Assembly: GCA_023150095.1 (NCBI GenBank)
Contig: JAKLLO010000003.1
Coordinates: forward strand, 1-64,000
Origin: Zoogloea sp.
GTDB taxonomy: Bacteria > Pseudomonadota > Gammaproteobacteria > Burkholderiales > Rhodocyclaceae
Direction of reading: 5' to 3'
Length of the DNA stretch: 64,000 nucleotides
The position numbers and the translations under genes were made by a program. Below the pieces are notes generated by a model, which was not told where the DNA came from, made no database searches, and worked only from the letters and a program-made list of their open reading frames with translations. Within the stretch, counting starts at the first letter, position 1; each line of letters opens with the position of its first letter. Of this stretch, positions 1 through 64,000 are shown in pieces.

Positions 1-33
1 GGGTGCCGGCTTCAAGTTCTTCAAGCGTTGTTG

Positions 34-864
34 TTATACGTTGTTACGGCGTCGGGTGAGGCCGGCCAGCGCGAGGCCGGTCAGCACCAGCGCGGGAATC
101 GCGGGTTCGGGAACCGTCGAGGCAGCCACGTTGAGGGCCACGATGTCGTTGGCGCACAGCATCGTCCACTGGATGCTGAAGGCTTCGGACGGGTTCAAGC
201 CCTGCCAGTGGCTGCCGAATGCATCCACCGGAATCTCCACTTCATAGAACCAGTGGTTGCCACCCAGAATGCCCATGTTGGTGAAGGCATTTGAGATCGC
301 GACGCTGGCGTTACCCACGTCGGTGCCGCTGGCCACCTTGGTGACGTAGGGCGAGGCTTCCGGGGCGAATACGCCGGGGGCGCTCCACAGGCCGGTGGAC
401 CAGTTGGCGTTGGTGGTGGCGACCACGTCGCCGCGCAGCAGGGTGGCGCTGCGGTTGGCGGTGAGGATGCCGAAGTCCCAGCTGCCGTTCCGGCCAAAAT
501 CGATGGCGATGTCGCCGCGGCCGTAGCTGTTGCTGGTGGTGGCGGTGCTGGGGTCGTGGCCGGTGACGACGCCCACGTCGAGGTAGGTCTTGCCGTCGGC
601 CTTGGTCTGCCAGGTGACGTAGATGGCTTCGGCGTCGTAGGCCTGGCCGCCCCAGCCGGGGCTCAGGAAGCCGCTCGTTGCATCGCTCTGGTCTTCGACG
701 GCGTAGTTGATACCGGTCTTGGGCGTCCAGCCGGCGGTGCTGCCGTTGTTGGTGATGCCCCAGTCGGTGAAGTTGCCGTCGATCGTCACGCTGGCGGCGG
801 TAGCGGCAAACGGGGCGGCGAGGGTACAGGTGACGGCGAGGCCGGCGAGGAGGTTCTTTCTCAT
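34..864 (-). CDS. PEP-CTERM sorting domain-containing secreted protein
   Basis: Signal peptide-like N-terminus MRKNLLAGLAVTCTLAAPFAATA; C-terminus VPEPAIPALVLTGLALAGLTRRRNNV is a PEP-CTERM tripartite signal. ORF track start at 930 trimmed to the internal Met at 864. Confidence 0.85.
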   Translation of the reverse strand: MRKNLLAGLAVTCTLAAPFAATAASVTIDGNFTDWGITNNGSTAGWTPKTGINYAVEDQSDATSGFLSPGWGGQAYDAEAIYVTWQTKADGKTYLDVGVVTGHDPSTATTSNSYGRGDIAIDFGRNGSWDFGILTANRSATLLRGDVVATTNANWSTGLWSAPGVFAPEASPYVTKVASGTDVGNASVAISNAFTNMGILGGNHWFYEVEIPVDAFGSHWQGLNPSEAFSIQWTMLCANDIVALNVAASTVPEPAIPALVLTGLALAGLTRRRNNV

Positions 865-1080
865 GATGCACACCAAACTGGATGGGATGGCGGCGAGAAT
901 AGGTGTGCGGCAGCGTAAAGCCTGCGGCACTTCCTCACGGATTACGGGTGGGTTTAGGGGAAAGAACAGGCGGATGAGACGGGTATCACATCCGCCTGAA
1001 AGCGCGGTGTTTCCCTCGGGGTGGGTTTTGCATTCCGGGGTGCGTCACGCCACCGGAGCCCGAGGGGGCACGCGGGGAGG

Positions 1081-1521
1081 TCAAACGAGCATGCAGTTTC
1101 CGAGGTGACCACGCAGGTCGGGTTCGGAGGTCTTGGTGTAGTCCTTTTCGAGCCGGTCGGTGATCATCTGGGCGGTGGGGCCGTCGAGGTTGGCGTTGAT
1201 CATGCCCATGAACGACGGTGGCGCCACGAGGATCGCGCGGGCGAATTCGTTGCGGCTGCGGCCGAGGTAAAGCTCCTTCGCGAGGGCCTGGGCAAACTGC
1301 TTGGCGGCGTTGAGCTTGGGTGGGGTCTGTTGTTCCCGGGCGCCGTGGCCGCTGCCGCTGGCCTGCATCTGGCCGGCGCGGTCGGACGAGAGCTCGGCAT
1401 TTTTCATGCGGCTTTCGGGATGGACGAGTTCCTTTACGAGCTTGAGTCCCTGCTTGGGACCGAAGTTTGCATACAGTCGGGCGAGGCTTGCGTTGGCTAC
1501 CAGAATCCACGTAATGGCCAT
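1081..1521 (-). CDS. Host attachment family protein (protein required for attachment to host cells)
   Basis: MAITWILVANASLARLYANFG... N-terminus and overall length typical of the host-attachment family. Confidence 0.7.
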   Translation of the reverse strand: MAITWILVANASLARLYANFGPKQGLKLVKELVHPESRMKNAELSSDRAGQMQASGSGHGAREQQTPPKLNAAKQFAQALAKELYLGRSRNEFARAILVAPPSFMGMINANLDGPTAQMITDRLEKDYTKTSEPDLRGHLGNCMLV

Positions 1522-1611
1522 GAATCACTCTCCACATTGTCGGAAATGCCACAGCGGCTTAGTCACTTTAGACAGCGCCCGGCCAACTAGCAAAGTTTTG
1601 TTTCAGCAATG

Positions 1612-2391
1612 CTATTCAGGTGATCCGGGCTGCCCTTCGCGGGTCGCTGGCGACTGGCGGTAATAGCGGGAGAGCTGGGTGTAGACGTCCGGGTATTCGT
1701 GGCGGAGCAGGCTCGGCGTCTCGAAGAAGGCCTCGCTCATCACCGCGAAGAATTCCGACGGATGGTCGGCGCCGTAGGGGTCGAGGGCGGTGTCCTCGCC
1801 GTCGTCCACCCGCCGGCAGAAGTCGTCGTAGGCCGGCTGGAAGGCGGCGGCCCAGGCTTCGGGGCTCATGTCGGGGGGCAGGGCGGGGAAGCCATCCACC
1901 TCGCCATTGCCCATGTCGAGCTTGTGGGCGAATTCGTGGATCACCACGTTGATGCCGTCGAGGGCGCCCGTGTCTTCGGACCACGAAAGGATCACCGGCC
2001 CGCCTTCCCAGGCTTCGCCGAGCACCTCGTCGTCGTATTCGTGCACCACGCCGTCTTCGTCGGTGAAACTGCGGGGGATCACGAAATCGCCCGGATACAC
2101 CACGATGCCGATCCATCCGGCGTAGGCGTCGAGGCCGATGTGCAGCACCGGCAGGCAGGCCTGCAGGGCGATGGAGAGGAGCATGTCGTCGGTGACGACG
2201 AGGCCTTCGGCGCCGTGGACTTCCTTTTCGGCCAGGAACTCCAGCGCCATCTGGCGCAGGGTGGGCAACTCGTCGGGCGGCAGGTAGGCGAGGAAGGGCA
2301 GGCCGGCTTCGACGCGGCTCCACTGCTCGGGCGGAACCTGCATGCGGCTGGCGGCGCGGCGCCGGCGCCATTTTCGGAAGGCTGAGAACAT
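1612..2391 (-). CDS. mtfA: M90-family zinc peptidase, Mlc titration factor A-like
   Basis: HEFAHKLDMGNGEVDGFP (HExxH) plus downstream AFFETPSLLRHEYPDVYTQLSRYYRQ. Confidence 0.85.
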   Translation of the reverse strand: MFSAFRKWRRRRAASRMQVPPEQWSRVEAGLPFLAYLPPDELPTLRQMALEFLAEKEVHGAEGLVVTDDMLLSIALQACLPVLHIGLDAYAGWIGIVVYPGDFVIPRSFTDEDGVVHEYDDEVLGEAWEGGPVILSWSEDTGALDGINVVIHEFAHKLDMGNGEVDGFPALPPDMSPEAWAAAFQPAYDDFCRRVDDGEDTALDPYGADHPSEFFAVMSEAFFETPSLLRHEYPDVYTQLSRYYRQSPATREGQPGSPE

Positions 2392-2505
2392 CGGGGGAAA
2401 TCGCTGGTCGAAGGGCTGGCTTTCGGCGGGATGGGTGTGCCGCCCGTCACCGCCGGTACGATCAAGATCAAACGCTGCAATGGCAGCCTATAGGATAATG
2501 TCGGC

Positions 2506-4722
2506 ATGGTCGCCGTTACGCATTCGATTTCCCAGTCCGCATCCGCATCCTCCGCCCTCGCGCTGCTGAGTGAAGGATTGCTTCCCGAAGACGTCCGCCG
2601 GGTTGCCGAGGCCCATGAGTGGGCCCAGGCGCTGTATGCCGATCGCAGCCTCGGCACCCGCGAACCGGTGTGGCCCCACGCCCTCGGTACGGCGCTCATC
2701 GTGGCTTCGCTGCGCCTCGACGCCGACGCGCGGATCGCCGCGCTGTGCTTTGCGGTGGGCGACGTGCTGCTCCATCCCACCGACGAGATCACGCTGCGTT
2801 TTGGCGATACCGTCGCGCGGCTGGTGGATGGCCTGCGCCGCCTCAATGGCCTGCGCGTCATCACCCGCATGACCACCACCACCAGCGCCCCCGAGATCCG
2901 CGCCCAGAGCGAGGTGCTGCGCAAGATGCTGCTGGCGATGGTCGAGGACATCCGCGTGGTGCTGCTGCGGGTGGCGTCGCGTACGCAAACGCTGCGCTAC
3001 TTCACCGATCACCCGGGCGTGATCCGCGAATCCATCGCCCGCGAGAGCCTCGACATCTACGCGCCGCTGGCCAACCGGCTGGGCATCTGGCAGCTCAAGT
3101 GGGAGCTGGAGGATCTGTCCTTCCGCTTCCTCGAGCCCGAGACCTACAAGCGCATCGCCCGGATGCTCGACGAGCGGCGGGTTGAGCGCGAGCAGTTCAT
3201 CGTCGACGCCGTGGCGCGCCTGAAGAACGAGGTCGCGGCCATCGGGATCAAGGCCGAGGTCTATGGCCGGCCCAAGCACATCTACAGCATCTACAACAAG
3301 ATGCGCGCCAAGCGGCTGGATTTCTCGCAGATCTTCGACGTGCGCGCCCTGCGCGTGCTGGTGGACGAGGTGAAGGACTGCTACGCGGTGCTGGGCATCG
3401 TGCACCAGATCTGGACGCCGATCCCCAAGGAGTTCGACGACTACATCTCGATGCCCAAGGGCAACAACTACCAGTCACTGCACACCGCGGTGTATGCCGC
3501 TGACGGCCGCTCGCTGGAAGTCCAGATCCGCACCCACGGCATGCACAACCACGCCGAGCTGGGCGTGGCGGCCCACTGGCGCTACAAGGAAGGCAGCGGC
3601 AACGCCGCCAATGCCGACTACGATGAGAAGATCGCGCTGCTGCGCAGCCTGCTGTCGTGGCGCGACGAGGTGACCGACGCGGCCGACTGGGTCGAGCAGT
3701 TCAAGCGCGCCTCGCTGGACGACACGATCTACGTGCTGACGCCGCAGGGCCGCGTGATCGACATGCCCCGCGGCGCCACGCCGATCGACTTCGCCTACCG
3801 GGTGCACACCGATCTGGGCCACCGCTGCCGGGGCGCCAAGGTCAATGGCCAGCTGGTCACCCTCAACACGCCCCTCGAAAACGGCCAGACGGTGGAGATC
3901 ATGTCCACCAAGGAAGGCGGGCCGTCCCGCGACTGGCTCAACCCGCAGCAGGGCTACGTGGCCACGCCCCGGGCCAAACAGAAGATCAAGCAGTACTTCA
4001 GCGCCCTCGAAGAAGAGGAAATGCTGGTCCGCGGGCGCAGCGTGCTGGTCAAGGAAATCCAGCGCGAAGGCCACGGCCAGGCCAACATCGACGAACTCGC
4101 CACGCGGCTGGGCTTCAAGAACGCCGAGGCGCTGTTCATCGCTGCCGGGCGCGGCGAGGTGGGCCCGCGGGCGATCCAGACCGCCCTGCGCGGCGCCGAC
4201 GCCAACGAAGCCACCACCGAGGAGCCCGAGGTCGTCATCGGCAAGAGCCACGCGGGCGATGCGGGCGACACCATCCTCATCGTCGGTGTCGGCAAGCTGA
4301 TGACCTCGCTGGGCCGCTGCTGCAAGCCGGCGCCGCCGGACGCGATCCAGGGCTACGTCACCCGCGGCCGTGGCGTGTCGATCCACCGGGTCGAATGCCG
4401 CGACTTCCAGTCCCTCGTCAAGCGCCATCCCGAGCGCCTGGTGAGCGCCGAGTGGGGCGGCTCCGGCCGTGCCGGGGCGGCCAAGGACGCCGTGTTCCCG
4501 GTGGATATCCTGGTCCATGCGATGGACCGTCAGGGCCTGCTGCGCGACATCTCCGAGGTGCTTTCGAAGGAGAAGCTCAACGTGATCGCCGTGAACACCC
4601 TCAGCCGCAAGGGTTCGGCGCGGATGCGCTTCACCCTCGAGGTGCAGGGCGTGCAGCAGATCCAGCGGGCGCTCACCCTGATCCGCGAAGTGAAGGGCGT
4701 GACCGACGTGGAGCGCGGCTGA
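2506..4722 (+). CDS. relA: (p)ppGpp synthetase RelA (degenerate HD, synthetase, TGS, ACT domains)
   Basis: EFDDYISMPKGNNYQSLHTAV synthetase motif of RelA type, degenerate HD region, TGS and C-terminal ACT. Confidence 0.92.
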   Translation: MVAVTHSISQSASASSALALLSEGLLPEDVRRVAEAHEWAQALYADRSLGTREPVWPHALGTALIVASLRLDADARIAALCFAVGDVLLHPTDEITLRFGDTVARLVDGLRRLNGLRVITRMTTTTSAPEIRAQSEVLRKMLLAMVEDIRVVLLRVASRTQTLRYFTDHPGVIRESIARESLDIYAPLANRLGIWQLKWELEDLSFRFLEPETYKRIARMLDERRVEREQFIVDAVARLKNEVAAIGIKAEVYGRPKHIYSIYNKMRAKRLDFSQIFDVRALRVLVDEVKDCYAVLGIVHQIWTPIPKEFDDYISMPKGNNYQSLHTAVYAADGRSLEVQIRTHGMHNHAELGVAAHWRYKEGSGNAANADYDEKIALLRSLLSWRDEVTDAADWVEQFKRASLDDTIYVLTPQGRVIDMPRGATPIDFAYRVHTDLGHRCRGAKVNGQLVTLNTPLENGQTVEIMSTKEGGPSRDWLNPQQGYVATPRAKQKIKQYFSALEEEEMLVRGRSVLVKEIQREGHGQANIDELATRLGFKNAEALFIAAGRGEVGPRAIQTALRGADANEATTEEPEVVIGKSHAGDAGDTILIVGVGKLMTSLGRCCKPAPPDAIQGYVTRGRGVSIHRVECRDFQSLVKRHPERLVSAEWGGSGRAGAAKDAVFPVDILVHAMDRQGLLRDISEVLSKEKLNVIAVNTLSRKGSARMRFTLEVQGVQQIQRALTLIREVKGVTDVERG

Positions 4723-4725
4723 CCG

Positions 4726-5598
4726 ATGACGGGCAGCACCGGCATGGACCGCCACCACTTTGCGTGGCTGTCGATCGCGGCGGCCGTCTCGACCATCGCC
4801 TTCAAGGCCTTTGCGTGGTGGATCACCGGTTCGGTCGGGCTGCTGTCGGATGCGCTGGAATCCTTCGTCAATCTGGCCGGCGCGTCGTTCGCGCTGTGGA
4901 TGATCATCGTCACCCGGGCGCCGGCGGATCGTCAGCACCCGTTCGGCCATGGCAAGGCCGAGTACTTTTCCAGCGGCTTCGAAGGCATCCTGATCCTCGG
5001 CGCCTCAGTCGGCATCATCTGGGCCGGCGCCGAAAGGCTGATCCAGCCGAAGCCCATCGAATCGGCAGGCTGGGGCCTGGCGTGGTCCGCGGTGGCGACG
5101 GCGGTCAATCTGGTGGTCGCCCGGGTGCTCGGGCGGGCTAGTGAGCGCTTCAACTCCATCGCCCTCAAGGCCGATTCCCGTCACCTGATGACCGACGTAT
5201 GGACATCCGTCGGCGTGATCGCCGGCGTCGGGCTGGTGGCGGCCACCGGCTGGCTGATCCTCGATCCGCTGATCGCCATCGCGGTGGGCCTCAACATCAC
5301 CCGCGAGGCCGTGCGGCTGGTGCGCGAATCCGTCGATGGGCTGATGGATCGCAGCCTCGAACCCGATGCGCTGGCCCGCGCCGAAGCCGTGCTCGACACC
5401 TTCCGTGCCCGCAGCGTGGGCTACCGTGATCTGCGCACCCGGCGGGCCGGCGTGTCGGCCTTCGTGCAGCTCACGGTGCTGGTGCCGGGCGAATGGACGG
5501 TGCGAGAAGGCCATTCGCTGCTGGACGAAATAGAATCCGCCCTTGCCGGGGTGTTGCCCGGCACCGAGGTGACGACCCACCTCGAACCTCTTCCCTGA
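4726..5598 (+). CDS. Cation diffusion facilitator family transporter
   Basis: [42 protein letters not shown] and [22 protein letters not shown] motifs. Confidence 0.88.
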
Positions 5599-5621
5599 AT
5601 TCAACTGGTTGCGCCTGCATC

Positions 5622-6407
5622 ATGATTTTCGTGTTGTCTCCCGCCAAGGCCCTCGATTACGAGTCGCCCCTCGCCACGCCCCGTCACACCCAGCCCGACT
5701 ACCTCGACGATGCCGCCGAGCTGATCGCCGGCCTGCGTGAGCTCTCCCACGCCCAGGTGGCCGAGCTGATGAGCCTGTCCGATCAGCTCGCCGCCCTCAA
5801 CGTGGCCCGCTACGCCGAGTGGGCCCGCCCGTTCTCGCCCGACAACGCCCGCCCGGCGGTGCTCGCCTTCAACGGCGATGTTTACGACGGCCTTGACGCC
5901 CGCACGCTCACCGAGGCCCAGCTCGACTACGCCCAGCGCCACCTGCGCATCCTCTCCGGGCTTTACGGCCTGCTGCGACCGCTGGATCTGATGCAGGCCT
6001 ACCGCCTCGAGATGGGCACCCGCTTCAAGAACCCCCGCGGCAAGGATCTGTACGCCTTCTGGGGCATGACCCAGACCGACGCCCTCAGCCGCCTGCTGGA
6101 GGGCGAGGCCGACGCCGGCCGCGAGCCGGTGCTGGTCAATCTGGCCTCCGAGGAATACTTCAAGTCGGTCAAGCCCGCCAAGCTCAAGGGGCGGTTGCTC
6201 AATGTGGCCTTTGAAGACTGGAAGGGCGGCCGCTACAAGATCATCAGCTTCTACGCCAAGCGCGCCCGCGGCCTGATGGCTCGCCACGCCATCACCCACG
6301 GCGTCGAGGCGGTGGAGCAGCTCAAGGATTTCAACAGCGACGGCTACGCCTTCGCGCCCGAGGCCTCCGACGAAGGCCACTGGGTCTTCCGCCGGCGGCT
6401 CGACTGA
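5622..6407 (+). CDS. yaaA: Peroxide stress protein YaaA (DUF328)
   Basis: [17 protein letters not shown]...[21 protein letters not shown]; start placed at 5622 inside the longer ORF. Confidence 0.93.
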
Positions 6408-6421
6408 GGAGGGCAGGGCAG

Positions 6422-7690
6422 ATGGCATCTCCCGAAAAGGCGGCCGCGCTGGCTCGCATGAAGCTCCTCGCCACCGGGCTGCTGGTGGCCGTCACGGTGC
6501 TGTTCGTCTTCGCCCGCCGCGAAGGGCTGCCCTGGCTGGCGGCCTTCGCCGAGGCGGCGATGATCGGTGCGCTGGCCGACTGGTTTGCGGTGGTGGCGCT
6601 GTTCCGCCGCCCGCTGGGCCTGCCGATTCCCCACACGGCGATCCTGCCGCGCAACAAGGCGCGGCTGGCCGACAACCTGGCGGTGTTCATCCGAGACAAG
6701 TTCCTCGACACCCATTCCCTCGTCGGCCGCCTGCGCGCCGCCAACCCGGCCGAGCGCATCGCCACGTGGCTGCAGGACGAGCGCAACGCCCGCCTGCTGG
6801 CCGACCGGCTGGCGGTGGTGGCGGTCCAGTCGCTGGACTTCATGGACGACAAGCGGGTGCGTCGGCTGGTGCTCCACGCCCTGCGTCGCCGCGCGGGCGA
6901 TCTTGATCTGGCCGGCACCGTGGGTCGCGTCCTCAACCTGCTCACCGAGGATCGCCGCCATCAGGGCCTGCTCGACGACGGCCTCCACAAGCTGGCCGAC
7001 TGGCTCGGTCAGCCTGGCGTGCAGCAGGGTTTTGCGGGCATGATCGTGGACGTGGCGAACAAGGAATACCCAAAGATCGTCGCCATGCTGGGTCTCGTGG
7101 GCATCAACCCGGCCGAGCTCGGCGAGAAGGTCGCCAACGGCATCGTGACCGGGGTGAACGGCCTGCTCGACGAAGTGGCCAACGACCCGAACCACCCGCG
7201 CCGCGCGGCCTTCGACGAAGTGATCCACCGCTACATCGAGCGCCTCCAGCACGACGAGGGCTTCCGCGCCCGCATCGAGCAGGCCAAGCGCGATTTCCTC
7301 GCCCATCCGGGCGTCGGCACCTATCTGCAAGGCCTGTGGGCAGACCTGCGCGGCTGGCTGGCGACCGATCTCGGCAAGCCGGATTCCCGCGTGCGCCGCA
7401 AGATCGCCTCGGCCGCCAGCGCCATCGGCGCCAGCCTCGCCACCAACCCGGCGCTGCGGGATTCGGTCAATGAGCACATCGAGCAGAGCGTCGAAGCCCT
7501 GGCGCCCGAGCTGCGCGAAGGGCTGTCGCGCCATATCGCCGGCACCGTGCGGGCCTGGAACGACGAAGATCTGGTGCGCGAGATCGAGCAGAGCGTCGGC
7601 CGCGACCTGCAGTTCATCCGGCTCAACGGCACCCTCGTCGGCGGCCTGATCGGCCTCGTGCTGTACGCCGTCACCCACCTCATCAGCTGA
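6422..7690 (+). CDS. DUF445 domain-containing membrane protein
   Basis: N-terminal TM, ADWFAVVALFRRPLGLPIPHTAILPRNKARLADNLAVFI and C-terminal LVGGLIGLVLYAVTHLI. Confidence 0.85.
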   Translation: MASPEKAAALARMKLLATGLLVAVTVLFVFARREGLPWLAAFAEAAMIGALADWFAVVALFRRPLGLPIPHTAILPRNKARLADNLAVFIRDKFLDTHSLVGRLRAANPAERIATWLQDERNARLLADRLAVVAVQSLDFMDDKRVRRLVLHALRRRAGDLDLAGTVGRVLNLLTEDRRHQGLLDDGLHKLADWLGQPGVQQGFAGMIVDVANKEYPKIVAMLGLVGINPAELGEKVANGIVTGVNGLLDEVANDPNHPRRAAFDEVIHRYIERLQHDEGFRARIEQAKRDFLAHPGVGTYLQGLWADLRGWLATDLGKPDSRVRRKIASAASAIGASLATNPALRDSVNEHIEQSVEALAPELREGLSRHIAGTVRAWNDEDLVREIEQSVGRDLQFIRLNGTLVGGLIGLVLYAVTHLIS

Positions 7691-7703
7691 TTTCCGCCCC
7701 GCC

Positions 7704-8846
7704 ATGACCCTCCGCATCAGCAGCAATTTCGACGCCGGCGCCATCGAGGTGCTGTCCATCGACCGCCCCGACGACATCCGCCTCCGCCTGCGGGCCGACC
7801 AGGGCGTGGGCGGGGATTCCACCTTCCGCCAGTGGTTCCACTTCCGGCTCCACGGTGCGGCTGGGCAGGACGTGCGCCTCGTCTTCGAGAACGCCGCCGA
7901 CGCCGCCTACCCCGACGGCTGGCCCGGCTACCGCTGCGTGGCCTCCTACGACCGCCGCCACTGGTTCCGCATCGCCGGCACGCGCTATGAAAACGGCCAG
8001 CTGATCGTCGAGCACCGGCCCGAGCGCAACAGCATCTACTACGCCTACTTCGAGCCGTACTCCCACGAGCGTCACCTGGATCTTCTGGGCCGCGTCGAGA
8101 TGTCGGCCTTTGCGTCGGTCACCAACCTGGGCGCCACCGTCGATGGGCGCGATCTCGATCTGGTCACCGTCGGCCGCGCCGGCCCGGGCAAGCAGCCGAT
8201 CTGGATCATCGCCCGCCAGCATCCGGGCGAGAGCATGGCCGAGTGGTTCGTCGAAGGCCTGCTCGAACGCCTGCTCGACAACGCCGATCCGGTGGCCCGG
8301 CGCATTCGCGAGAAGGCCGTGCTGTACGTCGTGCCCAACATGAATCCGGATGGCGCGATCCGCGGCAACCTGCGCACGAATGCCGCGGGCGCCAACCTCA
8401 ACCGCGAATGGCGCGACCCGAGCGCGCTGCGCAGCCCGGAAGTGCTGGCGGTGCGTGACGCGATGGAAGCGAGCGGCGTCGAGCTCTTCCTCGACATCCA
8501 CGGCGACGAGGCGTTGCCCTACGTGTTCTTCTCGACCGCCGAGGAAGTGCCGGGCTTCTCTGACGCCCAGCGCGCCCGCCAGGCCCGCTTCGTCGAAGTC
8601 TTCCAGGCCGCCAGTCCGGATTTCCAGACCGAGCACGGCTATCTGGCCGGGCGTTTCCAGGACGAACTGCTGACTCTCGCCTCCAAGTGGGTCGCCCATC
8701 GTTTCGGCTGCGTTTCGATCACCCTCGAGATGCCCTTCAAGGACAACGCCAACCTGCCTGACGGCGTCACCGGCTGGAACGGCGAGCGTAGCAAGCGCCT
8801 CGGTGCGGCAATGCTCAACCCGATCCTGGCCCATCTGGCGGGCTGA
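7704..8846 (+). CDS. M14-family cytosolic-type metallocarboxypeptidase
   Basis: Beta-sandwich N-domain followed by ARQHPGESMAEWFVEGLLERL, NMNPDGAIRGNLRTNAAGANLNREW. Confidence 0.88.
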   Translation: MTLRISSNFDAGAIEVLSIDRPDDIRLRLRADQGVGGDSTFRQWFHFRLHGAAGQDVRLVFENAADAAYPDGWPGYRCVASYDRRHWFRIAGTRYENGQLIVEHRPERNSIYYAYFEPYSHERHLDLLGRVEMSAFASVTNLGATVDGRDLDLVTVGRAGPGKQPIWIIARQHPGESMAEWFVEGLLERLLDNADPVARRIREKAVLYVVPNMNPDGAIRGNLRTNAAGANLNREWRDPSALRSPEVLAVRDAMEASGVELFLDIHGDEALPYVFFSTAEEVPGFSDAQRARQARFVEVFQAASPDFQTEHGYLAGRFQDELLTLASKWVAHRFGCVSITLEMPFKDNANLPDGVTGWNGERSKRLGAAMLNPILAHLAG

Positions 8847-9118
8847 AGCCAGCGCCAGTGCGGCGTGCGTCACGGGGTGCGCTTAAAGCTCCGCCTTCTC
8901 CTGTCGATATTCGATGCGTCCTCAACGTGTCCGGTCGGTGTCGCGCGCCCGTGTTTGGCGCGACGCCCGGTCTGCCTGGTGGAAAAGGTGGATTTCCGGG
9001 GTTCCGGCGGGTGACCAGATGATTTTCGAAATTATTTTGAAATCGTGTCATCCACCGCCGGATTCGATGCGTTAAGCGATCACAGGCGAGAGATCGCCGG
9101 ATTTAACAGGAGAAGTCG

Positions 9119-9403
9119 ATGGGCAGTTATTGCAACGAGTCCTACGCAGAGTTTCTGGATTCCCTCAAGGCCGCTGGTGTCGTCATCAGCAATGAAAGCG
9201 AAGTGCGTGAGCGTCTGGCCGAATGCCAGCGCTGGAGGACGGCTTTCATGACCCTGGCAGCCAACGGCCGGCAGCTTGGCATCGAGTTTTCGGTGGCAGG
9301 CGAGGGTGGTGATCCCCGTGCAGTGCAGCGCGTGATGGCTCAGCATGCATTCCCGGCCGAAAAGGAAGCTGCCTTCCTGGCCCAGCTGACCGCCCAGCGC
9401 TGA
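9119..9403 (+). CDS. Small hypothetical protein (94 aa)
   Basis: RBS-like aggagaag before the ATG; followed by a strong hairpin terminator; no recognised family. Confidence 0.55.
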   Translation: MGSYCNESYAEFLDSLKAAGVVISNESEVRERLAECQRWRTAFMTLAANGRQLGIEFSVAGEGGDPRAVQRVMAQHAFPAEKEAAFLAQLTAQR

Positions 9404-9450
9404 GCGCCACAGACCGACCCGGCACCCGCCGGGTCTGGTCACAGCATCTG

Positions 9451-9494
9451 GCCGATGCCCCCTTCACCCAGCGGTGAAGGGGGCATCGGCTTTT
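9451..9494 (+). terminator. Rho-independent terminator
   Basis: gccgatgcccccttcacc-cagc-ggtgaagggggcatcggc followed by tttt: 18-bp perfect stem. Confidence 0.88.
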
Positions 9495-9666
9495 ATGCGC
9501 CCTGAAAACATGCCCGCTGAAAGCCCGCCGGCGGGGATCCCCCGTGGGCCCGGGGCTGCGCAGGCGTGACAGGGTGCGCACCCGGCGGAGGGCGGGCTTA
9601 AAGTTTTTCGTTGCTGCGTCGTCAATACGAGGACGATATTCTCTAAGGACAGCGACCCTGAACGCC

Positions 9667-11055
9667 GTGTCTCAGGTCCCTTCTTCCAGCGTTTCTGCTA
9701 TCGAAGTGCTCGCCCTTCAGGCGGCGGTGGTCTCGCACCCGCGTCTGGGGCCGGCCGCGACCGCCTTTGCTTCCGAACTGGCGACGCGGCTTGGTTGCGA
9801 GCGGGTGGCCGTCGGTTTCGTCGAAGATCGTTTTTCGCGGGTGGTTGCGCTGTCCCACGGCACGCTCGGCGAGGGCAGCACCGATACCCTGAGGACAATG
9901 GGCGCGGCGATGGACGAGGCGATCGAGCAGGCCGCGACCGTCATCGCGCCGGCGCCGCCCCATTTGCCGCCGCGCATCATCCTCGCCCACGACGAGTTCA
10001 TCCGCCAGGAGGGGGGCGTTGTGTGCACCATTCCGATCGCGGTGCAGCATGAGCTGGTGGGAGCGGTGCTGCTGCAGTTCCGCCAGGGGAACGCGCCCGA
10101 TCCGGCCGTGATGATGGAATGGGAGCACGCGGTGGCGCTGGTTGGCCCGGTGCTGCATTACATGCGCCACGGCGAGCGGCCCTGGCGCAAGCGCCTGCGG
10201 GATCATCTGCGGCGTGGCTGGGCGGCGCTGAAATCGCCCGCCGGCGATCGCCTGCGGCTGGGCCTGGGCGGCGCGCTGGTGGTGCTGATTGTCTTGCTGC
10301 TGGTGCCCTTCGAATACCGCGTTGGCGGCAATGCGCGGGTGGAGGGTGCGATCCAGCGGGTGCTGGTGGCGCCGGTCGATGGTTTCCTCAAGCGCAGCCT
10401 GGTTCGCCCGGGCGATCTGGTCAAATCCGGCCAGGTGCTGGCCGAACTGGCTGAACAGGATCTGCAGCTCGAGCGCAGCAGGTGGGCGAGCGAGCTTGCC
10501 CAGCACGAAAACGCCTACGGCGCCGCGATGGCGCGGGCTGACCGGGCCCAGCTGGTGATCAGCCAGGCCAAGGCCGAGGAGGCCCGTGCCCAGCTCGAGC
10601 TGGTGGACGAGCAGCTCGGGCGCATCCGCATCGAGGCGCCCTTCGACGGCGTCGTGATCCGTGGCGACCTCAGCCAGTCTCTCGGGGCGCCGGTGCAGCG
10701 GGGCGACGTGCTGCTGACGGTCGCGCCGCGGGAGCGTTTCCGCGTGATCGTCGAGGTGGATGAGCGGGACATTGCCCGCATCCGGGTGGGGCAGGCGGGG
10801 CATCTGGCCCTGTCGGCGCTGCCCTGGGACACCTTGCCGCTGGCGGTCACCCGCATCACGCCGATGGCCAGCGCGGTGGAGGGGCGCAACGTGTTCGAAG
10901 TTGAGGCGGCCCTGTCGGCCCAGCCGGATAACCTGCGCCCGGGGCTGCGCGGCGTGGCGAAGATTTCCGTTGGGCGCGAGCCCCTGGCGTGGGCCTGGAC
11001 GCACCGGCTGATCGACTGGATGCGCATCGGCCTGTGGTCGTGGCTGGGGCACTGA
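9667..11055 (+). CDS. GAF domain + HlyD-type membrane fusion/adaptor protein
   Basis: GAF-like N-terminus, one TM (LRLGLGGALVVLIVLLLVPF), lipoyl-like GDLVKSGQVLAELAEQDL and beta-barrel region. Start uncertain (GTG 9667; CTG 9658 also possible; ORF track start 9544). Confidence 0.75.
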   Translation: MSQVPSSSVSAIEVLALQAAVVSHPRLGPAATAFASELATRLGCERVAVGFVEDRFSRVVALSHGTLGEGSTDTLRTMGAAMDEAIEQAATVIAPAPPHLPPRIILAHDEFIRQEGGVVCTIPIAVQHELVGAVLLQFRQGNAPDPAVMMEWEHAVALVGPVLHYMRHGERPWRKRLRDHLRRGWAALKSPAGDRLRLGLGGALVVLIVLLLVPFEYRVGGNARVEGAIQRVLVAPVDGFLKRSLVRPGDLVKSGQVLAELAEQDLQLERSRWASELAQHENAYGAAMARADRAQLVISQAKAEEARAQLELVDEQLGRIRIEAPFDGVVIRGDLSQSLGAPVQRGDVLLTVAPRERFRVIVEVDERDIARIRVGQAGHLALSALPWDTLPLAVTRITPMASAVEGRNVFEVEAALSAQPDNLRPGLRGVAKISVGREPLAWAWTHRLIDWMRIGLWSWLGH

Positions 11056-11056
11056 G

Positions 11057-13207
11057 ATGACCGGGCCGAGCGCCTTCAGCAGCCAGTGGTACCGGGTGGC
11101 CGGCCTGCACCCGAGCCTGCGCTCGCAGGTGCGGGTGCGCCGGCAGATCTACCGGGACGAGGTGTGGTACGTGCTTGCCGACCCGGTGAGCGGGCGCTTC
11201 CACCGGATGAACGCGGCGGCCTACGCCTTCGTCGGGCGCTGTGACGGCACCCGTACGGTGGACGCGCTGGCCGAGGCGATGCTCGCCGACGACCCCGACA
11301 AGGCGCTCACCCAGGACGAGATCGTGCAGCTGCTGGTGCAGCTCAACCAGCGCGGCTTGGTCCAATGCGAGGTGACGCCGGATGTGGAGGCGATCTTCCA
11401 CCGCCATCACGAGGAGGCGCGCCAGGAGCGTCGCCTGGGGGTGAATCCGCTGGCCTTCCGGGTGCGCCTGGGCGACCCGAACGATTTCCTGAAGCGCTTC
11501 GACCGCTGGCGGTACCTGATCTTCTCGTGGCAGATGCTGCTGGTGTGGCTCGCCGTGATCTGCGCCGGCGGGCTGGTGGCGGCGACCCATTTCGACGCGC
11601 TGTCGTCGGCGGCGCGCACCTGGATGGGCACGCCACGCTTTCTGCTGATCGCCTGGCTCGTCTATCCGCCGATCAAGGCGGTGCATGAGCTGGCCCACGG
11701 GCTGGCGGTGCGGCGCTTCGGCGGCGAGGTGCATCAGACCGGCATCAGCCTGCTGCTGCTCACACCGGCACCGTTTGTGGATGCGTCTGCTGCGGCGGCT
11801 TTCCGGCACGCAGGGCAGCGGGTGATCGTGAGTGGCGCAGGGATCATCACCGAGCTGGCCCTCGCGGGGATTGCGTTGATCGTCTGGGCGCTCGTCCAGC
11901 CGGGGCTGGTGCAGGATCTGGCGCTGGTGGTGGCCGTGGTCGGCGGGGTGTCGACGGTGCTGTTCAACGGCAACCCGCTGCTGCGCTTCGACGGCTATTA
12001 CGTGCTGTGCGATCTGTTCGACCTGCCCAATCTGTCGGTGCGCAGCCGCGCCTTCTGGCGCCATCTGCTGCTCAACCGGTTGCTGCATGTGGCTGGCGTG
12101 CCGTCCCCCGAGCCGGGGCGGGGCGAGCTGCCGTGGCTGGTGTTCTACGCGCCGGCCTCGTGGATCTACCGGGTGGGGCTGTCGATCGCGATCGTCGGCT
12201 GGATCGGCAGCTGGTCGATGGTGCTCGGGGTGATCGCCGGCGTCGCCACGCTGTTCGCGCTGATCGGCAAGCCGGTGCTCGGCTTCTGGCGGGGCCTGCT
12301 GCGCATGGCGCTGCCCGAGGCCCAGCGCCGCCGCGCGCTGCGGGTGGCGGGCGGGCTGTCGGTGGCGGTGGTGCTGCTGATCGGGGTGATCCCGGTGCCG
12401 TTCTCGACCGTCGCCCAGGGCGTGGTGTGGATTCCGGAGCAGGCCCAGCTGCGGGTTGGCACCGATGGCTTCATCGTGGCCATGGAAGGCCGGCACGGCG
12501 ACAGGGTGGAGGCGGGGCAGGTGGTGCTCCGGCTCGAGGATGCCCGACTCGTCACCGACGACGCAAAGCTGCGCAGCCAGCTCGAAGGGCTCAACGCCGA
12601 CCTTTTCCTGGCCATGCAGCGCGATCCGGTGAAGGCGCGGGACGTGGAAGCCGACATCGGGCGGGTGACGGCCCAACTCAGGCGGGTTGAGGAATTGCAG
12701 GAGGCGCTGGTGCTGCGCGCCGGGGTGGCCGGCCAGCTGACCATGCCGCGTCAGGCGGACGTGGATGGCGCCTTCGTTCCCCGCGGCGCGCTGCTCGGCC
12801 ATGTCTTCACCGGCGAACCGGCCACGGTGCGGGTGGCGGTGGAGCAGGACGTGGCGGCGCTGGTGCGCTCCGACACCCGCCAGGTGGGCGTGCGTCTGGC
12901 CGAGGCGCCGGGCGAGACGCTGCCGGCGCGGCTGCTGCGGGCGGTGCCGGCAGCGACCGAAAAACTGCCCAGCCCGGCCCTGGGCGACTTTGCCGGTGGC
13001 CGCTTTGCGGTCGATCCGACGGATGAGGACCACCAGCGTACGCCGACGCCGGTGTTCGTCTTCGATCTGGTGGTGGATGGCCTCATCCCCGAACGGGCCG
13101 GCGGGCGGGTGTGGGTGCGTTTCGACCACGGCTGGGCGCCGCTTGCGGTGCAGTGGGCGCGCCAGCTCAAACAACTCTTCCTCAGCAACTTCAATCCCGC
13201 CACGTGA
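11057..13207 (+). CDS. PqqD-like domain + M50-type site-2 metalloprotease + HlyD-like adaptor fusion
   Basis: N-terminal PqqD/RRE-like region; VHELAHGLAVRRFGGEV (HExxH) and FNGNPLLRFDGYYVL second M50 motif; C-terminal lipoyl/HlyD segment. Confidence 0.82.
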   Translation: MTGPSAFSSQWYRVAGLHPSLRSQVRVRRQIYRDEVWYVLADPVSGRFHRMNAAAYAFVGRCDGTRTVDALAEAMLADDPDKALTQDEIVQLLVQLNQRGLVQCEVTPDVEAIFHRHHEEARQERRLGVNPLAFRVRLGDPNDFLKRFDRWRYLIFSWQMLLVWLAVICAGGLVAATHFDALSSAARTWMGTPRFLLIAWLVYPPIKAVHELAHGLAVRRFGGEVHQTGISLLLLTPAPFVDASAAAAFRHAGQRVIVSGAGIITELALAGIALIVWALVQPGLVQDLALVVAVVGGVSTVLFNGNPLLRFDGYYVLCDLFDLPNLSVRSRAFWRHLLLNRLLHVAGVPSPEPGRGELPWLVFYAPASWIYRVGLSIAIVGWIGSWSMVLGVIAGVATLFALIGKPVLGFWRGLLRMALPEAQRRRALRVAGGLSVAVVLLIGVIPVPFSTVAQGVVWIPEQAQLRVGTDGFIVAMEGRHGDRVEAGQVVLRLEDARLVTDDAKLRSQLEGLNADLFLAMQRDPVKARDVEADIGRVTAQLRRVEELQEALVLRAGVAGQLTMPRQADVDGAFVPRGALLGHVFTGEPATVRVAVEQDVAALVRSDTRQVGVRLAEAPGETLPARLLRAVPAATEKLPSPALGDFAGGRFAVDPTDEDHQRTPTPVFVFDLVVDGLIPERAGGRVWVRFDHGWAPLAVQWARQLKQLFLSNFNPAT

Positions 13208-13209
13208 CG

Positions 13210-15159
13210 ATGCCGCTGGACCTGCGTGCGCCTCTGCCGGGGCTGGTGTGGGGCGCTTATCCGGAACGTCGGGAGCCACCCCGGCGCAGCTGGCCGTGGC
13301 AGCGCGCCGGGTACCGCCGGCAGCTGGCGGCCGTGCGCGCGGCGCTGGCGGGCTGGCGGATGCTCGACGAGGCCGGCTTCGCCGCCCGTCTGCGGACGGT
13401 GCAGGGCTGCCTCGGGCGGGACGGGCTGGCGGGCGACGCGCTGATCGACGCCCTTGCCGCCGCGGTGGACGCGGCCCGGCGCAGCCTGGGCATGGCGGCC
13501 TACGACACCCAGCTCCACGCTGCGCTGGTGATGCTCGACAACCGTCTGGCCGAGATGGCCACCGGCGAGGGCAAGACGCTCGCCGCGGCGCTCACCGCCG
13601 CCGTCGGCGCGCTGGCCGGGATGCCGGTGCATGTGCTCACCGCCAACGATTATCTGGTGGAGCGGGACGCCACGTACCTCGCGCCGTTCTATGCCCGGCT
13701 GGGCCTGCGGGTGGATTGCGTCACCGGCGAGATGAGCGAGGCCCGGCGTCGCATGTCGTACGCCGCGCCGGTGTGCTACGTGACGGCGCGGGAACTGGTC
13801 TTCGATTACCTGCGCGACGGGCAGCGCCGGGGCCACGCCCGGGGCGACCTGCAGCGTCGGGTGGCGGCCCTCGGCGGCGGCGAAACCGTCCAACCCCTGC
13901 TGCGCGGCCTGTGCATGGCGGTGGTGGATGAGGCCGACAGCCTGCTGATCGACGAGGCGATGATGCCGCTGATCCTCTCCCGCCAGGTGCGTGACAGCGG
14001 GGCGCGGGCGTTCTTCTGGCAGGCCTGGTCGCTGGCTGGCGAGCTGGTTGTGGGGGTCGAATTCAAGGTGGATGCGCCGGCGATGCAGGTGCGCCTCACC
14101 GACGCCGGCCGGGCGCGCCTGGCCGGCCGGGTGGCGGCCCTGGGCGGGCGCTGGCGCTCCGCGCGGCTGCGCGAGGAAGTGGTGGCGCTGGCGCTGGCGG
14201 CGCGTCACCTGTATCGCCGCGACGTGCATTACCTGGTGCGCGACGGGCAGGTGGAGATCATCGACGAGATCACCGGCCGCGCCGCGCCGGGCCGGGTGTG
14301 GTCCCGCGGGCTGCATGGGCTGGTGGAGCTGAAGGAGGGTTGCCGGCCGTCGCCCGCCACCGAGACGCTCGCCCAGATCACCTTCCAGCGATTCTTTCCG
14401 CGCTACCACCGCCTGTGCGGCATGAGCGGCACGCTGCGCGAGGCGCGCGGCGAGTTGCGGGAGGTGTACGGGCTGGATGTCGTGTGCATTCCGTCACGGC
14501 TGCCGACCTCAAGAAAATCGTTTCCGGGCCGTTTATACGGGGCAAGACACGCTTTGTGGGACGCCGTCGCCCGTCGGGTCGCCGAGATCCGGCAGACGGG
14601 GCGTCCGGTGCTGGTGGGCACCTCGTCCGTGGCCGAGTCGGAATCCCTGTCGGCCAGCCTTGCTGCAGCAGGGGTTGCGCACACGGTGCTCAACGCCCGT
14701 TTCGACGCCGAGGAGGCCGCCATCGTGGCCCGGGCGGGTGAGCCGGGGCAGGTGACGGTGGCCACCAACATGGCAGGGCGGGGGACGGATATTCCGCTGG
14801 CGGCCGGTGTCGCGGCGGCGGGAGGGCTCCACGTGATGTGCTGCCAGTTCAATGCGTCGCGCCGGATCGACCGGCAGCTGGAAGGGCGCTGCGCCCGCCA
14901 GGGCGACCCGGGCAGCGTGGAGACGTGGATCAGCCTGGATGTGGCCCGGGTGGCGGAGGTGCCGCTGCTGGGCCTGCTGGCGCGTCGGTACGGGATGACG
15001 CCGGACGGTGCGGTGAAGGTCGGGCCGCACCTGCTGCGGGCCTTGCTGGGCTGGTACCAGCGGCGTCAGGCGGGGCAGGAGCGGCGGGCGCGATGGGCTT
15101 TGTTGCAGGCGGATCGGGAGTGGGAGCGCGGGCTGTCCTTTGGCGGCTCTGGGGAATGA
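13210..15159 (+). CDS. SecA-like preprotein translocase ATPase, truncated/divergent
   Basis: MATGEGKTLAAAL Walker A, VVDEADSLLIDEA Walker B, VTVATNMAGRGTDI, SRRIDRQLEGRCARQGDPGS. 649 aa, much shorter than housekeeping SecA; no C-terminal Zn-binding tail. Confidence 0.87.
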   Translation: MPLDLRAPLPGLVWGAYPERREPPRRSWPWQRAGYRRQLAAVRAALAGWRMLDEAGFAARLRTVQGCLGRDGLAGDALIDALAAAVDAARRSLGMAAYDTQLHAALVMLDNRLAEMATGEGKTLAAALTAAVGALAGMPVHVLTANDYLVERDATYLAPFYARLGLRVDCVTGEMSEARRRMSYAAPVCYVTARELVFDYLRDGQRRGHARGDLQRRVAALGGGETVQPLLRGLCMAVVDEADSLLIDEAMMPLILSRQVRDSGARAFFWQAWSLAGELVVGVEFKVDAPAMQVRLTDAGRARLAGRVAALGGRWRSARLREEVVALALAARHLYRRDVHYLVRDGQVEIIDEITGRAAPGRVWSRGLHGLVELKEGCRPSPATETLAQITFQRFFPRYHRLCGMSGTLREARGELREVYGLDVVCIPSRLPTSRKSFPGRLYGARHALWDAVARRVAEIRQTGRPVLVGTSSVAESESLSASLAAAGVAHTVLNARFDAEEAAIVARAGEPGQVTVATNMAGRGTDIPLAAGVAAAGGLHVMCCQFNASRRIDRQLEGRCARQGDPGSVETWISLDVARVAEVPLLGLLARRYGMTPDGAVKVGPHLLRALLGWYQRRQAGQERRARWALLQADREWERGLSFGGSGE

Positions 15160-16112
15160 CGACAATGAAGAAATGGGTGTTGAGCTGCGCGTGCTGGGGG
15201 CTGGCCGGAATGGCCGGGCTGGCTGCGGCCGCCGGTCCGCAAGGGGCCGGCGGAAGCGCGGGCGCCGCTTCGTCTGGAACCCTCGGCTGCCTGATCGAAC
15301 CCGACAAGGTGGCCGATCTGGGTAGCGCGGTGATCGGCGTGCTCGACAGCCTGCGCGTCGAGCGCGGCGATGTGGTGCGCAAGGGCCAGGTGCTGGCCGT
15401 GCTGCGCAACGACGTCGAACGCGCCACGGCCGAGGTCGCCCGGTCGCGCGCCGCCACCGAGGCCGACCTGCGCAGCGCCGAAGCCAGCCGTGATCTGGCG
15501 CGCCAGAAAATGCGCCGGGCCGAAGATCTGGTGGCGAAGAATTATGTGGCCCAGCAGGCCCTCGATCAGGCCCGGGCGGATTTTCAGGTGGCCGAGCAGA
15601 AAGTGCTGCAGACCCGTGAACAGCTGCGGGTGTGGAGCCGTGAGGTTGGTGTCGCCGAAGCCCAGGTCGGGCTGCGGACGATCCGCAGCCCCTTCGATGG
15701 TGTGGTGGTGGAGCGCTACCTTTCCCAGGGCGAACGTGTCGAGGAGAAGCCGATCTTCAAGGTGGCAAAGGTGGACCCGCTGCGCATCGAGGTGATCGTG
15801 CCCGCGGCCCGCTTCGGCACCATCCGGGTCGGCGAAGTGGCCAGCGTGAAGCCGGATCTGCCCAATGCGGCGCCGGTGGATGCCTCCGTGGCGCTGGTGG
15901 ACCGCGTGGTGGATGCGGCGAGCAACACCTTCCGCGTCCGGCTGGCCCTGCCCAACCCCGGCAACGCGCTGCCTGCGGGCCTGCGTTGCCGGATCACGTT
16001 TGGTGAGACAGCACCCCAGACGCCCATTGCGCTTGCCGGGGCCCGCCTGGTGGGCGGCATGCGCATGGATTCCAGCCTCTCATCCTTCAAGGAAAAGAAC
16101 CGGCGCCAATAG
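15156..16112 (+). CDS. HlyD/RND-type periplasmic adaptor subunit
   Basis: Signal peptide MKKWVLSCACWGLAGMAGLAAAAG, GVLDSLRVERGDVVRKGQVLAVL lipoyl half motifs, LRTIRSPFDGVVVERYLSQGERV. ATG overlaps the stop of the upstream SecA-like gene (alternative ATG 15165). Confidence 0.85.
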   Translation: MTTMKKWVLSCACWGLAGMAGLAAAAGPQGAGGSAGAASSGTLGCLIEPDKVADLGSAVIGVLDSLRVERGDVVRKGQVLAVLRNDVERATAEVARSRAATEADLRSAEASRDLARQKMRRAEDLVAKNYVAQQALDQARADFQVAEQKVLQTREQLRVWSREVGVAEAQVGLRTIRSPFDGVVVERYLSQGERVEEKPIFKVAKVDPLRIEVIVPAARFGTIRVGEVASVKPDLPNAAPVDASVALVDRVVDAASNTFRVRLALPNPGNALPAGLRCRITFGETAPQTPIALAGARLVGGMRMDSSLSSFKEKNRRQ

Positions 16113-16118
16113 TCGTTC

Positions 16119-19100
16119 ATGAAAAGCCGTCGTCACCGCCGGGCGCTGATCGAGACCTTCGAATCGCGCATCCTCTATTCGGCCGATCCCGGACCGGCGG
16201 GGATTGTTGCGGCGGTGCTGGCGGGCTCCGCCCATCCGGGCGACGGCACCACGGCGATCCAGCAAGGCGGAACCGAGCTCGTCTTTGTGGATGCCCGGGT
16301 GCCGGACGTCCAGCAGCTCCTCGATGACCTCTCGGCCCAGCAGCAGGCGGGGCGGCCCATCGAGGTGGTGCTGGTTGGCAGCGACGAGGATGGCATCGGG
16401 GTGATCGGCAGCACCCTGGCCGGCCGCAGCGATGTGTCCGCCGTTCATGTGGTGGGTCATGGCGCCAGCGGCGTCGCCCAGTTGGGCGCCAGCGCGCTGG
16501 ATGCCGGATCGGTGTTCCAGCGGGCGGGCGAGATTGCGGCGTGGGGCGATGCGCTCTCGGCCGATGCCGATCTGCTGCTCTACGGTTGCGACGTGGGCGA
16601 GGGTGATGCCGGCCAGTCTCTGGTGACGACCCTGGCCCAGCTCGCCGGCGCCGATGTGGCGGCCAGTGATGACCCGACCGGCAGTGCGCTGCTGGGCGGC
16701 GACTGGGATCTGGAGATGCGCACCGGCATGGTCGAGGCGACACCGTTTGCGTCGGCAAACGTGCAGGCCGAGTGGACCAGGGTGCTGGCGCTCACGACCC
16801 AGGGGTCGGAAACCCTCGTCAATACCACCACCACCGGCACCCAGACTGAAAACTGGTCGAACAAATCGGTGGCGATGGATGCCAACGGCAACTACGTCGT
16901 GATCTGGATGGACGGCTCGGGCGCCACCGACACCGGCATCGGCATCTACGGCCAGCGCTTCAACGCCAGCGGCGTGGCCCAGGGCGCGCAGTTCCACGTC
17001 AACACCTACACCGCCGACAACCAGCGCAACCCGACGGTGGCGATGGACGCCAGCGGCAACTTCGTGGTGGTGTGGGAGAGTAGTGGGCAGGACGGCAGCA
17101 GCTACGGCATCTATGCCCAGCGCTACAACAGCAGCGGGGTGGCCCAGGGCAGCGAGTTCCGCGTCAATACCACCACCACCTACGACCAGATCGAAGCCTC
17201 GGTGGCGATGGACGCCAACGGCAACTTCGTGATCGCCTGGCAGAGCTGGAGCCAGGATCTGGTCAACACCAACGGCATCTACGCCCAGCGCTACAACAGC
17301 AGCGGCGTGGCCCAGGGCTCGGAATTCCTGGTCAATACCTACACGACCGAGAGCCAGACCGAGCCCAGTGTCGCCATGGACGCCGCGGGCAACTTCGTGA
17401 TCGCCTGGCAGAGCTTTGGCCAGGACGGCGACAACGAGGGCATCTACGCCAAGCGCTACAACAGCAGCGGGGTGGTGCAAGGCAGCGAGTTCCATGTGAG
17501 CACCTACACCACCAGCAACCAGGATCTGCCGGTGGTGGCGATGGACAGCACCGGCAACTTCGTGGTCGTCTGGGAAAGCAATCAGGACGGCAGCGGCAAC
17601 GGCATCTACGGCCAGCGCTACAACAGCAGCGGTGCGGCCCAGGGCAGCGAGTTCCGGATCAACACGACCACCACCAACCAGCAGCAGAACCCGGTGTTGA
17701 CGATGCTGGCGGGCGGGGCTTTTGCCGTGACCTGGCAGAGCACTGCCCAGGACGGCAGCTTCGACGGCGTTTACATGCGCCAGTACGATTCGTCCGGTAC
17801 CGCGCTGACCGCCGAGACGCTGGTCAACACCACCACCACGGATTACCAGGACGTGCCGAGCATTGCGGCCGACGAGAAGGGGCATCTGGTCGTTGTGTGG
17901 CACGGCAACGGCCCCGGCGACGCCGACGGCATTTTCATGCAGCGCTACGTGTACGCCGTGGCGCCTGTCCTGACGCTGACCGGCTACAGCGGTACCTACG
18001 TCGAGAACGCCGGGGTGATCTACGACGCCGGCGCCACCGTGACCGATGCGGACACCACCACGTTTACCGGCGGCCAGCTGATCTACCAGATCACCGCCAA
18101 TGGCACGGCCAGCGACGAGTTGGGCATCCGCAACCAGGGCACGGGCGCCGGGCTGATCGGCCTGTCGGGCACCAACGTGACCTACGGCGGCACCACCATC
18201 GGCACCTACAGCGGCAGCTTCGGCAATGGCAGCACGCCGCTCACCGTCACCTTCAACAGCAACGCCTCGGTGGCGGCGGTACAGGCGCTGGTGCGCAATG
18301 TCACCTACCGCAACACCAGCGACAACCCCAGCACCGCCACCCGCAGCATCAGCCTCACCGTCTCGGACGGCACCGGCATGACCAGCACGCCGGCGGTTGT
18401 GTCGATGGCCGTGACGGCCGTCAACGACGCGCCGATCATCACCAGCGCGGCTAGCGCCAGCGTGGCCGAGAACACCACCGCGGTGATGACGGTCACCTCG
18501 TCCGACGTGGATGGTGGCACGCCGGTGTATTCGATCTCGGGCGGGGTCGATGCGGCGAAGTTCACCATCAACAGCAGCACCGGCGCGCTGAGCTTCGCCG
18601 CTGCGCCAGACTACGAAACGCCTACCGACTCGGGCGGCAACAACGTCTATGACGTGACCGTCCAGGTGAGCGACGGCGCCGGCGGCACCGCCACCCAGGC
18701 CATCGCGGTGACGGTGACCGACGTGTCGAGCGCACTCGTCGTCACCACCACGGCCGACACCAACGACACCGGCCTTGGCAGCAGCTTCACCGCCGAGCAG
18801 CTCAACGCCAGCAAGGGCACCGACGGCAGGATCTCGCTGCGCGAGGCGATCATCGCCGCCAACACCACCGCCGGCACCGACACCATCAGCTTCAACATCC
18901 CCGACGCGCTGGTGAGTGGCACCCACACCATCAAGCCGACCACGGCGCTGCCCACGATCACCGGTGCGGTGATCATCGACGGCACCACCGAGCCCGACTA
19001 TGTGGTCGGCCGGCCGGTGGTCGAGATCGACGGCAGCCTCACCGGGTCCGGGGTGAATGGCCTCGTGCTGGGCGCGGGTGCCGGGGGCTCGACGATCCGC

Positions 19101-22100
19101 GGCCTGGCGATCAACAGCTTCAACAGCAGCAACGGCTACGCGCTCTATCTCATGGCGGGCGCCGACGGCAACGTCATCGAGGGCAACATCATCGGCCTGG
19201 ATGCCGACGGCACCACCGCCGTGCCGACGATGAGCAACTTCGGCGTGTATGTGGCGTCGTCGGGCAACACCATCGGCGGCACCACGACGGCGGCCCGCAA
19301 CGTGCTGTCGAACAACATCAACGCTGGCGTTGCGCTGTACGGTTCGAACAATGTGGTCATCGGCAACTACATCGGCACCGACGCCACCGGCACCCTGGCG
19401 CGGGGAAACGGCAACGATGGTGCCGATGTTTACGGCGGCGCCAACAACCGGGTGGGCGGCACGACCGCGGCCGAGCGCAACATCATCTCGGGCAACCAGC
19501 GCAACGGGATCGAGGTGTCCACCGGCCTCACCGGGACGCTCATCCAGGGCAACTACATCGGCACCGACGTCAGCGGCACGCTGTCCCTGGGCAACAACTA
19601 CGGCGGCATCTGGGTCGGCTCGTCATCCACGGGCGTCACCATCGGCGGTACGGCGGCGGGTGCCGGCAACACGATCGTCAACAACCCCACGGGCGGCATC
19701 TACACCGACACCTCCAGCGTCAGCTTCTCGCTGCTGGGCAACACCTTCTACAACAACACCAACCTGGCGATCGACCTGAAGAACGACGGCGTCACCGCCA
19801 ACGACGCCGGCGACGCCGACACTGGCCCCAACAGCCTGCAGAACTTTCCGGTGATCACCAGCGCCCGCATCGACGGTGCCGGCCATCTGGCCGTGGTCGG
19901 CACCCTGGCGAGCTCGGCGAGCAGCTACTACCGGATCGAGTTCTACGCCAACGCCACCCAGGACGCCTCGGGCTACGGGGAAGGGCAGCGCTATCTCGGC
20001 TACGTCAATGTGGCGACCAACGGCGCGGGCAACGCCAGCTTCAACACCGTGCTCGCCGTGTCGATGGCCGTGGGCGAGTCGGTCACCGCCACCGCCACCA
20101 AGAGCAACGTGTCGTACTCCAGCTATACCGACACGTCCGAATTCGCCGCCGACGTGCTGGTCAGCGTCAACCTGATCCCGGTTGTCACCACCACCGGCAG
20201 CACCCTGGCCTACACCGAGAACGGCGCCGCCACCGCGGTGGACAGCGCGCTGACGGTGAGCGATTCCGACAGCCCCAACCTCAGCGGCGCCACGGTGAGC
20301 ATCACCAGCGGCTTCGCCAGCGGCCAGGACACGCTCGCCTTCACCGATCAATCCGGCATCACCGGCAGCTGGAGCGTCGCCACCGGCGTGCTCACCCTCA
20401 GCGGCAGCGCCAGCGTGGCCAGCTACCAGGCGGCGCTGCGCAGCATCACCTACGTCAATACCGCCGAGCAGCCCAGCACGGCCACGCGCACGGTGTCCTT
20501 TGCGGTGACCGATGGCTTGGGGACGAGCACCGCCGCCACCCGCAACATCTCGGTTGCGTCGGTGGATGACGCGCCCAGCTTCAACGCCGCCGACTTCACC
20601 GTGACCACTGCGCCGGGCTCGGCCGCCGACCGTGGCTACGCGACGACGATCCAGCCCGACGGCAAGATCCTGGTGGCCGGTTACTCGAGCAACGGCAGCA
20701 ACCTCGATTTCCTGCTGATGCGCTACAACGCCGACGGCACCCTCGACACCAGCTTCGGCGGGGGCGACGGCATCGTCACCACGGCCATCGGCAGCAGCGA
20801 CGACGAAGCCCACGCGGTGGTGCTGCAGTCGGATGGCAGGATTGTCGTGGCCGGCTTCACCACCAGCGGCATCCAGCGGGATTTCGCGTTGGTGCGCTAC
20901 CTCGCCGACGGCACCCTCGACACCACTTTCGGCGGTGGCGACGGCATCGTCACCACCGACATCGGCAGCAGTTCGACCGACGAGGCCTGGAGCATGGTCG
21001 TCCAGACCGACGGCAGGATCGTCCTCGGCGGCAATTCGGCCGGCGATTTTGCCGTCGTGCGCTATCTCGCCGATGGCAGCCTCGACACCAGCTTCAGCGG
21101 CGATGGCAAGGCCACCGTGGACCTCGCCGCGGCCACCGATACGGGCTATGGCCTGGCGCTCCAGTCCGACGGCAAGCTCGTCCAGAGCGGCAGCGCCACC
21201 GTGGGCGCGACGCTGGATTTCGGCGTGGTGCGCTACAACACCGACGGCAGCCTCGACACCAGCTTCGGCGGCGGCGATGGCATCGTCACCACGCCGGTGG
21301 GCAGCAGTTTCGACATCGCCCAGTCGGTGGCCGTCCAGTCTGACGGCAAGATCGTCGTCGGTGGCTATTCCACCAACGGCTCGAACAACGATTTCGCCGT
21401 CATCCGCTACACCAGCGCCGGCGCCATCGACACCGGGTTTGGTGGCGGCGACGGGATCACGACCGTGGATTTCGGCGGTCACGATGCGTCGTGGTCCACG
21501 GCGCTGCAGTCCGACGGCAGGATCGTGATGGTCGGTGGCGCGTCGTCCTCCGACCTGGCCGCGGTGCGCCTCCTGAGCGACGGCAGCCTCGACACCAGCT
21601 TCAGCGGCGACGGCAAGTTCAGCGCCTATCTGGGCACCAGCAGCTTCCTGTATTCGGCGGCGATCGGTGCCGACGGGCGGGTGGTCGCCACCGGCTACAG
21701 CAACACCACCACCGACGACGTGCTGCTCGTCCGCCTCTCCGGCGATGGCCAGTTCGACTCCCGCTCGAACCCCGCCACCACCAGCCTCGGCGGCAGCGCC
21801 AGCTACACCGAGAACGCCAGCGCGGTGGTGATCGATTCGAGCGTGCGCCTCTTCGATACCGAACTCAACGCCGCCGACAGCTACGCCGGCGCCACCCTCG
21901 CGCTCGCCCGCAGCGGCGGCGCCAACGCCCAGGACGTGTTCTCCGCGTCGGGCAACCTCGGCACCCTCACCCAGGGCGGCAGCCTGCTGCTGTCGGGCGT
22001 GAATGTCGGCACCGTGACGACCAACTCGTCCGGCACGCTGCTGCTCACCTTCAACGCCTCGGCCACCCAGTTGCGGATCAACGAGGTGATGAGCGCCATC

Positions 22101-25100
22101 GCCTACGCCAACTCGTCCGACGCGCCGCCCGCCAGCGTCACCCTAAGCTGGACCTTCAGCGACGGCAATGCGGGCGGGCAGGGCGCCGGCGGGGCGAAGA
22201 CCGCCACCGGCAGCAGCACCATCAACATCACGGCCGTGAACGACGCGCCGGTGATCACCAGCAGCGCCAGCACCAGCGTTGCCGAAAACACCACCGCCGT
22301 CATCACCGTCACCGCCACCGATCCGGACAGCGGTGCGCCCAGCTACAGCATCGTGGGCGGCGCCGACGCAGCGAAGTTCACCATCAACAGCAGCACCGGC
22401 GTGCTTTCCTTCGTATCCGCGCCAGACTACGAAGCACCCACCGATGCCGGGGCCAACAACGTCTACAACCTGTCGGTGCAGGTGAGCGACGGGTCGGCCA
22501 CGGCGGTGCAGGCGATTTCCGTCACCGTGACCGACGTGGCGAGCACGCTGATCGTCGATACCACCGCCGACACCAACGACACCGGCCTCGGCAGCAGCTT
22601 CAATGCCGAGCAGCTCAACGCCAGCAAGGGCACCGACGGCAGGATCTCGCTGCGCGAGGCGATCATCGCCGCCAACACCACGGCGGGGCTCAACACCATC
22701 AGCTTCAACATCGCCGGCACGGGGCCCCATTCCATCGCGCTCGCGTCGGCACTGCCCACCGTCACCGACGCGGTGATCATCGACGGCAACAGCGAGCCCG
22801 ATTACGCCGGCACGCCGGTGGTGGAGCTCAACGGCACCAGCGCCGGCACCACATCCGGCCTTGTGCTGGGGGCGGGCAGTTCGGGCAGCACGGTCCGCGG
22901 GCTGGCGATCAACCGCTTCAATCTGTCGGGCATCGAGGTGATTGATGGTTCGGCGGGCAACTTGATCGCCGGCAACTACATCGGCACGGACGTCACCGGG
23001 CTGCTGGGCTACGGCAACGGCAAGTGGGGGATCGACCTGAACACGGCCGGCGCCGGCAACGTGATCGGCGGCAACGCCAGCGCCGTGCGCAACATCCTCT
23101 CGGGTAACGGGATGGGTGGCATCGCCATCGACGGCGGCAGTGTCACCGGCACCATCGTGCAGGGCAACTACATCGGCGTCGGCGCAGATGGCGTGACTCA
23201 GCTCGGCAACACCGGCTACGGGGCGATCCTGGTCTTCGGCGAAGGCCAGGCGCTGATCGGCGGCACCGGGGCGGGCGAAGGCAACCTCATCGCCAGTAAC
23301 TTGGCGGGGGTCACCATTTCCTACTCGACCACCGACAACGTCATCCTCGGCAACCGCTTCTTGGGCAATGGCGGCATCGGGATCGATCTCGGCGGCGATG
23401 GCGTGACGGCCAACGACGTGGGCGACGCAGACACCGGCGCGAGCCGCCTGCAGAACTACCCGGTGCTCAGTTCGGCCGTCTCTAACGGCAGCCAGGTGGA
23501 TATCGCCGGTTCGCTCAACAGCGAGGCAAACAGCTACTACCGCATCGAGTTCTTCGGCAGCAGCAGCGCTCACGCCAGCGGCTACGGTGAAGGCGCCACC
23601 TACCTCGGCTACACCAACGTGGCCACCAACGCGTCCGGCAACGCGAGCTTCAGTGCGACGCTTACTGCCGTCGTGCCCAACGGCACCATCATCTCGGCGA
23701 CGGCAACCCTCAGCAACGCCAGCTACAGCACCTTCGTGGCCACGTCCGAATTCGCCGCCAACATCACGGCGGTGGCGTCCAATATCGCCCCTGCCGGCAC
23801 CACCGGCACGGTGACCGCCACCGAGGACACCACCTACACCTTCGCCACCAGCGATTTCGGCTTCACCGATCCGGACGCCAACGCGCTGCTGCGGGTGTGG
23901 ATCGACAGCCTGCCGGCGGCCGGCACCCTGCGCCTGAACGGCAGCACCTTCGGGGCCGGCACCGGAATCCTCGCCTCCGACATCAGCGCCGGCCGGCTGA
24001 CCTACCAGCCGCTGGCCAACAGCAATACGTCAACATCCTTGACCTTTCGTGTGCAGGATGATGGCGGTACGGTCAATGGCGGGCAGGACACCGACGCCAG
24101 CGCCAACACCCTGACAATCGCCATCACCGCGGTGAATGACGCGCCGGTGATCACCAGCAGCGCGACTGCCAGCGTCGCCGAGAACACCACGGCGGTGATG
24201 ACGGTGACGGCCACCGATGTCGATCTGCCTGCCCAGACTCTGAGCTACAGCATCGTCGGCGGCGCCGATGCGGCCAGATTCTCCATCAACGCCAGCACCG
24301 GCGCCCTCAGCTTCGCCACCGCGCCGAATTACGAATCGCCCACCGACGCCGGGGGCAACAACGTCTACGACGTCACCGTCCAGGTCTCCGATGGCGCCCT
24401 GACCAGCACCCAGGCGATTGCCGTCAGCGTCACCCCGGTGAATGACAACACGCCAACGATCACCAGCAACGGTGGCGGCGCGTCGGCGTCGGTCTCCATC
24501 GCCGAGAACACCCTGATCGTCACCTCGGTGACGGCCACCGACGCCGACCTGCCTGGCGACACGCTCACCTACGACATCTCCGGCGGTGTCGACGCGGCCA
24601 AGTTCACCATCGACAGCAACACCGGCGTGCTCCAGTTCATCGCCGCGCCCGACTACGAGAACCCCACCGACAGCGGCGCCAACAACGTCTACAACCTGAC
24701 CGTACGGGTTTCCGACGGCACCAACACCGACACCCAGGCCATCGCCGTCACGGTGACCAACGTGGCGAGCGAGCTGATCGTCACCACCGCCGCCGATACC
24801 GCCGACGGCAACACCAGCAGCATCGCCAACCTCATCGCCAACAAGGGCGCAGACGGCAAGATCTCCCTCCGCGAGGCGATCACCGCCGCCAACAATACGG
24901 CCGGAGCCGACACCATCACCTTCGCGATCGGCAGCGGCGCGCAGATCATCAACCTCACCTCCGCGCTGCCGACGATCACCAGCGTCATCCACATCGAGGG
25001 CGATTCCCAGGCTGGTTTCACCGGAGAGCCGGTGATCGCGCTCAACGGCGCCTCGGCCGGGGCCGGCACCATCGGGTTGCTCTTCAGCGGCAGTGGCGCG

Positions 25101-28100
25101 GCGGGCAGTTCGGTCAAATACCTGGCGATCAACAACTTCACGGCGTCCGGCATCCGCATCGAGAACACCTCGAATGTCACCGTCGCCGGCAACTACCTCG
25201 GTACCAACCTTGCGGGCAGCGCGGCGGCCGGTAACGAGGTTGGCGTGGTGATCTACAACGCCTCGAACAACCTCATCGGCGGAACCACCGTCGCCAGCCG
25301 CAACGTCATCTCCGGGAACACGGTGGATGGCGTCCAGATCTTCAGTGGCGGCGCGACCGGCAACGTGGTGTCGGGCAACTACATCGGCCTCGACGCCACC
25401 GGTACGGTGGATCTCGGCAACGCCAGCCAGGGCGTGGCGATCTTCGCCGGCGCAACCTACAACACCATCGGTGGCACCACCGCCGGCGCCCGCAACGTGA
25501 TCTCGGGCAACAACGGGGTCGGGGTACGGATCAGCGAATCCGGCACCAATTTCAACACCATCAGCGGCAACTACATCGGCACCAACGCCGCGGGCAACGC
25601 GGCCATCGGCAACACCCTGCAGGGCGTCCAGATCGACACCGGCAGCGGCAACGTCATCGGGGGCACGGTGGCCGGGGCCGGCAACGTGATCTCCGGCAAC
25701 CTCGATAACGGCATCCTCATCACCAACGGCGGGGTGAACAACTACGTCCAGGGCAACATCATCGGCCTGGACGAGAGCGGCACCACGGTGATCGCCAACG
25801 GCCAGGAAGGCGTCGAGGTGACCGTCGGGGCCAGCGGCACCTGGATCGGCGGCACCACCTCGGCCACCCGCAACATCATCAGCGGCAACACCTGGCAGGG
25901 TATCGGCGTGTATGGCGCCACCACCACCGGCACGGTGATCCGCGGCAACTGGATCGGCGTGGCGGCCGATGGCACCACCGCCCGCGGGAACGAGAAGCAG
26001 GGCATCCTCGTCAGCGACGCCACCAACACCATGATTGGCGGCTCGAACGCCGGTGAGGGCAACATCATCGCCAACGCCGGGGTGGGCCACCAGGGGGTGG
26101 TGATTGCCGGCGCCTCGACCGGCGTGGTGATGATCGGCAACAGCATCTACGCCAACAGTGGCCTCGGCATCGACCTGGGCGGCGACTGGATCACCGCCAA
26201 CGATACCGGCGACGCCGACACCGGCGCCAACAACCTGCAGAACACCCCGGTGCTCACCTCGGCGGCGACCACCGGCAGCGCGATCACCATCACCGGCACC
26301 CTCAACAGCGTTGCCAGCACCCACTTCCGGATCGAGTTCTTCGCCAACCCTGCGCCGGATTCCTCCGGCTACGGCGAAGGCCAGACCTACCTGGGTTTTG
26401 TCGATGTGCTGACCGACGCCAGTGGCAACGCCAGCTTCAGCCCGACCATCACCGCTGCGGTGCCCACCGGCGAGGTGGTGACCGCCACCGCCACCCGCCT
26501 CACCTCGGGGATGAGCTTCGTCGAGACCTCCGAGTTCGCCGCCGACATCTACACCAACCCGCCCGCCATCACCAGCAACGGCGGCGGCAGCACGGCGGCG
26601 GTGTCGGTGGCCGAGAACACCACCGCAGTAACCACCGTCACCGCCACCGACCCCGACGGCGCCGCCCAGACCCTGACCTACAGCCTTGCCGGCGGCACCG
26701 ATCAGGGCAGGTTCCAGATCAACAGCAGCACCGGCGCGCTCAGCTTCCTCGTTGCCCCGAACTTCGAAGCGCCCACCGATGCCGACAGCAACAACGTCTA
26801 TGAAGTGATCGTCCAGGTTGCCGACGGCACCGGCGCCACCGACACCCAGACGATCAACGTCACCGTCACCAACGCCAACGACGCGCCGGTCATCAGCTTC
26901 GTGTCGGGCAACGCCAACTACCCGGAAAACGCCGGCCCGGTGCTCGTGGCCGCGTCCGCCACCGTCACCGACGAAGATGGCGGCAACTTCGACACCGGCC
27001 GGCTGGTCGTGCAGTTCACCGCCAACGGTCAGGCCGAGGACCGCATCGCCATCCGCAACCAGGGCACCGGCGCCGGCCAGATCGGCATCTCGGGCAGCAA
27101 CGTGACCTACGGCGGCGTGGTGATCGGCACCTGGACCGGCGGCACCAGCGGCAGCACGCCGCTCATCGTCACCTTCAATGCCAGCGCCAACGCAGCGGCG
27201 GCCCAGGCGCTCGGCCGCAACATCACCTACGAGAACGTCTCCGACAACCCCTCCACGGCCGTGCGAACCATGGCCGGCTACCTGGAAGACGGCGACGGCG
27301 GCACCAGTAACACCGCCAGCGGCACCATCACGATGGTGCCCGCCAACGACGCCCCGACGATCACCAGCGCCGCCACCGCCAACGTGGCCGAGAACACCAC
27401 CGCGGTGCTCACCGTCACCTCGTCCGACACGGACGGCGGAACGCCGGTCTATTCGATCGTCGGCGGCGCCGACGCGGCGAAGTTCTCCATCAACAGCACC
27501 ACGGGCGCCCTGAGTTTCCAGTCGGCGCCCGACTTCGAGGCGCCCACCGACGCCGGCGGCAACAACGTCTACGACGTGATGGTGCAGGCCGCAGATGGGG
27601 CAGGGGGCACCACCAGCCAGGCCATCGCGGTGACCGTCACCAACGTGAACGAAGCGCCGGTGGTCACCATCACCCCCGCCACCTACGCGGCGACCGAGCA
27701 GACCACCCTGACCCTCAGTGGCACCGGCCTGTCCATCGCCGATGCGGATGCCGGTGCTGCCACCCTCCGGGCAACCCTCAGTGTCGTTTCGGGCACCCTC
27801 ACCGTCGGTGTCGGCACGACCGGCGTGACGGTGGTTTCGGGGTCCGGCAGCGCCAGTGTGGTGCTCGAGGGCTCGCAGGCCCAGCTCAACGATCTGCTGG
27901 CGGGCAACGCAGGGGGCACCATCAGCTACCTTTTCGGCGGCGATGCCCCGCCGGCAACCGACACGCTGACCCTCAACGTCAACGATCTTGGCAGCACCGG
28001 CAGCGGTGGTGCGGCAAGCGGCGCCGACAGCGCCACGATCAACCTCACGGCGGTCAATGATGCGCCGGTGAACACCGTTCCCGGCGCCCAGGCCACCAGC

Positions 28101-31100
28101 GTCAACACCTCACTGACCTTCGGCACTGCCACCAGCAACCCGATCGCCATCAGCGACGCGGACGCCGCCAGCGCCACCATGCAGGTGAGCCTGACCATCA
28201 CCAACGGCACCTTCACCTTGGCGTCCACCGCCGGGCTGAGTTTCACCACCGGCGATGGCACTGGCGATGCCGCGATGACCTTCACCGGCACCATCGCGGC
28301 CATCAACGCCGCGCTCGACGGCGCCAGCTTCATCCCGACCACTGCGTACAGCGGTGATGCCTCCATCGCCCTCGTCACCAGCGATCTCGGCAACACGGGC
28401 GGTGGCGCCCTCACCGATTCCGACACGATCCACATCCAGGTGGGGGCGAGCCGTTTCCAGGAAGGCGTCGGCGGCTATACCGGCACCCAGGACACCTACG
28501 TTCAGGACACCACGCCGACCACCGCCTACGGTGCGGCCAGCACGGTGCTGGTGGATGACGGCTCACCGCAGAGCCAGGGCCTGCTGCGCTTCGACAACCT
28601 CTTCGGCAGCGGCGTCGGGCAGATACCCTTCGGCGCGACGATCACCTCTGCCTCGCTGTCGTTCTATGTCACCAACCACGACGCCGCCGACACCGTTTAC
28701 CTGCACCGGATGTTCTCCGCCTGGACGGAAGCTTCCACATGGAACAGCCTCGACTCCGGCATCCAGACCAACGACGCCGAAGCTGGCACTTCCGCAACGC
28801 TCAGCTTCAGTGCAGGCGTTTCCGGCTGGAACACCGTCACGGGCCTCCAGAGTACGGTGCAGGCGTGGGCCGACGGCGCAACCAACAACGGCTGGGCTTT
28901 CCTGTCCGTCAGTCCCGGCGCAGACAACTGGACGTTCGCGTCGTCCGAATACGCCACCGTCAGCCTGCGTCCTTACCTCGTCATCAACTACGAAGCGCCA
29001 ATCGCGCCTGTCATCACCAGCAACGGCGGCGGCGCGAGCGCAGCGGTCAGCATCGCCGAGAACACCAGCGCCGTCACCACCGTCACGGCCACCGACGCCG
29101 ACAGCACGCCCAGCGAGCTCAGCTACAGCATCGTCGGTGGCGCGGACGCCGCGAAGTTCACCGTCAACAGCAGCACCGGGGTGCTGAGCTTCCTCGCCGC
29201 GCCTGACTACGAATCCCCCACCGACTCTGGCGGCAACAACATCTACGACGTCACCGTCCAGGTCAGCGACGGCTTCCTGACGGATACCCAGGCCATCGTC
29301 GTCACGGTGACACCGACGAACGACAACACCCCGGCGATTACTAGCAGCGCCAGTGCGAACGTCGCCGAGAACACCACGGCCGTGATGACCGTCACCGCGA
29401 CGGATGCCGACCTGCCGGCCCAGACTCTGACGTACAGCATCGTCGGCGGGGCGGACGCCGCCAACTTCTCGATCAACAGCAGCACCGGCGCCCTCAGCTT
29501 CGTCACCGCGCCTGACTACGAAGCGCCCACCGATTCCGGCGGCAACAACATCTACGACGTCACGGTGCAAGTCTCCGACGGCACGCTGACGACCACCCAG
29601 GCCATCGCTGTCACCGTCACCTCGGCGAACGACAACACCCCGTCAATCACCAGCAGCGCCACCGCGAACGTCGCCGAGAACAGCACCGCGGTATTGACCG
29701 TGACCGCCACCGACGCCGACCTGCCGGCGGAGACCTTCAGCTTCAGCATCGTCGGCGGCGCCGATGCCGCGAAGTTCACCATCAACAGCAGCACCGGCGC
29801 GCTGAGCTTCGTCACCGCCCCCGACTACGAAGCGCCCACCGACTCCGGCGCCAACAACATCTACGACCTCACCGTCCAGGTCTCCGACGGCACTCGCAAC
29901 GCGACGATGGCGCTGGCAATCACCGTCACCAACCGCAACGAAATGCCCCAGGGAAGCACGGGTCGCGTGACCGTTGCCGAGGATGTGACCCACGTCTTTG
30001 CGATGGCCGACTTTGGGTTTGCCGATCCGCTGGATGCGTCGGCCAACAGCCTGGCGGACGTCCAGATCGTCACCGTTCCCACGCGCGGTAACCTGACCCT
30101 CGACGGGGCGGCCGTGGCGGACGGGCAGTGGATCGCCGCTGCCGACATTGCTGCCGGGCGGCTGCGCTTTGCCGCGGAGCCCGACGAGAACGGCACGGCT
30201 TACGCCTCGCTGGCGTTCCGGGTGCGGGACGATGGCGGCACCGTCGACGGTGGTGTCGATACCGAGTCAGGCAGCCACGTCCTGACCATTGACGTCAGCC
30301 CGGTCAATGACAGCCCGGTGGCCCATGGCGATGCCTACAGCCTCGACGAGGATACGCCGCTGGTCGTCAGCAGCGCCGGCGGCCTGCTCGCCAACGATGG
30401 CGACATTGACGGCGATGCGCTGTCGGCCGGGTTGCTGGGCGGTCCGGCGCACGGCAGCCTGAGCCTGGCGGCCGACGGCAGCTTTGTTTACACGCCCGAC
30501 GCCGACTGGTTTGGCGCCGACAGCTTCATCTATCGCGCCATTGACGGCAGCGCCGTCGGTGCGCCGGTTACCGTCAGCCTGGTGGTGCGCCCGGTCAATG
30601 ACGCACCGACGATCGTCCGCGCCAGCCTGCAGCTCATCCAGGGCGGCAGCACCGTGCTTGCGGCCGATGCGGTGTCGGCGGTGGACGTGGATTCGGCTGC
30701 GGGCGACGTGGTGTTTGTGGTGGATTCGGTCAGCCACGGCCACTTCGAGCTGCAGTCTGCGCCTGGCGTTGCGGTCGGGCAGTTCAGCTACGCGGCGCTG
30801 GCGGCCGGCAAGGTGGTGTTCGTCCACGAGAGCATCCTGAACCTGCCGGTCGTCGTGTTGCATCCCAGCGACGGCCTTGCCGACGGTGCGCCGCTGGCGG
30901 CCAGCGTCGGTTATTCGGGCACCAGCGTGCTCGTGCCGCCGGGAGGGGCGGGCGGTTCGGAGGAGCCTGTGGTGGTCGTGCCGCCGGTCGTCATCGCGCC
31001 CACCACGCCGACGGCGCCCGCCACGAACACCCCCAAACCCGCCGAGACGGCCAAGCCTGCGACGCCGCCTGCCTCGACGCCGGTCATCCGGCCAGACACC

Positions 31101-31652
31101 GCGGCCACGCTTGAGGGCGACTCGGCTGCCATCAGCGTGACGCCGGCCGTTGGCACTGAAGGCGCTGACGCTCATGTGCGGCGATATTCTGCCGAAAACA
31201 GCTCGGTGAGGTTTGGCAACGCCCAGATCACCCTCAGCCTTGGCGCCAGCACGCAAGGGCCGTTGATGGAGTTCATGCTCGGCGCGGTGGACACCAGTCA
31301 GGCCAACGCCAGTTCGACCGGCAACCGTCAGTCCACCCCGGAGAAGGCCAAGGTGCCGCCGCTGGGTGACGACGCCTATGCCGACGTGCGCGTCGTGCTC
31401 AACGCCGTGGAGCTCTCGGGGATTGCGCTGTCGGTGGGCGCGGTGTGGTGGGCAACCCGGGCCGGCGGACTGGTGGCCAGCCTGCTGATGGCCGCCCCGG
31501 CCTGGCGAACCTTCGATCCCTTGCCGGTGCTCGGCCCGCGCGACGAGGAGGAGGGCGACTGGGGCGAAATGATGGATGACGAGATGGCACGAGACGAAGA
31601 AGGCGCAGCAGACGTGTTCGACGAACACCGCACCACGGGAGCCCGCGGGTGA
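16119..31652 (+). CDS. Giant modular surface protein (5177 aa): LEPR-XLL-like N-terminus, DUF4347, repeat beta modules, CSLREA/beta-helix x3, delta-60 repeats, cadherin-like repeats, DNRLRE domain, C-terminal hydrophobic segment
   Basis: IETFESRILYSADP N-terminal motif; ELVFVDARVPDVQQLLDDL...VVGHGASGVAQLG...LLLYGCDVG (DUF4347); GKISLREAI (CSLREA); QPDGKILVAGYSSNG...TLDTSFGGGDGIV (delta-60); VAENTTAVMTVTATDADLPAQTLTYSIVGGADAAKFSINSSTG (cadherin-like). Confidence 0.9.
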   Translation: MKSRRHRRALIETFESRILYSADPGPAGIVAAVLAGSAHPGDGTTAIQQGGTELVFVDARVPDVQQLLDDLSAQQQAGRPIEVVLVGSDEDGIGVIGSTLAGRSDVSAVHVVGHGASGVAQLGASALDAGSVFQRAGEIAAWGDALSADADLLLYGCDVGEGDAGQSLVTTLAQLAGADVAASDDPTGSALLGGDWDLEMRTGMVEATPFASANVQAEWTRVLALTTQGSETLVNTTTTGTQTENWSNKSVAMDANGNYVVIWMDGSGATDTGIGIYGQRFNASGVAQGAQFHVNTYTADNQRNPTVAMDASGNFVVVWESSGQDGSSYGIYAQRYNSSGVAQGSEFRVNTTTTYDQIEASVAMDANGNFVIAWQSWSQDLVNTNGIYAQRYNSSGVAQGSEFLVNTYTTESQTEPSVAMDAAGNFVIAWQSFGQDGDNEGIYAKRYNSSGVVQGSEFHVSTYTTSNQDLPVVAMDSTGNFVVVWESNQDGSGNGIYGQRYNSSGAAQGSEFRINTTTTNQQQNPVLTMLAGGAFAVTWQSTAQDGSFDGVYMRQYDSSGTALTAETLVNTTTTDYQDVPSIAADEKGHLVVVWHGNGPGDADGIFMQRYVYAVAPVLTLTGYSGTYVENAGVIYDAGATVTDADTTTFTGGQLIYQITANGTASDELGIRNQGTGAGLIGLSGTNVTYGGTTIGTYSGSFGNGSTPLTVTFNSNASVAAVQALVRNVTYRNTSDNPSTATRSISLTVSDGTGMTSTPAVVSMAVTAVNDAPIITSAASASVAENTTAVMTVTSSDVDGGTPVYSISGGVDAAKFTINSSTGALSFAAAPDYETPTDSGGNNVYDVTVQVSDGAGGTATQAIAVTVTDVSSALVVTTTADTNDTGLGSSFTAEQLNASKGTDGRISLREAIIAANTTAGTDTISFNIPDALVSGTHTIKPTTALPTITGAVIIDGTTEPDYVVGRPVVEIDGSLTGSGVNGLVLGAGAGGSTIRGLAINSFNSSNGYALYLMAGADGNVIEGNIIGLDADGTTAVPTMSNFGVYVASSGNTIGGTTTAARNVLSNNINAGVALYGSNNVVIGNYIGTDATGTLARGNGNDGADVYGGANNRVGGTTAAERNIISGNQRNGIEVSTGLTGTLIQGNYIGTDVSGTLSLGNNYGGIWVGSSSTGVTIGGTAAGAGNTIVNNPTGGIYTDTSSVSFSLLGNTFYNNTNLAIDLKNDGVTANDAGDADTGPNSLQNFPVITSARIDGAGHLAVVGTLASSASSYYRIEFYANATQDASGYGEGQRYLGYVNVATNGAGNASFNTVLAVSMAVGESVTATATKSNVSYSSYTDTSEFAADVLVSVNLIPVVTTTGSTLAYTENGAATAVDSALTVSDSDSPNLSGATVSITSGFASGQDTLAFTDQSGITGSWSVATGVLTLSGSASVASYQAALRSITYVNTAEQPSTATRTVSFAVTDGLGTSTAATRNISVASVDDAPSFNAADFTVTTAPGSAADRGYATTIQPDGKILVAGYSSNGSNLDFLLMRYNADGTLDTSFGGGDGIVTTAIGSSDDEAHAVVLQSDGRIVVAGFTTSGIQRDFALVRYLADGTLDTTFGGGDGIVTTDIGSSSTDEAWSMVVQTDGRIVLGGNSAGDFAVVRYLADGSLDTSFSGDGKATVDLAAATDTGYGLALQSDGKLVQSGSATVGATLDFGVVRYNTDGSLDTSFGGGDGIVTTPVGSSFDIAQSVAVQSDGKIVVGGYSTNGSNNDFAVIRYTSAGAIDTGFGGGDGITTVDFGGHDASWSTALQSDGRIVMVGGASSSDLAAVRLLSDGSLDTSFSGDGKFSAYLGTSSFLYSAAIGADGRVVATGYSNTTTDDVLLVRLSGDGQFDSRSNPATTSLGGSASYTENASAVVIDSSVRLFDTELNAADSYAGATLALARSGGANAQDVFSASGNLGTLTQGGSLLLSGVNVGTVTTNSSGTLLLTFNASATQLRINEVMSAIAYANSSDAPPASVTLSWTFSDGNAGGQGAGGAKTATGSSTINITAVNDAPVITSSASTSVAENTTAVITVTATDPDSGAPSYSIVGGADAAKFTINSSTGVLSFVSAPDYEAPTDAGANNVYNLSVQVSDGSATAVQAISVTVTDVASTLIVDTTADTNDTGLGSSFNAEQLNASKGTDGRISLREAIIAANTTAGLNTISFNIAGTGPHSIALASALPTVTDAVIIDGNSEPDYAGTPVVELNGTSAGTTSGLVLGAGSSGSTVRGLAINRFNLSGIEVIDGSAGNLIAGNYIGTDVTGLLGYGNGKWGIDLNTAGAGNVIGGNASAVRNILSGNGMGGIAIDGGSVTGTIVQGNYIGVGADGVTQLGNTGYGAILVFGEGQALIGGTGAGEGNLIASNLAGVTISYSTTDNVILGNRFLGNGGIGIDLGGDGVTANDVGDADTGASRLQNYPVLSSAVSNGSQVDIAGSLNSEANSYYRIEFFGSSSAHASGYGEGATYLGYTNVATNASGNASFSATLTAVVPNGTIISATATLSNASYSTFVATSEFAANITAVASNIAPAGTTGTVTATEDTTYTFATSDFGFTDPDANALLRVWIDSLPAAGTLRLNGSTFGAGTGILASDISAGRLTYQPLANSNTSTSLTFRVQDDGGTVNGGQDTDASANTLTIAITAVNDAPVITSSATASVAENTTAVMTVTATDVDLPAQTLSYSIVGGADAARFSINASTGALSFATAPNYESPTDAGGNNVYDVTVQVSDGALTSTQAIAVSVTPVNDNTPTITSNGGGASASVSIAENTLIVTSVTATDADLPGDTLTYDISGGVDAAKFTIDSNTGVLQFIAAPDYENPTDSGANNVYNLTVRVSDGTNTDTQAIAVTVTNVASELIVTTAADTADGNTSSIANLIANKGADGKISLREAITAANNTAGADTITFAIGSGAQIINLTSALPTITSVIHIEGDSQAGFTGEPVIALNGASAGAGTIGLLFSGSGAAGSSVKYLAINNFTASGIRIENTSNVTVAGNYLGTNLAGSAAAGNEVGVVIYNASNNLIGGTTVASRNVISGNTVDGVQIFSGGATGNVVSGNYIGLDATGTVDLGNASQGVAIFAGATYNTIGGTTAGARNVISGNNGVGVRISESGTNFNTISGNYIGTNAAGNAAIGNTLQGVQIDTGSGNVIGGTVAGAGNVISGNLDNGILITNGGVNNYVQGNIIGLDESGTTVIANGQEGVEVTVGASGTWIGGTTSATRNIISGNTWQGIGVYGATTTGTVIRGNWIGVAADGTTARGNEKQGILVSDATNTMIGGSNAGEGNIIANAGVGHQGVVIAGASTGVVMIGNSIYANSGLGIDLGGDWITANDTGDADTGANNLQNTPVLTSAATTGSAITITGTLNSVASTHFRIEFFANPAPDSSGYGEGQTYLGFVDVLTDASGNASFSPTITAAVPTGEVVTATATRLTSGMSFVETSEFAADIYTNPPAITSNGGGSTAAVSVAENTTAVTTVTATDPDGAAQTLTYSLAGGTDQGRFQINSSTGALSFLVAPNFEAPTDADSNNVYEVIVQVADGTGATDTQTINVTVTNANDAPVISFVSGNANYPENAGPVLVAASATVTDEDGGNFDTGRLVVQFTANGQAEDRIAIRNQGTGAGQIGISGSNVTYGGVVIGTWTGGTSGSTPLIVTFNASANAAAAQALGRNITYENVSDNPSTAVRTMAGYLEDGDGGTSNTASGTITMVPANDAPTITSAATANVAENTTAVLTVTSSDTDGGTPVYSIVGGADAAKFSINSTTGALSFQSAPDFEAPTDAGGNNVYDVMVQAADGAGGTTSQAIAVTVTNVNEAPVVTITPATYAATEQTTLTLSGTGLSIADADAGAATLRATLSVVSGTLTVGVGTTGVTVVSGSGSASVVLEGSQAQLNDLLAGNAGGTISYLFGGDAPPATDTLTLNVNDLGSTGSGGAASGADSATINLTAVNDAPVNTVPGAQATSVNTSLTFGTATSNPIAISDADAASATMQVSLTITNGTFTLASTAGLSFTTGDGTGDAAMTFTGTIAAINAALDGASFIPTTAYSGDASIALVTSDLGNTGGGALTDSDTIHIQVGASRFQEGVGGYTGTQDTYVQDTTPTTAYGAASTVLVDDGSPQSQGLLRFDNLFGSGVGQIPFGATITSASLSFYVTNHDAADTVYLHRMFSAWTEASTWNSLDSGIQTNDAEAGTSATLSFSAGVSGWNTVTGLQSTVQAWADGATNNGWAFLSVSPGADNWTFASSEYATVSLRPYLVINYEAPIAPVITSNGGGASAAVSIAENTSAVTTVTATDADSTPSELSYSIVGGADAAKFTVNSSTGVLSFLAAPDYESPTDSGGNNIYDVTVQVSDGFLTDTQAIVVTVTPTNDNTPAITSSASANVAENTTAVMTVTATDADLPAQTLTYSIVGGADAANFSINSSTGALSFVTAPDYEAPTDSGGNNIYDVTVQVSDGTLTTTQAIAVTVTSANDNTPSITSSATANVAENSTAVLTVTATDADLPAETFSFSIVGGADAAKFTINSSTGALSFVTAPDYEAPTDSGANNIYDLTVQVSDGTRNATMALAITVTNRNEMPQGSTGRVTVAEDVTHVFAMADFGFADPLDASANSLADVQIVTVPTRGNLTLDGAAVADGQWIAAADIAAGRLRFAAEPDENGTAYASLAFRVRDDGGTVDGGVDTESGSHVLTIDVSPVNDSPVAHGDAYSLDEDTPLVVSSAGGLLANDGDIDGDALSAGLLGGPAHGSLSLAADGSFVYTPDADWFGADSFIYRAIDGSAVGAPVTVSLVVRPVNDAPTIVRASLQLIQGGSTVLAADAVSAVDVDSAAGDVVFVVDSVSHGHFELQSAPGVAVGQFSYAALAAGKVVFVHESILNLPVVVLHPSDGLADGAPLAASVGYSGTSVLVPPGGAGGSEEPVVVVPPVVIAPTTPTAPATNTPKPAETAKPATPPASTPVIRPDTAATLEGDSAAISVTPAVGTEGADAHVRRYSAENSSVRFGNAQITLSLGASTQGPLMEFMLGAVDTSQANASSTGNRQSTPEKAKVPPLGDDAYADVRVVLNAVELSGIALSVGAVWWATRAGGLVASLLMAAPAWRTFDPLPVLGPRDEEEGDWGEMMDDEMARDEEGAADVFDEHRTTGARG
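18753..18869 (+). repeat. Internal near-identical duplication, copy 1 (CSLREA module)
   Basis: gccgacaccaacgacaccggcct...gaggcgatcatcgccgccaacaccac recurs at 22566 with about 3 differences by eye. Confidence 0.85.
22566..22682 (+). repeat. Internal near-identical duplication, copy 2 (CSLREA module)
   Basis: Same 117-bp block as 18753-18869. Confidence 0.85.
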
Positions 31653-33214
31653 AACTCCGTTTCCCGACCCTCAACCCGGTCGCCCGCATCTCGCTGGGCC
31701 TCGTGGCGCTGGTGGTGTCGCTGCTGATGGCGGCCGACCTGGTGTTCGGGTTGATCCCCGACCGCTCCGCGCTGGCCCGCCAGGTGCGCCAGCAGATCAG
31801 CGAGAGCCTGGCGGTGCAGGCCGCCACCCTGCTCCAGTCCGGTGACGTGAAGACGCTCCAGAGCACCCTTGACAGCGTGATCCAGCGCAACACCGAGGTG
31901 CGCTCGCTGGCCGTGCGCCAGCAGGGCGGCGCGATCATCGCCGAGGCCGGCGACCACGGCCTCTGGTGGCGCCCGCCCGAGGACGGCTCGTCCACCCTCA
32001 CCCAGGTGCGGGTGCCGGTGCTGGCCGACAACAAGCCGTGGGGCGAGGTGGAGCTGGTGTTCAAGCCAGTGTTGCCCGAAACGGTTGGCGAATGGCTCAC
32101 CTATCCCACCCTGGTGGCCATGCTCACCATCTCGCTGGGTGGCTTTCTGGCGTTCTACCTGTATCTGCGCAGGGTGCTCGAATACCTCGATCCGGCCAAG
32201 GCGATTCCCGACCGGGTGCGCACGGCCTTCGACACCCTGGCCGAAGGCGTGCTGGTGCTCGACAAGCAGGGGCGCGTGGTGCTGGCCAACAAGGCCTTCC
32301 GTCACTTCCACCCGGAAGCCCAGGAGGACATGACCGGCCGCGCGGTGACCGAGCTCAGCTGGCTTGTCGAAGGCTTCCACGCCACGCCTGACAACCCCTA
32401 CCCGTGGGTGACGGCGATGGAGCGCCGCAGCAACTCCGGCGACCACACCCTCGAGATGGCCCGCCCGGGCGAGGAGGAGCCGCTGCGTGCCATCGTCGGC
32501 TGCTCGCCGATCCTTGATGGCCACGGCCGGTTGCGGGGCTGCCTGGTCAACTTCTCGGATGTGACCATGCTGCACCGGATCAACGACCAGCTGCTCGGCA
32601 CGCTGGTGGATCTGGAAGCCTCGAAGGAAGAGATCCGCCGCCAGAACGAGGAGCTCCACCGCCTCGCCACCCGCGACCCGATGACCGGCTGCCTCAACCG
32701 CCGGGCCTTCTTCGGCGCGGCCGATCCCCTTTACGAACAGCTCAAGGCGGAAGGCGAGGAGGTGTGCTGCATCATGAGCGATATCGACCACTTCAAGTCC
32801 TTCAACGACCGCTACGGCCACGCGGTGGGCGATCAGGTCATCAAGTCGGTGGCCAAGTGCCTGGGCACCGATCTGCGGGAGGTGGACATGCTGTGCCGTT
32901 ACGGCGGCGAGGAGTTCTGCATCATGCTGCCCGGCGCCACGCCGGAGCAGGCCGCCGAGGTGGCCGAGCGGCTGCGCGCCGCCATCGAAAACCACGCCGG
33001 CGCTGCGGTGCGGGACATTCCGGGCATCCGCATCACGTCGAGCTTTGGGGTGGCATCGATCCGCAGCGGGGCGAAAGATCCGGCCGAACTCATCGACCAG
33101 GCCGACAACGCCCTTTACCAATCGAAGCAGAGCGGCCGCAACCGGGTGTCGGTGTGGGCCGGCGAGCGGTCGGTGGGGGCTGACGCCAATGTGCCGGAGG
33201 TGGCGCACCACTGA
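31649..33214 (+). CDS. Membrane-anchored PAS-GGDEF diguanylate cyclase
   Basis: Two TM segments, PAS-like region, LREVDMLCRYGGEEFCIMLPG with an I-site-like RxxD. GTG start overlaps the stop of the giant gene (gtga). Confidence 0.9.
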   Translation: MKLRFPTLNPVARISLGLVALVVSLLMAADLVFGLIPDRSALARQVRQQISESLAVQAATLLQSGDVKTLQSTLDSVIQRNTEVRSLAVRQQGGAIIAEAGDHGLWWRPPEDGSSTLTQVRVPVLADNKPWGEVELVFKPVLPETVGEWLTYPTLVAMLTISLGGFLAFYLYLRRVLEYLDPAKAIPDRVRTAFDTLAEGVLVLDKQGRVVLANKAFRHFHPEAQEDMTGRAVTELSWLVEGFHATPDNPYPWVTAMERRSNSGDHTLEMARPGEEEPLRAIVGCSPILDGHGRLRGCLVNFSDVTMLHRINDQLLGTLVDLEASKEEIRRQNEELHRLATRDPMTGCLNRRAFFGAADPLYEQLKAEGEEVCCIMSDIDHFKSFNDRYGHAVGDQVIKSVAKCLGTDLREVDMLCRYGGEEFCIMLPGATPEQAAEVAERLRAAIENHAGAAVRDIPGIRITSSFGVASIRSGAKDPAELIDQADNALYQSKQSGRNRVSVWAGERSVGADANVPEVAHH

Positions 33215-33236
33215 CGGCTGTGCGCCGCCAGCCCCA

Positions 33237-33291
33237 AAACAATCAAGGCCGGATTATTGCAATTTCAGCAACAATCCGGCCTTGATTGTTT
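33237..33291. terminator. Bidirectional hairpin terminator between convergent operons
   Basis: aaacaatcaaggccggatt...aatccggccttgattgttt: 19-bp perfect stem with A/T-rich ends. Confidence 0.85.
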
Positions 33292-33304
33292 CATCCGGCG
33301 GACT

Positions 33305-33727
33305 TCACTTGGCGCCGGGGTCCGTCACGAAGGCCACCTTGGCGAGCCCGTGGCGGCTGGCAGCGGAGAGCAGCTGGGCCACGTGGTCGTATTGGGTCTG
33401 GCGGTCCACCTGCAGGTGGATCTCGGGCTGGGGCTCGTGGCTCGCGGCGGCAGCCAGACGGGGCTCGAGGGCGTCGGCGGCGACCGTCTCGCCGTTCCAG
33501 CTGAGGCTGCCGTCGGCCTTGATCGACACCTGAACCTTCTCGGGCTTGATCTGCTCCGGCTGGCTGCTGGCCTTGGGCAGGTCGAGCTTCACCGCGTGGT
33601 TGATCACCGGCACGGTGATGATGAAGATGATCAGGAGCACCAGCATCACGTCCACCAGGGGCGTCATGTTGATCTCCGACATCACCTCGCCGTCGTCGTC
33701 GAAATCGCTGGTTCCGAAGCTCATCAT
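33305..33727 (-). CDS. exbD: Biopolymer transport protein ExbD
   Basis: EINMTPLVDVMLVLLIIFIITVPVINHAVKLDLPKA. Confidence 0.93.
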   Translation of the reverse strand: MMSFGTSDFDDDGEVMSEINMTPLVDVMLVLLIIFIITVPVINHAVKLDLPKASSQPEQIKPEKVQVSIKADGSLSWNGETVAADALEPRLAAAASHEPQPEIHLQVDRQTQYDHVAQLLSAASRHGLAKVAFVTDPGAK

Positions 33728-34449
33728 GCCTCCTTGCGGGCGGGCAGCGGGTGCAGGTTGGCGTTGGTCTTGCGCACCCGGCCGCCGGTGACGAGGTAGG
33801 CGTGCAGATCATGGGCGAAGTGCTTGAGGCGGGCCAGGATCTCCTTGTTGCCGCGCACCAGGGCGTTGTAGCCCAGCACCGCCGGGATCGCCACGGCCAG
33901 GCCGCCGGCGGTCATCACCAGGGATTCGCCCACCGGGCCGGCCACCTGATCCAGCGTCGCCTGACCGGCGGCGCCGATGCCCACCAGGGCGTGGTAGATG
34001 CCCCACACCGTGCCGAACAGCCCGATGAACGGGGCCGTGCTGCCCACCGAGGCGAGGATCGACAGGCCCGCCTGGAGCCGGCCGGTGGTGTCGTCGATGG
34101 ACTGGCGCAGGGTGCTGGTGAGCCAGTCGTTGAGGCCCAGCACGCCGTGCAGCTCGTCCCGGTGGCTGGTGTGGTGGCTGACCGCCTCGGTGCCGCGGTG
34201 GGCCAGATCGTGGAAGGGGTTGTCCGCCGAATGGGGCGTGAGTGCGGCCATGCCGGCCTCGAAGCTGGTGGCGTGCCAGAAGGCCTTGGCGCCACTGCTC
34301 ATGCGGCGCAGGGCGAACAGCTGCCAGGCCTTGACGATGATCACCGACCAGGACGCCAGCGACATGATGACCAGCATCACGGCCACAGCGTGGGAGACGC
34401 CGTCGCCCTGGGCCCAGATGCGGGCCAGGCTGAAGGTGGATTCGTTCAT
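33724..34449 (-). CDS. exbB: Biopolymer transport protein ExbB (MotA/TolQ/ExbB family)
   Basis: ILASVGSTAPFIGLFGTVWGIYHALVGIG...AGGLAVAIPAVLGYNALV. Confidence 0.93.
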   Translation of the reverse strand: MNESTFSLARIWAQGDGVSHAVAVMLVIMSLASWSVIIVKAWQLFALRRMSSGAKAFWHATSFEAGMAALTPHSADNPFHDLAHRGTEAVSHHTSHRDELHGVLGLNDWLTSTLRQSIDDTTGRLQAGLSILASVGSTAPFIGLFGTVWGIYHALVGIGAAGQATLDQVAGPVGESLVMTAGGLAVAIPAVLGYNALVRGNKEILARLKHFAHDLHAYLVTGGRVRKTNANLHPLPARKEA

Positions 34450-34460
34450 GGAGGTTCCTT

Positions 34461-35231
34461 TCAGGAGGCGGAAGTTAAAGTGAAGTCGATGGGCACCTTG
34501 ACCGCGCCGGCCACGGGCTGGTCGCCCTGGCGGGCCGGCACGAAGCGCCAGCTGCGCAGCACGGTGTCGCGGGCACTCTCGTCGAGCCGCGGGAAGCCGC
34601 TGCTCTTGACGACGGTGACGTCGGTGGGCTTGCCGTCGGCGCCCACCTGGACGCGCAGGAGCACGCGGCCTTCCTCGCCCATGCGCTTGGCGGCGCTGGG
34701 GTAAGGCGGCAGCGGATTGGAGAGGTAGGCGGCGTCGAAGCGTGGCGGCACCACCGCGACTGGCGCGGGGGCTGCCGCGGCGGCCGGAGCCGCCGGAGCA
34801 GACGGTGCCGCGGGCGCGGCGGCGGCGCTGGTTGCGGCGGTATTGCTGGCCACCGGGGCCGAGGTGATCACCGGATTGTCGGTGGCGCGGGCCTGGGGGG
34901 CGGGCTTCGGCTGGGGTTTGGGCGGCGTGGGTTCCTTCGGCAGGGGTTGCGGCTTGGGCTGTGGCTTGGGTTCGGGTGTCGGTGCTTCGGGGGTTGCGAG
35001 GCTGACGGTGATGCTCGCCTGGGGGGGCGTGACGGGAGGCGCGAACTGGCTGACAGCCACGGTGAGTGCGGCCAGCAGGCCGCCATGGAGCAGCACGGCA
35101 ACCGCAATGCCCGCGCTGTTGCGGCGCAGGGTGGACGGCGGCAGCGGGCGGGGCAGGGCCAGGAAGGGCGCGGGCAGGCCCGGGTGCTCAGGCGGGTCGG
35201 CCGGCGGCGACGCCAGGGGGGCGGCAGTCAT
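34461..35231 (-). CDS. tonB: Energy transducer TonB
   Basis: N-terminal TM, Pro/Lys-rich linker, C-terminal PPYPSAAKRMGEEGRVLLRVQVGADGKPTDVTVVKSSGFPRLDESARDTVLRSWRFVPA. Start trimmed to Met at 35231. Confidence 0.9.
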   Translation of the reverse strand: MTAAPLASPPADPPEHPGLPAPFLALPRPLPPSTLRRNSAGIAVAVLLHGGLLAALTVAVSQFAPPVTPPQASITVSLATPEAPTPEPKPQPKPQPLPKEPTPPKPQPKPAPQARATDNPVITSAPVASNTAATSAAAAPAAPSAPAAPAAAAAPAPVAVVPPRFDAAYLSNPLPPYPSAAKRMGEEGRVLLRVQVGADGKPTDVTVVKSSGFPRLDESARDTVLRSWRFVPARQGDQPVAGAVKVPIDFTLTSAS

Positions 35232-35336
35232 GTCGATCTCCAGTCGGATGTTTCCTGGCTGGCTTGCGACACGCCCCGGAGGCTGCGCTGGCTGGCTGGG
35301 TATTGCAAGCTTGCGGCATGCAGATGCCGGATTGCA

Positions 35337-35355
35337 AATGAGAATGATTGCTATT
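35337..35355. promoter_or_regulatory. Putative Fur box upstream of tonB-exbB-exbD
   Basis: aaatgagaatgattgctat within an A/T-rich patch; resembles the Fur consensus GATAATGATAATCATTATC with several mismatches. Confidence 0.55.
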
Positions 35356-35571
35356 TTATGAAGATGCCCCCTCCACGTCAAGATGTTGCGGTGCACAGTC
35401 CTCCTTGCCGCCGATCCCCAGGAAAAGGCGTGGCTTGCGCTGAAGTGGGCGACCGCCGAAAACCAGAGGGCGTCAGGGGTGCGCGCGTGGTCCTGGCTTC
35501 CGCGAGACGGAAACCGGGCTATGAAGCCGCGGGATATCCGCTGGCCGCGTTGTGGCGGACCGCTGGTGGCA

Positions 35572-36174
35572 TCAGCGGCGAGGGGCCGCGGGCCGCACGT
35601 AGGCTTCGGTCAGGTCGCTGGTGATCCGGTAGCTGGCCATGCCCATGCCGGTTTCGCTGCGATGAAGGGTGAGGGTGCCGCTGACCCAGATCGGGTCCAT
35701 GGTACTGAGCCCACGCACGGGCCGGCGGGTGAGCACGTGGATCATCTGGTTGGATGGCGGCGGTGGAACGTGGATGCAGGCGCCAAAGTAGGGCACCAGC
35801 AGGTATTCGGTGGTCAGTTCGCCACGCCGCTCAAGGGGAATCGCGAAGCCGGGGAGCCGGACGCGCTGGCCATGGAGGCTGTTGTCCACCGGCGCGTCGC
35901 GCCAGGCCTGCTTGATCCGTTCGAGGGCTTCGGTGGCGCGGGGGTCGTTGTCGCCGAGTCTGGAGAAGTCCATGCCCTTGAAGGCGGCCATCGGATTCCA
36001 GCCCTTGGGCAGGAGGTCGTTCCAGGTGATCTCCCGGTAGCGGGCGTCGTTTCCGGCATTGGCGCTGCGCAGCCGCTCACCCACCTGGAAGGCTGCCCTG
36101 GGGGCGTCCGCCTGGGCGTGTGCGGGCTGGCAGAGGGGCAGCAGGGCGAGGAGGACAGCGAACAGGCGGTTCAT
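35572..36174 (-). CDS. DUF3299 domain-containing exported protein
   Basis: Signal peptide; LVPYFGACIHVPPPPSNQMIHV conserved motif of DUF3299. Confidence 0.8.
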   Translation of the reverse strand: MNRLFAVLLALLPLCQPAHAQADAPRAAFQVGERLRSANAGNDARYREITWNDLLPKGWNPMAAFKGMDFSRLGDNDPRATEALERIKQAWRDAPVDNSLHGQRVRLPGFAIPLERRGELTTEYLLVPYFGACIHVPPPPSNQMIHVLTRRPVRGLSTMDPIWVSGTLTLHRSETGMGMASYRITSDLTEAYVRPAAPRR

Positions 36175-36183
36175 CGGGAGACC

Positions 36184-37470
36184 TTAAAGCCGGGGGATCA
36201 GGCCGTCGGCCAGCGACATCCGGCTGGCGCGCCAGCCGGGCAGCAGGCTTGCCAGGAAGCCGGTGACGAGCACGGTGGCGATGAGCTGCAGCTCGTCGGC
36301 CGAGAAGGCGTTGTGCGTCAGGTCAACGCCCAGGTGGGCGGTGAGCCACGGGGCGAGCAGGCGGCTGGCGCCGTCGACCAGGGCGAGGCCCAGGAGCAGC
36401 CCGGCCACGGTGAGCGCGAGCCCCTCCATCGCCAGCAAGGCCGCGATGTGCCGGGGGCCGGCACCCACCGAACGGAGAACGGCGAGTTCCCTGCGCCGCT
36501 CGCCAAGCCCGGCCAGGATGACCGCCGTCAGGCCGCAGAGCCCGACGCCCACCACCAGCCAGCCAATGCCCCGGAGGAGCCGCTCGGCGCCGCCGATCAG
36601 TTGCCAGAGCTCATCCATCGCCAGCCCGGGCAGGATGGCCATCAGGGCTTCATCGTGGAAGTCGGCCACCTGGCGCTGGAAACGGAAGATGTCGGTGCGC
36701 TGGTGCAGGCCGATGAGTACGGCGTCGAGGGTCTTGGGGGTGAGGTCGAACTTGATGGCCATCTCCGGCGGGATGTGCAGGCCGGGTACCGGGGCGCCGC
36801 CTTGCCAGTCGAGATGGAGGGCTTCAAGGGATTCGAGGCTGACATGCACCGTCCGGTCGGTGGGGGTGCCGGTGGGCGCGAGGATGCCGACGATGCGGAA
36901 GGGCTTGTCGGCGTGGGTGTTGCCGGTGGTGCCGTGGTCGTCGTGATCGTCCAGGTGGCCGCTGCCGTGGTGGAGGGTGATCGTGTCGCCGAGGGCGTAG
37001 GTCAGCCGTCTGGCGACCTCGGCCCCCACGACGGCCTCGAAGGGCCCGGCGAAAGGCTGGCCGTCGGTGAAGCGCAGGGGCTGACGATCGCCGTGGCGCA
37101 GATGCCGGAACAATGCGGGCGTGGTGCCCAGCACCGGGTAGCCCCGGTGGGTGTCGCCCAGGGCCAGTGGAACGCTCCAGGCAACCAGCGGGTCGGCGGC
37201 CAGGGTCTGGTAGCTGCGCCAGCGCAGGGTGTGCGTCGCCTCGCCCAGGTGAAACACGGCGTGCAGGAGTAGCTGAACCGGGCTGCCCCGGGGGCCGACG
37301 ACGAGATCGACACCCGCAACGGCCTGGTCGAAGCCGTGCTGGGCGGCGTCCCGCGCCCGGGTGACGGTGATGAGCAGCGTCACCGCGAGGGCGACGGAGA
37401 GGACCGACAGGGCCAGGGTGCCACGGCGGTTCCAGGCGCTGGCAAGGCCAAGGAGGAGCAGTGCCTTCAT
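36184..37470 (-). CDS. ABC transporter permease (FtsX/MacB-like)
   Basis: MKALLLLGLASAWNRRGTLALSVLSVALAVTLLI and C-terminal TM cluster, ASLLPGWRASRMSLADGLIPRL. Confidence 0.85.
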   Translation of the reverse strand: MKALLLLGLASAWNRRGTLALSVLSVALAVTLLITVTRARDAAQHGFDQAVAGVDLVVGPRGSPVQLLLHAVFHLGEATHTLRWRSYQTLAADPLVAWSVPLALGDTHRGYPVLGTTPALFRHLRHGDRQPLRFTDGQPFAGPFEAVVGAEVARRLTYALGDTITLHHGSGHLDDHDDHGTTGNTHADKPFRIVGILAPTGTPTDRTVHVSLESLEALHLDWQGGAPVPGLHIPPEMAIKFDLTPKTLDAVLIGLHQRTDIFRFQRQVADFHDEALMAILPGLAMDELWQLIGGAERLLRGIGWLVVGVGLCGLTAVILAGLGERRRELAVLRSVGAGPRHIAALLAMEGLALTVAGLLLGLALVDGASRLLAPWLTAHLGVDLTHNAFSADELQLIATVLVTGFLASLLPGWRASRMSLADGLIPRL

Positions 37471-38138
37471 GGGGGCAGGAGATGGATGTTGCGGTCGAAC
37501 AGGGGCGCCAGGCGCGGGTCGTGACTGACGAAGAGGAGGGTGGCGCCGCAGGCGGCGATCTCCTGCATCAGCAGCGCGATGAAGTCTTGCTGGCGCCGGG
37601 CGTCGAGGGCCGAGGTGGGTTCGTCGGCGAGCACCAGGGCGGGTTGTCCGATCAGGGCGCGGGCGGCGGAGACGCGCTGCTGCTGGCCCACCGACAGGTT
37701 TGCCGCAGGGCGTCGGGCCAGGGCCGGGTCCAGGTCCAGGGCGGCCAGCAGGCGGCGGGCTTCGGCAACGGGGCTGGCGCCGGCCCGGGTCCGTCGCCTG
37801 GTCGAGAATCGACAAGGCAGGAGCACGTTGTCGAGGACCGACAGGTAGGGGATCAGGTTGAACTGCTGGAAGATGAAACCGGTGTGGTCCACACGGAACC
37901 GATCCCGGGCGTGGGGATGAAGCCGGTCGAGGGGCTGACCGAGCACTTCGAGCTGGCCGGTGTCGGGTGGCATGACACCGCCGATCAGGTTGAGCAGGGT
38001 GCTCTTGCCGGCGCCGCTGTCCCCCTGGATGAACAGGCGTTCGCCCCGGGGCACGTCCAGGGAGGCCAGCGTGAGGCATGGCGCCGGGCTGCCCGGCCAC
38101 GTGAAGCGCAGATCGCGGATGCGGATTGCGGCTTCCAT
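37467..38138 (-). CDS. ABC transporter ATP-binding protein (LolD/MacB type)
   Basis: GDSGAGKSTLLNLIGG Walker A, LSVGQQQRVSAARALIGQPALVLADEPTSALD. Confidence 0.92.
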   Translation of the reverse strand: MEAAIRIRDLRFTWPGSPAPCLTLASLDVPRGERLFIQGDSGAGKSTLLNLIGGVMPPDTGQLEVLGQPLDRLHPHARDRFRVDHTGFIFQQFNLIPYLSVLDNVLLPCRFSTRRRTRAGASPVAEARRLLAALDLDPALARRPAANLSVGQQQRVSAARALIGQPALVLADEPTSALDARRQQDFIALLMQEIAACGATLLFVSHDPRLAPLFDRNIHLLPP

Positions 38139-38143
38139 CGGGC

Positions 38144-38791
38144 CTACCACATGCCGTCGAGGGCAAGCACCACCCGGGGCAGGGCCTCTGCCGGGACGGC
38201 CGGCGAGCGGTGGATCACGCCCCGGGCGCCGTTGCCTTGCCACAGGCTGCCCTTGAGGAGGGCGACGGCAAAGGTGGGGATGGCTTCGACACGGGTGTCC
38301 GGCGCAAACAGGCCGGAGTGCGTATCGGGCAGTCCGCCCGAGCCGCTGCCAAGCTTGCTGCGGTCGACGCCGGCATCCGCGATCCACTCGGTGCCCGGCC
38401 CGCGATAGGTGCACAGCAGCCGGATGCCGACCCGGTCCACGTGCAGGCGCGGGCACATGGCCCCGGTGATGACCTCGAGACGAAGCGCAATCTGCGGGCA
38501 GTCGAGGAGATCGCCCAGCAGTTCGGCGAGCCGGGCCATGTCGCGTGCGAGGGCGTCGCGCCCGGCGCCGGCGGGCAGATCGGAAAGATCGGGGCGTTCG
38601 CCGGGGGCGAGGCTGGTGCGCATGCCGCGGCCGAGCCCGTCGCGGTTGGCTTCGAGGTAGGCGACGATGGCGGGATCGGCCGGGCGCTGCCAGACGGCGA
38701 GCTGGACCTCGGGCTCGAAGATGTCGATGAGTGTTCCGGGCGTTGTGCCGAGGAGGGTGTGGCGGCTTTCGGGTGTGGGGCGGGCGTTCAT
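38144..38791 (-). CDS. DUF1826 domain-containing protein
   Basis: CPRLHVDRVGIRLLCTYRGPGTEWI...RGVIHRSPAV motifs; typical zinc-regulon neighbourhood. Confidence 0.8.
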   Translation of the reverse strand: MNARPTPESRHTLLGTTPGTLIDIFEPEVQLAVWQRPADPAIVAYLEANRDGLGRGMRTSLAPGERPDLSDLPAGAGRDALARDMARLAELLGDLLDCPQIALRLEVITGAMCPRLHVDRVGIRLLCTYRGPGTEWIADAGVDRSKLGSGSGGLPDTHSGLFAPDTRVEAIPTFAVALLKGSLWQGNGARGVIHRSPAVPAEALPRVVLALDGMW

Positions 38792-39195
38792 GGGTGGACG
38801 GGCTCCGGATGAGGCTGGGGGTGAGCGACGCGGGGGCTGCCGGCAAAGCTGCAGGCGTCGCCGCTGAGGTCGCGGCTGACCGCGACCCGGTGCAGGCCGG
38901 GCAGGGCCGGGGCGAGCTGGCGCCACAGGAAGCTGCACAGATTTTCGAGGGTGGCCGGGCCGAGATCGGGGATGTCGTCGAGGAAGCGGTGGTCGAGGCT
39001 GTCGCGGGCGCCGGCCAGGATGGTGTCGAGGTGGCCCAGGTCGATGAGCATGCCGGTGGCGGGGTCGGGAGTGCCGCTCAGGGTGACGGTGGCCCGGTAG
39101 CTGTGGCCGTGGATGCGTCGGCTGCCCTCGGCGTGGATATCCCGCCGGAGGGTGTGGGCGGCTTCGAAGATGAAGGAGCGGGAGAGTTCGTGCAT
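38788..39195 (-). CDS. 6-carboxytetrahydropterin synthase-like (QueD paralog)
   Basis: FIFEAAHTL, RRIHGHSYRATV, SLDHRFLDDIP; overlaps the DUF1826 start by 4 nt. Confidence 0.85.
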   Translation of the reverse strand: MHELSRSFIFEAAHTLRRDIHAEGSRRIHGHSYRATVTLSGTPDPATGMLIDLGHLDTILAGARDSLDHRFLDDIPDLGPATLENLCSFLWRQLAPALPGLHRVAVSRDLSGDACSFAGSPRVAHPQPHPEPVHP

Positions 39196-39200
39196 GGCGT

Positions 39201-40532
39201 TCAGCGGTCGAATTCGAGGGCCTGGCCGTGGCAGTCGGGCTGGAGGATGCCGTCGTACCAGGCGAGCTGGCCGGAGACGACGGTGGCGCGTACCCGGGAG
39301 CGGAAGCGCCGGCCGGCGAAGGGCGTCCAGTTGCAGCGGCTCAGGATGGGGTCGTCGTCCACGGCCCGGGGCTGGTCGGCCACCAGCGCCAGATCGGCCC
39401 AGTAGCCTTCCCGCAGGTAGCCGCGCTCGCGGATCTGAAACAGGTCGGCCACGGCGTGGCTGCAGCGGGTGACCAGGGTGGGGAGCGCCAGCAGCCGGTC
39501 GTGTACCAGTTCCATCAGCGCGGGCAGGGCGTGCTGGACGAGGGGCAGGCCGGAGGGGGCTGCGGCGTAAGGGGCGGCTTTCTCTTCCCGGGTGTGGGGG
39601 GCGTGATCGGTGCCGATCACGTCGATGCGCCCGCTGGCCACGGCGGCGCGCAGGGCGTCCCGGTCGGCGCGGGTCTTTACTGCGGGGTTGCACTTGAGGT
39701 GACTGCCCAGGGCCGGGTAGTCGGTGTCGTCGAAGAGAAGGTGGTGGATGCAGGCTTCGGCGGTGATCCGTTTGCCTGCCAGCGGGCCCTCGTCGAAGAG
39801 TTCGAGCTCCCGCGCGGTGGACAGGTGCAGCACGTGCAGCCGTGTGCCGTGGCGGCGGGCGAGCGCCACGGCCAGTGACGAGGAGCGGTAGCAGGCTTCT
39901 GCGCTGCGGATCTGCGGGTGGGCGTCGAAGGGGACGGCGGCGCCATGGCGGGCGTGCCACAGGGCTTCGTTGGCGAGAATGGTGGGGGTGTCTTCGCAGT
40001 GGGCGAGGAGGAGGGTGGGCGCACAGGCGAACAGGCGTTCGAGCACGACCGGGTCATCCACCAGCATGTCGCCGGTGGAGGCGCCCATGAATACCTTGAT
40101 GCCGGCGATGCGGCGGGGGTCGGCGCTGGCGACCGCGTCCAGGTTGTGGGTGGAGACGCCCAGGTGGAAGGCGTAGTTGGCACGGCTCCCGGCGGCGGCG
40201 AGGGCGCGCTTGGTGTCCACGGCGGCCATGTCGAGGGTTGGCGGGCGGGTGTTGGGCATGTCCATGAAGCTGGTGATGCCCCCCGCGACGGCCGCGGCCG
40301 ACTCGCTGGCGATGCAGCCCTTGTGGGTGAGTCCGGGCTCGCGGAAGTGCACCTGGTCGTCGATCATGCCGGGCAGCAGCCAGGCTCCGGCGGCGTCGAT
40401 CTCGACATCGGCGCTGCGGTCGATGGCTCCGGCGATGTGCGCGATGCGGCCGTCGGCGACGAGCAGGTCAGCGTCGGTGATCCGGCCTTCGTTCACCAGC
40501 CGGGCGTTGCGGATGAGGATGTGTCGGGGCAT
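39201..40532 (-). CDS. pyrC: Dihydroorotase (class I-like paralog)
   Basis: LLPGMIDDQVHFREPGLTHKG, GIKVFMGASTGDM, VIGTDHAPHT. Confidence 0.88.
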   Translation of the reverse strand: MPRHILIRNARLVNEGRITDADLLVADGRIAHIAGAIDRSADVEIDAAGAWLLPGMIDDQVHFREPGLTHKGCIASESAAAVAGGITSFMDMPNTRPPTLDMAAVDTKRALAAAGSRANYAFHLGVSTHNLDAVASADPRRIAGIKVFMGASTGDMLVDDPVVLERLFACAPTLLLAHCEDTPTILANEALWHARHGAAVPFDAHPQIRSAEACYRSSSLAVALARRHGTRLHVLHLSTARELELFDEGPLAGKRITAEACIHHLLFDDTDYPALGSHLKCNPAVKTRADRDALRAAVASGRIDVIGTDHAPHTREEKAAPYAAAPSGLPLVQHALPALMELVHDRLLALPTLVTRCSHAVADLFQIRERGYLREGYWADLALVADQPRAVDDDPILSRCNWTPFAGRRFRSRVRATVVSGQLAWYDGILQPDCHGQALEFDR

Positions 40533-40534
40533 GG

Positions 40535-41095
40535 TTAGAACTCGTTCTGCAGCTTCTTGTACCCCTGGACCAGGGAGTGGTTGGTGCGCACGACGTCTTC
40601 CGAGAACTCGGTGGCCTGGGCGGTGACCCGGGGCATGGCGGCCAGATCGGTGTGGGGGCCGATGCGTTCGGTGGAGGGCACGTAGAAGCCGGCGGGCAGG
40701 TCGGCGCCGTCCACCACCGCGTTGTGGCGCACCACGCAGCCGTCGCCGACCCGGCAGTTGAACAGCACGCTGTTGAAGCCGATGAAGACCCGGTCGCCCA
40801 CCGTGCAGGGGCCGTGCACGATGGAGCGGTGGGCGATCGAGGTGTGCTGCCCGATGGTGACCGCGGCGCCGGATTTGGAGTGGATCACCACTCCGTCCTG
40901 GATGTTGGAGTGGGCGCCGATGCGGATCGGCTGCATGTCGCCGGTGGCGTCCACCTCGTCGGCGCGGATCACCGCGTAGGGGCCGATGAAGACGTTCTCC
41001 TCGACGATGACCTTGCCGCACAGGATGGCGGTCTGGTCGACGTAGGCGGTCTCGTGGATCTGCGGCAGGTCGCCGCGGGGGTTCTTGCGGATCAT
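40535..41095 (-). CDS. Gamma-carbonic anhydrase-like hexapeptide repeat protein
   Basis: Hexapeptide repeats with GVVIHSKSG and [21 protein letters not shown]. Confidence 0.87.
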
Positions 41096-43038
41096 GGGCG
41101 TGGGCTGAGGCCTTGCTGGGTGGAGATGACGCTGCGTGCGCACGCTTCGTGGCGGAGCTGAGCGAGGGCTTCGTCCAGGCGCAGGTTGCCGAGATCCTTG
41201 CCAGCGCAGTTGCGCAGCGCGATCTGCCCCTCGGCTTTCTCCCGCTCGCCGATGATCAGGAGGTAGGGCACTTTCAGGAGGGTGTGCTCGCGGATCTTGT
41301 AGCCGACCTTCTCGTTGCGAAGGTCGATGCCGGCCCGGATGCCTGCCTGCCGGAGCGCCTTGTGCACCACGCGGGCGTAGTCGGCCTGGCTGTCGGTGAT
41401 GGTGAGGACCATCGCCTGCCGGGGCGCCAGCCACAGGGGGAAGTGACCACCGAAGTGCTCGATGAGGATGCCGGTGAAACGCTCCAGCGACCCGAACAAT
41501 GCCCGGTGGAGCATGACCGGGCGCTGGCGTTCGCCGTGTTCGTCGATGTAGTGGATGTCGAAGCGCTCAGGCAGGTTGAGGTCCACCTGCAGGGTGCCGC
41601 ATTGCCAGTCGCGGCCGATGGCGTCGCGGAGCACGAACTCGAGCTTCGGGCCGTAGAAGGCGCCTTCGCCCGGGTTGATCCGGTAGGCGATGCCCATCCG
41701 GTCGAGGGCGCCGGAGAGCGCGCCTTCGAGGGTGTCCCAGGTCTCGTCGCTGCCGATGCGGGTGGCCGGCCGCGTGGAGAGCTTGACGGCCACGTCGTCG
41801 AAGCCGAAATCCCGGTAGATGTCGAAGACCAGGCCGATGGTGGCGGCGCACTCGTCCTGCATCTGGGCCGGGGTGCAGAAGATGTGGGCGTCGTCCTGGG
41901 TGAAGTGGCGGACCCGCAGCAGGCCGTGGAGGGCGCCGGACGGTTCGTAGCGGTGCACCTTGCCGAACTCGGCCATCCGCAGTGGGAGATCCCGATAGCT
42001 CTTGATGCCCTGGGCAAACAGGGAGACGGCGCCGGGGCAGTTCATCGGCTTGAGGGCGAAGACCCGCTCGTCCTCGGTGGTGGTGGTGAACATCGCGTCG
42101 TGGTAGTTGGTCCAGTGGCCCGAGGTTTCCCAGAGGCTGCGATCCATGACGTCGGGTGTGTTGATCTCGATGTAGTCGGCTTCGTCCTGACGGGCGCGCA
42201 TGTAGGCGATGAGCTGCTGGAAGAGGGTCCAGCCGGCGGCGTGCCAGAACACCGACCCCGGGGCGCAGTCGTCGAAATGAAAGAGATCGAGCTGGGCGCC
42301 GAGCCGGCGGTGGTCACGCCGGGTGGCTTCTTCGAGGCGGGTGAGATAGGCGTCAAGGGCTTTCGCGTCAGGCCAGCAGGTGCCGTAGATGCGTTGCAGC
42401 ATGGCGTTGCGGGCGTCGCCACGCCAGTAGGCGCCAGCCACCTTGGTGAGCTTGAAGGCCTTCAGCCTGCCGGTGTCCGGCACGTGGGGGCCGCGGCACA
42501 GATCCTCGAAATCCCCCTGGCGGTACAGCGACAGGGTTTCGCCTTCGGGAATGGCGCGGACGAGTTCGGCCTTGTAGTGCTCACCCAGTCCTTCGAAGTG
42601 GGCGATGGCTGCTTCGCGGGGCAGCTCGCGCCGGCTGACCGGCAGTCGGGCGGCGGCGAGTTCGCGCATGCGTGCTTCGATGAGGCTGAGGTCGTCCGGC
42701 GTGAAGGGCCGCTCGAAGGCGAAGTCGTAGTAGAAGCCATCTTCGATGGTCGGACCGATGGTGACCTGGGCCGACGGAAAACACTGTTTCACAGCCATCG
42801 CCAGCAGGTGGGCGCAGGAGTGGCGGAGGATCTCCAGGCCTTCCGGGTCGCGATCGGTGATCAGGCCGAGGTTTGCGTCCTTTTCGATGAGGAAGCGGGT
42901 GTCGACCAGTCGGCCATCCACTCGGGCGGCGAGGGCGGCCTTGGCGAGCCCCGGGCCGATATCGGCAGCGATCCGGGCAACGGTGATGGCGTGAGGGTAG
43001 TGGCGCTGGCTGCCGTCCGGCAGGGTGATGCTTGGCAT
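41092..43038 (-). CDS. thrS: Threonyl-tRNA synthetase (probable second copy)
   Basis: TGS start [31 protein letters not shown] editing domain, [29 protein letters not shown], anticodon-binding C-terminus. Confidence 0.93.
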
Positions 43039-43069
43039 GGCGGATGTGCGTCGTCAGGTTGTGGGAGGG

Positions 43070-43522
43070 TCAGCGGCGGTCGGGGTCGCCGGCGGCGTGG
43101 GCGTTGGGTGGCAGCGGCGAGGGCAGTGGTGCGTCCAGGACTTCGACCATGTCGCCCCGGACGCCGTTGTAGAAGCAGCTGCGCCGCCCCGTGTGGCAGG
43201 CGCCACCGAGTTGATCCACCAGCAGGAGCAGGGCGTCACCGTCGCAGTCGAAGCGCAGGTCGATCACCTGCTGGCGACAGCCGGAGGTCTCGCCCTTGCG
43301 CCACAGGGCCTGGCGCGAGCGGGACCAGTAACAGGCCTGGCCGGTGGCGAGGGTTTCCTCCAGCGCGGCGCGGTTCATCCAGGCCAGCATCAGCACCTCG
43401 CCACTGTCGTGCTGCTGGGCGATTGCGGCCACCAGACCGTCGTGGTTCCAGGGCAGGGTGTCGAGCACTGCCAGGAGCGGCGCACGACTGCCCGTCGGGG
43501 CGTGCTCGAGTCGGGTTAACAT
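43070..43522 (-). CDS. hisI: Phosphoribosyl-AMP cyclohydrolase
   Basis: [39 protein letters not shown]...[29 protein letters not shown]. Confidence 0.9.
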
Positions 43523-43549
43523 CGCGGTCTATTACCCATGATCGGATTA

Positions 43550-43577
43550 GAAATGCAATGTTATAACATTGCATTTC
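43550..43577. promoter_or_regulatory. Putative Zur operator, perfect 28-bp palindrome
   Basis: gaaatgcaatgttataacattgcatttc equals its own reverse complement; lies between divergent hisI and the Fur/Zur-family gene. Confidence 0.85.
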
Positions 43578-43595
43578 CGAGACCAAGCGCGACCG

Positions 43596-44081
43596 ATGAA
43601 GACCACCTATACCGCAGTTGAACCCCTTGTCGATGAGGCCGTCGCCCTGGACCGGGCAGAGGCCGGCTGTCGGGCACGAGGGGCAAGCCTCACGCCGATC
43701 CGCCGGATGGTGCTGGCGATGCTGCTCCGTCACCCCGGTGGCTTGAAGGCTTACGATCTGCTGGAGCGGATCAAGGCCGACAAGCCCGGCGCTTCGCCAC
43801 CGACGGTGTATCGGGCGCTGGATTTCCTGATCGAGCAGGGGCTGGCCCACAAGATCGGGCGGATGAATCTCTTCGTGGCCTGCAGTCAGGAGTGCCATCA
43901 GCCGCAGATGGCTGCGCTGTTCCTCGTCTGCCCCCGCTGCAATGGCGTGACAGAGCTACGGGACGATGCGGTGATCCGCGCCCTGTCGGCGAGCCTGGTG
44001 GCGGCCGGGCATCAGCTTGAAAGCCAGGAAGTGGAGATCGGGGCGATCTGCCCGAGATGTAGGGCGCTGGCCCAGGGCTGA
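43596..44081 (+). CDS. zur: Fur-family transcriptional regulator, probable Zur
   Basis: LTPIRRMVLAMLLRHPGGLKAYDLLERIK...PPTVYRALDFLIEQGLAHKI, CPRCNGV and CPRCRAL Cys pairs; neighbours are zinc-regulon genes. Confidence 0.85.
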   Translation: MKTTYTAVEPLVDEAVALDRAEAGCRARGASLTPIRRMVLAMLLRHPGGLKAYDLLERIKADKPGASPPTVYRALDFLIEQGLAHKIGRMNLFVACSQECHQPQMAALFLVCPRCNGVTELRDDAVIRALSASLVAAGHQLESQEVEIGAICPRCRALAQG

Positions 44082-44134
44082 CGCCCCGAGGCCGGCTGCC
44101 GGCGGGGATGCCGGCAGGCCGTTGGCGTCGATGC

Positions 44135-44689
44135 TCAGCCTTCGAGCATGCCGCGCAGCTCGCGCACGCGGGCCAGGCTGTCGCCGTCGCCCAGGGTGGT
44201 GAAGGCTTCCTCGACCACGTTGAGGGTATCCATGGCATCGTCGCGCAGGCCGCCCATCGCCAGCACCTGCACCAGCAGCATGCCGATGCCGCCGATGGCG
44301 TCGGGCTGGCCGTGGCGGCAGCTGAGCTGGAAGGCCTCGGCGAGTTCTTCGTAGATCTGCTGGAGGTTGCCGCTTTCGTGCTCGCGCCGGGCGAGGCGGA
44401 TGTTGGCCATCGAGAACAGCACGTGGGCGATGCCTTCGTCGTCGCCCAGCTCGGTCACCGCCGGCAGACGCTCGGCGTGCAGCGCCATGGCGTCGTCGAG
44501 CCGGCCCTGGGCGAACAGCACGTCGGCGATGCGCCCCTGGGTGATGGCCCTCTCGCGCGCCTCGCCGGTTTCGGTGAAGTGGGGCAGGATCTCGTCGTTG
44601 AGGATGAGCAGCGCTTCCTCGAGGCGGCCTTCCATCAGGAGCGAATCGGCAATGTCGCGGCGGGCGAGGATGGTCGGGGTGTCGGTCAT
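44135..44689 (-). CDS. Tetratricopeptide-like repeat protein
   Basis: ADSLLMEGRLEEALLILNDEILP, GRIADVLFAQGRLDDAMALHAERLP TPR-like helices. Confidence 0.6.
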   Translation of the reverse strand: MTDTPTILARRDIADSLLMEGRLEEALLILNDEILPHFTETGEARERAITQGRIADVLFAQGRLDDAMALHAERLPAVTELGDDEGIAHVLFSMANIRLARREHESGNLQQIYEELAEAFQLSCRHGQPDAIGGIGMLLVQVLAMGGLRDDAMDTLNVVEEAFTTLGDGDSLARVRELRGMLEG

Positions 44690-44831
44690 GGCGGGGGAGG
44701 TGAAGAGGGGAAAGGCCGCCGATGATACCGGCCGGGAGTGGCGGCAGGAAAGCTCGGGAATTTTTCCCATGGTGCGGGAAGCGACGGGTGCGTACGCTGC
44801 CGGAAAACACCGATAACGGAGACTTTCACTC

Positions 44832-47339
44832 ATGCTTCGCCCCGCCGCATCCCGTTTCCCCGCCCTTACGCCCCTCGCGCTCGCCATTGCCGCGGGCTTT
44901 CCGCTCCAGAGTGTGGCCGCCGACGAGCCGGTTGCCGTCGTCACGCCGGAAGTCACCGTGATCGGCCAGACGCCGCTGCCGGGCCTCGAACTGCCCTTGC
45001 CGATGATCGCCGCGCCAGTGCAATCGGTCACCGCCCGGGAGATCGATGCCAGCGGGGCGAACGACGTTGCCGCCTACATGAACCGCCGCCTGTCCGGCGT
45101 GCATGTTAACGAGACCCAGGGCAACCCGTTCCAGATGGACGTGAATTACCGGGGCTACACCGCTTCGCCGCTGCTGGGCACGCCCCAGGGCATGTCGGTT
45201 TACTTCGACGGCGTCCGCATCAATCAGCCGTTCGGCGACGTGGTGAGCTGGGATCTGATCCCGAAGGCGGCGATCGCCACGATGAACCTGATGCCGGGCT
45301 CCAACCCGCTGTTCGGCCTCAACACCCTGGGCGGCGCGCTGGCGATCCAGACCAAGGAAGGCCGCACCCATCCGGGTTCGACGGTGCAGCTCACCGGCGG
45401 CAGCAACAGCCACCGCTCGCTGGAGTTCACTCACGGCGGCTTCAACGACGACAACGGGCTGGAATGGTTCTTCGCCGGCAACCTCTACCGGGACAGCGGC
45501 TGGCGCACCAACTCGCCGTCCGACGTGCGCCAGCTCTTCGGCAAGCTGGGCTGGCAGGATGCCCGCACCGACATCGATCTCGCCATCGCCTACGCCGACA
45601 ACAAGCTCAACGGCAACGGCCTGCAGGAAAAGCGGCTGCTGGAGCAGGACTACAGCAGCATCTACACCCAGCCGGACATCACCCAGAACCGCTCGCTGTT
45701 CCTCAACCTCACCGGCCGCCACAGCCTCTCCGACGCGCTGATGCTGTCGGGCAACGTGTATTACCGCAAGATCAACACCGCCACCACCAACGGCGACGTG
45801 AACGAAGGCGCCCTCGACCAGTCGATCTATCAGCCGGGCGCAGCCGAGCGGGCGGCGCTCACCGCCGCCGGCTACAGTGGCTTTCCGACCAGCGGCGCCA
45901 ATGCGTCGAACACGCCTTTCCCGATGTGGCGCTGCATCGCCAACGCGCTGCTGGCCGACGAGCCCAACGAGAAGTGCTCCGGCCTCATCAACCGCACCCG
46001 CACCGACCAGGAGAACTTCGGCCTCTCGGGCCAGCTCAGCCACTCCGGCATGCTCGACGGCCGCAAGAACCTCTTCATCGCCGGCGCCGCCTACGACCAC
46101 AGCAATCTGCACTTCCAGCAGAGCGGCCAGTATGGCTACATCAACGCCGATCGCAGCGTGACCCCGGTGGATGCCTGGGCTGATGGCAGCCAGAACGCCG
46201 GCGCGGGCGAGACGGCCCTGGATTCGCGCGTCAATCTCAGCGGTCGCACCCGCACCTGGAGCCTCTTCGCCACTGACACCCTGTCGATCACCGACCGCTG
46301 GCACGCCACCCTGTCGGGCCGCTACAACCGCACCCAGGTGAAGAACCGCGACCTGCTCAACCCGGGCGGCGGCGCCGATTCGCTGGACGGCAACCACAGC
46401 TTCAGCCGCTTCAACCCGGCCGCCGGCATCACCTACACGCCGTCGAAGGCGTGGAGCGCCTACGCCGGCTACAGCGAAGGCAGCCGCACGCCCACCGCCA
46501 TCGAGCTTGGCTGCGCCAACCCCGACAACCCCTGCAAGCTGCCCAACGCCATGGCCGGCGATCCGCCGCTCAAGCAGGTCGTCACCAAGACCTGGGAGTT
46601 CGGCCTGCGCGGGGCCGTCGATTCGAAGACCCGCTGGAACCTTGGCCTGTTCCGTTCCGAGAACCAGGACGACATCCTCTTCGTGGCCGACGACGCGCTG
46701 GGCTACGGCTACTTCAAGAACTTCGGCAAGACCCGTCGCCAGGGCGTCGAGGCCGGCGCCAGCACCGTCGTCGGGCCGGTGAGCCTGGCCCTCAACTACA
46801 CCTTCCTCGACGCGACCTACCGCAGCGCCGAAGTGGTGGGCGGTGCCGGCAACAGCACCAACAGCGAAGGGGCTGGTCTCGAAGGCACCATCGACATCCG
46901 TGCCGGTGACCGCATCCCGCTGATCCCGCGTCACCTGGTCAAGGCCTCGGCCGACTGGAAGGTGCTGCCGGCCTTCGCGCTCACCGCCGACCTCATCGCC
47001 GTCTCCGGCAGCTACGCCCGCGGCAACGAGAACAACAGCCACCAGGCCGACGGCACCTACTACATGGGCTCCGGGCGCTCCGGCGGCTACGCGGTGACCA
47101 ACCTCGGCGCGCGCTACGACGTGAGCCGCGGCGTGCAGCTCTTCGGCCAGATCAACAACCTGTTCGACCGCGAGTACGCAACCGGGGCCCAGCTCGGCTC
47201 CACCGCCTTCTCGTCCAGCGGCGGCGTGCTCGCCCGGCCGTTTGCGCCGGTGGGCGGCGAGTATCCGCTGGTGGGTTCCACCTTCTACGCGCCGGGTGCG
47301 CCGCGGACCTTCTGGGTCGGCCTGCGCTATAGCCTGTGA
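44832..47339 (+). CDS. TonB-dependent receptor
   Basis: Plug domain NRRLSGVHVNETQGNPFQMDVNYRGYTASPLLGTPQGMSVYFDGVRINQPFGD; C-terminal barrel end GAPRTFWVGLRYSL. Confidence 0.92.
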   Translation: MLRPAASRFPALTPLALAIAAGFPLQSVAADEPVAVVTPEVTVIGQTPLPGLELPLPMIAAPVQSVTAREIDASGANDVAAYMNRRLSGVHVNETQGNPFQMDVNYRGYTASPLLGTPQGMSVYFDGVRINQPFGDVVSWDLIPKAAIATMNLMPGSNPLFGLNTLGGALAIQTKEGRTHPGSTVQLTGGSNSHRSLEFTHGGFNDDNGLEWFFAGNLYRDSGWRTNSPSDVRQLFGKLGWQDARTDIDLAIAYADNKLNGNGLQEKRLLEQDYSSIYTQPDITQNRSLFLNLTGRHSLSDALMLSGNVYYRKINTATTNGDVNEGALDQSIYQPGAAERAALTAAGYSGFPTSGANASNTPFPMWRCIANALLADEPNEKCSGLINRTRTDQENFGLSGQLSHSGMLDGRKNLFIAGAAYDHSNLHFQQSGQYGYINADRSVTPVDAWADGSQNAGAGETALDSRVNLSGRTRTWSLFATDTLSITDRWHATLSGRYNRTQVKNRDLLNPGGGADSLDGNHSFSRFNPAAGITYTPSKAWSAYAGYSEGSRTPTAIELGCANPDNPCKLPNAMAGDPPLKQVVTKTWEFGLRGAVDSKTRWNLGLFRSENQDDILFVADDALGYGYFKNFGKTRRQGVEAGASTVVGPVSLALNYTFLDATYRSAEVVGGAGNSTNSEGAGLEGTIDIRAGDRIPLIPRHLVKASADWKVLPAFALTADLIAVSGSYARGNENNSHQADGTYYMGSGRSGGYAVTNLGARYDVSRGVQLFGQINNLFDREYATGAQLGSTAFSSSGGVLARPFAPVGGEYPLVGSTFYAPGAPRTFWVGLRYSL

Positions 47340-47385
47340 TCGCCCCCGCCCGGCCGCCCGCCTGCAGCGACCGGAGGGCCGTGCG

Positions 47386-47883
47386 GTGAGCATCGGCCTG
47401 GCCGGTCTTTACGAAGAAATCGGGCAGGCGCTCACGGCGCTGCGGGCCAACGCCGCCTTCCTGCTGCGCAAGAGCGGGGAGGCGGAGCTGCAGGCCGCCG
47501 CCCGCGACGTGGAAACCCAGGGCGCCGCCATCGACCGGCGCCTGCGGGTGCTTCAGCACCAGCTGCCGGCCGATTCGGCCGATGCTGCACCGGCCGTGCA
47601 GCCGATGCTCCACGCCGCGCTGGAAAACTGGCAGGATGTGCCCGGCGTCGTTTCGCCGCCCGTCCTCCACGTTGATCCGCCCGCCTTGCGGCTGTCCCGA
47701 ACCATGCTCGAAACCCTTTGCCAGTTGAGCTGCCAGGCCCTTGCGCTGTCCGCCGGCGGCCCGGCGCTGCGCGTATCTGTGCTTATCGATTTTCAGGATT
47801 CACCCCATCTGTGCTGGTCGGCCGACAACGGCGCCGGGTTGCGGCTCACCGCCCGGCTGCCGCTGGGCGCGGAGGTGGCGTGA
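47386..47883 (+). CDS. Degenerate histidine kinase-like protein (HisKA_3/HATPase remnants)
   Basis: GLYEEIGQALTALRANAAFLL aligns with the HisKA_3 LHDEIGQxLTALR motif; SADNGAGLRLTARLP resembles a G box. Confidence 0.6.
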   Translation: MSIGLAGLYEEIGQALTALRANAAFLLRKSGEAELQAAARDVETQGAAIDRRLRVLQHQLPADSADAAPAVQPMLHAALENWQDVPGVVSPPVLHVDPPALRLSRTMLETLCQLSCQALALSAGGPALRVSVLIDFQDSPHLCWSADNGAGLRLTARLPLGAEVA

Positions 47884-48521
47884 TGGATTGCAAGCTGCGC
47901 GTCGTGCTGGCCGACGACCACGCGGTGGTGCGTACCGGCTACCGGCGCCTGCTGGAACTGGAAGACGACATGGAAGTGGTGGCGGATTTTGGCGACAGCG
48001 ATTCGACCTGCGCCTGGTTTGCCAGCCACTGCGCCGACGTGCTGGTGCTGGATCTGTCGATGCCGGGGCGCGGCGGGCTGGAAACCCTCGCCCGGGTCAA
48101 GGCTCGCGAGGGTTCGCCCAAGGTGCTGGTGTTCTCGATGCACGACAACCCGGCGATCGTCGACCAGGCCCTCAAGGCCGGCGCCGACGGTTATCTCACC
48201 AAGAGCAGTGAACCCGACCTGTTGATCGACGCGGTGCGTCGGGTGGCGCGGGGCGAGCGGCCGTTGTCGGCGGATGTGGCGGCTGCCCGGGCCGGTGCCG
48301 ATGGCGCGGCGCTGCACGCCGCATTGTCACCGCGGGAGTTCGAGATCTTCAGGCTGCTGGCGGCGGGGCGGACGGTGGAGCAGATCGCCGCGAGGCTCTT
48401 CCTCAGCGCCAAGACGGTGGCCAATTACCAGACGATGATCCGCCAGAAGACCGGTCTGGCGAGCGTGCTGGAGATGTACCGCCACGCCGACACCCACGGC
48501 CTGCTCGACGGCAGCGAGTAA
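47883..48521 (+). CDS. NarL/FixJ-type (LuxR HTH) response regulator
   Basis: VVLADDHAVVRTGYRRLLE, DVLVLDLSMPG, LSPREFEIFRLLAAGRTVEQIAARLFLSAKTVANYQ. Confidence 0.93.
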   Translation: MDCKLRVVLADDHAVVRTGYRRLLELEDDMEVVADFGDSDSTCAWFASHCADVLVLDLSMPGRGGLETLARVKAREGSPKVLVFSMHDNPAIVDQALKAGADGYLTKSSEPDLLIDAVRRVARGERPLSADVAAARAGADGAALHAALSPREFEIFRLLAAGRTVEQIAARLFLSAKTVANYQTMIRQKTGLASVLEMYRHADTHGLLDGSE

Positions 48522-48551
48522 TCCCGGCCGGGCAGACGCCCGGCGCAGGGC

Positions 48552-49814
48552 TTAGTGCAGGCTTTCGTCGAGCGTGGCGACGGCGTCGAATTCGCGCTGG
48601 TTGGCGTCGTGGCGGCGCTTGACGAGATACATCATCCCCGCCACGAACAGCCCGAAGGCCACCACCACGATGTTGATCGAGAGGTTGGCGCGGATCAGCA
48701 GCGCGTAGAGGCCGGTCATCACCAGGATCGACAGGTTCTCGTTGAAGTTCTGCACCGCGATGGAGTGGCCCGCGCCCATCAGGATGTGGCCACGGTGCTG
48801 GAGCAGGGCGTTCATCGGCACCACGAAGAAGCCCGACAGCCCGCCGATCAGCACCATCAACACCATCGCAAGGTTCATGTCGGTGACGAAGATCATCACA
48901 TTGACGATGATGCCCATCGCGATGCCCAGCGGGATGACCTTTACCGAGGCGCGCATCGTCACCATCTTGGCGGCCATCGCCGCGCCGATGGCGACGCCGA
49001 CAGCCACCACGCCCTGGAGCATCGAGGCCTTCGACAGATCCAGGTGCAGGGCCTGCTCGGCCCACTTGATCACGATGAACTGGAGGGTTGCGCCGGCACC
49101 CCAGAAGAGGGTGGTGGTGGCGAGGGAGATCTGGCCCAGCTTGTCACGCCACAGGAGGCGCAGGCAGTGGTTGAAATCGTGGATCAGGTAAGCCGGGTTC
49201 TTCTTGAGGACCTTGTGGTCCACCCCGGTGTCGGGCACCTTGAGGTTGAACAGCGCCGCGGTGAGGTAGAGGACGCCGACGATGCACAGGGCCATTTCGG
49301 GCACGGTGTCGATGCCGGTGTCGATCAGCGGGAGGTCGAATCCGAGCAGCGCCTGGGAAAAATTGGGCTTGATGAGCATGCCGCCGACGAGGGTGCCGAG
49401 GATGATCGCGCCCACCGTGAGGCCCTCGATCCAGCCGTTGGCCACCACCAGAAAGCGCGGCGGCAGGTATTCGGTGAGGATGCCGTACTTGGCCGGCGAA
49501 TAGGCCGCAGCCCCCAGCCCGACCACCGCGTAGGCGGCGAGCGGGTGCAAGCCGCCGAACATCAGCGAGCAGCCGACGATCTTGATCCCGTTGCTGATGA
49601 GCATCACCCGCCACTTGGGCATGGAGTCGGCAAAGGCGCCCACGAAGGCGGCCAGCAGCACGTACGAGAGGGTGAAGAACAGCTTGAGGAGCGGTTCGTA
49701 TTCCTGCGGTGCCTGCATCTCCCGGAGCACATAGATGGAGGCGATGAGCAAGGCGTTATCGGCCAGCGCAGAGAAAAACTGCGCCGCCATGATCATGTAG
49801 AAACCGAAGGGCAT
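48552..49814 (-). CDS. lplT: Lysophospholipid transporter LplT (MFS)
   Basis: MPFGFYMIMAAQFFSALADNALLIASI...ADSMPKWRVMLISNGIKIVGC...GAAAYSPAKYGILTEYLP. Confidence 0.9.
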   Translation of the reverse strand: MPFGFYMIMAAQFFSALADNALLIASIYVLREMQAPQEYEPLLKLFFTLSYVLLAAFVGAFADSMPKWRVMLISNGIKIVGCSLMFGGLHPLAAYAVVGLGAAAYSPAKYGILTEYLPPRFLVVANGWIEGLTVGAIILGTLVGGMLIKPNFSQALLGFDLPLIDTGIDTVPEMALCIVGVLYLTAALFNLKVPDTGVDHKVLKKNPAYLIHDFNHCLRLLWRDKLGQISLATTTLFWGAGATLQFIVIKWAEQALHLDLSKASMLQGVVAVGVAIGAAMAAKMVTMRASVKVIPLGIAMGIIVNVMIFVTDMNLAMVLMVLIGGLSGFFVVPMNALLQHRGHILMGAGHSIAVQNFNENLSILVMTGLYALLIRANLSINIVVVAFGLFVAGMMYLVKRRHDANQREFDAVATLDESLH

Positions 49815-49940
49815 CGCAGGCTACGGAAGCTCGGTGAATTTGACGGACCGCGCTTTATACCACGAAGGCCATGATGACTTATGGCGACGCCGTCAATGTT
49901 GTGCTCCAATAGCACTCACCATAAACCGGGTTTATCAGCC

Positions 49941-50852
49941 ATGGCCGATCGTCGACTTCAGGTATTCCATGCCGTAGCCCGGCACGGGTCGTTCACGCGC
50001 GCTGCCGAAGCGCTCTTCATGACCCAGCCGGCGGTGACCTTCCAGATCAAGCAGCTGGAAGAGCAGTTCAATACCCGTCTGTTCGACCGGGGGCACGGGC
50101 GCGTCACGCTCACCGCCGCGGGCGAGCTGGTGATGGCCTACGCCGAGCGGATCCTCGGCTTGTCGGAAGAGCTCGAAGCCCGGGTCGGCGAGCTCACCGA
50201 CGAACTCTCCGGCGTACTCCACCTGGGCACCAGCACCACCATTGCCGCCTACTGGCTGCCGTGGCTCCTCGAAGGCTTCAAGCGGCGTTATCCGCGGGTC
50301 CTGCCGCGGGTGTCGGTGGGCAACTCCCAGACCATCGAAGGGCGGGTCATGGACCGCAGCCTCGACGTGGGCCTGATCGAGATCGTCACCGATCAACCCA
50401 CCCTCGAGCGCCGCCACCTGGGCCAGGATGAGCTCCACGTGATCGTCGCGCCGGGGCATCCGCTCACCGCTGAGAAGGCCGTGCGCGCCGAACAGCTCGC
50501 CGCCCAGCCGCTGCTCCACCGGGAACCCGGCAACGGCATCCGCGATCTGGTGGACCAGTTCTTCACCAACGCCGGCATCCCGTACGAAGACCTCAACGTC
50601 ACGGCGGAACTCGGCAGCCTGTCGTCGGTCAAGCACCTGGCGTCCGCCGGGCTGGGCGTGGCGGTGGCGTCCCGCGCCGCCATCGGCCGTGAGCTCAAGG
50701 CCGGCCAGCTCGCCGCGATTCCCCTCGATCCGCCGCTTTTCACGCCCCTCGAAGTCATCCTGCTCAAAGACAAGTTCCGCTCCCGGCTGGTGAACACCTT
50801 CGCCGACTACGCCGCCGAAGAGATCCCCCGCCTCGCCGCTGAAAGATACTGA
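49941..50852 (+). CDS. LysR-family transcriptional regulator
   Basis: LQVFHAVARHGSFTRAAEALFMTQPAVTFQIKQLEEQFNTRLFDRG. Confidence 0.92.
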   Translation: MADRRLQVFHAVARHGSFTRAAEALFMTQPAVTFQIKQLEEQFNTRLFDRGHGRVTLTAAGELVMAYAERILGLSEELEARVGELTDELSGVLHLGTSTTIAAYWLPWLLEGFKRRYPRVLPRVSVGNSQTIEGRVMDRSLDVGLIEIVTDQPTLERRHLGQDELHVIVAPGHPLTAEKAVRAEQLAAQPLLHREPGNGIRDLVDQFFTNAGIPYEDLNVTAELGSLSSVKHLASAGLGVAVASRAAIGRELKAGQLAAIPLDPPLFTPLEVILLKDKFRSRLVNTFADYAAEEIPRLAAERY

Positions 50853-51946
50853 TGCCCCGTCCGATCCGTGCCTCCATCGACCTGGAGGCCCTGCGTCACA
50901 ACTACCTCGTTTCAAAGCATCGCGCCGGTTCTGCCCGAGCCTTCGCGGTGGTCAAGGCTAACGCCTACGGCCACGGCCTCGACCGGGCCATCCGTGCCCT
51001 GGCGCCCGTGGCCGACGGCTTCGCGCTGCTCGATCTGGCCGAAGCCCGCCAGCTGCGTGCAGCCGGCGTCACCGCCCCGATCGCGCTGCTCGAAGGCTTC
51101 TTCGAGCCGGCCGACCTGGCCGACATCGTCGCCCTCGGCCTCACGCCGGCTATCCACAGCGATGCCCAGCTGGCGATGCTGGAGCGCGCCCGGCCCGAGG
51201 GCGTCATCGACGTGCTCCTCAAGATCAACTCCGGCATGAATCGCCTCGGCTTCACGGCCGACCACTTCGGCGCGGCGCTGGCCCGCCTGCGGGCGATGCC
51301 CTGGGTGCGCGGCATCACGCTGATGACCCACTTCGCCCGCGCCGACGACGAGGTGGGCATCGGCGCCCAGTTCGCCACCTTCAAGGCCATCACTGCCGGG
51401 CTCGACCTGCCGGTGAGCCTCGCCAACTCGGCGGCGCTGCTGCGCTTCCCCGAGGCTACCGGGCAGATCGTTCGGCCGGGCATCATGCTCTACGGCGCCT
51501 CGCCGATGCCCGATCTGCACAGCGCCGACGAACTCGGCCTGCGCCCGGTGATGACCCTCACCAGCGAGATCATCGGCGTGCAGGAGATCGCCGCCGGCGA
51601 ACGCGTCGGCTACGGTGGCACCTTCGAGGCCAGCGGCCCGACCCGCGTCGGCGTGGTGGCCTGCGGCTACGCCGACGGCTACCCGCGCCACGCACCCACC
51701 GGCACGCCGATCCTGGTGGGCGGACGCCGCACCCGCACCCTCGGCCGGGTGTCGATGGACATGCTGGCGTGCGATCTGTCGCACCTCGAAGACGCCGGCG
51801 TCGGCTCGCCGGTCACCCTGTGGGGCGACGGTCTGCCCGCCGACGAGGTAGCGACCGCCGCCGGCACCATCAGCTATGAACTCTTCTGCGCCCTGGCGCC
51901 CCGCGTTCCGGTGAGCGTGCGCGGCGAATCTGCCGGGGCCGCCTGA
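50852..51946 (+). CDS. alr: Alanine racemase
   Basis: RASIDLEALRHNYLVSK, AVVKANAYGHGLDRA, KINSGMNRLGF, GYGGTFEA, GRVSMDM. Confidence 0.95.
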   Translation: MPRPIRASIDLEALRHNYLVSKHRAGSARAFAVVKANAYGHGLDRAIRALAPVADGFALLDLAEARQLRAAGVTAPIALLEGFFEPADLADIVALGLTPAIHSDAQLAMLERARPEGVIDVLLKINSGMNRLGFTADHFGAALARLRAMPWVRGITLMTHFARADDEVGIGAQFATFKAITAGLDLPVSLANSAALLRFPEATGQIVRPGIMLYGASPMPDLHSADELGLRPVMTLTSEIIGVQEIAAGERVGYGGTFEASGPTRVGVVACGYADGYPRHAPTGTPILVGGRRTRTLGRVSMDMLACDLSHLEDAGVGSPVTLWGDGLPADEVATAAGTISYELFCALAPRVPVSVRGESAGAA

Positions 51947-53322
51947 TGGCCAAGGTCAAGACCGAATACGTCTGCTCCGAGTGCGGTGGCAAGTCGCCCC
52001 GCTGGCAGGGCCAGTGCCCCCACTGCAAGGTCTGGAACACGCTCGTCGAATCGGTGGTCGAGCCCGAGGCGCCCGTGGCCAAGCGTTTTGCGGCGCTTGC
52101 CGGCGACAGCGGCCGGCTGCAGACGCTGGCCGACGTGCAGCCCCGCGAATCCGCCCGCGTGCCCACCGGCATCGAGGAGTTCGACCGGGTGCTGGGCGGC
52201 GGGCTGGTGCCCGGCGGCGTGGTGCTGATCGGCGGCGACCCCGGCATCGGCAAGTCGACCCTGCTACTGCAGGCGCTGGCACTGCTCTCCGGCCACCTCA
52301 AGGCGCTCTACGTGAGCGGCGAGGAATCCGCCGAGCAGGTAGCGCTGCGCGCCGCGCGGCTGCAGCTCGAGGCCAGCACCCTGCAGCTGCTGCCCGAGAT
52401 CAACCTCGAACGCATCCTCGCCAGCCTGCGCGACGTGAAGCCCGACGTGGCGGTGGTGGATTCGATCCAGACCGTCTATTCCGAAACCCTCGGCTCGGCG
52501 CCGGGCTCGGTGGCCCAGGTGCGCGAATGCGCGGCCCAGCTCACGCGTTTTGCCAAGCAGGGCGGCACCACGCTGATCATGGTTGGCCACGTGACCAAGG
52601 ACGGCGCGCTGGCCGGCCCGCGGGTGCTGGAGCACATCGTCGACACGGTGCTGTACTTCGAGGGCGACACCCATTCGAGCTTTCGGCTGGTGCGGGCCTT
52701 CAAGAACCGCTTCGGCGCGGTCAATGAGCTGGGCGTCTTCGCGATGACCGAGAAGGGGCTGAAGGGCGTCAGCAATCCGTCGGCGATCTTCCTGTCGCAG
52801 CATGGGCAGCAGGTGCCGGGTTCGTGCGTGCTGGTCACCCAGGAAGGCACGCGGCCGCTGCTCGTGGAGATCCAGGCGCTGGTGGATTCGGCCCACAGCC
52901 CGAGCCCGCGTCGGCTGTCGGTGGGCCTGGAGCAGAACCGGCTGGCGATGCTGCTGGCGGTGCTGCACCGGCACGCCGGCGTGGTGTGCTTCGATCAGGA
53001 CGTGTTCGTGAACGCCGTGGGGGGCGTGAAGATCGCCGAGCCGGCAGCCGACCTGGCGGTGCTCCTCGCCATCGTGTCGTCCCTCACCAACCGGCCGCTG
53101 CCGCGGCAGCTGGTGGTGTTTGGCGAGGTGGGCTTGGCCGGCGAGATCCGGCCGGCGCCGCGGGGCCAGGAGCGCCTGAAGGAATCCGCCAAGCTGGGGT
53201 TCACCCTTGCCCTGGTACCCAAGGCCAACGCGCCCAAGCACGACATTCCGGGAATGCAGGTGATTGCGGTGGATCGGATCGAGGAGGCGCTGGAGCGGGT
53301 TCGGGAGCTATCTTCGGCCTGA
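51946..53322 (+). CDS. radA: DNA repair protein RadA
   Basis: YVCSECGGKSPRWQGQCPHCKVWNT zinc finger, GGDPGIGKSTLLLQ, KNRFGAVNELGVF. Confidence 0.96.
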   Translation: MAKVKTEYVCSECGGKSPRWQGQCPHCKVWNTLVESVVEPEAPVAKRFAALAGDSGRLQTLADVQPRESARVPTGIEEFDRVLGGGLVPGGVVLIGGDPGIGKSTLLLQALALLSGHLKALYVSGEESAEQVALRAARLQLEASTLQLLPEINLERILASLRDVKPDVAVVDSIQTVYSETLGSAPGSVAQVRECAAQLTRFAKQGGTTLIMVGHVTKDGALAGPRVLEHIVDTVLYFEGDTHSSFRLVRAFKNRFGAVNELGVFAMTEKGLKGVSNPSAIFLSQHGQQVPGSCVLVTQEGTRPLLVEIQALVDSAHSPSPRRLSVGLEQNRLAMLLAVLHRHAGVVCFDQDVFVNAVGGVKIAEPAADLAVLLAIVSSLTNRPLPRQLVVFGEVGLAGEIRPAPRGQERLKESAKLGFTLALVPKANAPKHDIPGMQVIAVDRIEEALERVRELSSA

Positions 53323-53513
53323 TTTATGCTTTTTGCGCTGCAGAATGGCCGAAAACCACGGAAAACCTAGATATTCGTGCCACAGCTTGAAAAGAGCGAT
53401 GTAAGCTAGCGCCCTGCGGGTGGTGTGGTGCGATTCGGGCACGTGGCGTCACCTGTTGGGGCTTCTGCCGTTTTGAACATCCACCCATTTCTTTCATCAA
53501 CACACTAAGAGCT

Positions 53514-53789
53514 ATGAACAAGACTGAATTGATCGAAGCGCTGGCTGGCAAGAGTGGTCTGACCAAGGCCGACGCCGGCCGTGCCGTGGACGGTGTCATG
53601 GAAATCATCACCGAAGCGCTGGGCAAAGGTGAGAGCGTGACGCTGGTCGGTTTCGGTACCTTCTCCGTGGGCGAACGCGCCGCCCGTGTCGGTCGCAATC
53701 CGCAGACCGGCGCCGAGATCCAGATTGCTGCCTCCAAGCAGCCCAAGTTCTCCGCCGGCTCCAAGTTGAAAGACGCAGTGAACAGCTGA
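53514..53789 (+). CDS. hupB: HU family DNA-binding protein
   Basis: [66 protein letters not shown]. Confidence 0.95.
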
Positions 53790-53824
53790 ATTTTCGTCAG
53801 TCCCCACTCGGGGAGTGATGTATC

Positions 53825-53854
53825 GAAAGGCGGCCATCTGGTCGCCTTTTTTTC
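53825..53854 (+). terminator. Rho-independent terminator after the HU gene
   Basis: aaaggcggccatctggtcgccttttttt. Confidence 0.75.
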
Positions 53855-54015
53855 GTCCACCGTCCGCTGGCCCGCCTGCGGCAGTGTGCGGTGTTGATGA
53901 CGCTCACAGGGCTTTTCCCGGCTTAACCGAACTTAACCCGGCGCTTCGGTATAGTTGGCCGTGATTGTTCCCGAGTTCAAGCCGGCCCGTGGGGCTGGCG
54001 TACAAAAGGCAGTTC

Positions 54016-55458
54016 ATGCCAAGCCTGTTTCGTCGCATCCCGTGGCCGCTGCTGGCTGCAAGCCTGCTGGCCGGCTGTGCGGGTTTCCTGCCGGCCGTGG
54101 GGCCGGACCACACCCCGCCCGCGCTGGCGCTTCCCGCCGGCTGGACCCAGCCTCCGGAGGTTGCGGGCAACGCCGACCTCGCCCGCTGGTGGCAGCAGTT
54201 TGATGATCCCCAGCTCGACTCCCTGATCGACGCGGCGCTGGCCGACAGCCTCGACCTGCGTCAGGCCGAAGCGCGCCTGCGTCAGGCCCGGGCCGCCCGG
54301 GCCCAGGCGGTGAGCGGGCTGTTCCCGAGCCTCACCGCGTCGGGCGGCGCGAGCCGCAGCCATTCCGCCCGCACCATCAGCGCAGTGCCGCCGCGCACCA
54401 CCTGGGACGCGGGTTTCGACGCGGGCTGGGAGATCGACCTCTTCGGTGCAAGCCGGCGTGGGGTGGAGGCTGCTTCGGCCGAGCTCGACGCCAGCGCTGC
54501 GAGCCTCGCGAACGTGCGCGTCTCGCTGGCCGCCGAGGTGGCGCAGAACTACGTGGAACTGCGGCTTCACCAGCGCCGGCTGGCGATCGCCCGGGACAAC
54601 CTCGCGTCCCAGACGGAAACCCTGCAGATCACCGACTGGCGCAACCAGGCCGGGCTGGCGTCGAGCACCGATGTCGCCCAGGCCCGCACCAGCCGCGAGC
54701 AGACCCGCGCCACCATTCCCGATCTCGAAGAGAGCCTGGCAGCGGCCGCCAACCGGCTGGCGGTGCTCCTCGGCCAACCGCCGGGCAGCCTCAATGACGG
54801 CCTTGCCGGGGCCGGCGAACTGCCGCCGCTGCCGGCCCGCGTGGCTGCCGGCATCCCCGCCGATGTACTGCGCCAGCGGCCGGATCTGATCGTCGCCGAG
54901 CGCAGCCTTGCCGCCGAGACCGCGCGGGTTGGCCAGAAGCTGGCCCAGCGCTTTCCGAGCCTCAATCTTGGGGCCAGCTTTGGCTGGCAGGCTTACAGCC
55001 TGGGCGGGCTGGGCGCGGCCGGAAGCCTCGCCCGGTCGGTGAGCGGGTCTCTGGCCGGCACGCTGTTCGACGCCGGTCGGCTGAAGAGCGCGGTGGACAT
55101 CCAGACCGCCGTTCAGGAAGAAGCGCTGGCCGCCTACGAGGCGGCGGTGCTGGGCGCGCTGGAGGAGGTCGAGAACGCCCTGACGGCGTATGCCTCGGGC
55201 CGCGAGCGGGGCGACGCCCGGCGGGCGGCGGCTGCTTCGGCGCGGGAGGCGGCGTCGCTGTCGCGCAATCTCTACCAGGCCGGGCTGACGGATTTCCAGA
55301 AAGTGCTCGAAACCGAGCGCACCCGGCTCACGGCCGAAGACAACCTGGCCTTGGCCGAAGCGGCGATGCGGACCAATCTGATCAAACTCTACAAGGCCCT
55401 CGGCGGCGGCTGGCAGGTGGCCGACGCCGGGGCGCCGGAAGGCAGGGCAGCACCATGA
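54016..55458 (+). CDS. NodT-family outer membrane efflux lipoprotein
   Basis: Lipobox LLAGCAG; VGPDHTPPALALPAGW; two OEP repeats. Confidence 0.92.
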   Translation: MPSLFRRIPWPLLAASLLAGCAGFLPAVGPDHTPPALALPAGWTQPPEVAGNADLARWWQQFDDPQLDSLIDAALADSLDLRQAEARLRQARAARAQAVSGLFPSLTASGGASRSHSARTISAVPPRTTWDAGFDAGWEIDLFGASRRGVEAASAELDASAASLANVRVSLAAEVAQNYVELRLHQRRLAIARDNLASQTETLQITDWRNQAGLASSTDVAQARTSREQTRATIPDLEESLAAAANRLAVLLGQPPGSLNDGLAGAGELPPLPARVAAGIPADVLRQRPDLIVAERSLAAETARVGQKLAQRFPSLNLGASFGWQAYSLGGLGAAGSLARSVSGSLAGTLFDAGRLKSAVDIQTAVQEEALAAYEAAVLGALEEVENALTAYASGRERGDARRAAAASAREAASLSRNLYQAGLTDFQKVLETERTRLTAEDNLALAEAAMRTNLIKLYKALGGGWQVADAGAPEGRAAP

Positions 55459-56747
55459 ACCAGACCACCGACAAACCGGGCAATGCAGATGAAGCGCTGG
55501 CAGCGATGCTCGGCCGCGCGGCCACCGGCACAGGCAAGGGCCGGCTGCGGCGCTGGCTGATCATCGGCGCCGGCGCGGTGGCGGTGATCGCCGCACTGGC
55601 CTTGCTGGGCGGCGGCGATCAGGGCGCGGCCGGGCGCTACATCACCGAAGAGGCCAGCACCGGCAAGCTGACGGTGACGGTGTCGGCCACCGGCACGCTG
55701 CAGCCCACCAAATCGGTGGACGTGGGCAGCGAGCAGTCCGGCACCCTGGCCACCGTGCTGGCCCAGGAGAACGACCGGGTGAAGAAGGGCCAGCTTCTTG
55801 CGCAGCTCGACACCGCCAAGCTGCGCGACGCGGTGGCCAAGAGCAGCGCGGCGCTGGCGGCGGCCAACGCGTCGGTGGCCCAGGCCCGGGCGACGGTGGC
55901 CGAAGCCCGGGCGTCCCTGTCGCGGATGCGGCAGGTGGCCGAGCTGTCCGGCGGCAAGGTGCCGGCCCGCACCGAACTCGAAACCGCCGAGGCCACCCTC
56001 CAGCGGGCTGTCGCCAACGAGGCCAGCGCCCGGGCGTCGGTGGTCCAGGCCGAGGCGGTGCTGAAGACCGACCAGACCAATCTTTCCAAGGGCACGATCC
56101 GCTCGCCGGTGGATGGCGTGGTGCTCACCCGCAAGGTGGAGCCCGGCCAGTCGGTGGTGGCGGCGATGACGATTCCGGTGCTGTTCACCCTGGCCGAGGA
56201 TCTCGCCCGGATGGAGCTGCAGGTGAAGGTGGACGAGGCCGACGTGGGCTCCGTGAAGCTCGGCCAGCCGGCCAGCTTCACGGTGTCGGCGTGGCCGGGG
56301 CGAAACTTTCCGGCGACCATCGAGCGGGTCGGGCTGGGTTCGACGATCACCGACAACGTGGTCACCTATAAAACCGTGCTCACGGTGAACAACGACGACC
56401 TGGCCCTGCGCCCGGGGATGACCGCCACCGCCACCATCGTCACCGCCCAGCGGGACAACGCCTTGCTGGTGCCCAACGCCGCGCTACGCTTTACGCCGCC
56501 CAAGGCCGCGCCGAAGGCCGAACGCAGCCTGGTGGCCAGCCTGCTGCCGCGCCCGCCGTCGGAGGCGAAGCACGGCACGGCGACGGCTGTGCCCGGCGCC
56601 TCCCAGGTGTGGGTGCTGGAGAACGGCGAGCCCCGCGGCGTACCGGTGAAGACGGGCGTCAGCAATGGGCGTTTCACCGAGATCACCGGCGGCGAACTCA
56701 AGCCCGGGATGGCGGTGATCACCGAATACCAGGAAGCGAAGAAATGA
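55455..56747 (+). CDS. macA: MacA-like periplasmic adaptor
   Basis: VSATGTLQPTKSVDVGSEQSGTLATVLAQENDRVKKGQLLAQLDTAKL, KGTIRSPVDGVVLTRKVEPGQSV. Confidence 0.88.
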   Translation: MNQTTDKPGNADEALAAMLGRAATGTGKGRLRRWLIIGAGAVAVIAALALLGGGDQGAAGRYITEEASTGKLTVTVSATGTLQPTKSVDVGSEQSGTLATVLAQENDRVKKGQLLAQLDTAKLRDAVAKSSAALAAANASVAQARATVAEARASLSRMRQVAELSGGKVPARTELETAEATLQRAVANEASARASVVQAEAVLKTDQTNLSKGTIRSPVDGVVLTRKVEPGQSVVAAMTIPVLFTLAEDLARMELQVKVDEADVGSVKLGQPASFTVSAWPGRNFPATIERVGLGSTITDNVVTYKTVLTVNNDDLALRPGMTATATIVTAQRDNALLVPNAALRFTPPKAAPKAERSLVASLLPRPPSEAKHGTATAVPGASQVWVLENGEPRGVPVKTGVSNGRFTEITGGELKPGMAVITEYQEAKK

Positions 56748-57478
56748 GCACCGTGGGCGCCACGCCGCTGATCGAGCTCGTCGGCATCACCAAGACTTAC
56801 GGCACCGGGCAGGCGGCGTTCCAGGCGCTGCAGGGGGTGGATCTCGTCATCGAGTCCGGCGAGTTCGTGGCGGTGATGGGCCCCAGCGGCTCGGGCAAAT
56901 CCACGGCGATGAATATCCTCGGCTGCCTCGATACGCCCACGTCCGGCGAGTACCGCTTCCGGGGCGTGCATGTGGAATCGCTGGAGCGCAACCAGCGGGC
57001 GCTGCTGCGCCGGCATTGCCTGGGTTTCGTGTTCCAGGGCTTCAACCTGCTGGCGCGCACCTCGGCCCAGGAGAACGTCGAGCTGCCGCTGCTCTACCGG
57101 GGCGAAGCGGCCGAGGCGCGCCACGCGGCGGCCCGGGCGGCGCTGGCCAAGGTGGGGCTAGCCGGCTGGGAGACCCACACCCCGGCCGAGCTTTCCGGCG
57201 GCCAGCAGCAGCGGGTCGCCATCGCCCGGGCGATCGTCACCAACCCGCTGGTGCTGCTGGCCGACGAGCCCACCGGCAACCTGGACAGCCATCGCAGCCA
57301 CGAGATCATGGAACTGCTGGCCGCCCTCAATCGCGAGCAGGGCATCACCATCATCATGGTCACCCACGAACCGGACATGGCCGCCTACGCGCGCCGGGTG
57401 GTGCGTTTTGTGGATGGCCGGGTGGCGAGCGACGAAGTGCGCGCGGCCAATGTTGCGGAGGCCCAGCCATGCTCCTGA
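56744..57478 (+). CDS. MacB-like ABC transporter ATP-binding protein
   Basis: [57 protein letters not shown]. Confidence 0.94.
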
Positions 57479-58677
57479 GCGCGCTGCTGCTGGCCCTGCG
57501 GGAGATCCGCCGCAACCTGATGCGCTCCTTCCTCACGGTGCTGGGCATCGTGATCGGGGTGGCGGCGGTCATCACCATGGTGACGCTCGGCAACGGCGCC
57601 ACGCGGATGGTGTCGGACCAGATCTCCAGCCTGGGCAGCAACCTGCTGATGGTGCGGCCCGGCCAGCGCCTCGGCCCGGGGCGCGACAGCGCCGGCTCGC
57701 CGAGCTTTCGCAAGGCCGATGTCGAGGCGATCCGCAGCCAGGTGAGCAGCCTGCAGGACGTGGCGTCGGCGGTAGGCAGTTCGGTGACCCTGGTGGCGGG
57801 AAACAACAACTGGTCGGCGACGGTGAATGGCACCACCAACGCCTATCTGGTGGCCGGCAACTGGAAGCTGGCCGCCGGCCGGGCCTTTCTCGACGACGAG
57901 GAGCGCGCCGGCAAGGCTGTGTGCATCATCGGCGAAACCGTGCGCCGCGAGCTCTTCGGCAGCCGCAGCCCGCTGGGCGACGAAATCCGCGTCAAAACCT
58001 TCAGCTGTCAGGTGGTGGGCCTGCTGGCCTCGAAGGGGCAGGGCGCGATGGGGATGGATCAGGACGACATCGTGCTGATGCCGATCAGCACCGTGCAGCG
58101 GCGCATCACCGGCAACCTGGATATCCCGACCATCCTGATCGCCCTGAAGGACGGCGCCGACACCCCGGCGGTGATGGCCCAGATCCGCGGCCTGCTACGG
58201 GAGCGCCGCAAGCTCGCCGAGAACGATGCCGACAACTTCAACATCATGGACACCCGCCAGATCGCCGAGACCCTGTCGGGCACCATCCGCACGATGACCG
58301 GCCTGCTTGGCGCGGTGGCGGCGGTGAGCCTGCTGGTGGGCGGCATCGGGATCATGAACATCATGCTGGTGTCGGTCACCGAGCGCACCCGGGAGATCGG
58401 CATCCGGCTTGCCATCGGCGCGCTCGAAGGCGAGGTGCTGCTGCAGTTCCTGATCGAGGCGGTGGTGCTGTCTGCCTTCGGCGGGCTGGTGGGCATCGTG
58501 CTGGCGCTGGGCACCTGCGTGGGGCTCGCTGCGCTGATGCACATGCCCTTCCTGTTCAACCCGGGCATCAACCTGCTGGCTTTCTTCTTCTCGGCGGCGA
58601 TCGGGGTGGTGTTCGGTTACGTGCCAGCCCGACGAGCGGCGAGACTCGACCCGATCGACGCGCTGCGACACGAGTGA
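57469..58677 (+). CDS. MacB-like ABC transporter permease
   Basis: REIRRNLMRSFLTVLGIVIGVAAVITMVTLGNGAT..., C-terminal PARRAARLDPIDALRHE. Confidence 0.93.
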   Translation: MLLSALLLALREIRRNLMRSFLTVLGIVIGVAAVITMVTLGNGATRMVSDQISSLGSNLLMVRPGQRLGPGRDSAGSPSFRKADVEAIRSQVSSLQDVASAVGSSVTLVAGNNNWSATVNGTTNAYLVAGNWKLAAGRAFLDDEERAGKAVCIIGETVRRELFGSRSPLGDEIRVKTFSCQVVGLLASKGQGAMGMDQDDIVLMPISTVQRRITGNLDIPTILIALKDGADTPAVMAQIRGLLRERRKLAENDADNFNIMDTRQIAETLSGTIRTMTGLLGAVAAVSLLVGGIGIMNIMLVSVTERTREIGIRLAIGALEGEVLLQFLIEAVVLSAFGGLVGIVLALGTCVGLAALMHMPFLFNPGINLLAFFFSAAIGVVFGYVPARRAARLDPIDALRHE

Positions 58678-58702
58678 TTCGACAAATTTTGCAGATTTAG
58701 CG

Positions 58703-58728
58703 GGAGGGCGATGTCCCTCCTTTTTTTT
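58703..58728 (+). terminator. Rho-independent terminator
   Basis: ggaggg-cgatgt-ccctcc followed by tttttttt. Confidence 0.75.
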
Positions 58729-58977
58729 GCCTGCCCGAAAGACCATGTGGCTCAAGGGGCCTGTCTTTTTGTGACGAAGCGCACGCCACGCCCCAACATA
58801 AGAAAATTTCCTACACAATTATTGGAAACGTCTAAAATAGCAAAAACATCAAATTAAATAAAATGTGTCGTAACTCATTCAGATCCCCGATCGCATGAAA
58901 ACGACCACGAAACACCTGCATCACCCCCTCTGCGCCGGCAGCCCTGTTGCCGTCCATTCCTGACCAAGGAGGCCACC

Positions 58978-59829
58978 ATGCCAACCCATCACAGTGATCT
59001 CTATCACTCCGGCCCGTACGAACTCGGCTGCGGCACCGATCTGGTCCTGGGACATGACGAACTGAGCCGGCGCCTGGAGCGGGAGCAGCGGGAGAAGGCC
59101 GACGCGCAGATCCATCTGCAGCGCCTCTCGGCCGAGGTTCAGCAACTGCGCGCCCAGCGCGACGAGGCGCTTCGCGCCCTCGAGCTGTCAAACCAGAACG
59201 CCATGTTCCAGCTGGCGAAGGCGGCCGAGGAGAAGGATGGCGAGGCCGGCCAGCACATGCGCAGGATTGGTGTGATCGCGGGGATGATCGCCGAGGCGAT
59301 CGGCTGCTCCGAGCACTTCTGCGAGCTGATCTGCGATGCGGCCCAGCTCCACGACATCGGCAAGATCGGCATCCACGAGAGCATCCTGTCGAAGCCGGGC
59401 GCGCTGACCATCGATGAGTGGAAGCTGGTGCGGGAGCATTCGCGCATCGGCGCCGGCATCCTGTCGGCGTTCCGGTCGCCGGTGATGGATCTGGCGGCCG
59501 AGATCTCGATGTCCCACCACGAACACTACTGCGGCGCCGGCTATCCCCTCGGGCTGGCGGGCGAGGCGATTCCGCTGGCCGGGCGGATCGTCGGGCTGGC
59601 GGATTTCTTCGATTCGCTGACGATGGACCGCTGCTACCGCAAGGCCATGTCGGACGAGCAGGCGCTGGCGATGATCGCCGAGCGGCGGGGCGAGCAGTTC
59701 GACCCGCGTCTCGTCGATGCCTTCCTGCGGATTGCCGATCAGGTCATCCTGGCCCGCGACTCGATCAACGAGATCGAGGCCATCTGCGACCTGCCGGACA
59801 TCCACGGCGACTGGTGGATGGCCTTTTAG
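58978..59829 (+). CDS. HD-GYP-type phosphodiesterase-like protein
   Basis: AAQLHDIGKIGIHESILSKPGALT, MSHHEHYCGAGYPLGLAGEAIPLAGRIVGLADFFDSLT. Confidence 0.82.
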   Translation: MPTHHSDLYHSGPYELGCGTDLVLGHDELSRRLEREQREKADAQIHLQRLSAEVQQLRAQRDEALRALELSNQNAMFQLAKAAEEKDGEAGQHMRRIGVIAGMIAEAIGCSEHFCELICDAAQLHDIGKIGIHESILSKPGALTIDEWKLVREHSRIGAGILSAFRSPVMDLAAEISMSHHEHYCGAGYPLGLAGEAIPLAGRIVGLADFFDSLTMDRCYRKAMSDEQALAMIAERRGEQFDPRLVDAFLRIADQVILARDSINEIEAICDLPDIHGDWWMAF

Positions 59830-60614
59830 GCGGATTCCTGCGCGTCGAGAATCCGCGCCACGAAGCCGGCGACGGCCTCGATCACCGCACCGGGCTGGTC
59901 CTTGTGCGGTGAATGACGGCAGTCGGCCAGCTTGACCAGATCCACATCCTTCACCTGCGCGGCGATGCGATCGAGCTGATCCATCGTCCCGTACTCGTCG
60001 TCCTCGCCCTGGATCGCCATGATCGGGCAACGGATGGTGGCGAGGTATTCCTCGATGTTCCAGTCGCGGAAGGCCGGGCTCAGCCAGATGTTGAGCCACG
60101 ACATGAACACCGAGTCCACATCGAGATGATGCTTGCCGAGGCGGGCGGCAAGGTCGGTGGTCTTCCAGGCCTCGCCAGCCTGACGGATGCCGGCGATGGT
60201 CACGTCCTCCACCAGCACGTGGGGCGCCATCAGGATGATGCCGGACAGCGGCCGCGGGGTGCCGCCGGCGTTGATCAGCGAGATGCTGCCGCCGTCGCTG
60301 TGGCCAAACAGGAAGGGCCGATCCAGATCCAGCGCGTCGAGCAGGGCGGGCAGCGCCACCAGCGCCTCGTCGTGCATGTAGCGGGGCGTGCGGGCTTCAC
60401 CGCGGCGGGGCGTGGAGCGGCCGTAGCCGTAGCGCGAATACACGATGGCCTCGCAGCCGGTGGCATCGGCGACCCGCTGGGGAAAATCCCGCCACATGGA
60501 AATCGAGCCGAGCCCTTCGTGCAGGAAGACGATCGCTGGTGCGCCGGGGCGAGGGTGGGCCGAAACGAGGCGGACGATCTCCAGATCCGTGTCGTGAATG
60601 CGCAGGGTTTTCAT
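59826..60614 (-). CDS. Alpha/beta hydrolase
   Basis: FLHEGLGSISMWRDFP, GHSDGGSISL nucleophile elbow, GEDDEYG and DCRHSPHKDQP. Confidence 0.9.
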   Translation of the reverse strand: MKTLRIHDTDLEIVRLVSAHPRPGAPAIVFLHEGLGSISMWRDFPQRVADATGCEAIVYSRYGYGRSTPRRGEARTPRYMHDEALVALPALLDALDLDRPFLFGHSDGGSISLINAGGTPRPLSGIILMAPHVLVEDVTIAGIRQAGEAWKTTDLAARLGKHHLDVDSVFMSWLNIWLSPAFRDWNIEEYLATIRCPIMAIQGEDDEYGTMDQLDRIAAQVKDVDLVKLADCRHSPHKDQPGAVIEAVAGFVARILDAQESA

Positions 60615-60770
60615 TGTTATGGTTCTCGATGCGGTTCGAAAAGCCTGATTATTGCCCAGCGGGCGGCGGCCCCGAAGTGCAGCTACGGACAGACTTCGAC
60701 GAAATGCAGTCAATTTCATCGAAGGGCTTCCAATTTCTCAAAGGGTGTGTATAATCTCGATCTCTCAAGT

Positions 60771-60847
60771 GCGCCCGTAGCTCAGTTGGATAGAGTACTT
60801 GGCTACGAACCAAGGGGTCGTGGGTTCGAATCCTGCCGGGCGCGCCA
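60771..60847 (+). tRNA. tRNA-Arg (anticodon ACG)
   Basis: gcgcccgtagctcagttggatagagtacttggctacgaaccaaggggtcgtgggttcgaatcctgccgggcgcgcca; anticodon loop ctACGaa; CCA encoded. Confidence 0.95.
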
Positions 60848-60877
60848 GTTTTAAACTGGTTTGAGTTGTTGGAAACG

Positions 60878-60904
60878 GAGTCGCTTAAATGCGGCTCTTT
60901 TCAA
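60878..60904 (+). terminator. Possible terminator between the tRNA copies
   Basis: gagtcgc-ttaaat-gcggctc-tttt with one G-T pair. Confidence 0.45.
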
Positions 60905-60953
60905 CTAAGGAGGGCAGGTCTCTCCGCCGCGTTGGCGGCAAAATGTGAGTTTA

Positions 60954-61030
60954 GCGCCCGTAGCTCAGTTGGATAGAGTACTTGGCTACGAACCAAGGGG
61001 TCGTGGGTTCGAATCCTGCCGGGCGCGCCA
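60954..61030 (+). tRNA. tRNA-Arg (anticodon ACG), second identical copy
   Basis: Sequence identical to 60771-60847 over 77 nt. Confidence 0.95.
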
Positions 61031-61037
61031 AAACGTG

Positions 61038-61067
61038 AAAGGGACTGCAGAAATGCAGTCCCTTTTT
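61038..61067 (+). terminator. Rho-independent terminator after the second tRNA-Arg
   Basis: aaagggactgca-gaaa-tgcagtccctttttg. Confidence 0.85.
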
Positions 61068-61133
61068 GCGTTGGGTTTCATCTGCGTAGCTGGGAATGGC
61101 CGGTGCCGGAAAGTTGATCTGCCTCAGATTCTT

Positions 61134-61158
61134 TTAAATAAAAATAATTATCATTACC
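61134..61158. promoter_or_regulatory. Putative Fur box
   Basis: ttaaataaaaataattatcattacc; the core ataattatcattacc resembles the Fur consensus. Confidence 0.6.
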
Positions 61159-61184
61159 AAAAATACTTGAAAGAGGCGGGCAGC

Positions 61185-61961
61185 ATGCGCTTTCCCGGGC
61201 GGAACCTTGCGTGCGGGTTGTTGATGGGTTTCTTTGCCGCCTGCGTGACGGCCGACCCCGAGATCATGGTTCATGAGGCCGATCTTGCCGATCGGGGCGA
61301 GGTGGTCACGTCGCTGCACGCCAATCATGCCTGGCAGGGGCGCCGGTTCTCCGATGACGGCACCTGGCCGGCCCATCGGCTGACTTACCTGATGGCGGAA
61401 TTCGCGACCGGCCTGGTACCAGGCTGGGAGGTCGGCGTGCACCTGCCGGTGATGCGCGGTGGCGCCGACGGCGTCTCGTCCGACAACGGCGCCTGGGGCG
61501 CCTCGGCCATCATGTTCCGCCTGAAGCACATCCGCCGCGCCGGGGAAGGCTGGTTTTACGGCTTCAATGCCGAGTACGACATCAATGCCCGCCGCTACGT
61601 GCGCGATCCCCGCGGTGCGGAGTTTCGCGGCATCGTCGGTTTTGATGGCGAGCACGTCCGGGTTACCGCCAACCCGCATCTGATGTGGGGCTGGGGCCGC
61701 GAGGACAGCCCTCGGTCGCCCGATCTCAACCTTGATCTCAAGGCGCTTTTCAAGGCGTCTGAAACCTTTGCCTGGGGCATCGAGGCCTACACCGACGGCG
61801 GGCGCATCAATCGACTGCGCCCGGGGGACCGCGACCGGACGATCTATCTGGTGGCCGAGTACGAAACCCGGATCGGCGCGATCCATGTGGGGCTCGGTCA
61901 GGGCTTCAAGGAGACGCCGGAGCGCCATCTGCTGAAGGGTGTGTGGACAACGCGTTTCTAG
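61185..61961 (+). CDS. Exported protein of unknown function (possible outer membrane/barrel protein)
   Basis: Signal peptide-like MRFPGRNLACGLLMGFFAACVTADP; alternating aromatic/charged strands. ORF track start at 60945 lies in the tRNA and is rejected. Confidence 0.6.
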   Translation: MRFPGRNLACGLLMGFFAACVTADPEIMVHEADLADRGEVVTSLHANHAWQGRRFSDDGTWPAHRLTYLMAEFATGLVPGWEVGVHLPVMRGGADGVSSDNGAWGASAIMFRLKHIRRAGEGWFYGFNAEYDINARRYVRDPRGAEFRGIVGFDGEHVRVTANPHLMWGWGREDSPRSPDLNLDLKALFKASETFAWGIEAYTDGGRINRLRPGDRDRTIYLVAEYETRIGAIHVGLGQGFKETPERHLLKGVWTTRF

Positions 61962-62037
61962 ACCGCGTGGGAGCCCGGAGCGCCGCAGTCGAAAGGTGGT
62001 TTAATGGCCCGATTTCGTCCATGGTGGGGGTGTTCGG

Positions 62038-62859
62038 GTGGCTGACCGCATCGTCTGGTGGGTGTTGCTGGGGGTGGCGTTGCTGATCGGCTTCCGACAG
62101 GCGCGGGCCAGCTTCGGGCTGCATGGATTCAGCACGCGGGTGTGGCTGGTGGCGCTGTTGCCGGTCTGCACGGTACTTGGGCTGTGGAGCTGGATGCACA
62201 CGGGTGCGGCGGCGCTGTCGTGGGTGCTTGGCCTGGCGCTGGTGCTGCTGGGCCTGCGTCATGTGCTGGAGGCGCGGCGCAGATCACTGCTGGCGGGCTA
62301 CATCTTTCCGTCGTCGCTGGCCCGGAAGGTCCGCGCAACCTATCCCCATCTGGAAGACGCGCAGGTGCGGATGGTGATCGAAAGCCTGCGCAGCTTCTTC
62401 CTCATCAGCCAGCGCGCCCACGGGCGCATGGTGGCGATGCCGAGCCAGGCGGTGGACGTGGCCTGGCATGAGTTCATCCTCTTCACGCGGGGCTATCAGC
62501 GCTTCTGCAGCCGCTGCCTGGGGCGCTTCCTCCATCACACGCCGGCACAGAACATGGCCTCTGTCGGTGTTGCCCGTCAGGGGCTGCAGCGGGCGTGGTT
62601 CCATGCCTGCGCGCTGGAGGGGATCAATCCGAAGCAGCCGGCGCGGCTGCCCCGGTTATTTGCGATCGATGCGCTGCTGGCGATCCCCGACGGGTTTCGT
62701 TACCAGCTCAATTGCGTCAAGGACGGAAGTGGCGCGGGCGATTCGTTCTGCGCGTCGGATCTCGGCTGTGGCTCGTCCGACGGCTGCGGGGGCGATGGCG
62801 GCGGGGATGGAGATGGATGCGGGGGTGACGGCGGAGGCGGCTGCGGCGGGGGCGACTGA
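62038..62859 (+). CDS. Membrane protein with glycine-rich-domain-protein-like region and Gly/Cys/Asp-rich tail
   Basis: Two or three TM segments, AVDVAWHEFILFTRGYQRFC, tail GCGSSDGCGGDGGGDGDGCGGDGGGGCGGGD. Confidence 0.6.
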   Translation: MADRIVWWVLLGVALLIGFRQARASFGLHGFSTRVWLVALLPVCTVLGLWSWMHTGAAALSWVLGLALVLLGLRHVLEARRRSLLAGYIFPSSLARKVRATYPHLEDAQVRMVIESLRSFFLISQRAHGRMVAMPSQAVDVAWHEFILFTRGYQRFCSRCLGRFLHHTPAQNMASVGVARQGLQRAWFHACALEGINPKQPARLPRLFAIDALLAIPDGFRYQLNCVKDGSGAGDSFCASDLGCGSSDGCGGDGGGDGDGCGGDGGGGCGGGD

Positions 62860-62886
62860 CCCCGCCGGCGCCGGCTGCCGGGGTGT

Positions 62887-63351
62887 TCAGAGGAAGCGGT
62901 CGAGCATCTTCTTGCTGTGGGCGTCGAGGGCGTAGCGGTCGCGGATCAGGAAGTGGATGCCGCGGCTGTCGGCGATGAGCAGGGCTGGCCGCACCAGCCG
63001 GCGGATGTCTTCCTCGCCCTTGAGCACCAGGCTGGTGGGGCCGCGGTCGGTGTCCACTTCCCAGGTGCTGGGGGTGGCATAGCTGGAAACCGAGCGGATG
63101 CGCTCGATCACCGGCATGAACTCGCGGGTGGAAAGATCGGCTTCGAGCACTTCGCGGCTGGCCGGCGAGAGATCGGCGATGCGGGTGATCCAGGCGACTT
63201 CCTCGCCCTCGGCGTTGACGAGGCCGATGCCTTCGGTTGGCGCCGCGATGGGGAAGGAGCGGACCGGATTGACCTGCTGGCGGGTGCCGTCGGGCGCCAC
63301 GTGGACGAGCTGACCGAAGCTGTTGCGTTCGAGAATGATGGCGTGGGTCAT
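62887..63351 (-). CDS. DUF1854 family protein (cyanophycin-metabolism-associated type)
   Basis: VNPVRSFPIAAPTEGIGLVNAEGEEVAWI...RFMPVIERI-like DUF1854 features; adjacent to an ABC exporter-type ATPase. Confidence 0.75.
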   Translation of the reverse strand: MTHAIILERNSFGQLVHVAPDGTRQQVNPVRSFPIAAPTEGIGLVNAEGEEVAWITRIADLSPASREVLEADLSTREFMPVIERIRSVSSYATPSTWEVDTDRGPTSLVLKGEEDIRRLVRPALLIADSRGIHFLIRDRYALDAHSKKMLDRFL

Positions 63352-63359
63352 GGCGGGCC

Positions 63360-64000
63360 TCAGGCGTTGGCGTGTTCGCGGTGCTGCGGGACGATGGGCT
63401 TGTCGGCGCCGATGGCGTCGTCGTCGAGCTTGCGCGTCTGGGCTTCGTAAAGGCGGAAGTAGGCGCCCTGTTTTTCCATCAGCGCGTCGTGGTTGCCGAT
63501 CTCGACGATCTGGCCCCGGTCGAGCACCACCAGGCGGTCGGCCTTGCGCAGCGTCGACAGGCGGTGGGCGATCGCGATGGTGGTGCGACCGCGGATGAGG
63601 TTTTCGAGGGCGGCCTGGATTTCCATTTCGGTTTCGGTATCGACGGCCGAGGTGGCTTCGTCGAGGATCAGGATGCGCGGGTCGATCAAGAGCGCGCGGG
63701 CGATGGAGATCCGCTGGCGCTCGCCACCGGATAGCGCCTGGCCGCGCTCACCCACCAGCGAGTCGTAGCCATGGGGCAGACGCATGATGAAGTCGTGGGC
63801 GTGGGCCGCGCGGGCGGCGGAGATGATCTCGTCGCGGGTGGCGTCGGGCTTGCCGTAGGCGATGTTCTCGGCAATGGTGCCGAAGAACAGGAAGGGCTCC
63901 TGGAGCACCAGGCCGATGTTGCGGCGGTATTCGGACACCGGCACCGCGCGCACGTCGATGCCTTCGATGCGGATCGAGCCGTCGGTTACGTCGTAGAAGC
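63360..64000 (-). CDS. ABC transporter ATP-binding/permease protein, partial (runs off the window)
   Basis: LVLQEPFLFFGTIAENIAYG, LSGGERQRISIARALLIDPRILILDEATSAVDTETE; reading frame open to the window edge. Confidence 0.88.
   Translation of the reverse strand, partial: FYDVTDGSIRIEGIDVRAVPVSEYRRNIGLVLQEPFLFFGTIAENIAYGKPDATRDEIISAARAAHAHDFIMRLPHGYDSLVGERGQALSGGERQRISIARALLIDPRILILDEATSAVDTETEMEIQAALENLIRGRTTIAIAHRLSTLRKADRLVVLDRGQIVEIGNHDALMEKQGAYFRLYEAQTRKLDDDAIGADKPIVPQHREHANA

What the first reader, a model, noticed from the sequence alone, without database searches (positions are those of the whole stretch)
9667..33214. Candidate dedicated export/processing system for one giant DUF4347 surface protein
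Seen: six same-strand genes with tiny gaps or overlaps (11055/11057, 13207/13210, 15159/15156, 16112/16119, 31652/31649) bounded by terminators at 9451-9494 and 33237-33291. They encode GAF-HlyD, PqqD-like-M50-HlyD, a short SecA-like ATPase, HlyD, the 5177-aa protein and a GGDEF protein. Established: giant adhesins usually use T1SS (ABC+HlyD+TolC, RTX signal), TPS or autotransporter routes. None of these hallmarks is present here; I saw no RTX nonapeptides, peptidase-ABC exporter or barrel domain. Inference: a SecA-like motor, a site-2-type protease and three adaptors jointly export or process the giant protein.
Basis: partly seen in the sequence, partly recalled or inferred. Interest (0 to 1): 0.88.

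Follow-up and report, generated by a model that had tools for sequence, protein, structure and literature searches.

The report
SecA-driven exporter for giant proteins
This operon encodes a probable secretion machine, powered by a cut-down SecA motor instead of the usual ABC pump, together with the 5,177-residue protein it most likely exports; the machine's genes were listed in 2015 with no known role, and here they are tied to one class of giant proteins that share a short N-terminal tag.

Summary
The operon is real and as described. GAF-HlyD, PqqD-M50-HlyD, short SecA and HlyD form a conserved module in Proteobacteria, also found in Nitrospirae and Omnitrophota MAGs. Kamneva et al. 2015 (PMC4452313) reported it as a T1SS-like locus of unknown role, so the machinery is not new. 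What I did not find in the literature searched is the cargo. Giants with an N-terminal LEPR-XLL motif occur in 24/28 module genomes versus 4/222 others in the window's order, and in 32/39 versus 9/310 across the phylum. In both samples they lie next to the module far more often than chance (18/67 and 16/39; expected 0.9 and 0.6). Motif variants follow the M50-HlyD tree. M50-HlyD resembles the daptide RRE-site-2-protease, whose precursors carry a similar leader (ELExMEAP), so I infer that its PqqD/RRE domain reads LEPR-XLL and its protease removes it. The short SecA would push the chain; HlyD adaptors plus a TolC-type protein would form the conduit. DUF4347 is predicted caspase-like; its nucleophile is the only cysteine in the 5,177-aa protein. 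The 'one dedicated giant' idea needs widening: the genome has three such systems, and one class lacks SecA.

The parts
9451..9494 (+). terminator-like hairpin upstream of the operon
   Evidence: perfect GC-rich stem followed by TTTT
9667..11055 (+). GAF-like domain + HlyD adaptor
   Evidence: HlyD_3, HlyD_D23 in Pfam; GAF above cut-off in homologues
11057..13207 (+). PqqD/RRE - site-2 protease (M50) - HlyD fusion
   Evidence: PqqD above cut-off; resembles daptide intramembrane metalloprotease NF041824, E 2.6e-44; HExxH and D312 invariant; AF2 pLDDT 85.5, C-terminal half matches MexA
13210..15159 (+). short SecA-like ATPase (DEAD, PP_bind, NBD2 only)
   Evidence: Pfam and NCBIfam; alignment to canonical SecA stops near residue 600 of the B. 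subtilis protein; motor motifs invariant
15156..16112 (+). HlyD-type periplasmic adaptor
   Evidence: HlyD_D23, HlyD_3; RND_mfp model above cut-off
16119..31652 (+). giant cargo protein, 5177 aa
   Evidence: LEPR-XLL NF012209, DUF4347, delta-60, cadherin, tandem-95 and DNRLRE repeats
16152..16187 (+). LEPR-XLL leader motif ETFESRILYSAD (aa 12-23)
   Evidence: NF012209 18.0 bits against cut-off 17; no hydrophobic signal peptide
16278..16787 (+). DUF4347 domain, caspase-like fold, candidate dyad His114 / Cys157
   Evidence: PF14252; AF2 and Foldseek; conservation; Cys157 is the only cysteine in the protein
31437..31532 (+). C-terminal hydrophobic segment with PAWRTFDPLPVL, followed by an acidic tail
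   Evidence: conserved in five complete giants; profile found almost only in genomes with these systems
31649..33214 (+). PAS-GGDEF putative diguanylate cyclase
   Evidence: a GGDEF gene directly follows all five complete giants
33240..33289 (+). terminator-like hairpin downstream
   Evidence: long inverted repeat read in the sequence

Best explanation
The operon encodes an ABC-less relative of type I secretion together with its own cargo. Supported by comparative data: the four-gene module (GAF-HlyD, PqqD-M50-HlyD, short SecA, HlyD) is functionally tied to giant proteins that start with a basic N-terminus and the LEPR-XLL motif. Inferred steps: (1) the PqqD/RRE domain of the membrane protein binds the LEPR-XLL leader of the unfolded, nearly cysteine-free chain; (2) the short SecA, an intact motor without the parts that contact SecYEG, pushes the chain; (3) the M50 active site removes the leader; (4) the HlyD parts, with a TolC-family protein encoded elsewhere, form a conduit to the outside; (5) the C-terminal hydrophobic PAWRxxDPLPVL segment stops transfer and holds the giant on the cell, where the caspase-like DUF4347 domain could cut it for processing or release, possibly under control of the linked GGDEF protein.
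For: Co-occurrence: order sample 24/28 against 4/222, Fisher 2e-25, by genus 16/17 against 3/104; phylum sample 32/39 against 9/310, and 8 of the 9 exceptions carry the related type C M50-HlyD. Adjacency: 18/67 LEPR genes within 10 kb, all same strand, 0.9 expected; 16/39, 0.6 expected. Leader variant follows the M50-HlyD tree: 4 changes against 21.4 in shuffles. No signal peptide. RRE-site-2-protease resemblance to the daptide enzyme, whose precursors carry ELExMEAP (PMC10036551). Active sites invariant. TolC-family genes beside type B and C modules and beside LEPR giants in this genome. DUF4347 caspase-like with the only cysteine.
Against: No experiment. RRE-leader binding rests on analogy; motif-tree agreement can also come from shared inheritance. 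A few SecA-less loci and type C show SecA is not always needed. No TolC gene in the window's operon. Four type A loci lack an adjacent giant; 4 of 28 and 7 of 39 module genomes had no LEPR hit, some of them incomplete drafts. The short SecA does not form a pore and the pore role of M50-HlyD is only proposed.
Confidence: 0.65

Rival explanations
1. The module only processes or tethers the giant, while a conventional T1SS ABC transporter elsewhere moves it across the inner membrane.
For: HlyD/TolC parts are T1SS-like; HlyD-OEP pairs lie beside another LEPR giant in this genome.
Against: No RTX or C-terminal T1SS signal; no ABC gene in the conserved module (also stated in PMC4452313); a dedicated SecA motor would have no job.
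Confidence: 0.15
2. The short SecA works with SecYEG, so the giant crosses the inner membrane by a Sec route and the HlyD/TolC or a TpsB-type protein serves only the outer step.
For: SecA ancestry; the C36 paralogue module sits beside TpsB and a TpsA that has a normal signal peptide.
Against: The short SecA lacks the scaffold, wing and two-helix-finger region that contacts SecY; LEPR giants lack a signal peptide; no SecY gene in the module.
Confidence: 0.12
3. Module and giants are neighbours only because both travel on the same mobile or niche-specific islands.
For: One module (C36) has no LEPR cargo beside it; four type A loci lack an adjacent giant; genomes of one genus are not independent.
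Against: Genus-level association 16/17 against 3/104, tight same-strand adjacency in two samples, and leader variant tracking module type.
Confidence: 0.05

Closest known systems
Secondary SecA_DEAD / T1SS-related locus of Kamneva, Poudel and Ward 2015 (PMC4452313)
   Same: Same gene set and order (GAF-HlyD, M50, SecA_DEAD without SecA_SW, HlyD), sometimes with OEP; the authors already proposed SecA plus M50 in place of the ABC transporter.
   Different: No cargo, leader, PqqD/RRE or DUF4347 link was reported; the role was called completely unknown.
Type I secretion system (HlyB-HlyD-TolC)
   Same: HlyD-type adaptors and, in related loci, an adjacent TolC-family protein.
   Different: No ABC transporter in the module, no RTX or C-terminal signal; motif is N-terminal.
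Daptide RRE-site-2-protease (DapP, NF041824; PMC10036551)
   Same: N-terminal RRE/PqqD fused to an intramembrane protease (E 2.6e-44); precursors share a short acidic leader motif, ELExMEAP.
   Different: Score below the NF041824 cut-off (151.9 against 300); here a HlyD domain is fused on and the partner is a giant protein, not a peptide.
SecA2 / accessory Sec
   Same: Second SecA-family ATPase in addition to canonical SecA.
   Different: All SecA2 models far below cut-off; no SecY2; partners are HlyD/M50 proteins.
DUF4347 type VI effector chain 9qpe_G
   Same: Same domain family and fold; His-Gly and Gly-Cys motifs align.
   Different: There a stand-alone type VI effector; here an N-terminal domain of giant proteins.

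Membership tests
Kamneva secondary SecA_DEAD locus | second SecA_DEAD protein without a full SecA_SW domain | tested here: met
Kamneva secondary SecA_DEAD locus | neighbouring GAF-HlyD, M50-like and HlyD genes | tested here: met
   compared with PMC4452313
Type I secretion system | ABC transporter in the gene set | tested here: not met
   none among the six window genes; no ABC gene recurs in the conserved module
Type I secretion system | HlyD-type membrane fusion protein | tested here: met
Type I secretion system | TolC-family outer-membrane protein | tested here: inconclusive
   none in the window operon; adjacent in type B and C loci; many OEP genes in the genome
Type I secretion system | RTX repeats in the cargo | tested here: not met
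Accessory Sec (SecA2) | score above a SecA2 model cut-off | tested here: not met
   410 of 1085, 408 of 725, 367 of 930 and 334 of 1100 bits
Two-partner secretion | TpsB partner in the operon | tested here: not met
   none in the window operon; present only beside the C36 paralogue
LEPR-XLL proteins (NF012209) | model above curated cut-off near the N-terminus | tested here: met
   18.0 against 17 bits
Site-2 protease (M50) | HExxH and distal NPxxxxDG in a membrane domain | tested here: met
   invariant H210, E211, H214, N306, P307, D312; but Pfam M50 score is below cut-off, 16.3 against 27.2
RRE/PqqD leader-binding domain | PqqD model above cut-off | tested here: met
   30.4 against 23.4 bits; PqqC/D chain 5sxy found by profile
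RRE/PqqD leader-binding domain | binds the leader of its substrate | not testable with these tools
   needs binding assay or complex prediction
Clan CD (caspase-like) peptidase, for DUF4347 | caspase-like fold and His-Cys dyad | tested here: met
   single cysteine at the dyad position
Clan CD (caspase-like) peptidase, for DUF4347 | proteolytic activity | not testable with these tools
   no assay

The most novel reading that the evidence does not exclude
A separate secretion system for giant surface proteins: an N-terminal peptide tag (LEPR-XLL) read by an RRE domain, as in ribosomal peptide natural products, removed by an intramembrane protease that is also the inner-membrane channel, with a SecA-derived motor in place of the ABC transporter, HlyD/TolC as conduit, and a caspase-like domain holding the cargo's only cysteine for later cutting.
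Probability: 0.4. Interest if true: 0.9.

Novelty: new variant of a known kind. Interest (0 to 1): 0.74.

Why it matters
It gives a conserved but roleless gene module a concrete job, and gives a widespread class of giant proteins (reading frames of up to about 19,000 residues in the genomes searched) a candidate exporter and a candidate signal. If right, SecA motors have been recruited into T1SS-like machines, and RiPP-type leader recognition has been reused to sort very large proteins. The core claim can be tested with three gene deletions and leader changes in a cultivable carrier.

Tried and rejected
A classical signal peptide on the cargo: rejected by hydropathy. SecA2 or accessory Sec: below model cut-offs. 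TPS as the route for the window giant: no TpsB in the operon, although the C36 paralogue has one. DUF4347 as the common cargo feature: rejected, since Ramlibacter and type B cargos have LEPR-XLL but no DUF4347. Short SecA as a strict requirement: rejected by type C and a few SecA-less loci. Literature searches found only PMC4452313 for the machinery and two incidental LEPR-XLL mentions; preprints and subscription journals are largely not covered. Complex prediction of RRE with leader was not available. The PVC and Chlorobi members named in PMC4452313 were not examined.

Full report
Observation. The window belongs to a draft genome of 5.04 Mb; the nearest relatives by the M50-HlyD protein are Zoogloea MAGs, 77% identical. 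Gene products: HlyD with a GAF-like N-terminus; PqqD-M50-HlyD fusion; SecA motor core; HlyD; 5177-aa LEPR-XLL/DUF4347/cadherin protein; PAS-GGDEF.

Prior art. Kamneva, Poudel and Ward (2015, PMC4452313) already described 'secondary SecA_DEAD' proteins lacking SecA_SW in a conserved locus with GAF-HlyD, M50-like and HlyD genes, proposed that SecA and M50 stand in for the ABC transporter, and called the broader role 'completely unknown'. So the machinery is known; the paper does not mention LEPR, DUF4347 or PqqD.

Survey of loci. With the M50-HlyD protein as bait I found strong matches in 28 of 250 genomes of the same order, in 39 of 349 genomes across the phylum (strong = 500 bits or more, my cut), and the best 80 named loci, from Beta-, Gamma- and Alphaproteobacteria, Desulfobacterota, Nitrospirae and Omnitrophota (many are MAG labels). 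Of 122 loci annotated (at least three are duplicates of one place), 106 had a short SecA called and at least three more had one hidden by the gene caller. Two subfamilies emerge: A (window-like) and B (like the C36 paralogue in this genome). By my count, 25 of 29 type A loci with enough sequence are followed by a LEPR-XLL or DUF4347 giant; L105, L107, L123 and L160 are not.

Link to LEPR-XLL. In the order sample 24 of 28 module genomes have LEPR-XLL proteins against 4 of 222 others (Fisher 2e-25; by genus 16/17 against 3/104). One of the four is a 23-residue frame and the other three lie near a distant relative of M50-HlyD. In the phylum sample it is 32 of 39 against 9 of 310; without the three genomes shared with the order sample, 30 of 37 against 8 of 309. 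Eight of the nine exceptions carry the distant M50-HlyD, and only one of 262 genomes with neither has a hit. Physical linkage: 18 of 67 LEPR genes within 10 kb of a module, all same strand, 0.9 expected; 16 of 39, 15 same strand, 0.6 expected, in the phylum sample. Many drafts are fragmented, so these are minima. Genomes within a genus are not independent; the genus-level table is the fairer one.

Type C. The distant M50-HlyD loci (L166-L168) hold a LEPR giant with a different ending (ALEPRxLFDGA), an OEP/TolC gene, HlyD, GAF-HlyD-like and M50-HlyD genes but no short SecA. The window's genome seems to have all three types: A in the window; B on C36, probably serving the LEPR giant on C286 (IEPRVLLSAE), which lies next to an OEP gene on the same strand; C on C171, probably serving the LEQRLVFDGAA giant on C47, next to HlyD and OEP genes. 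These pairings across contigs are inference.

Leader. Nearly all giants inspected start with a basic stretch and then LEPR-XLL, with no hydrophobic core: maximum 12-residue hydropathy 1.02, against 2.4-2.5 for two true signal peptides. Motif variants ([YHF]S, [LM]S, [FL]D) need 4 changes on the M50-HlyD tree, against 21.4 in shuffles and a minimum of 2; shared inheritance of module and cargo would produce this too.

Recognition and cleavage (inference). M50-HlyD resembles the daptide RRE-site-2-protease (E 2.6e-44, below that model's cut-off). Daptide precursors carry ELExMEAP, and alanine changes in that motif, or loss of the RRE of a different daptide protein (MpaB), abolish modification (PMC10036551). 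ExLEPR looks like that motif, hence the proposal that the PqqD domain reads LEPR-XLL and the protease removes it. Active-site residues are invariant. The AF2 model is good (pLDDT 85.5); its C-terminal half matches MexA.

Motor. The SecA aligns to canonical SecA through NBD2 and stops near residue 600 of B. subtilis SecA, so, from established knowledge of SecA, the region that contacts SecY is gone, while Walker motifs are invariant. A motor working with another membrane partner is inference.

DUF4347. Its core is confidently modelled (residues 52-187, pLDDT mostly above 80). Foldseek gives the DUF4347 effector chain 9qpe_G and then caspases, and a profile search independently finds 9qpe_G at E 0.008 with the His-Gly and Gly-Cys motifs aligned. 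In 17 of 19 DUF4347 giants read (1,168-5,177 aa each, many truncated), the candidate nucleophile is the only cysteine; most giants without DUF4347 have none. This fits a working cysteine enzyme in otherwise cysteine-free cargo; activity is not shown.

C-terminus and regulation. Five of five giants with a true C-terminus end in a hydrophobic segment with a PAWRxxDPLPVL-like motif and a charged tail (two further frames end in runs of N and were not counted). The profile hits 16 of 250 order genomes: 13 with a module, 2 with the distant M50-HlyD, 1 weak hit elsewhere. In all five the next gene is a GGDEF protein, which suggests c-di-GMP control (inference).

Confidence. Module-cargo link about 0.9; export as the function about 0.75; the full mechanism about 0.4.

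Noticed in passing
L006/L015 (G000:C36, about 10786-28178): A paralogous module in the same genome is followed by a TpsB (ShlB, POTRA_2) and a giant TpsA-like protein with a normal signal peptide, not by a LEPR giant.
   Followed up: partly
L166 2661-17517, L167 2082-16936, L168/L169: Type C systems: LEPRxLFDGA giants with OEP, HlyD, GAF-HlyD and M50-HlyD but no short SecA; energy source unknown.
   Followed up: partly
window 16278-16787: DUF4347 looks like a caspase-like enzyme whose nucleophile is the only cysteine of a giant protein; this holds in 17 of 19 giants read.
   Followed up: yes
window 31437-31532: Conserved C-terminal hydrophobic segment with PAWRxxDPLPVL and charged tail, not covered by any Pfam family reported here; possible cell-surface or membrane retention signal.
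   Followed up: partly
L110 6947-7765, L054 16940-17266 and related loci: Many type B modules also carry a SapC gene and a small DUF3467 gene between giant and GAF-HlyD.
   Followed up: no
G309:C115:112865: A LEPR-XLL open frame of 19,427 residues in a module-carrying genome.
   Followed up: no
L158 (MAG labelled Candidatus Omnitrophota): GAF-HlyD and M50-HlyD directly followed by a LEPR giant without a local SecA, far outside Proteobacteria if the label is right.
   Followed up: no
window 53965-56747: A separate TolC-family gene and a HlyD-like adaptor gene, apparently an ordinary efflux operon.
   Followed up: no
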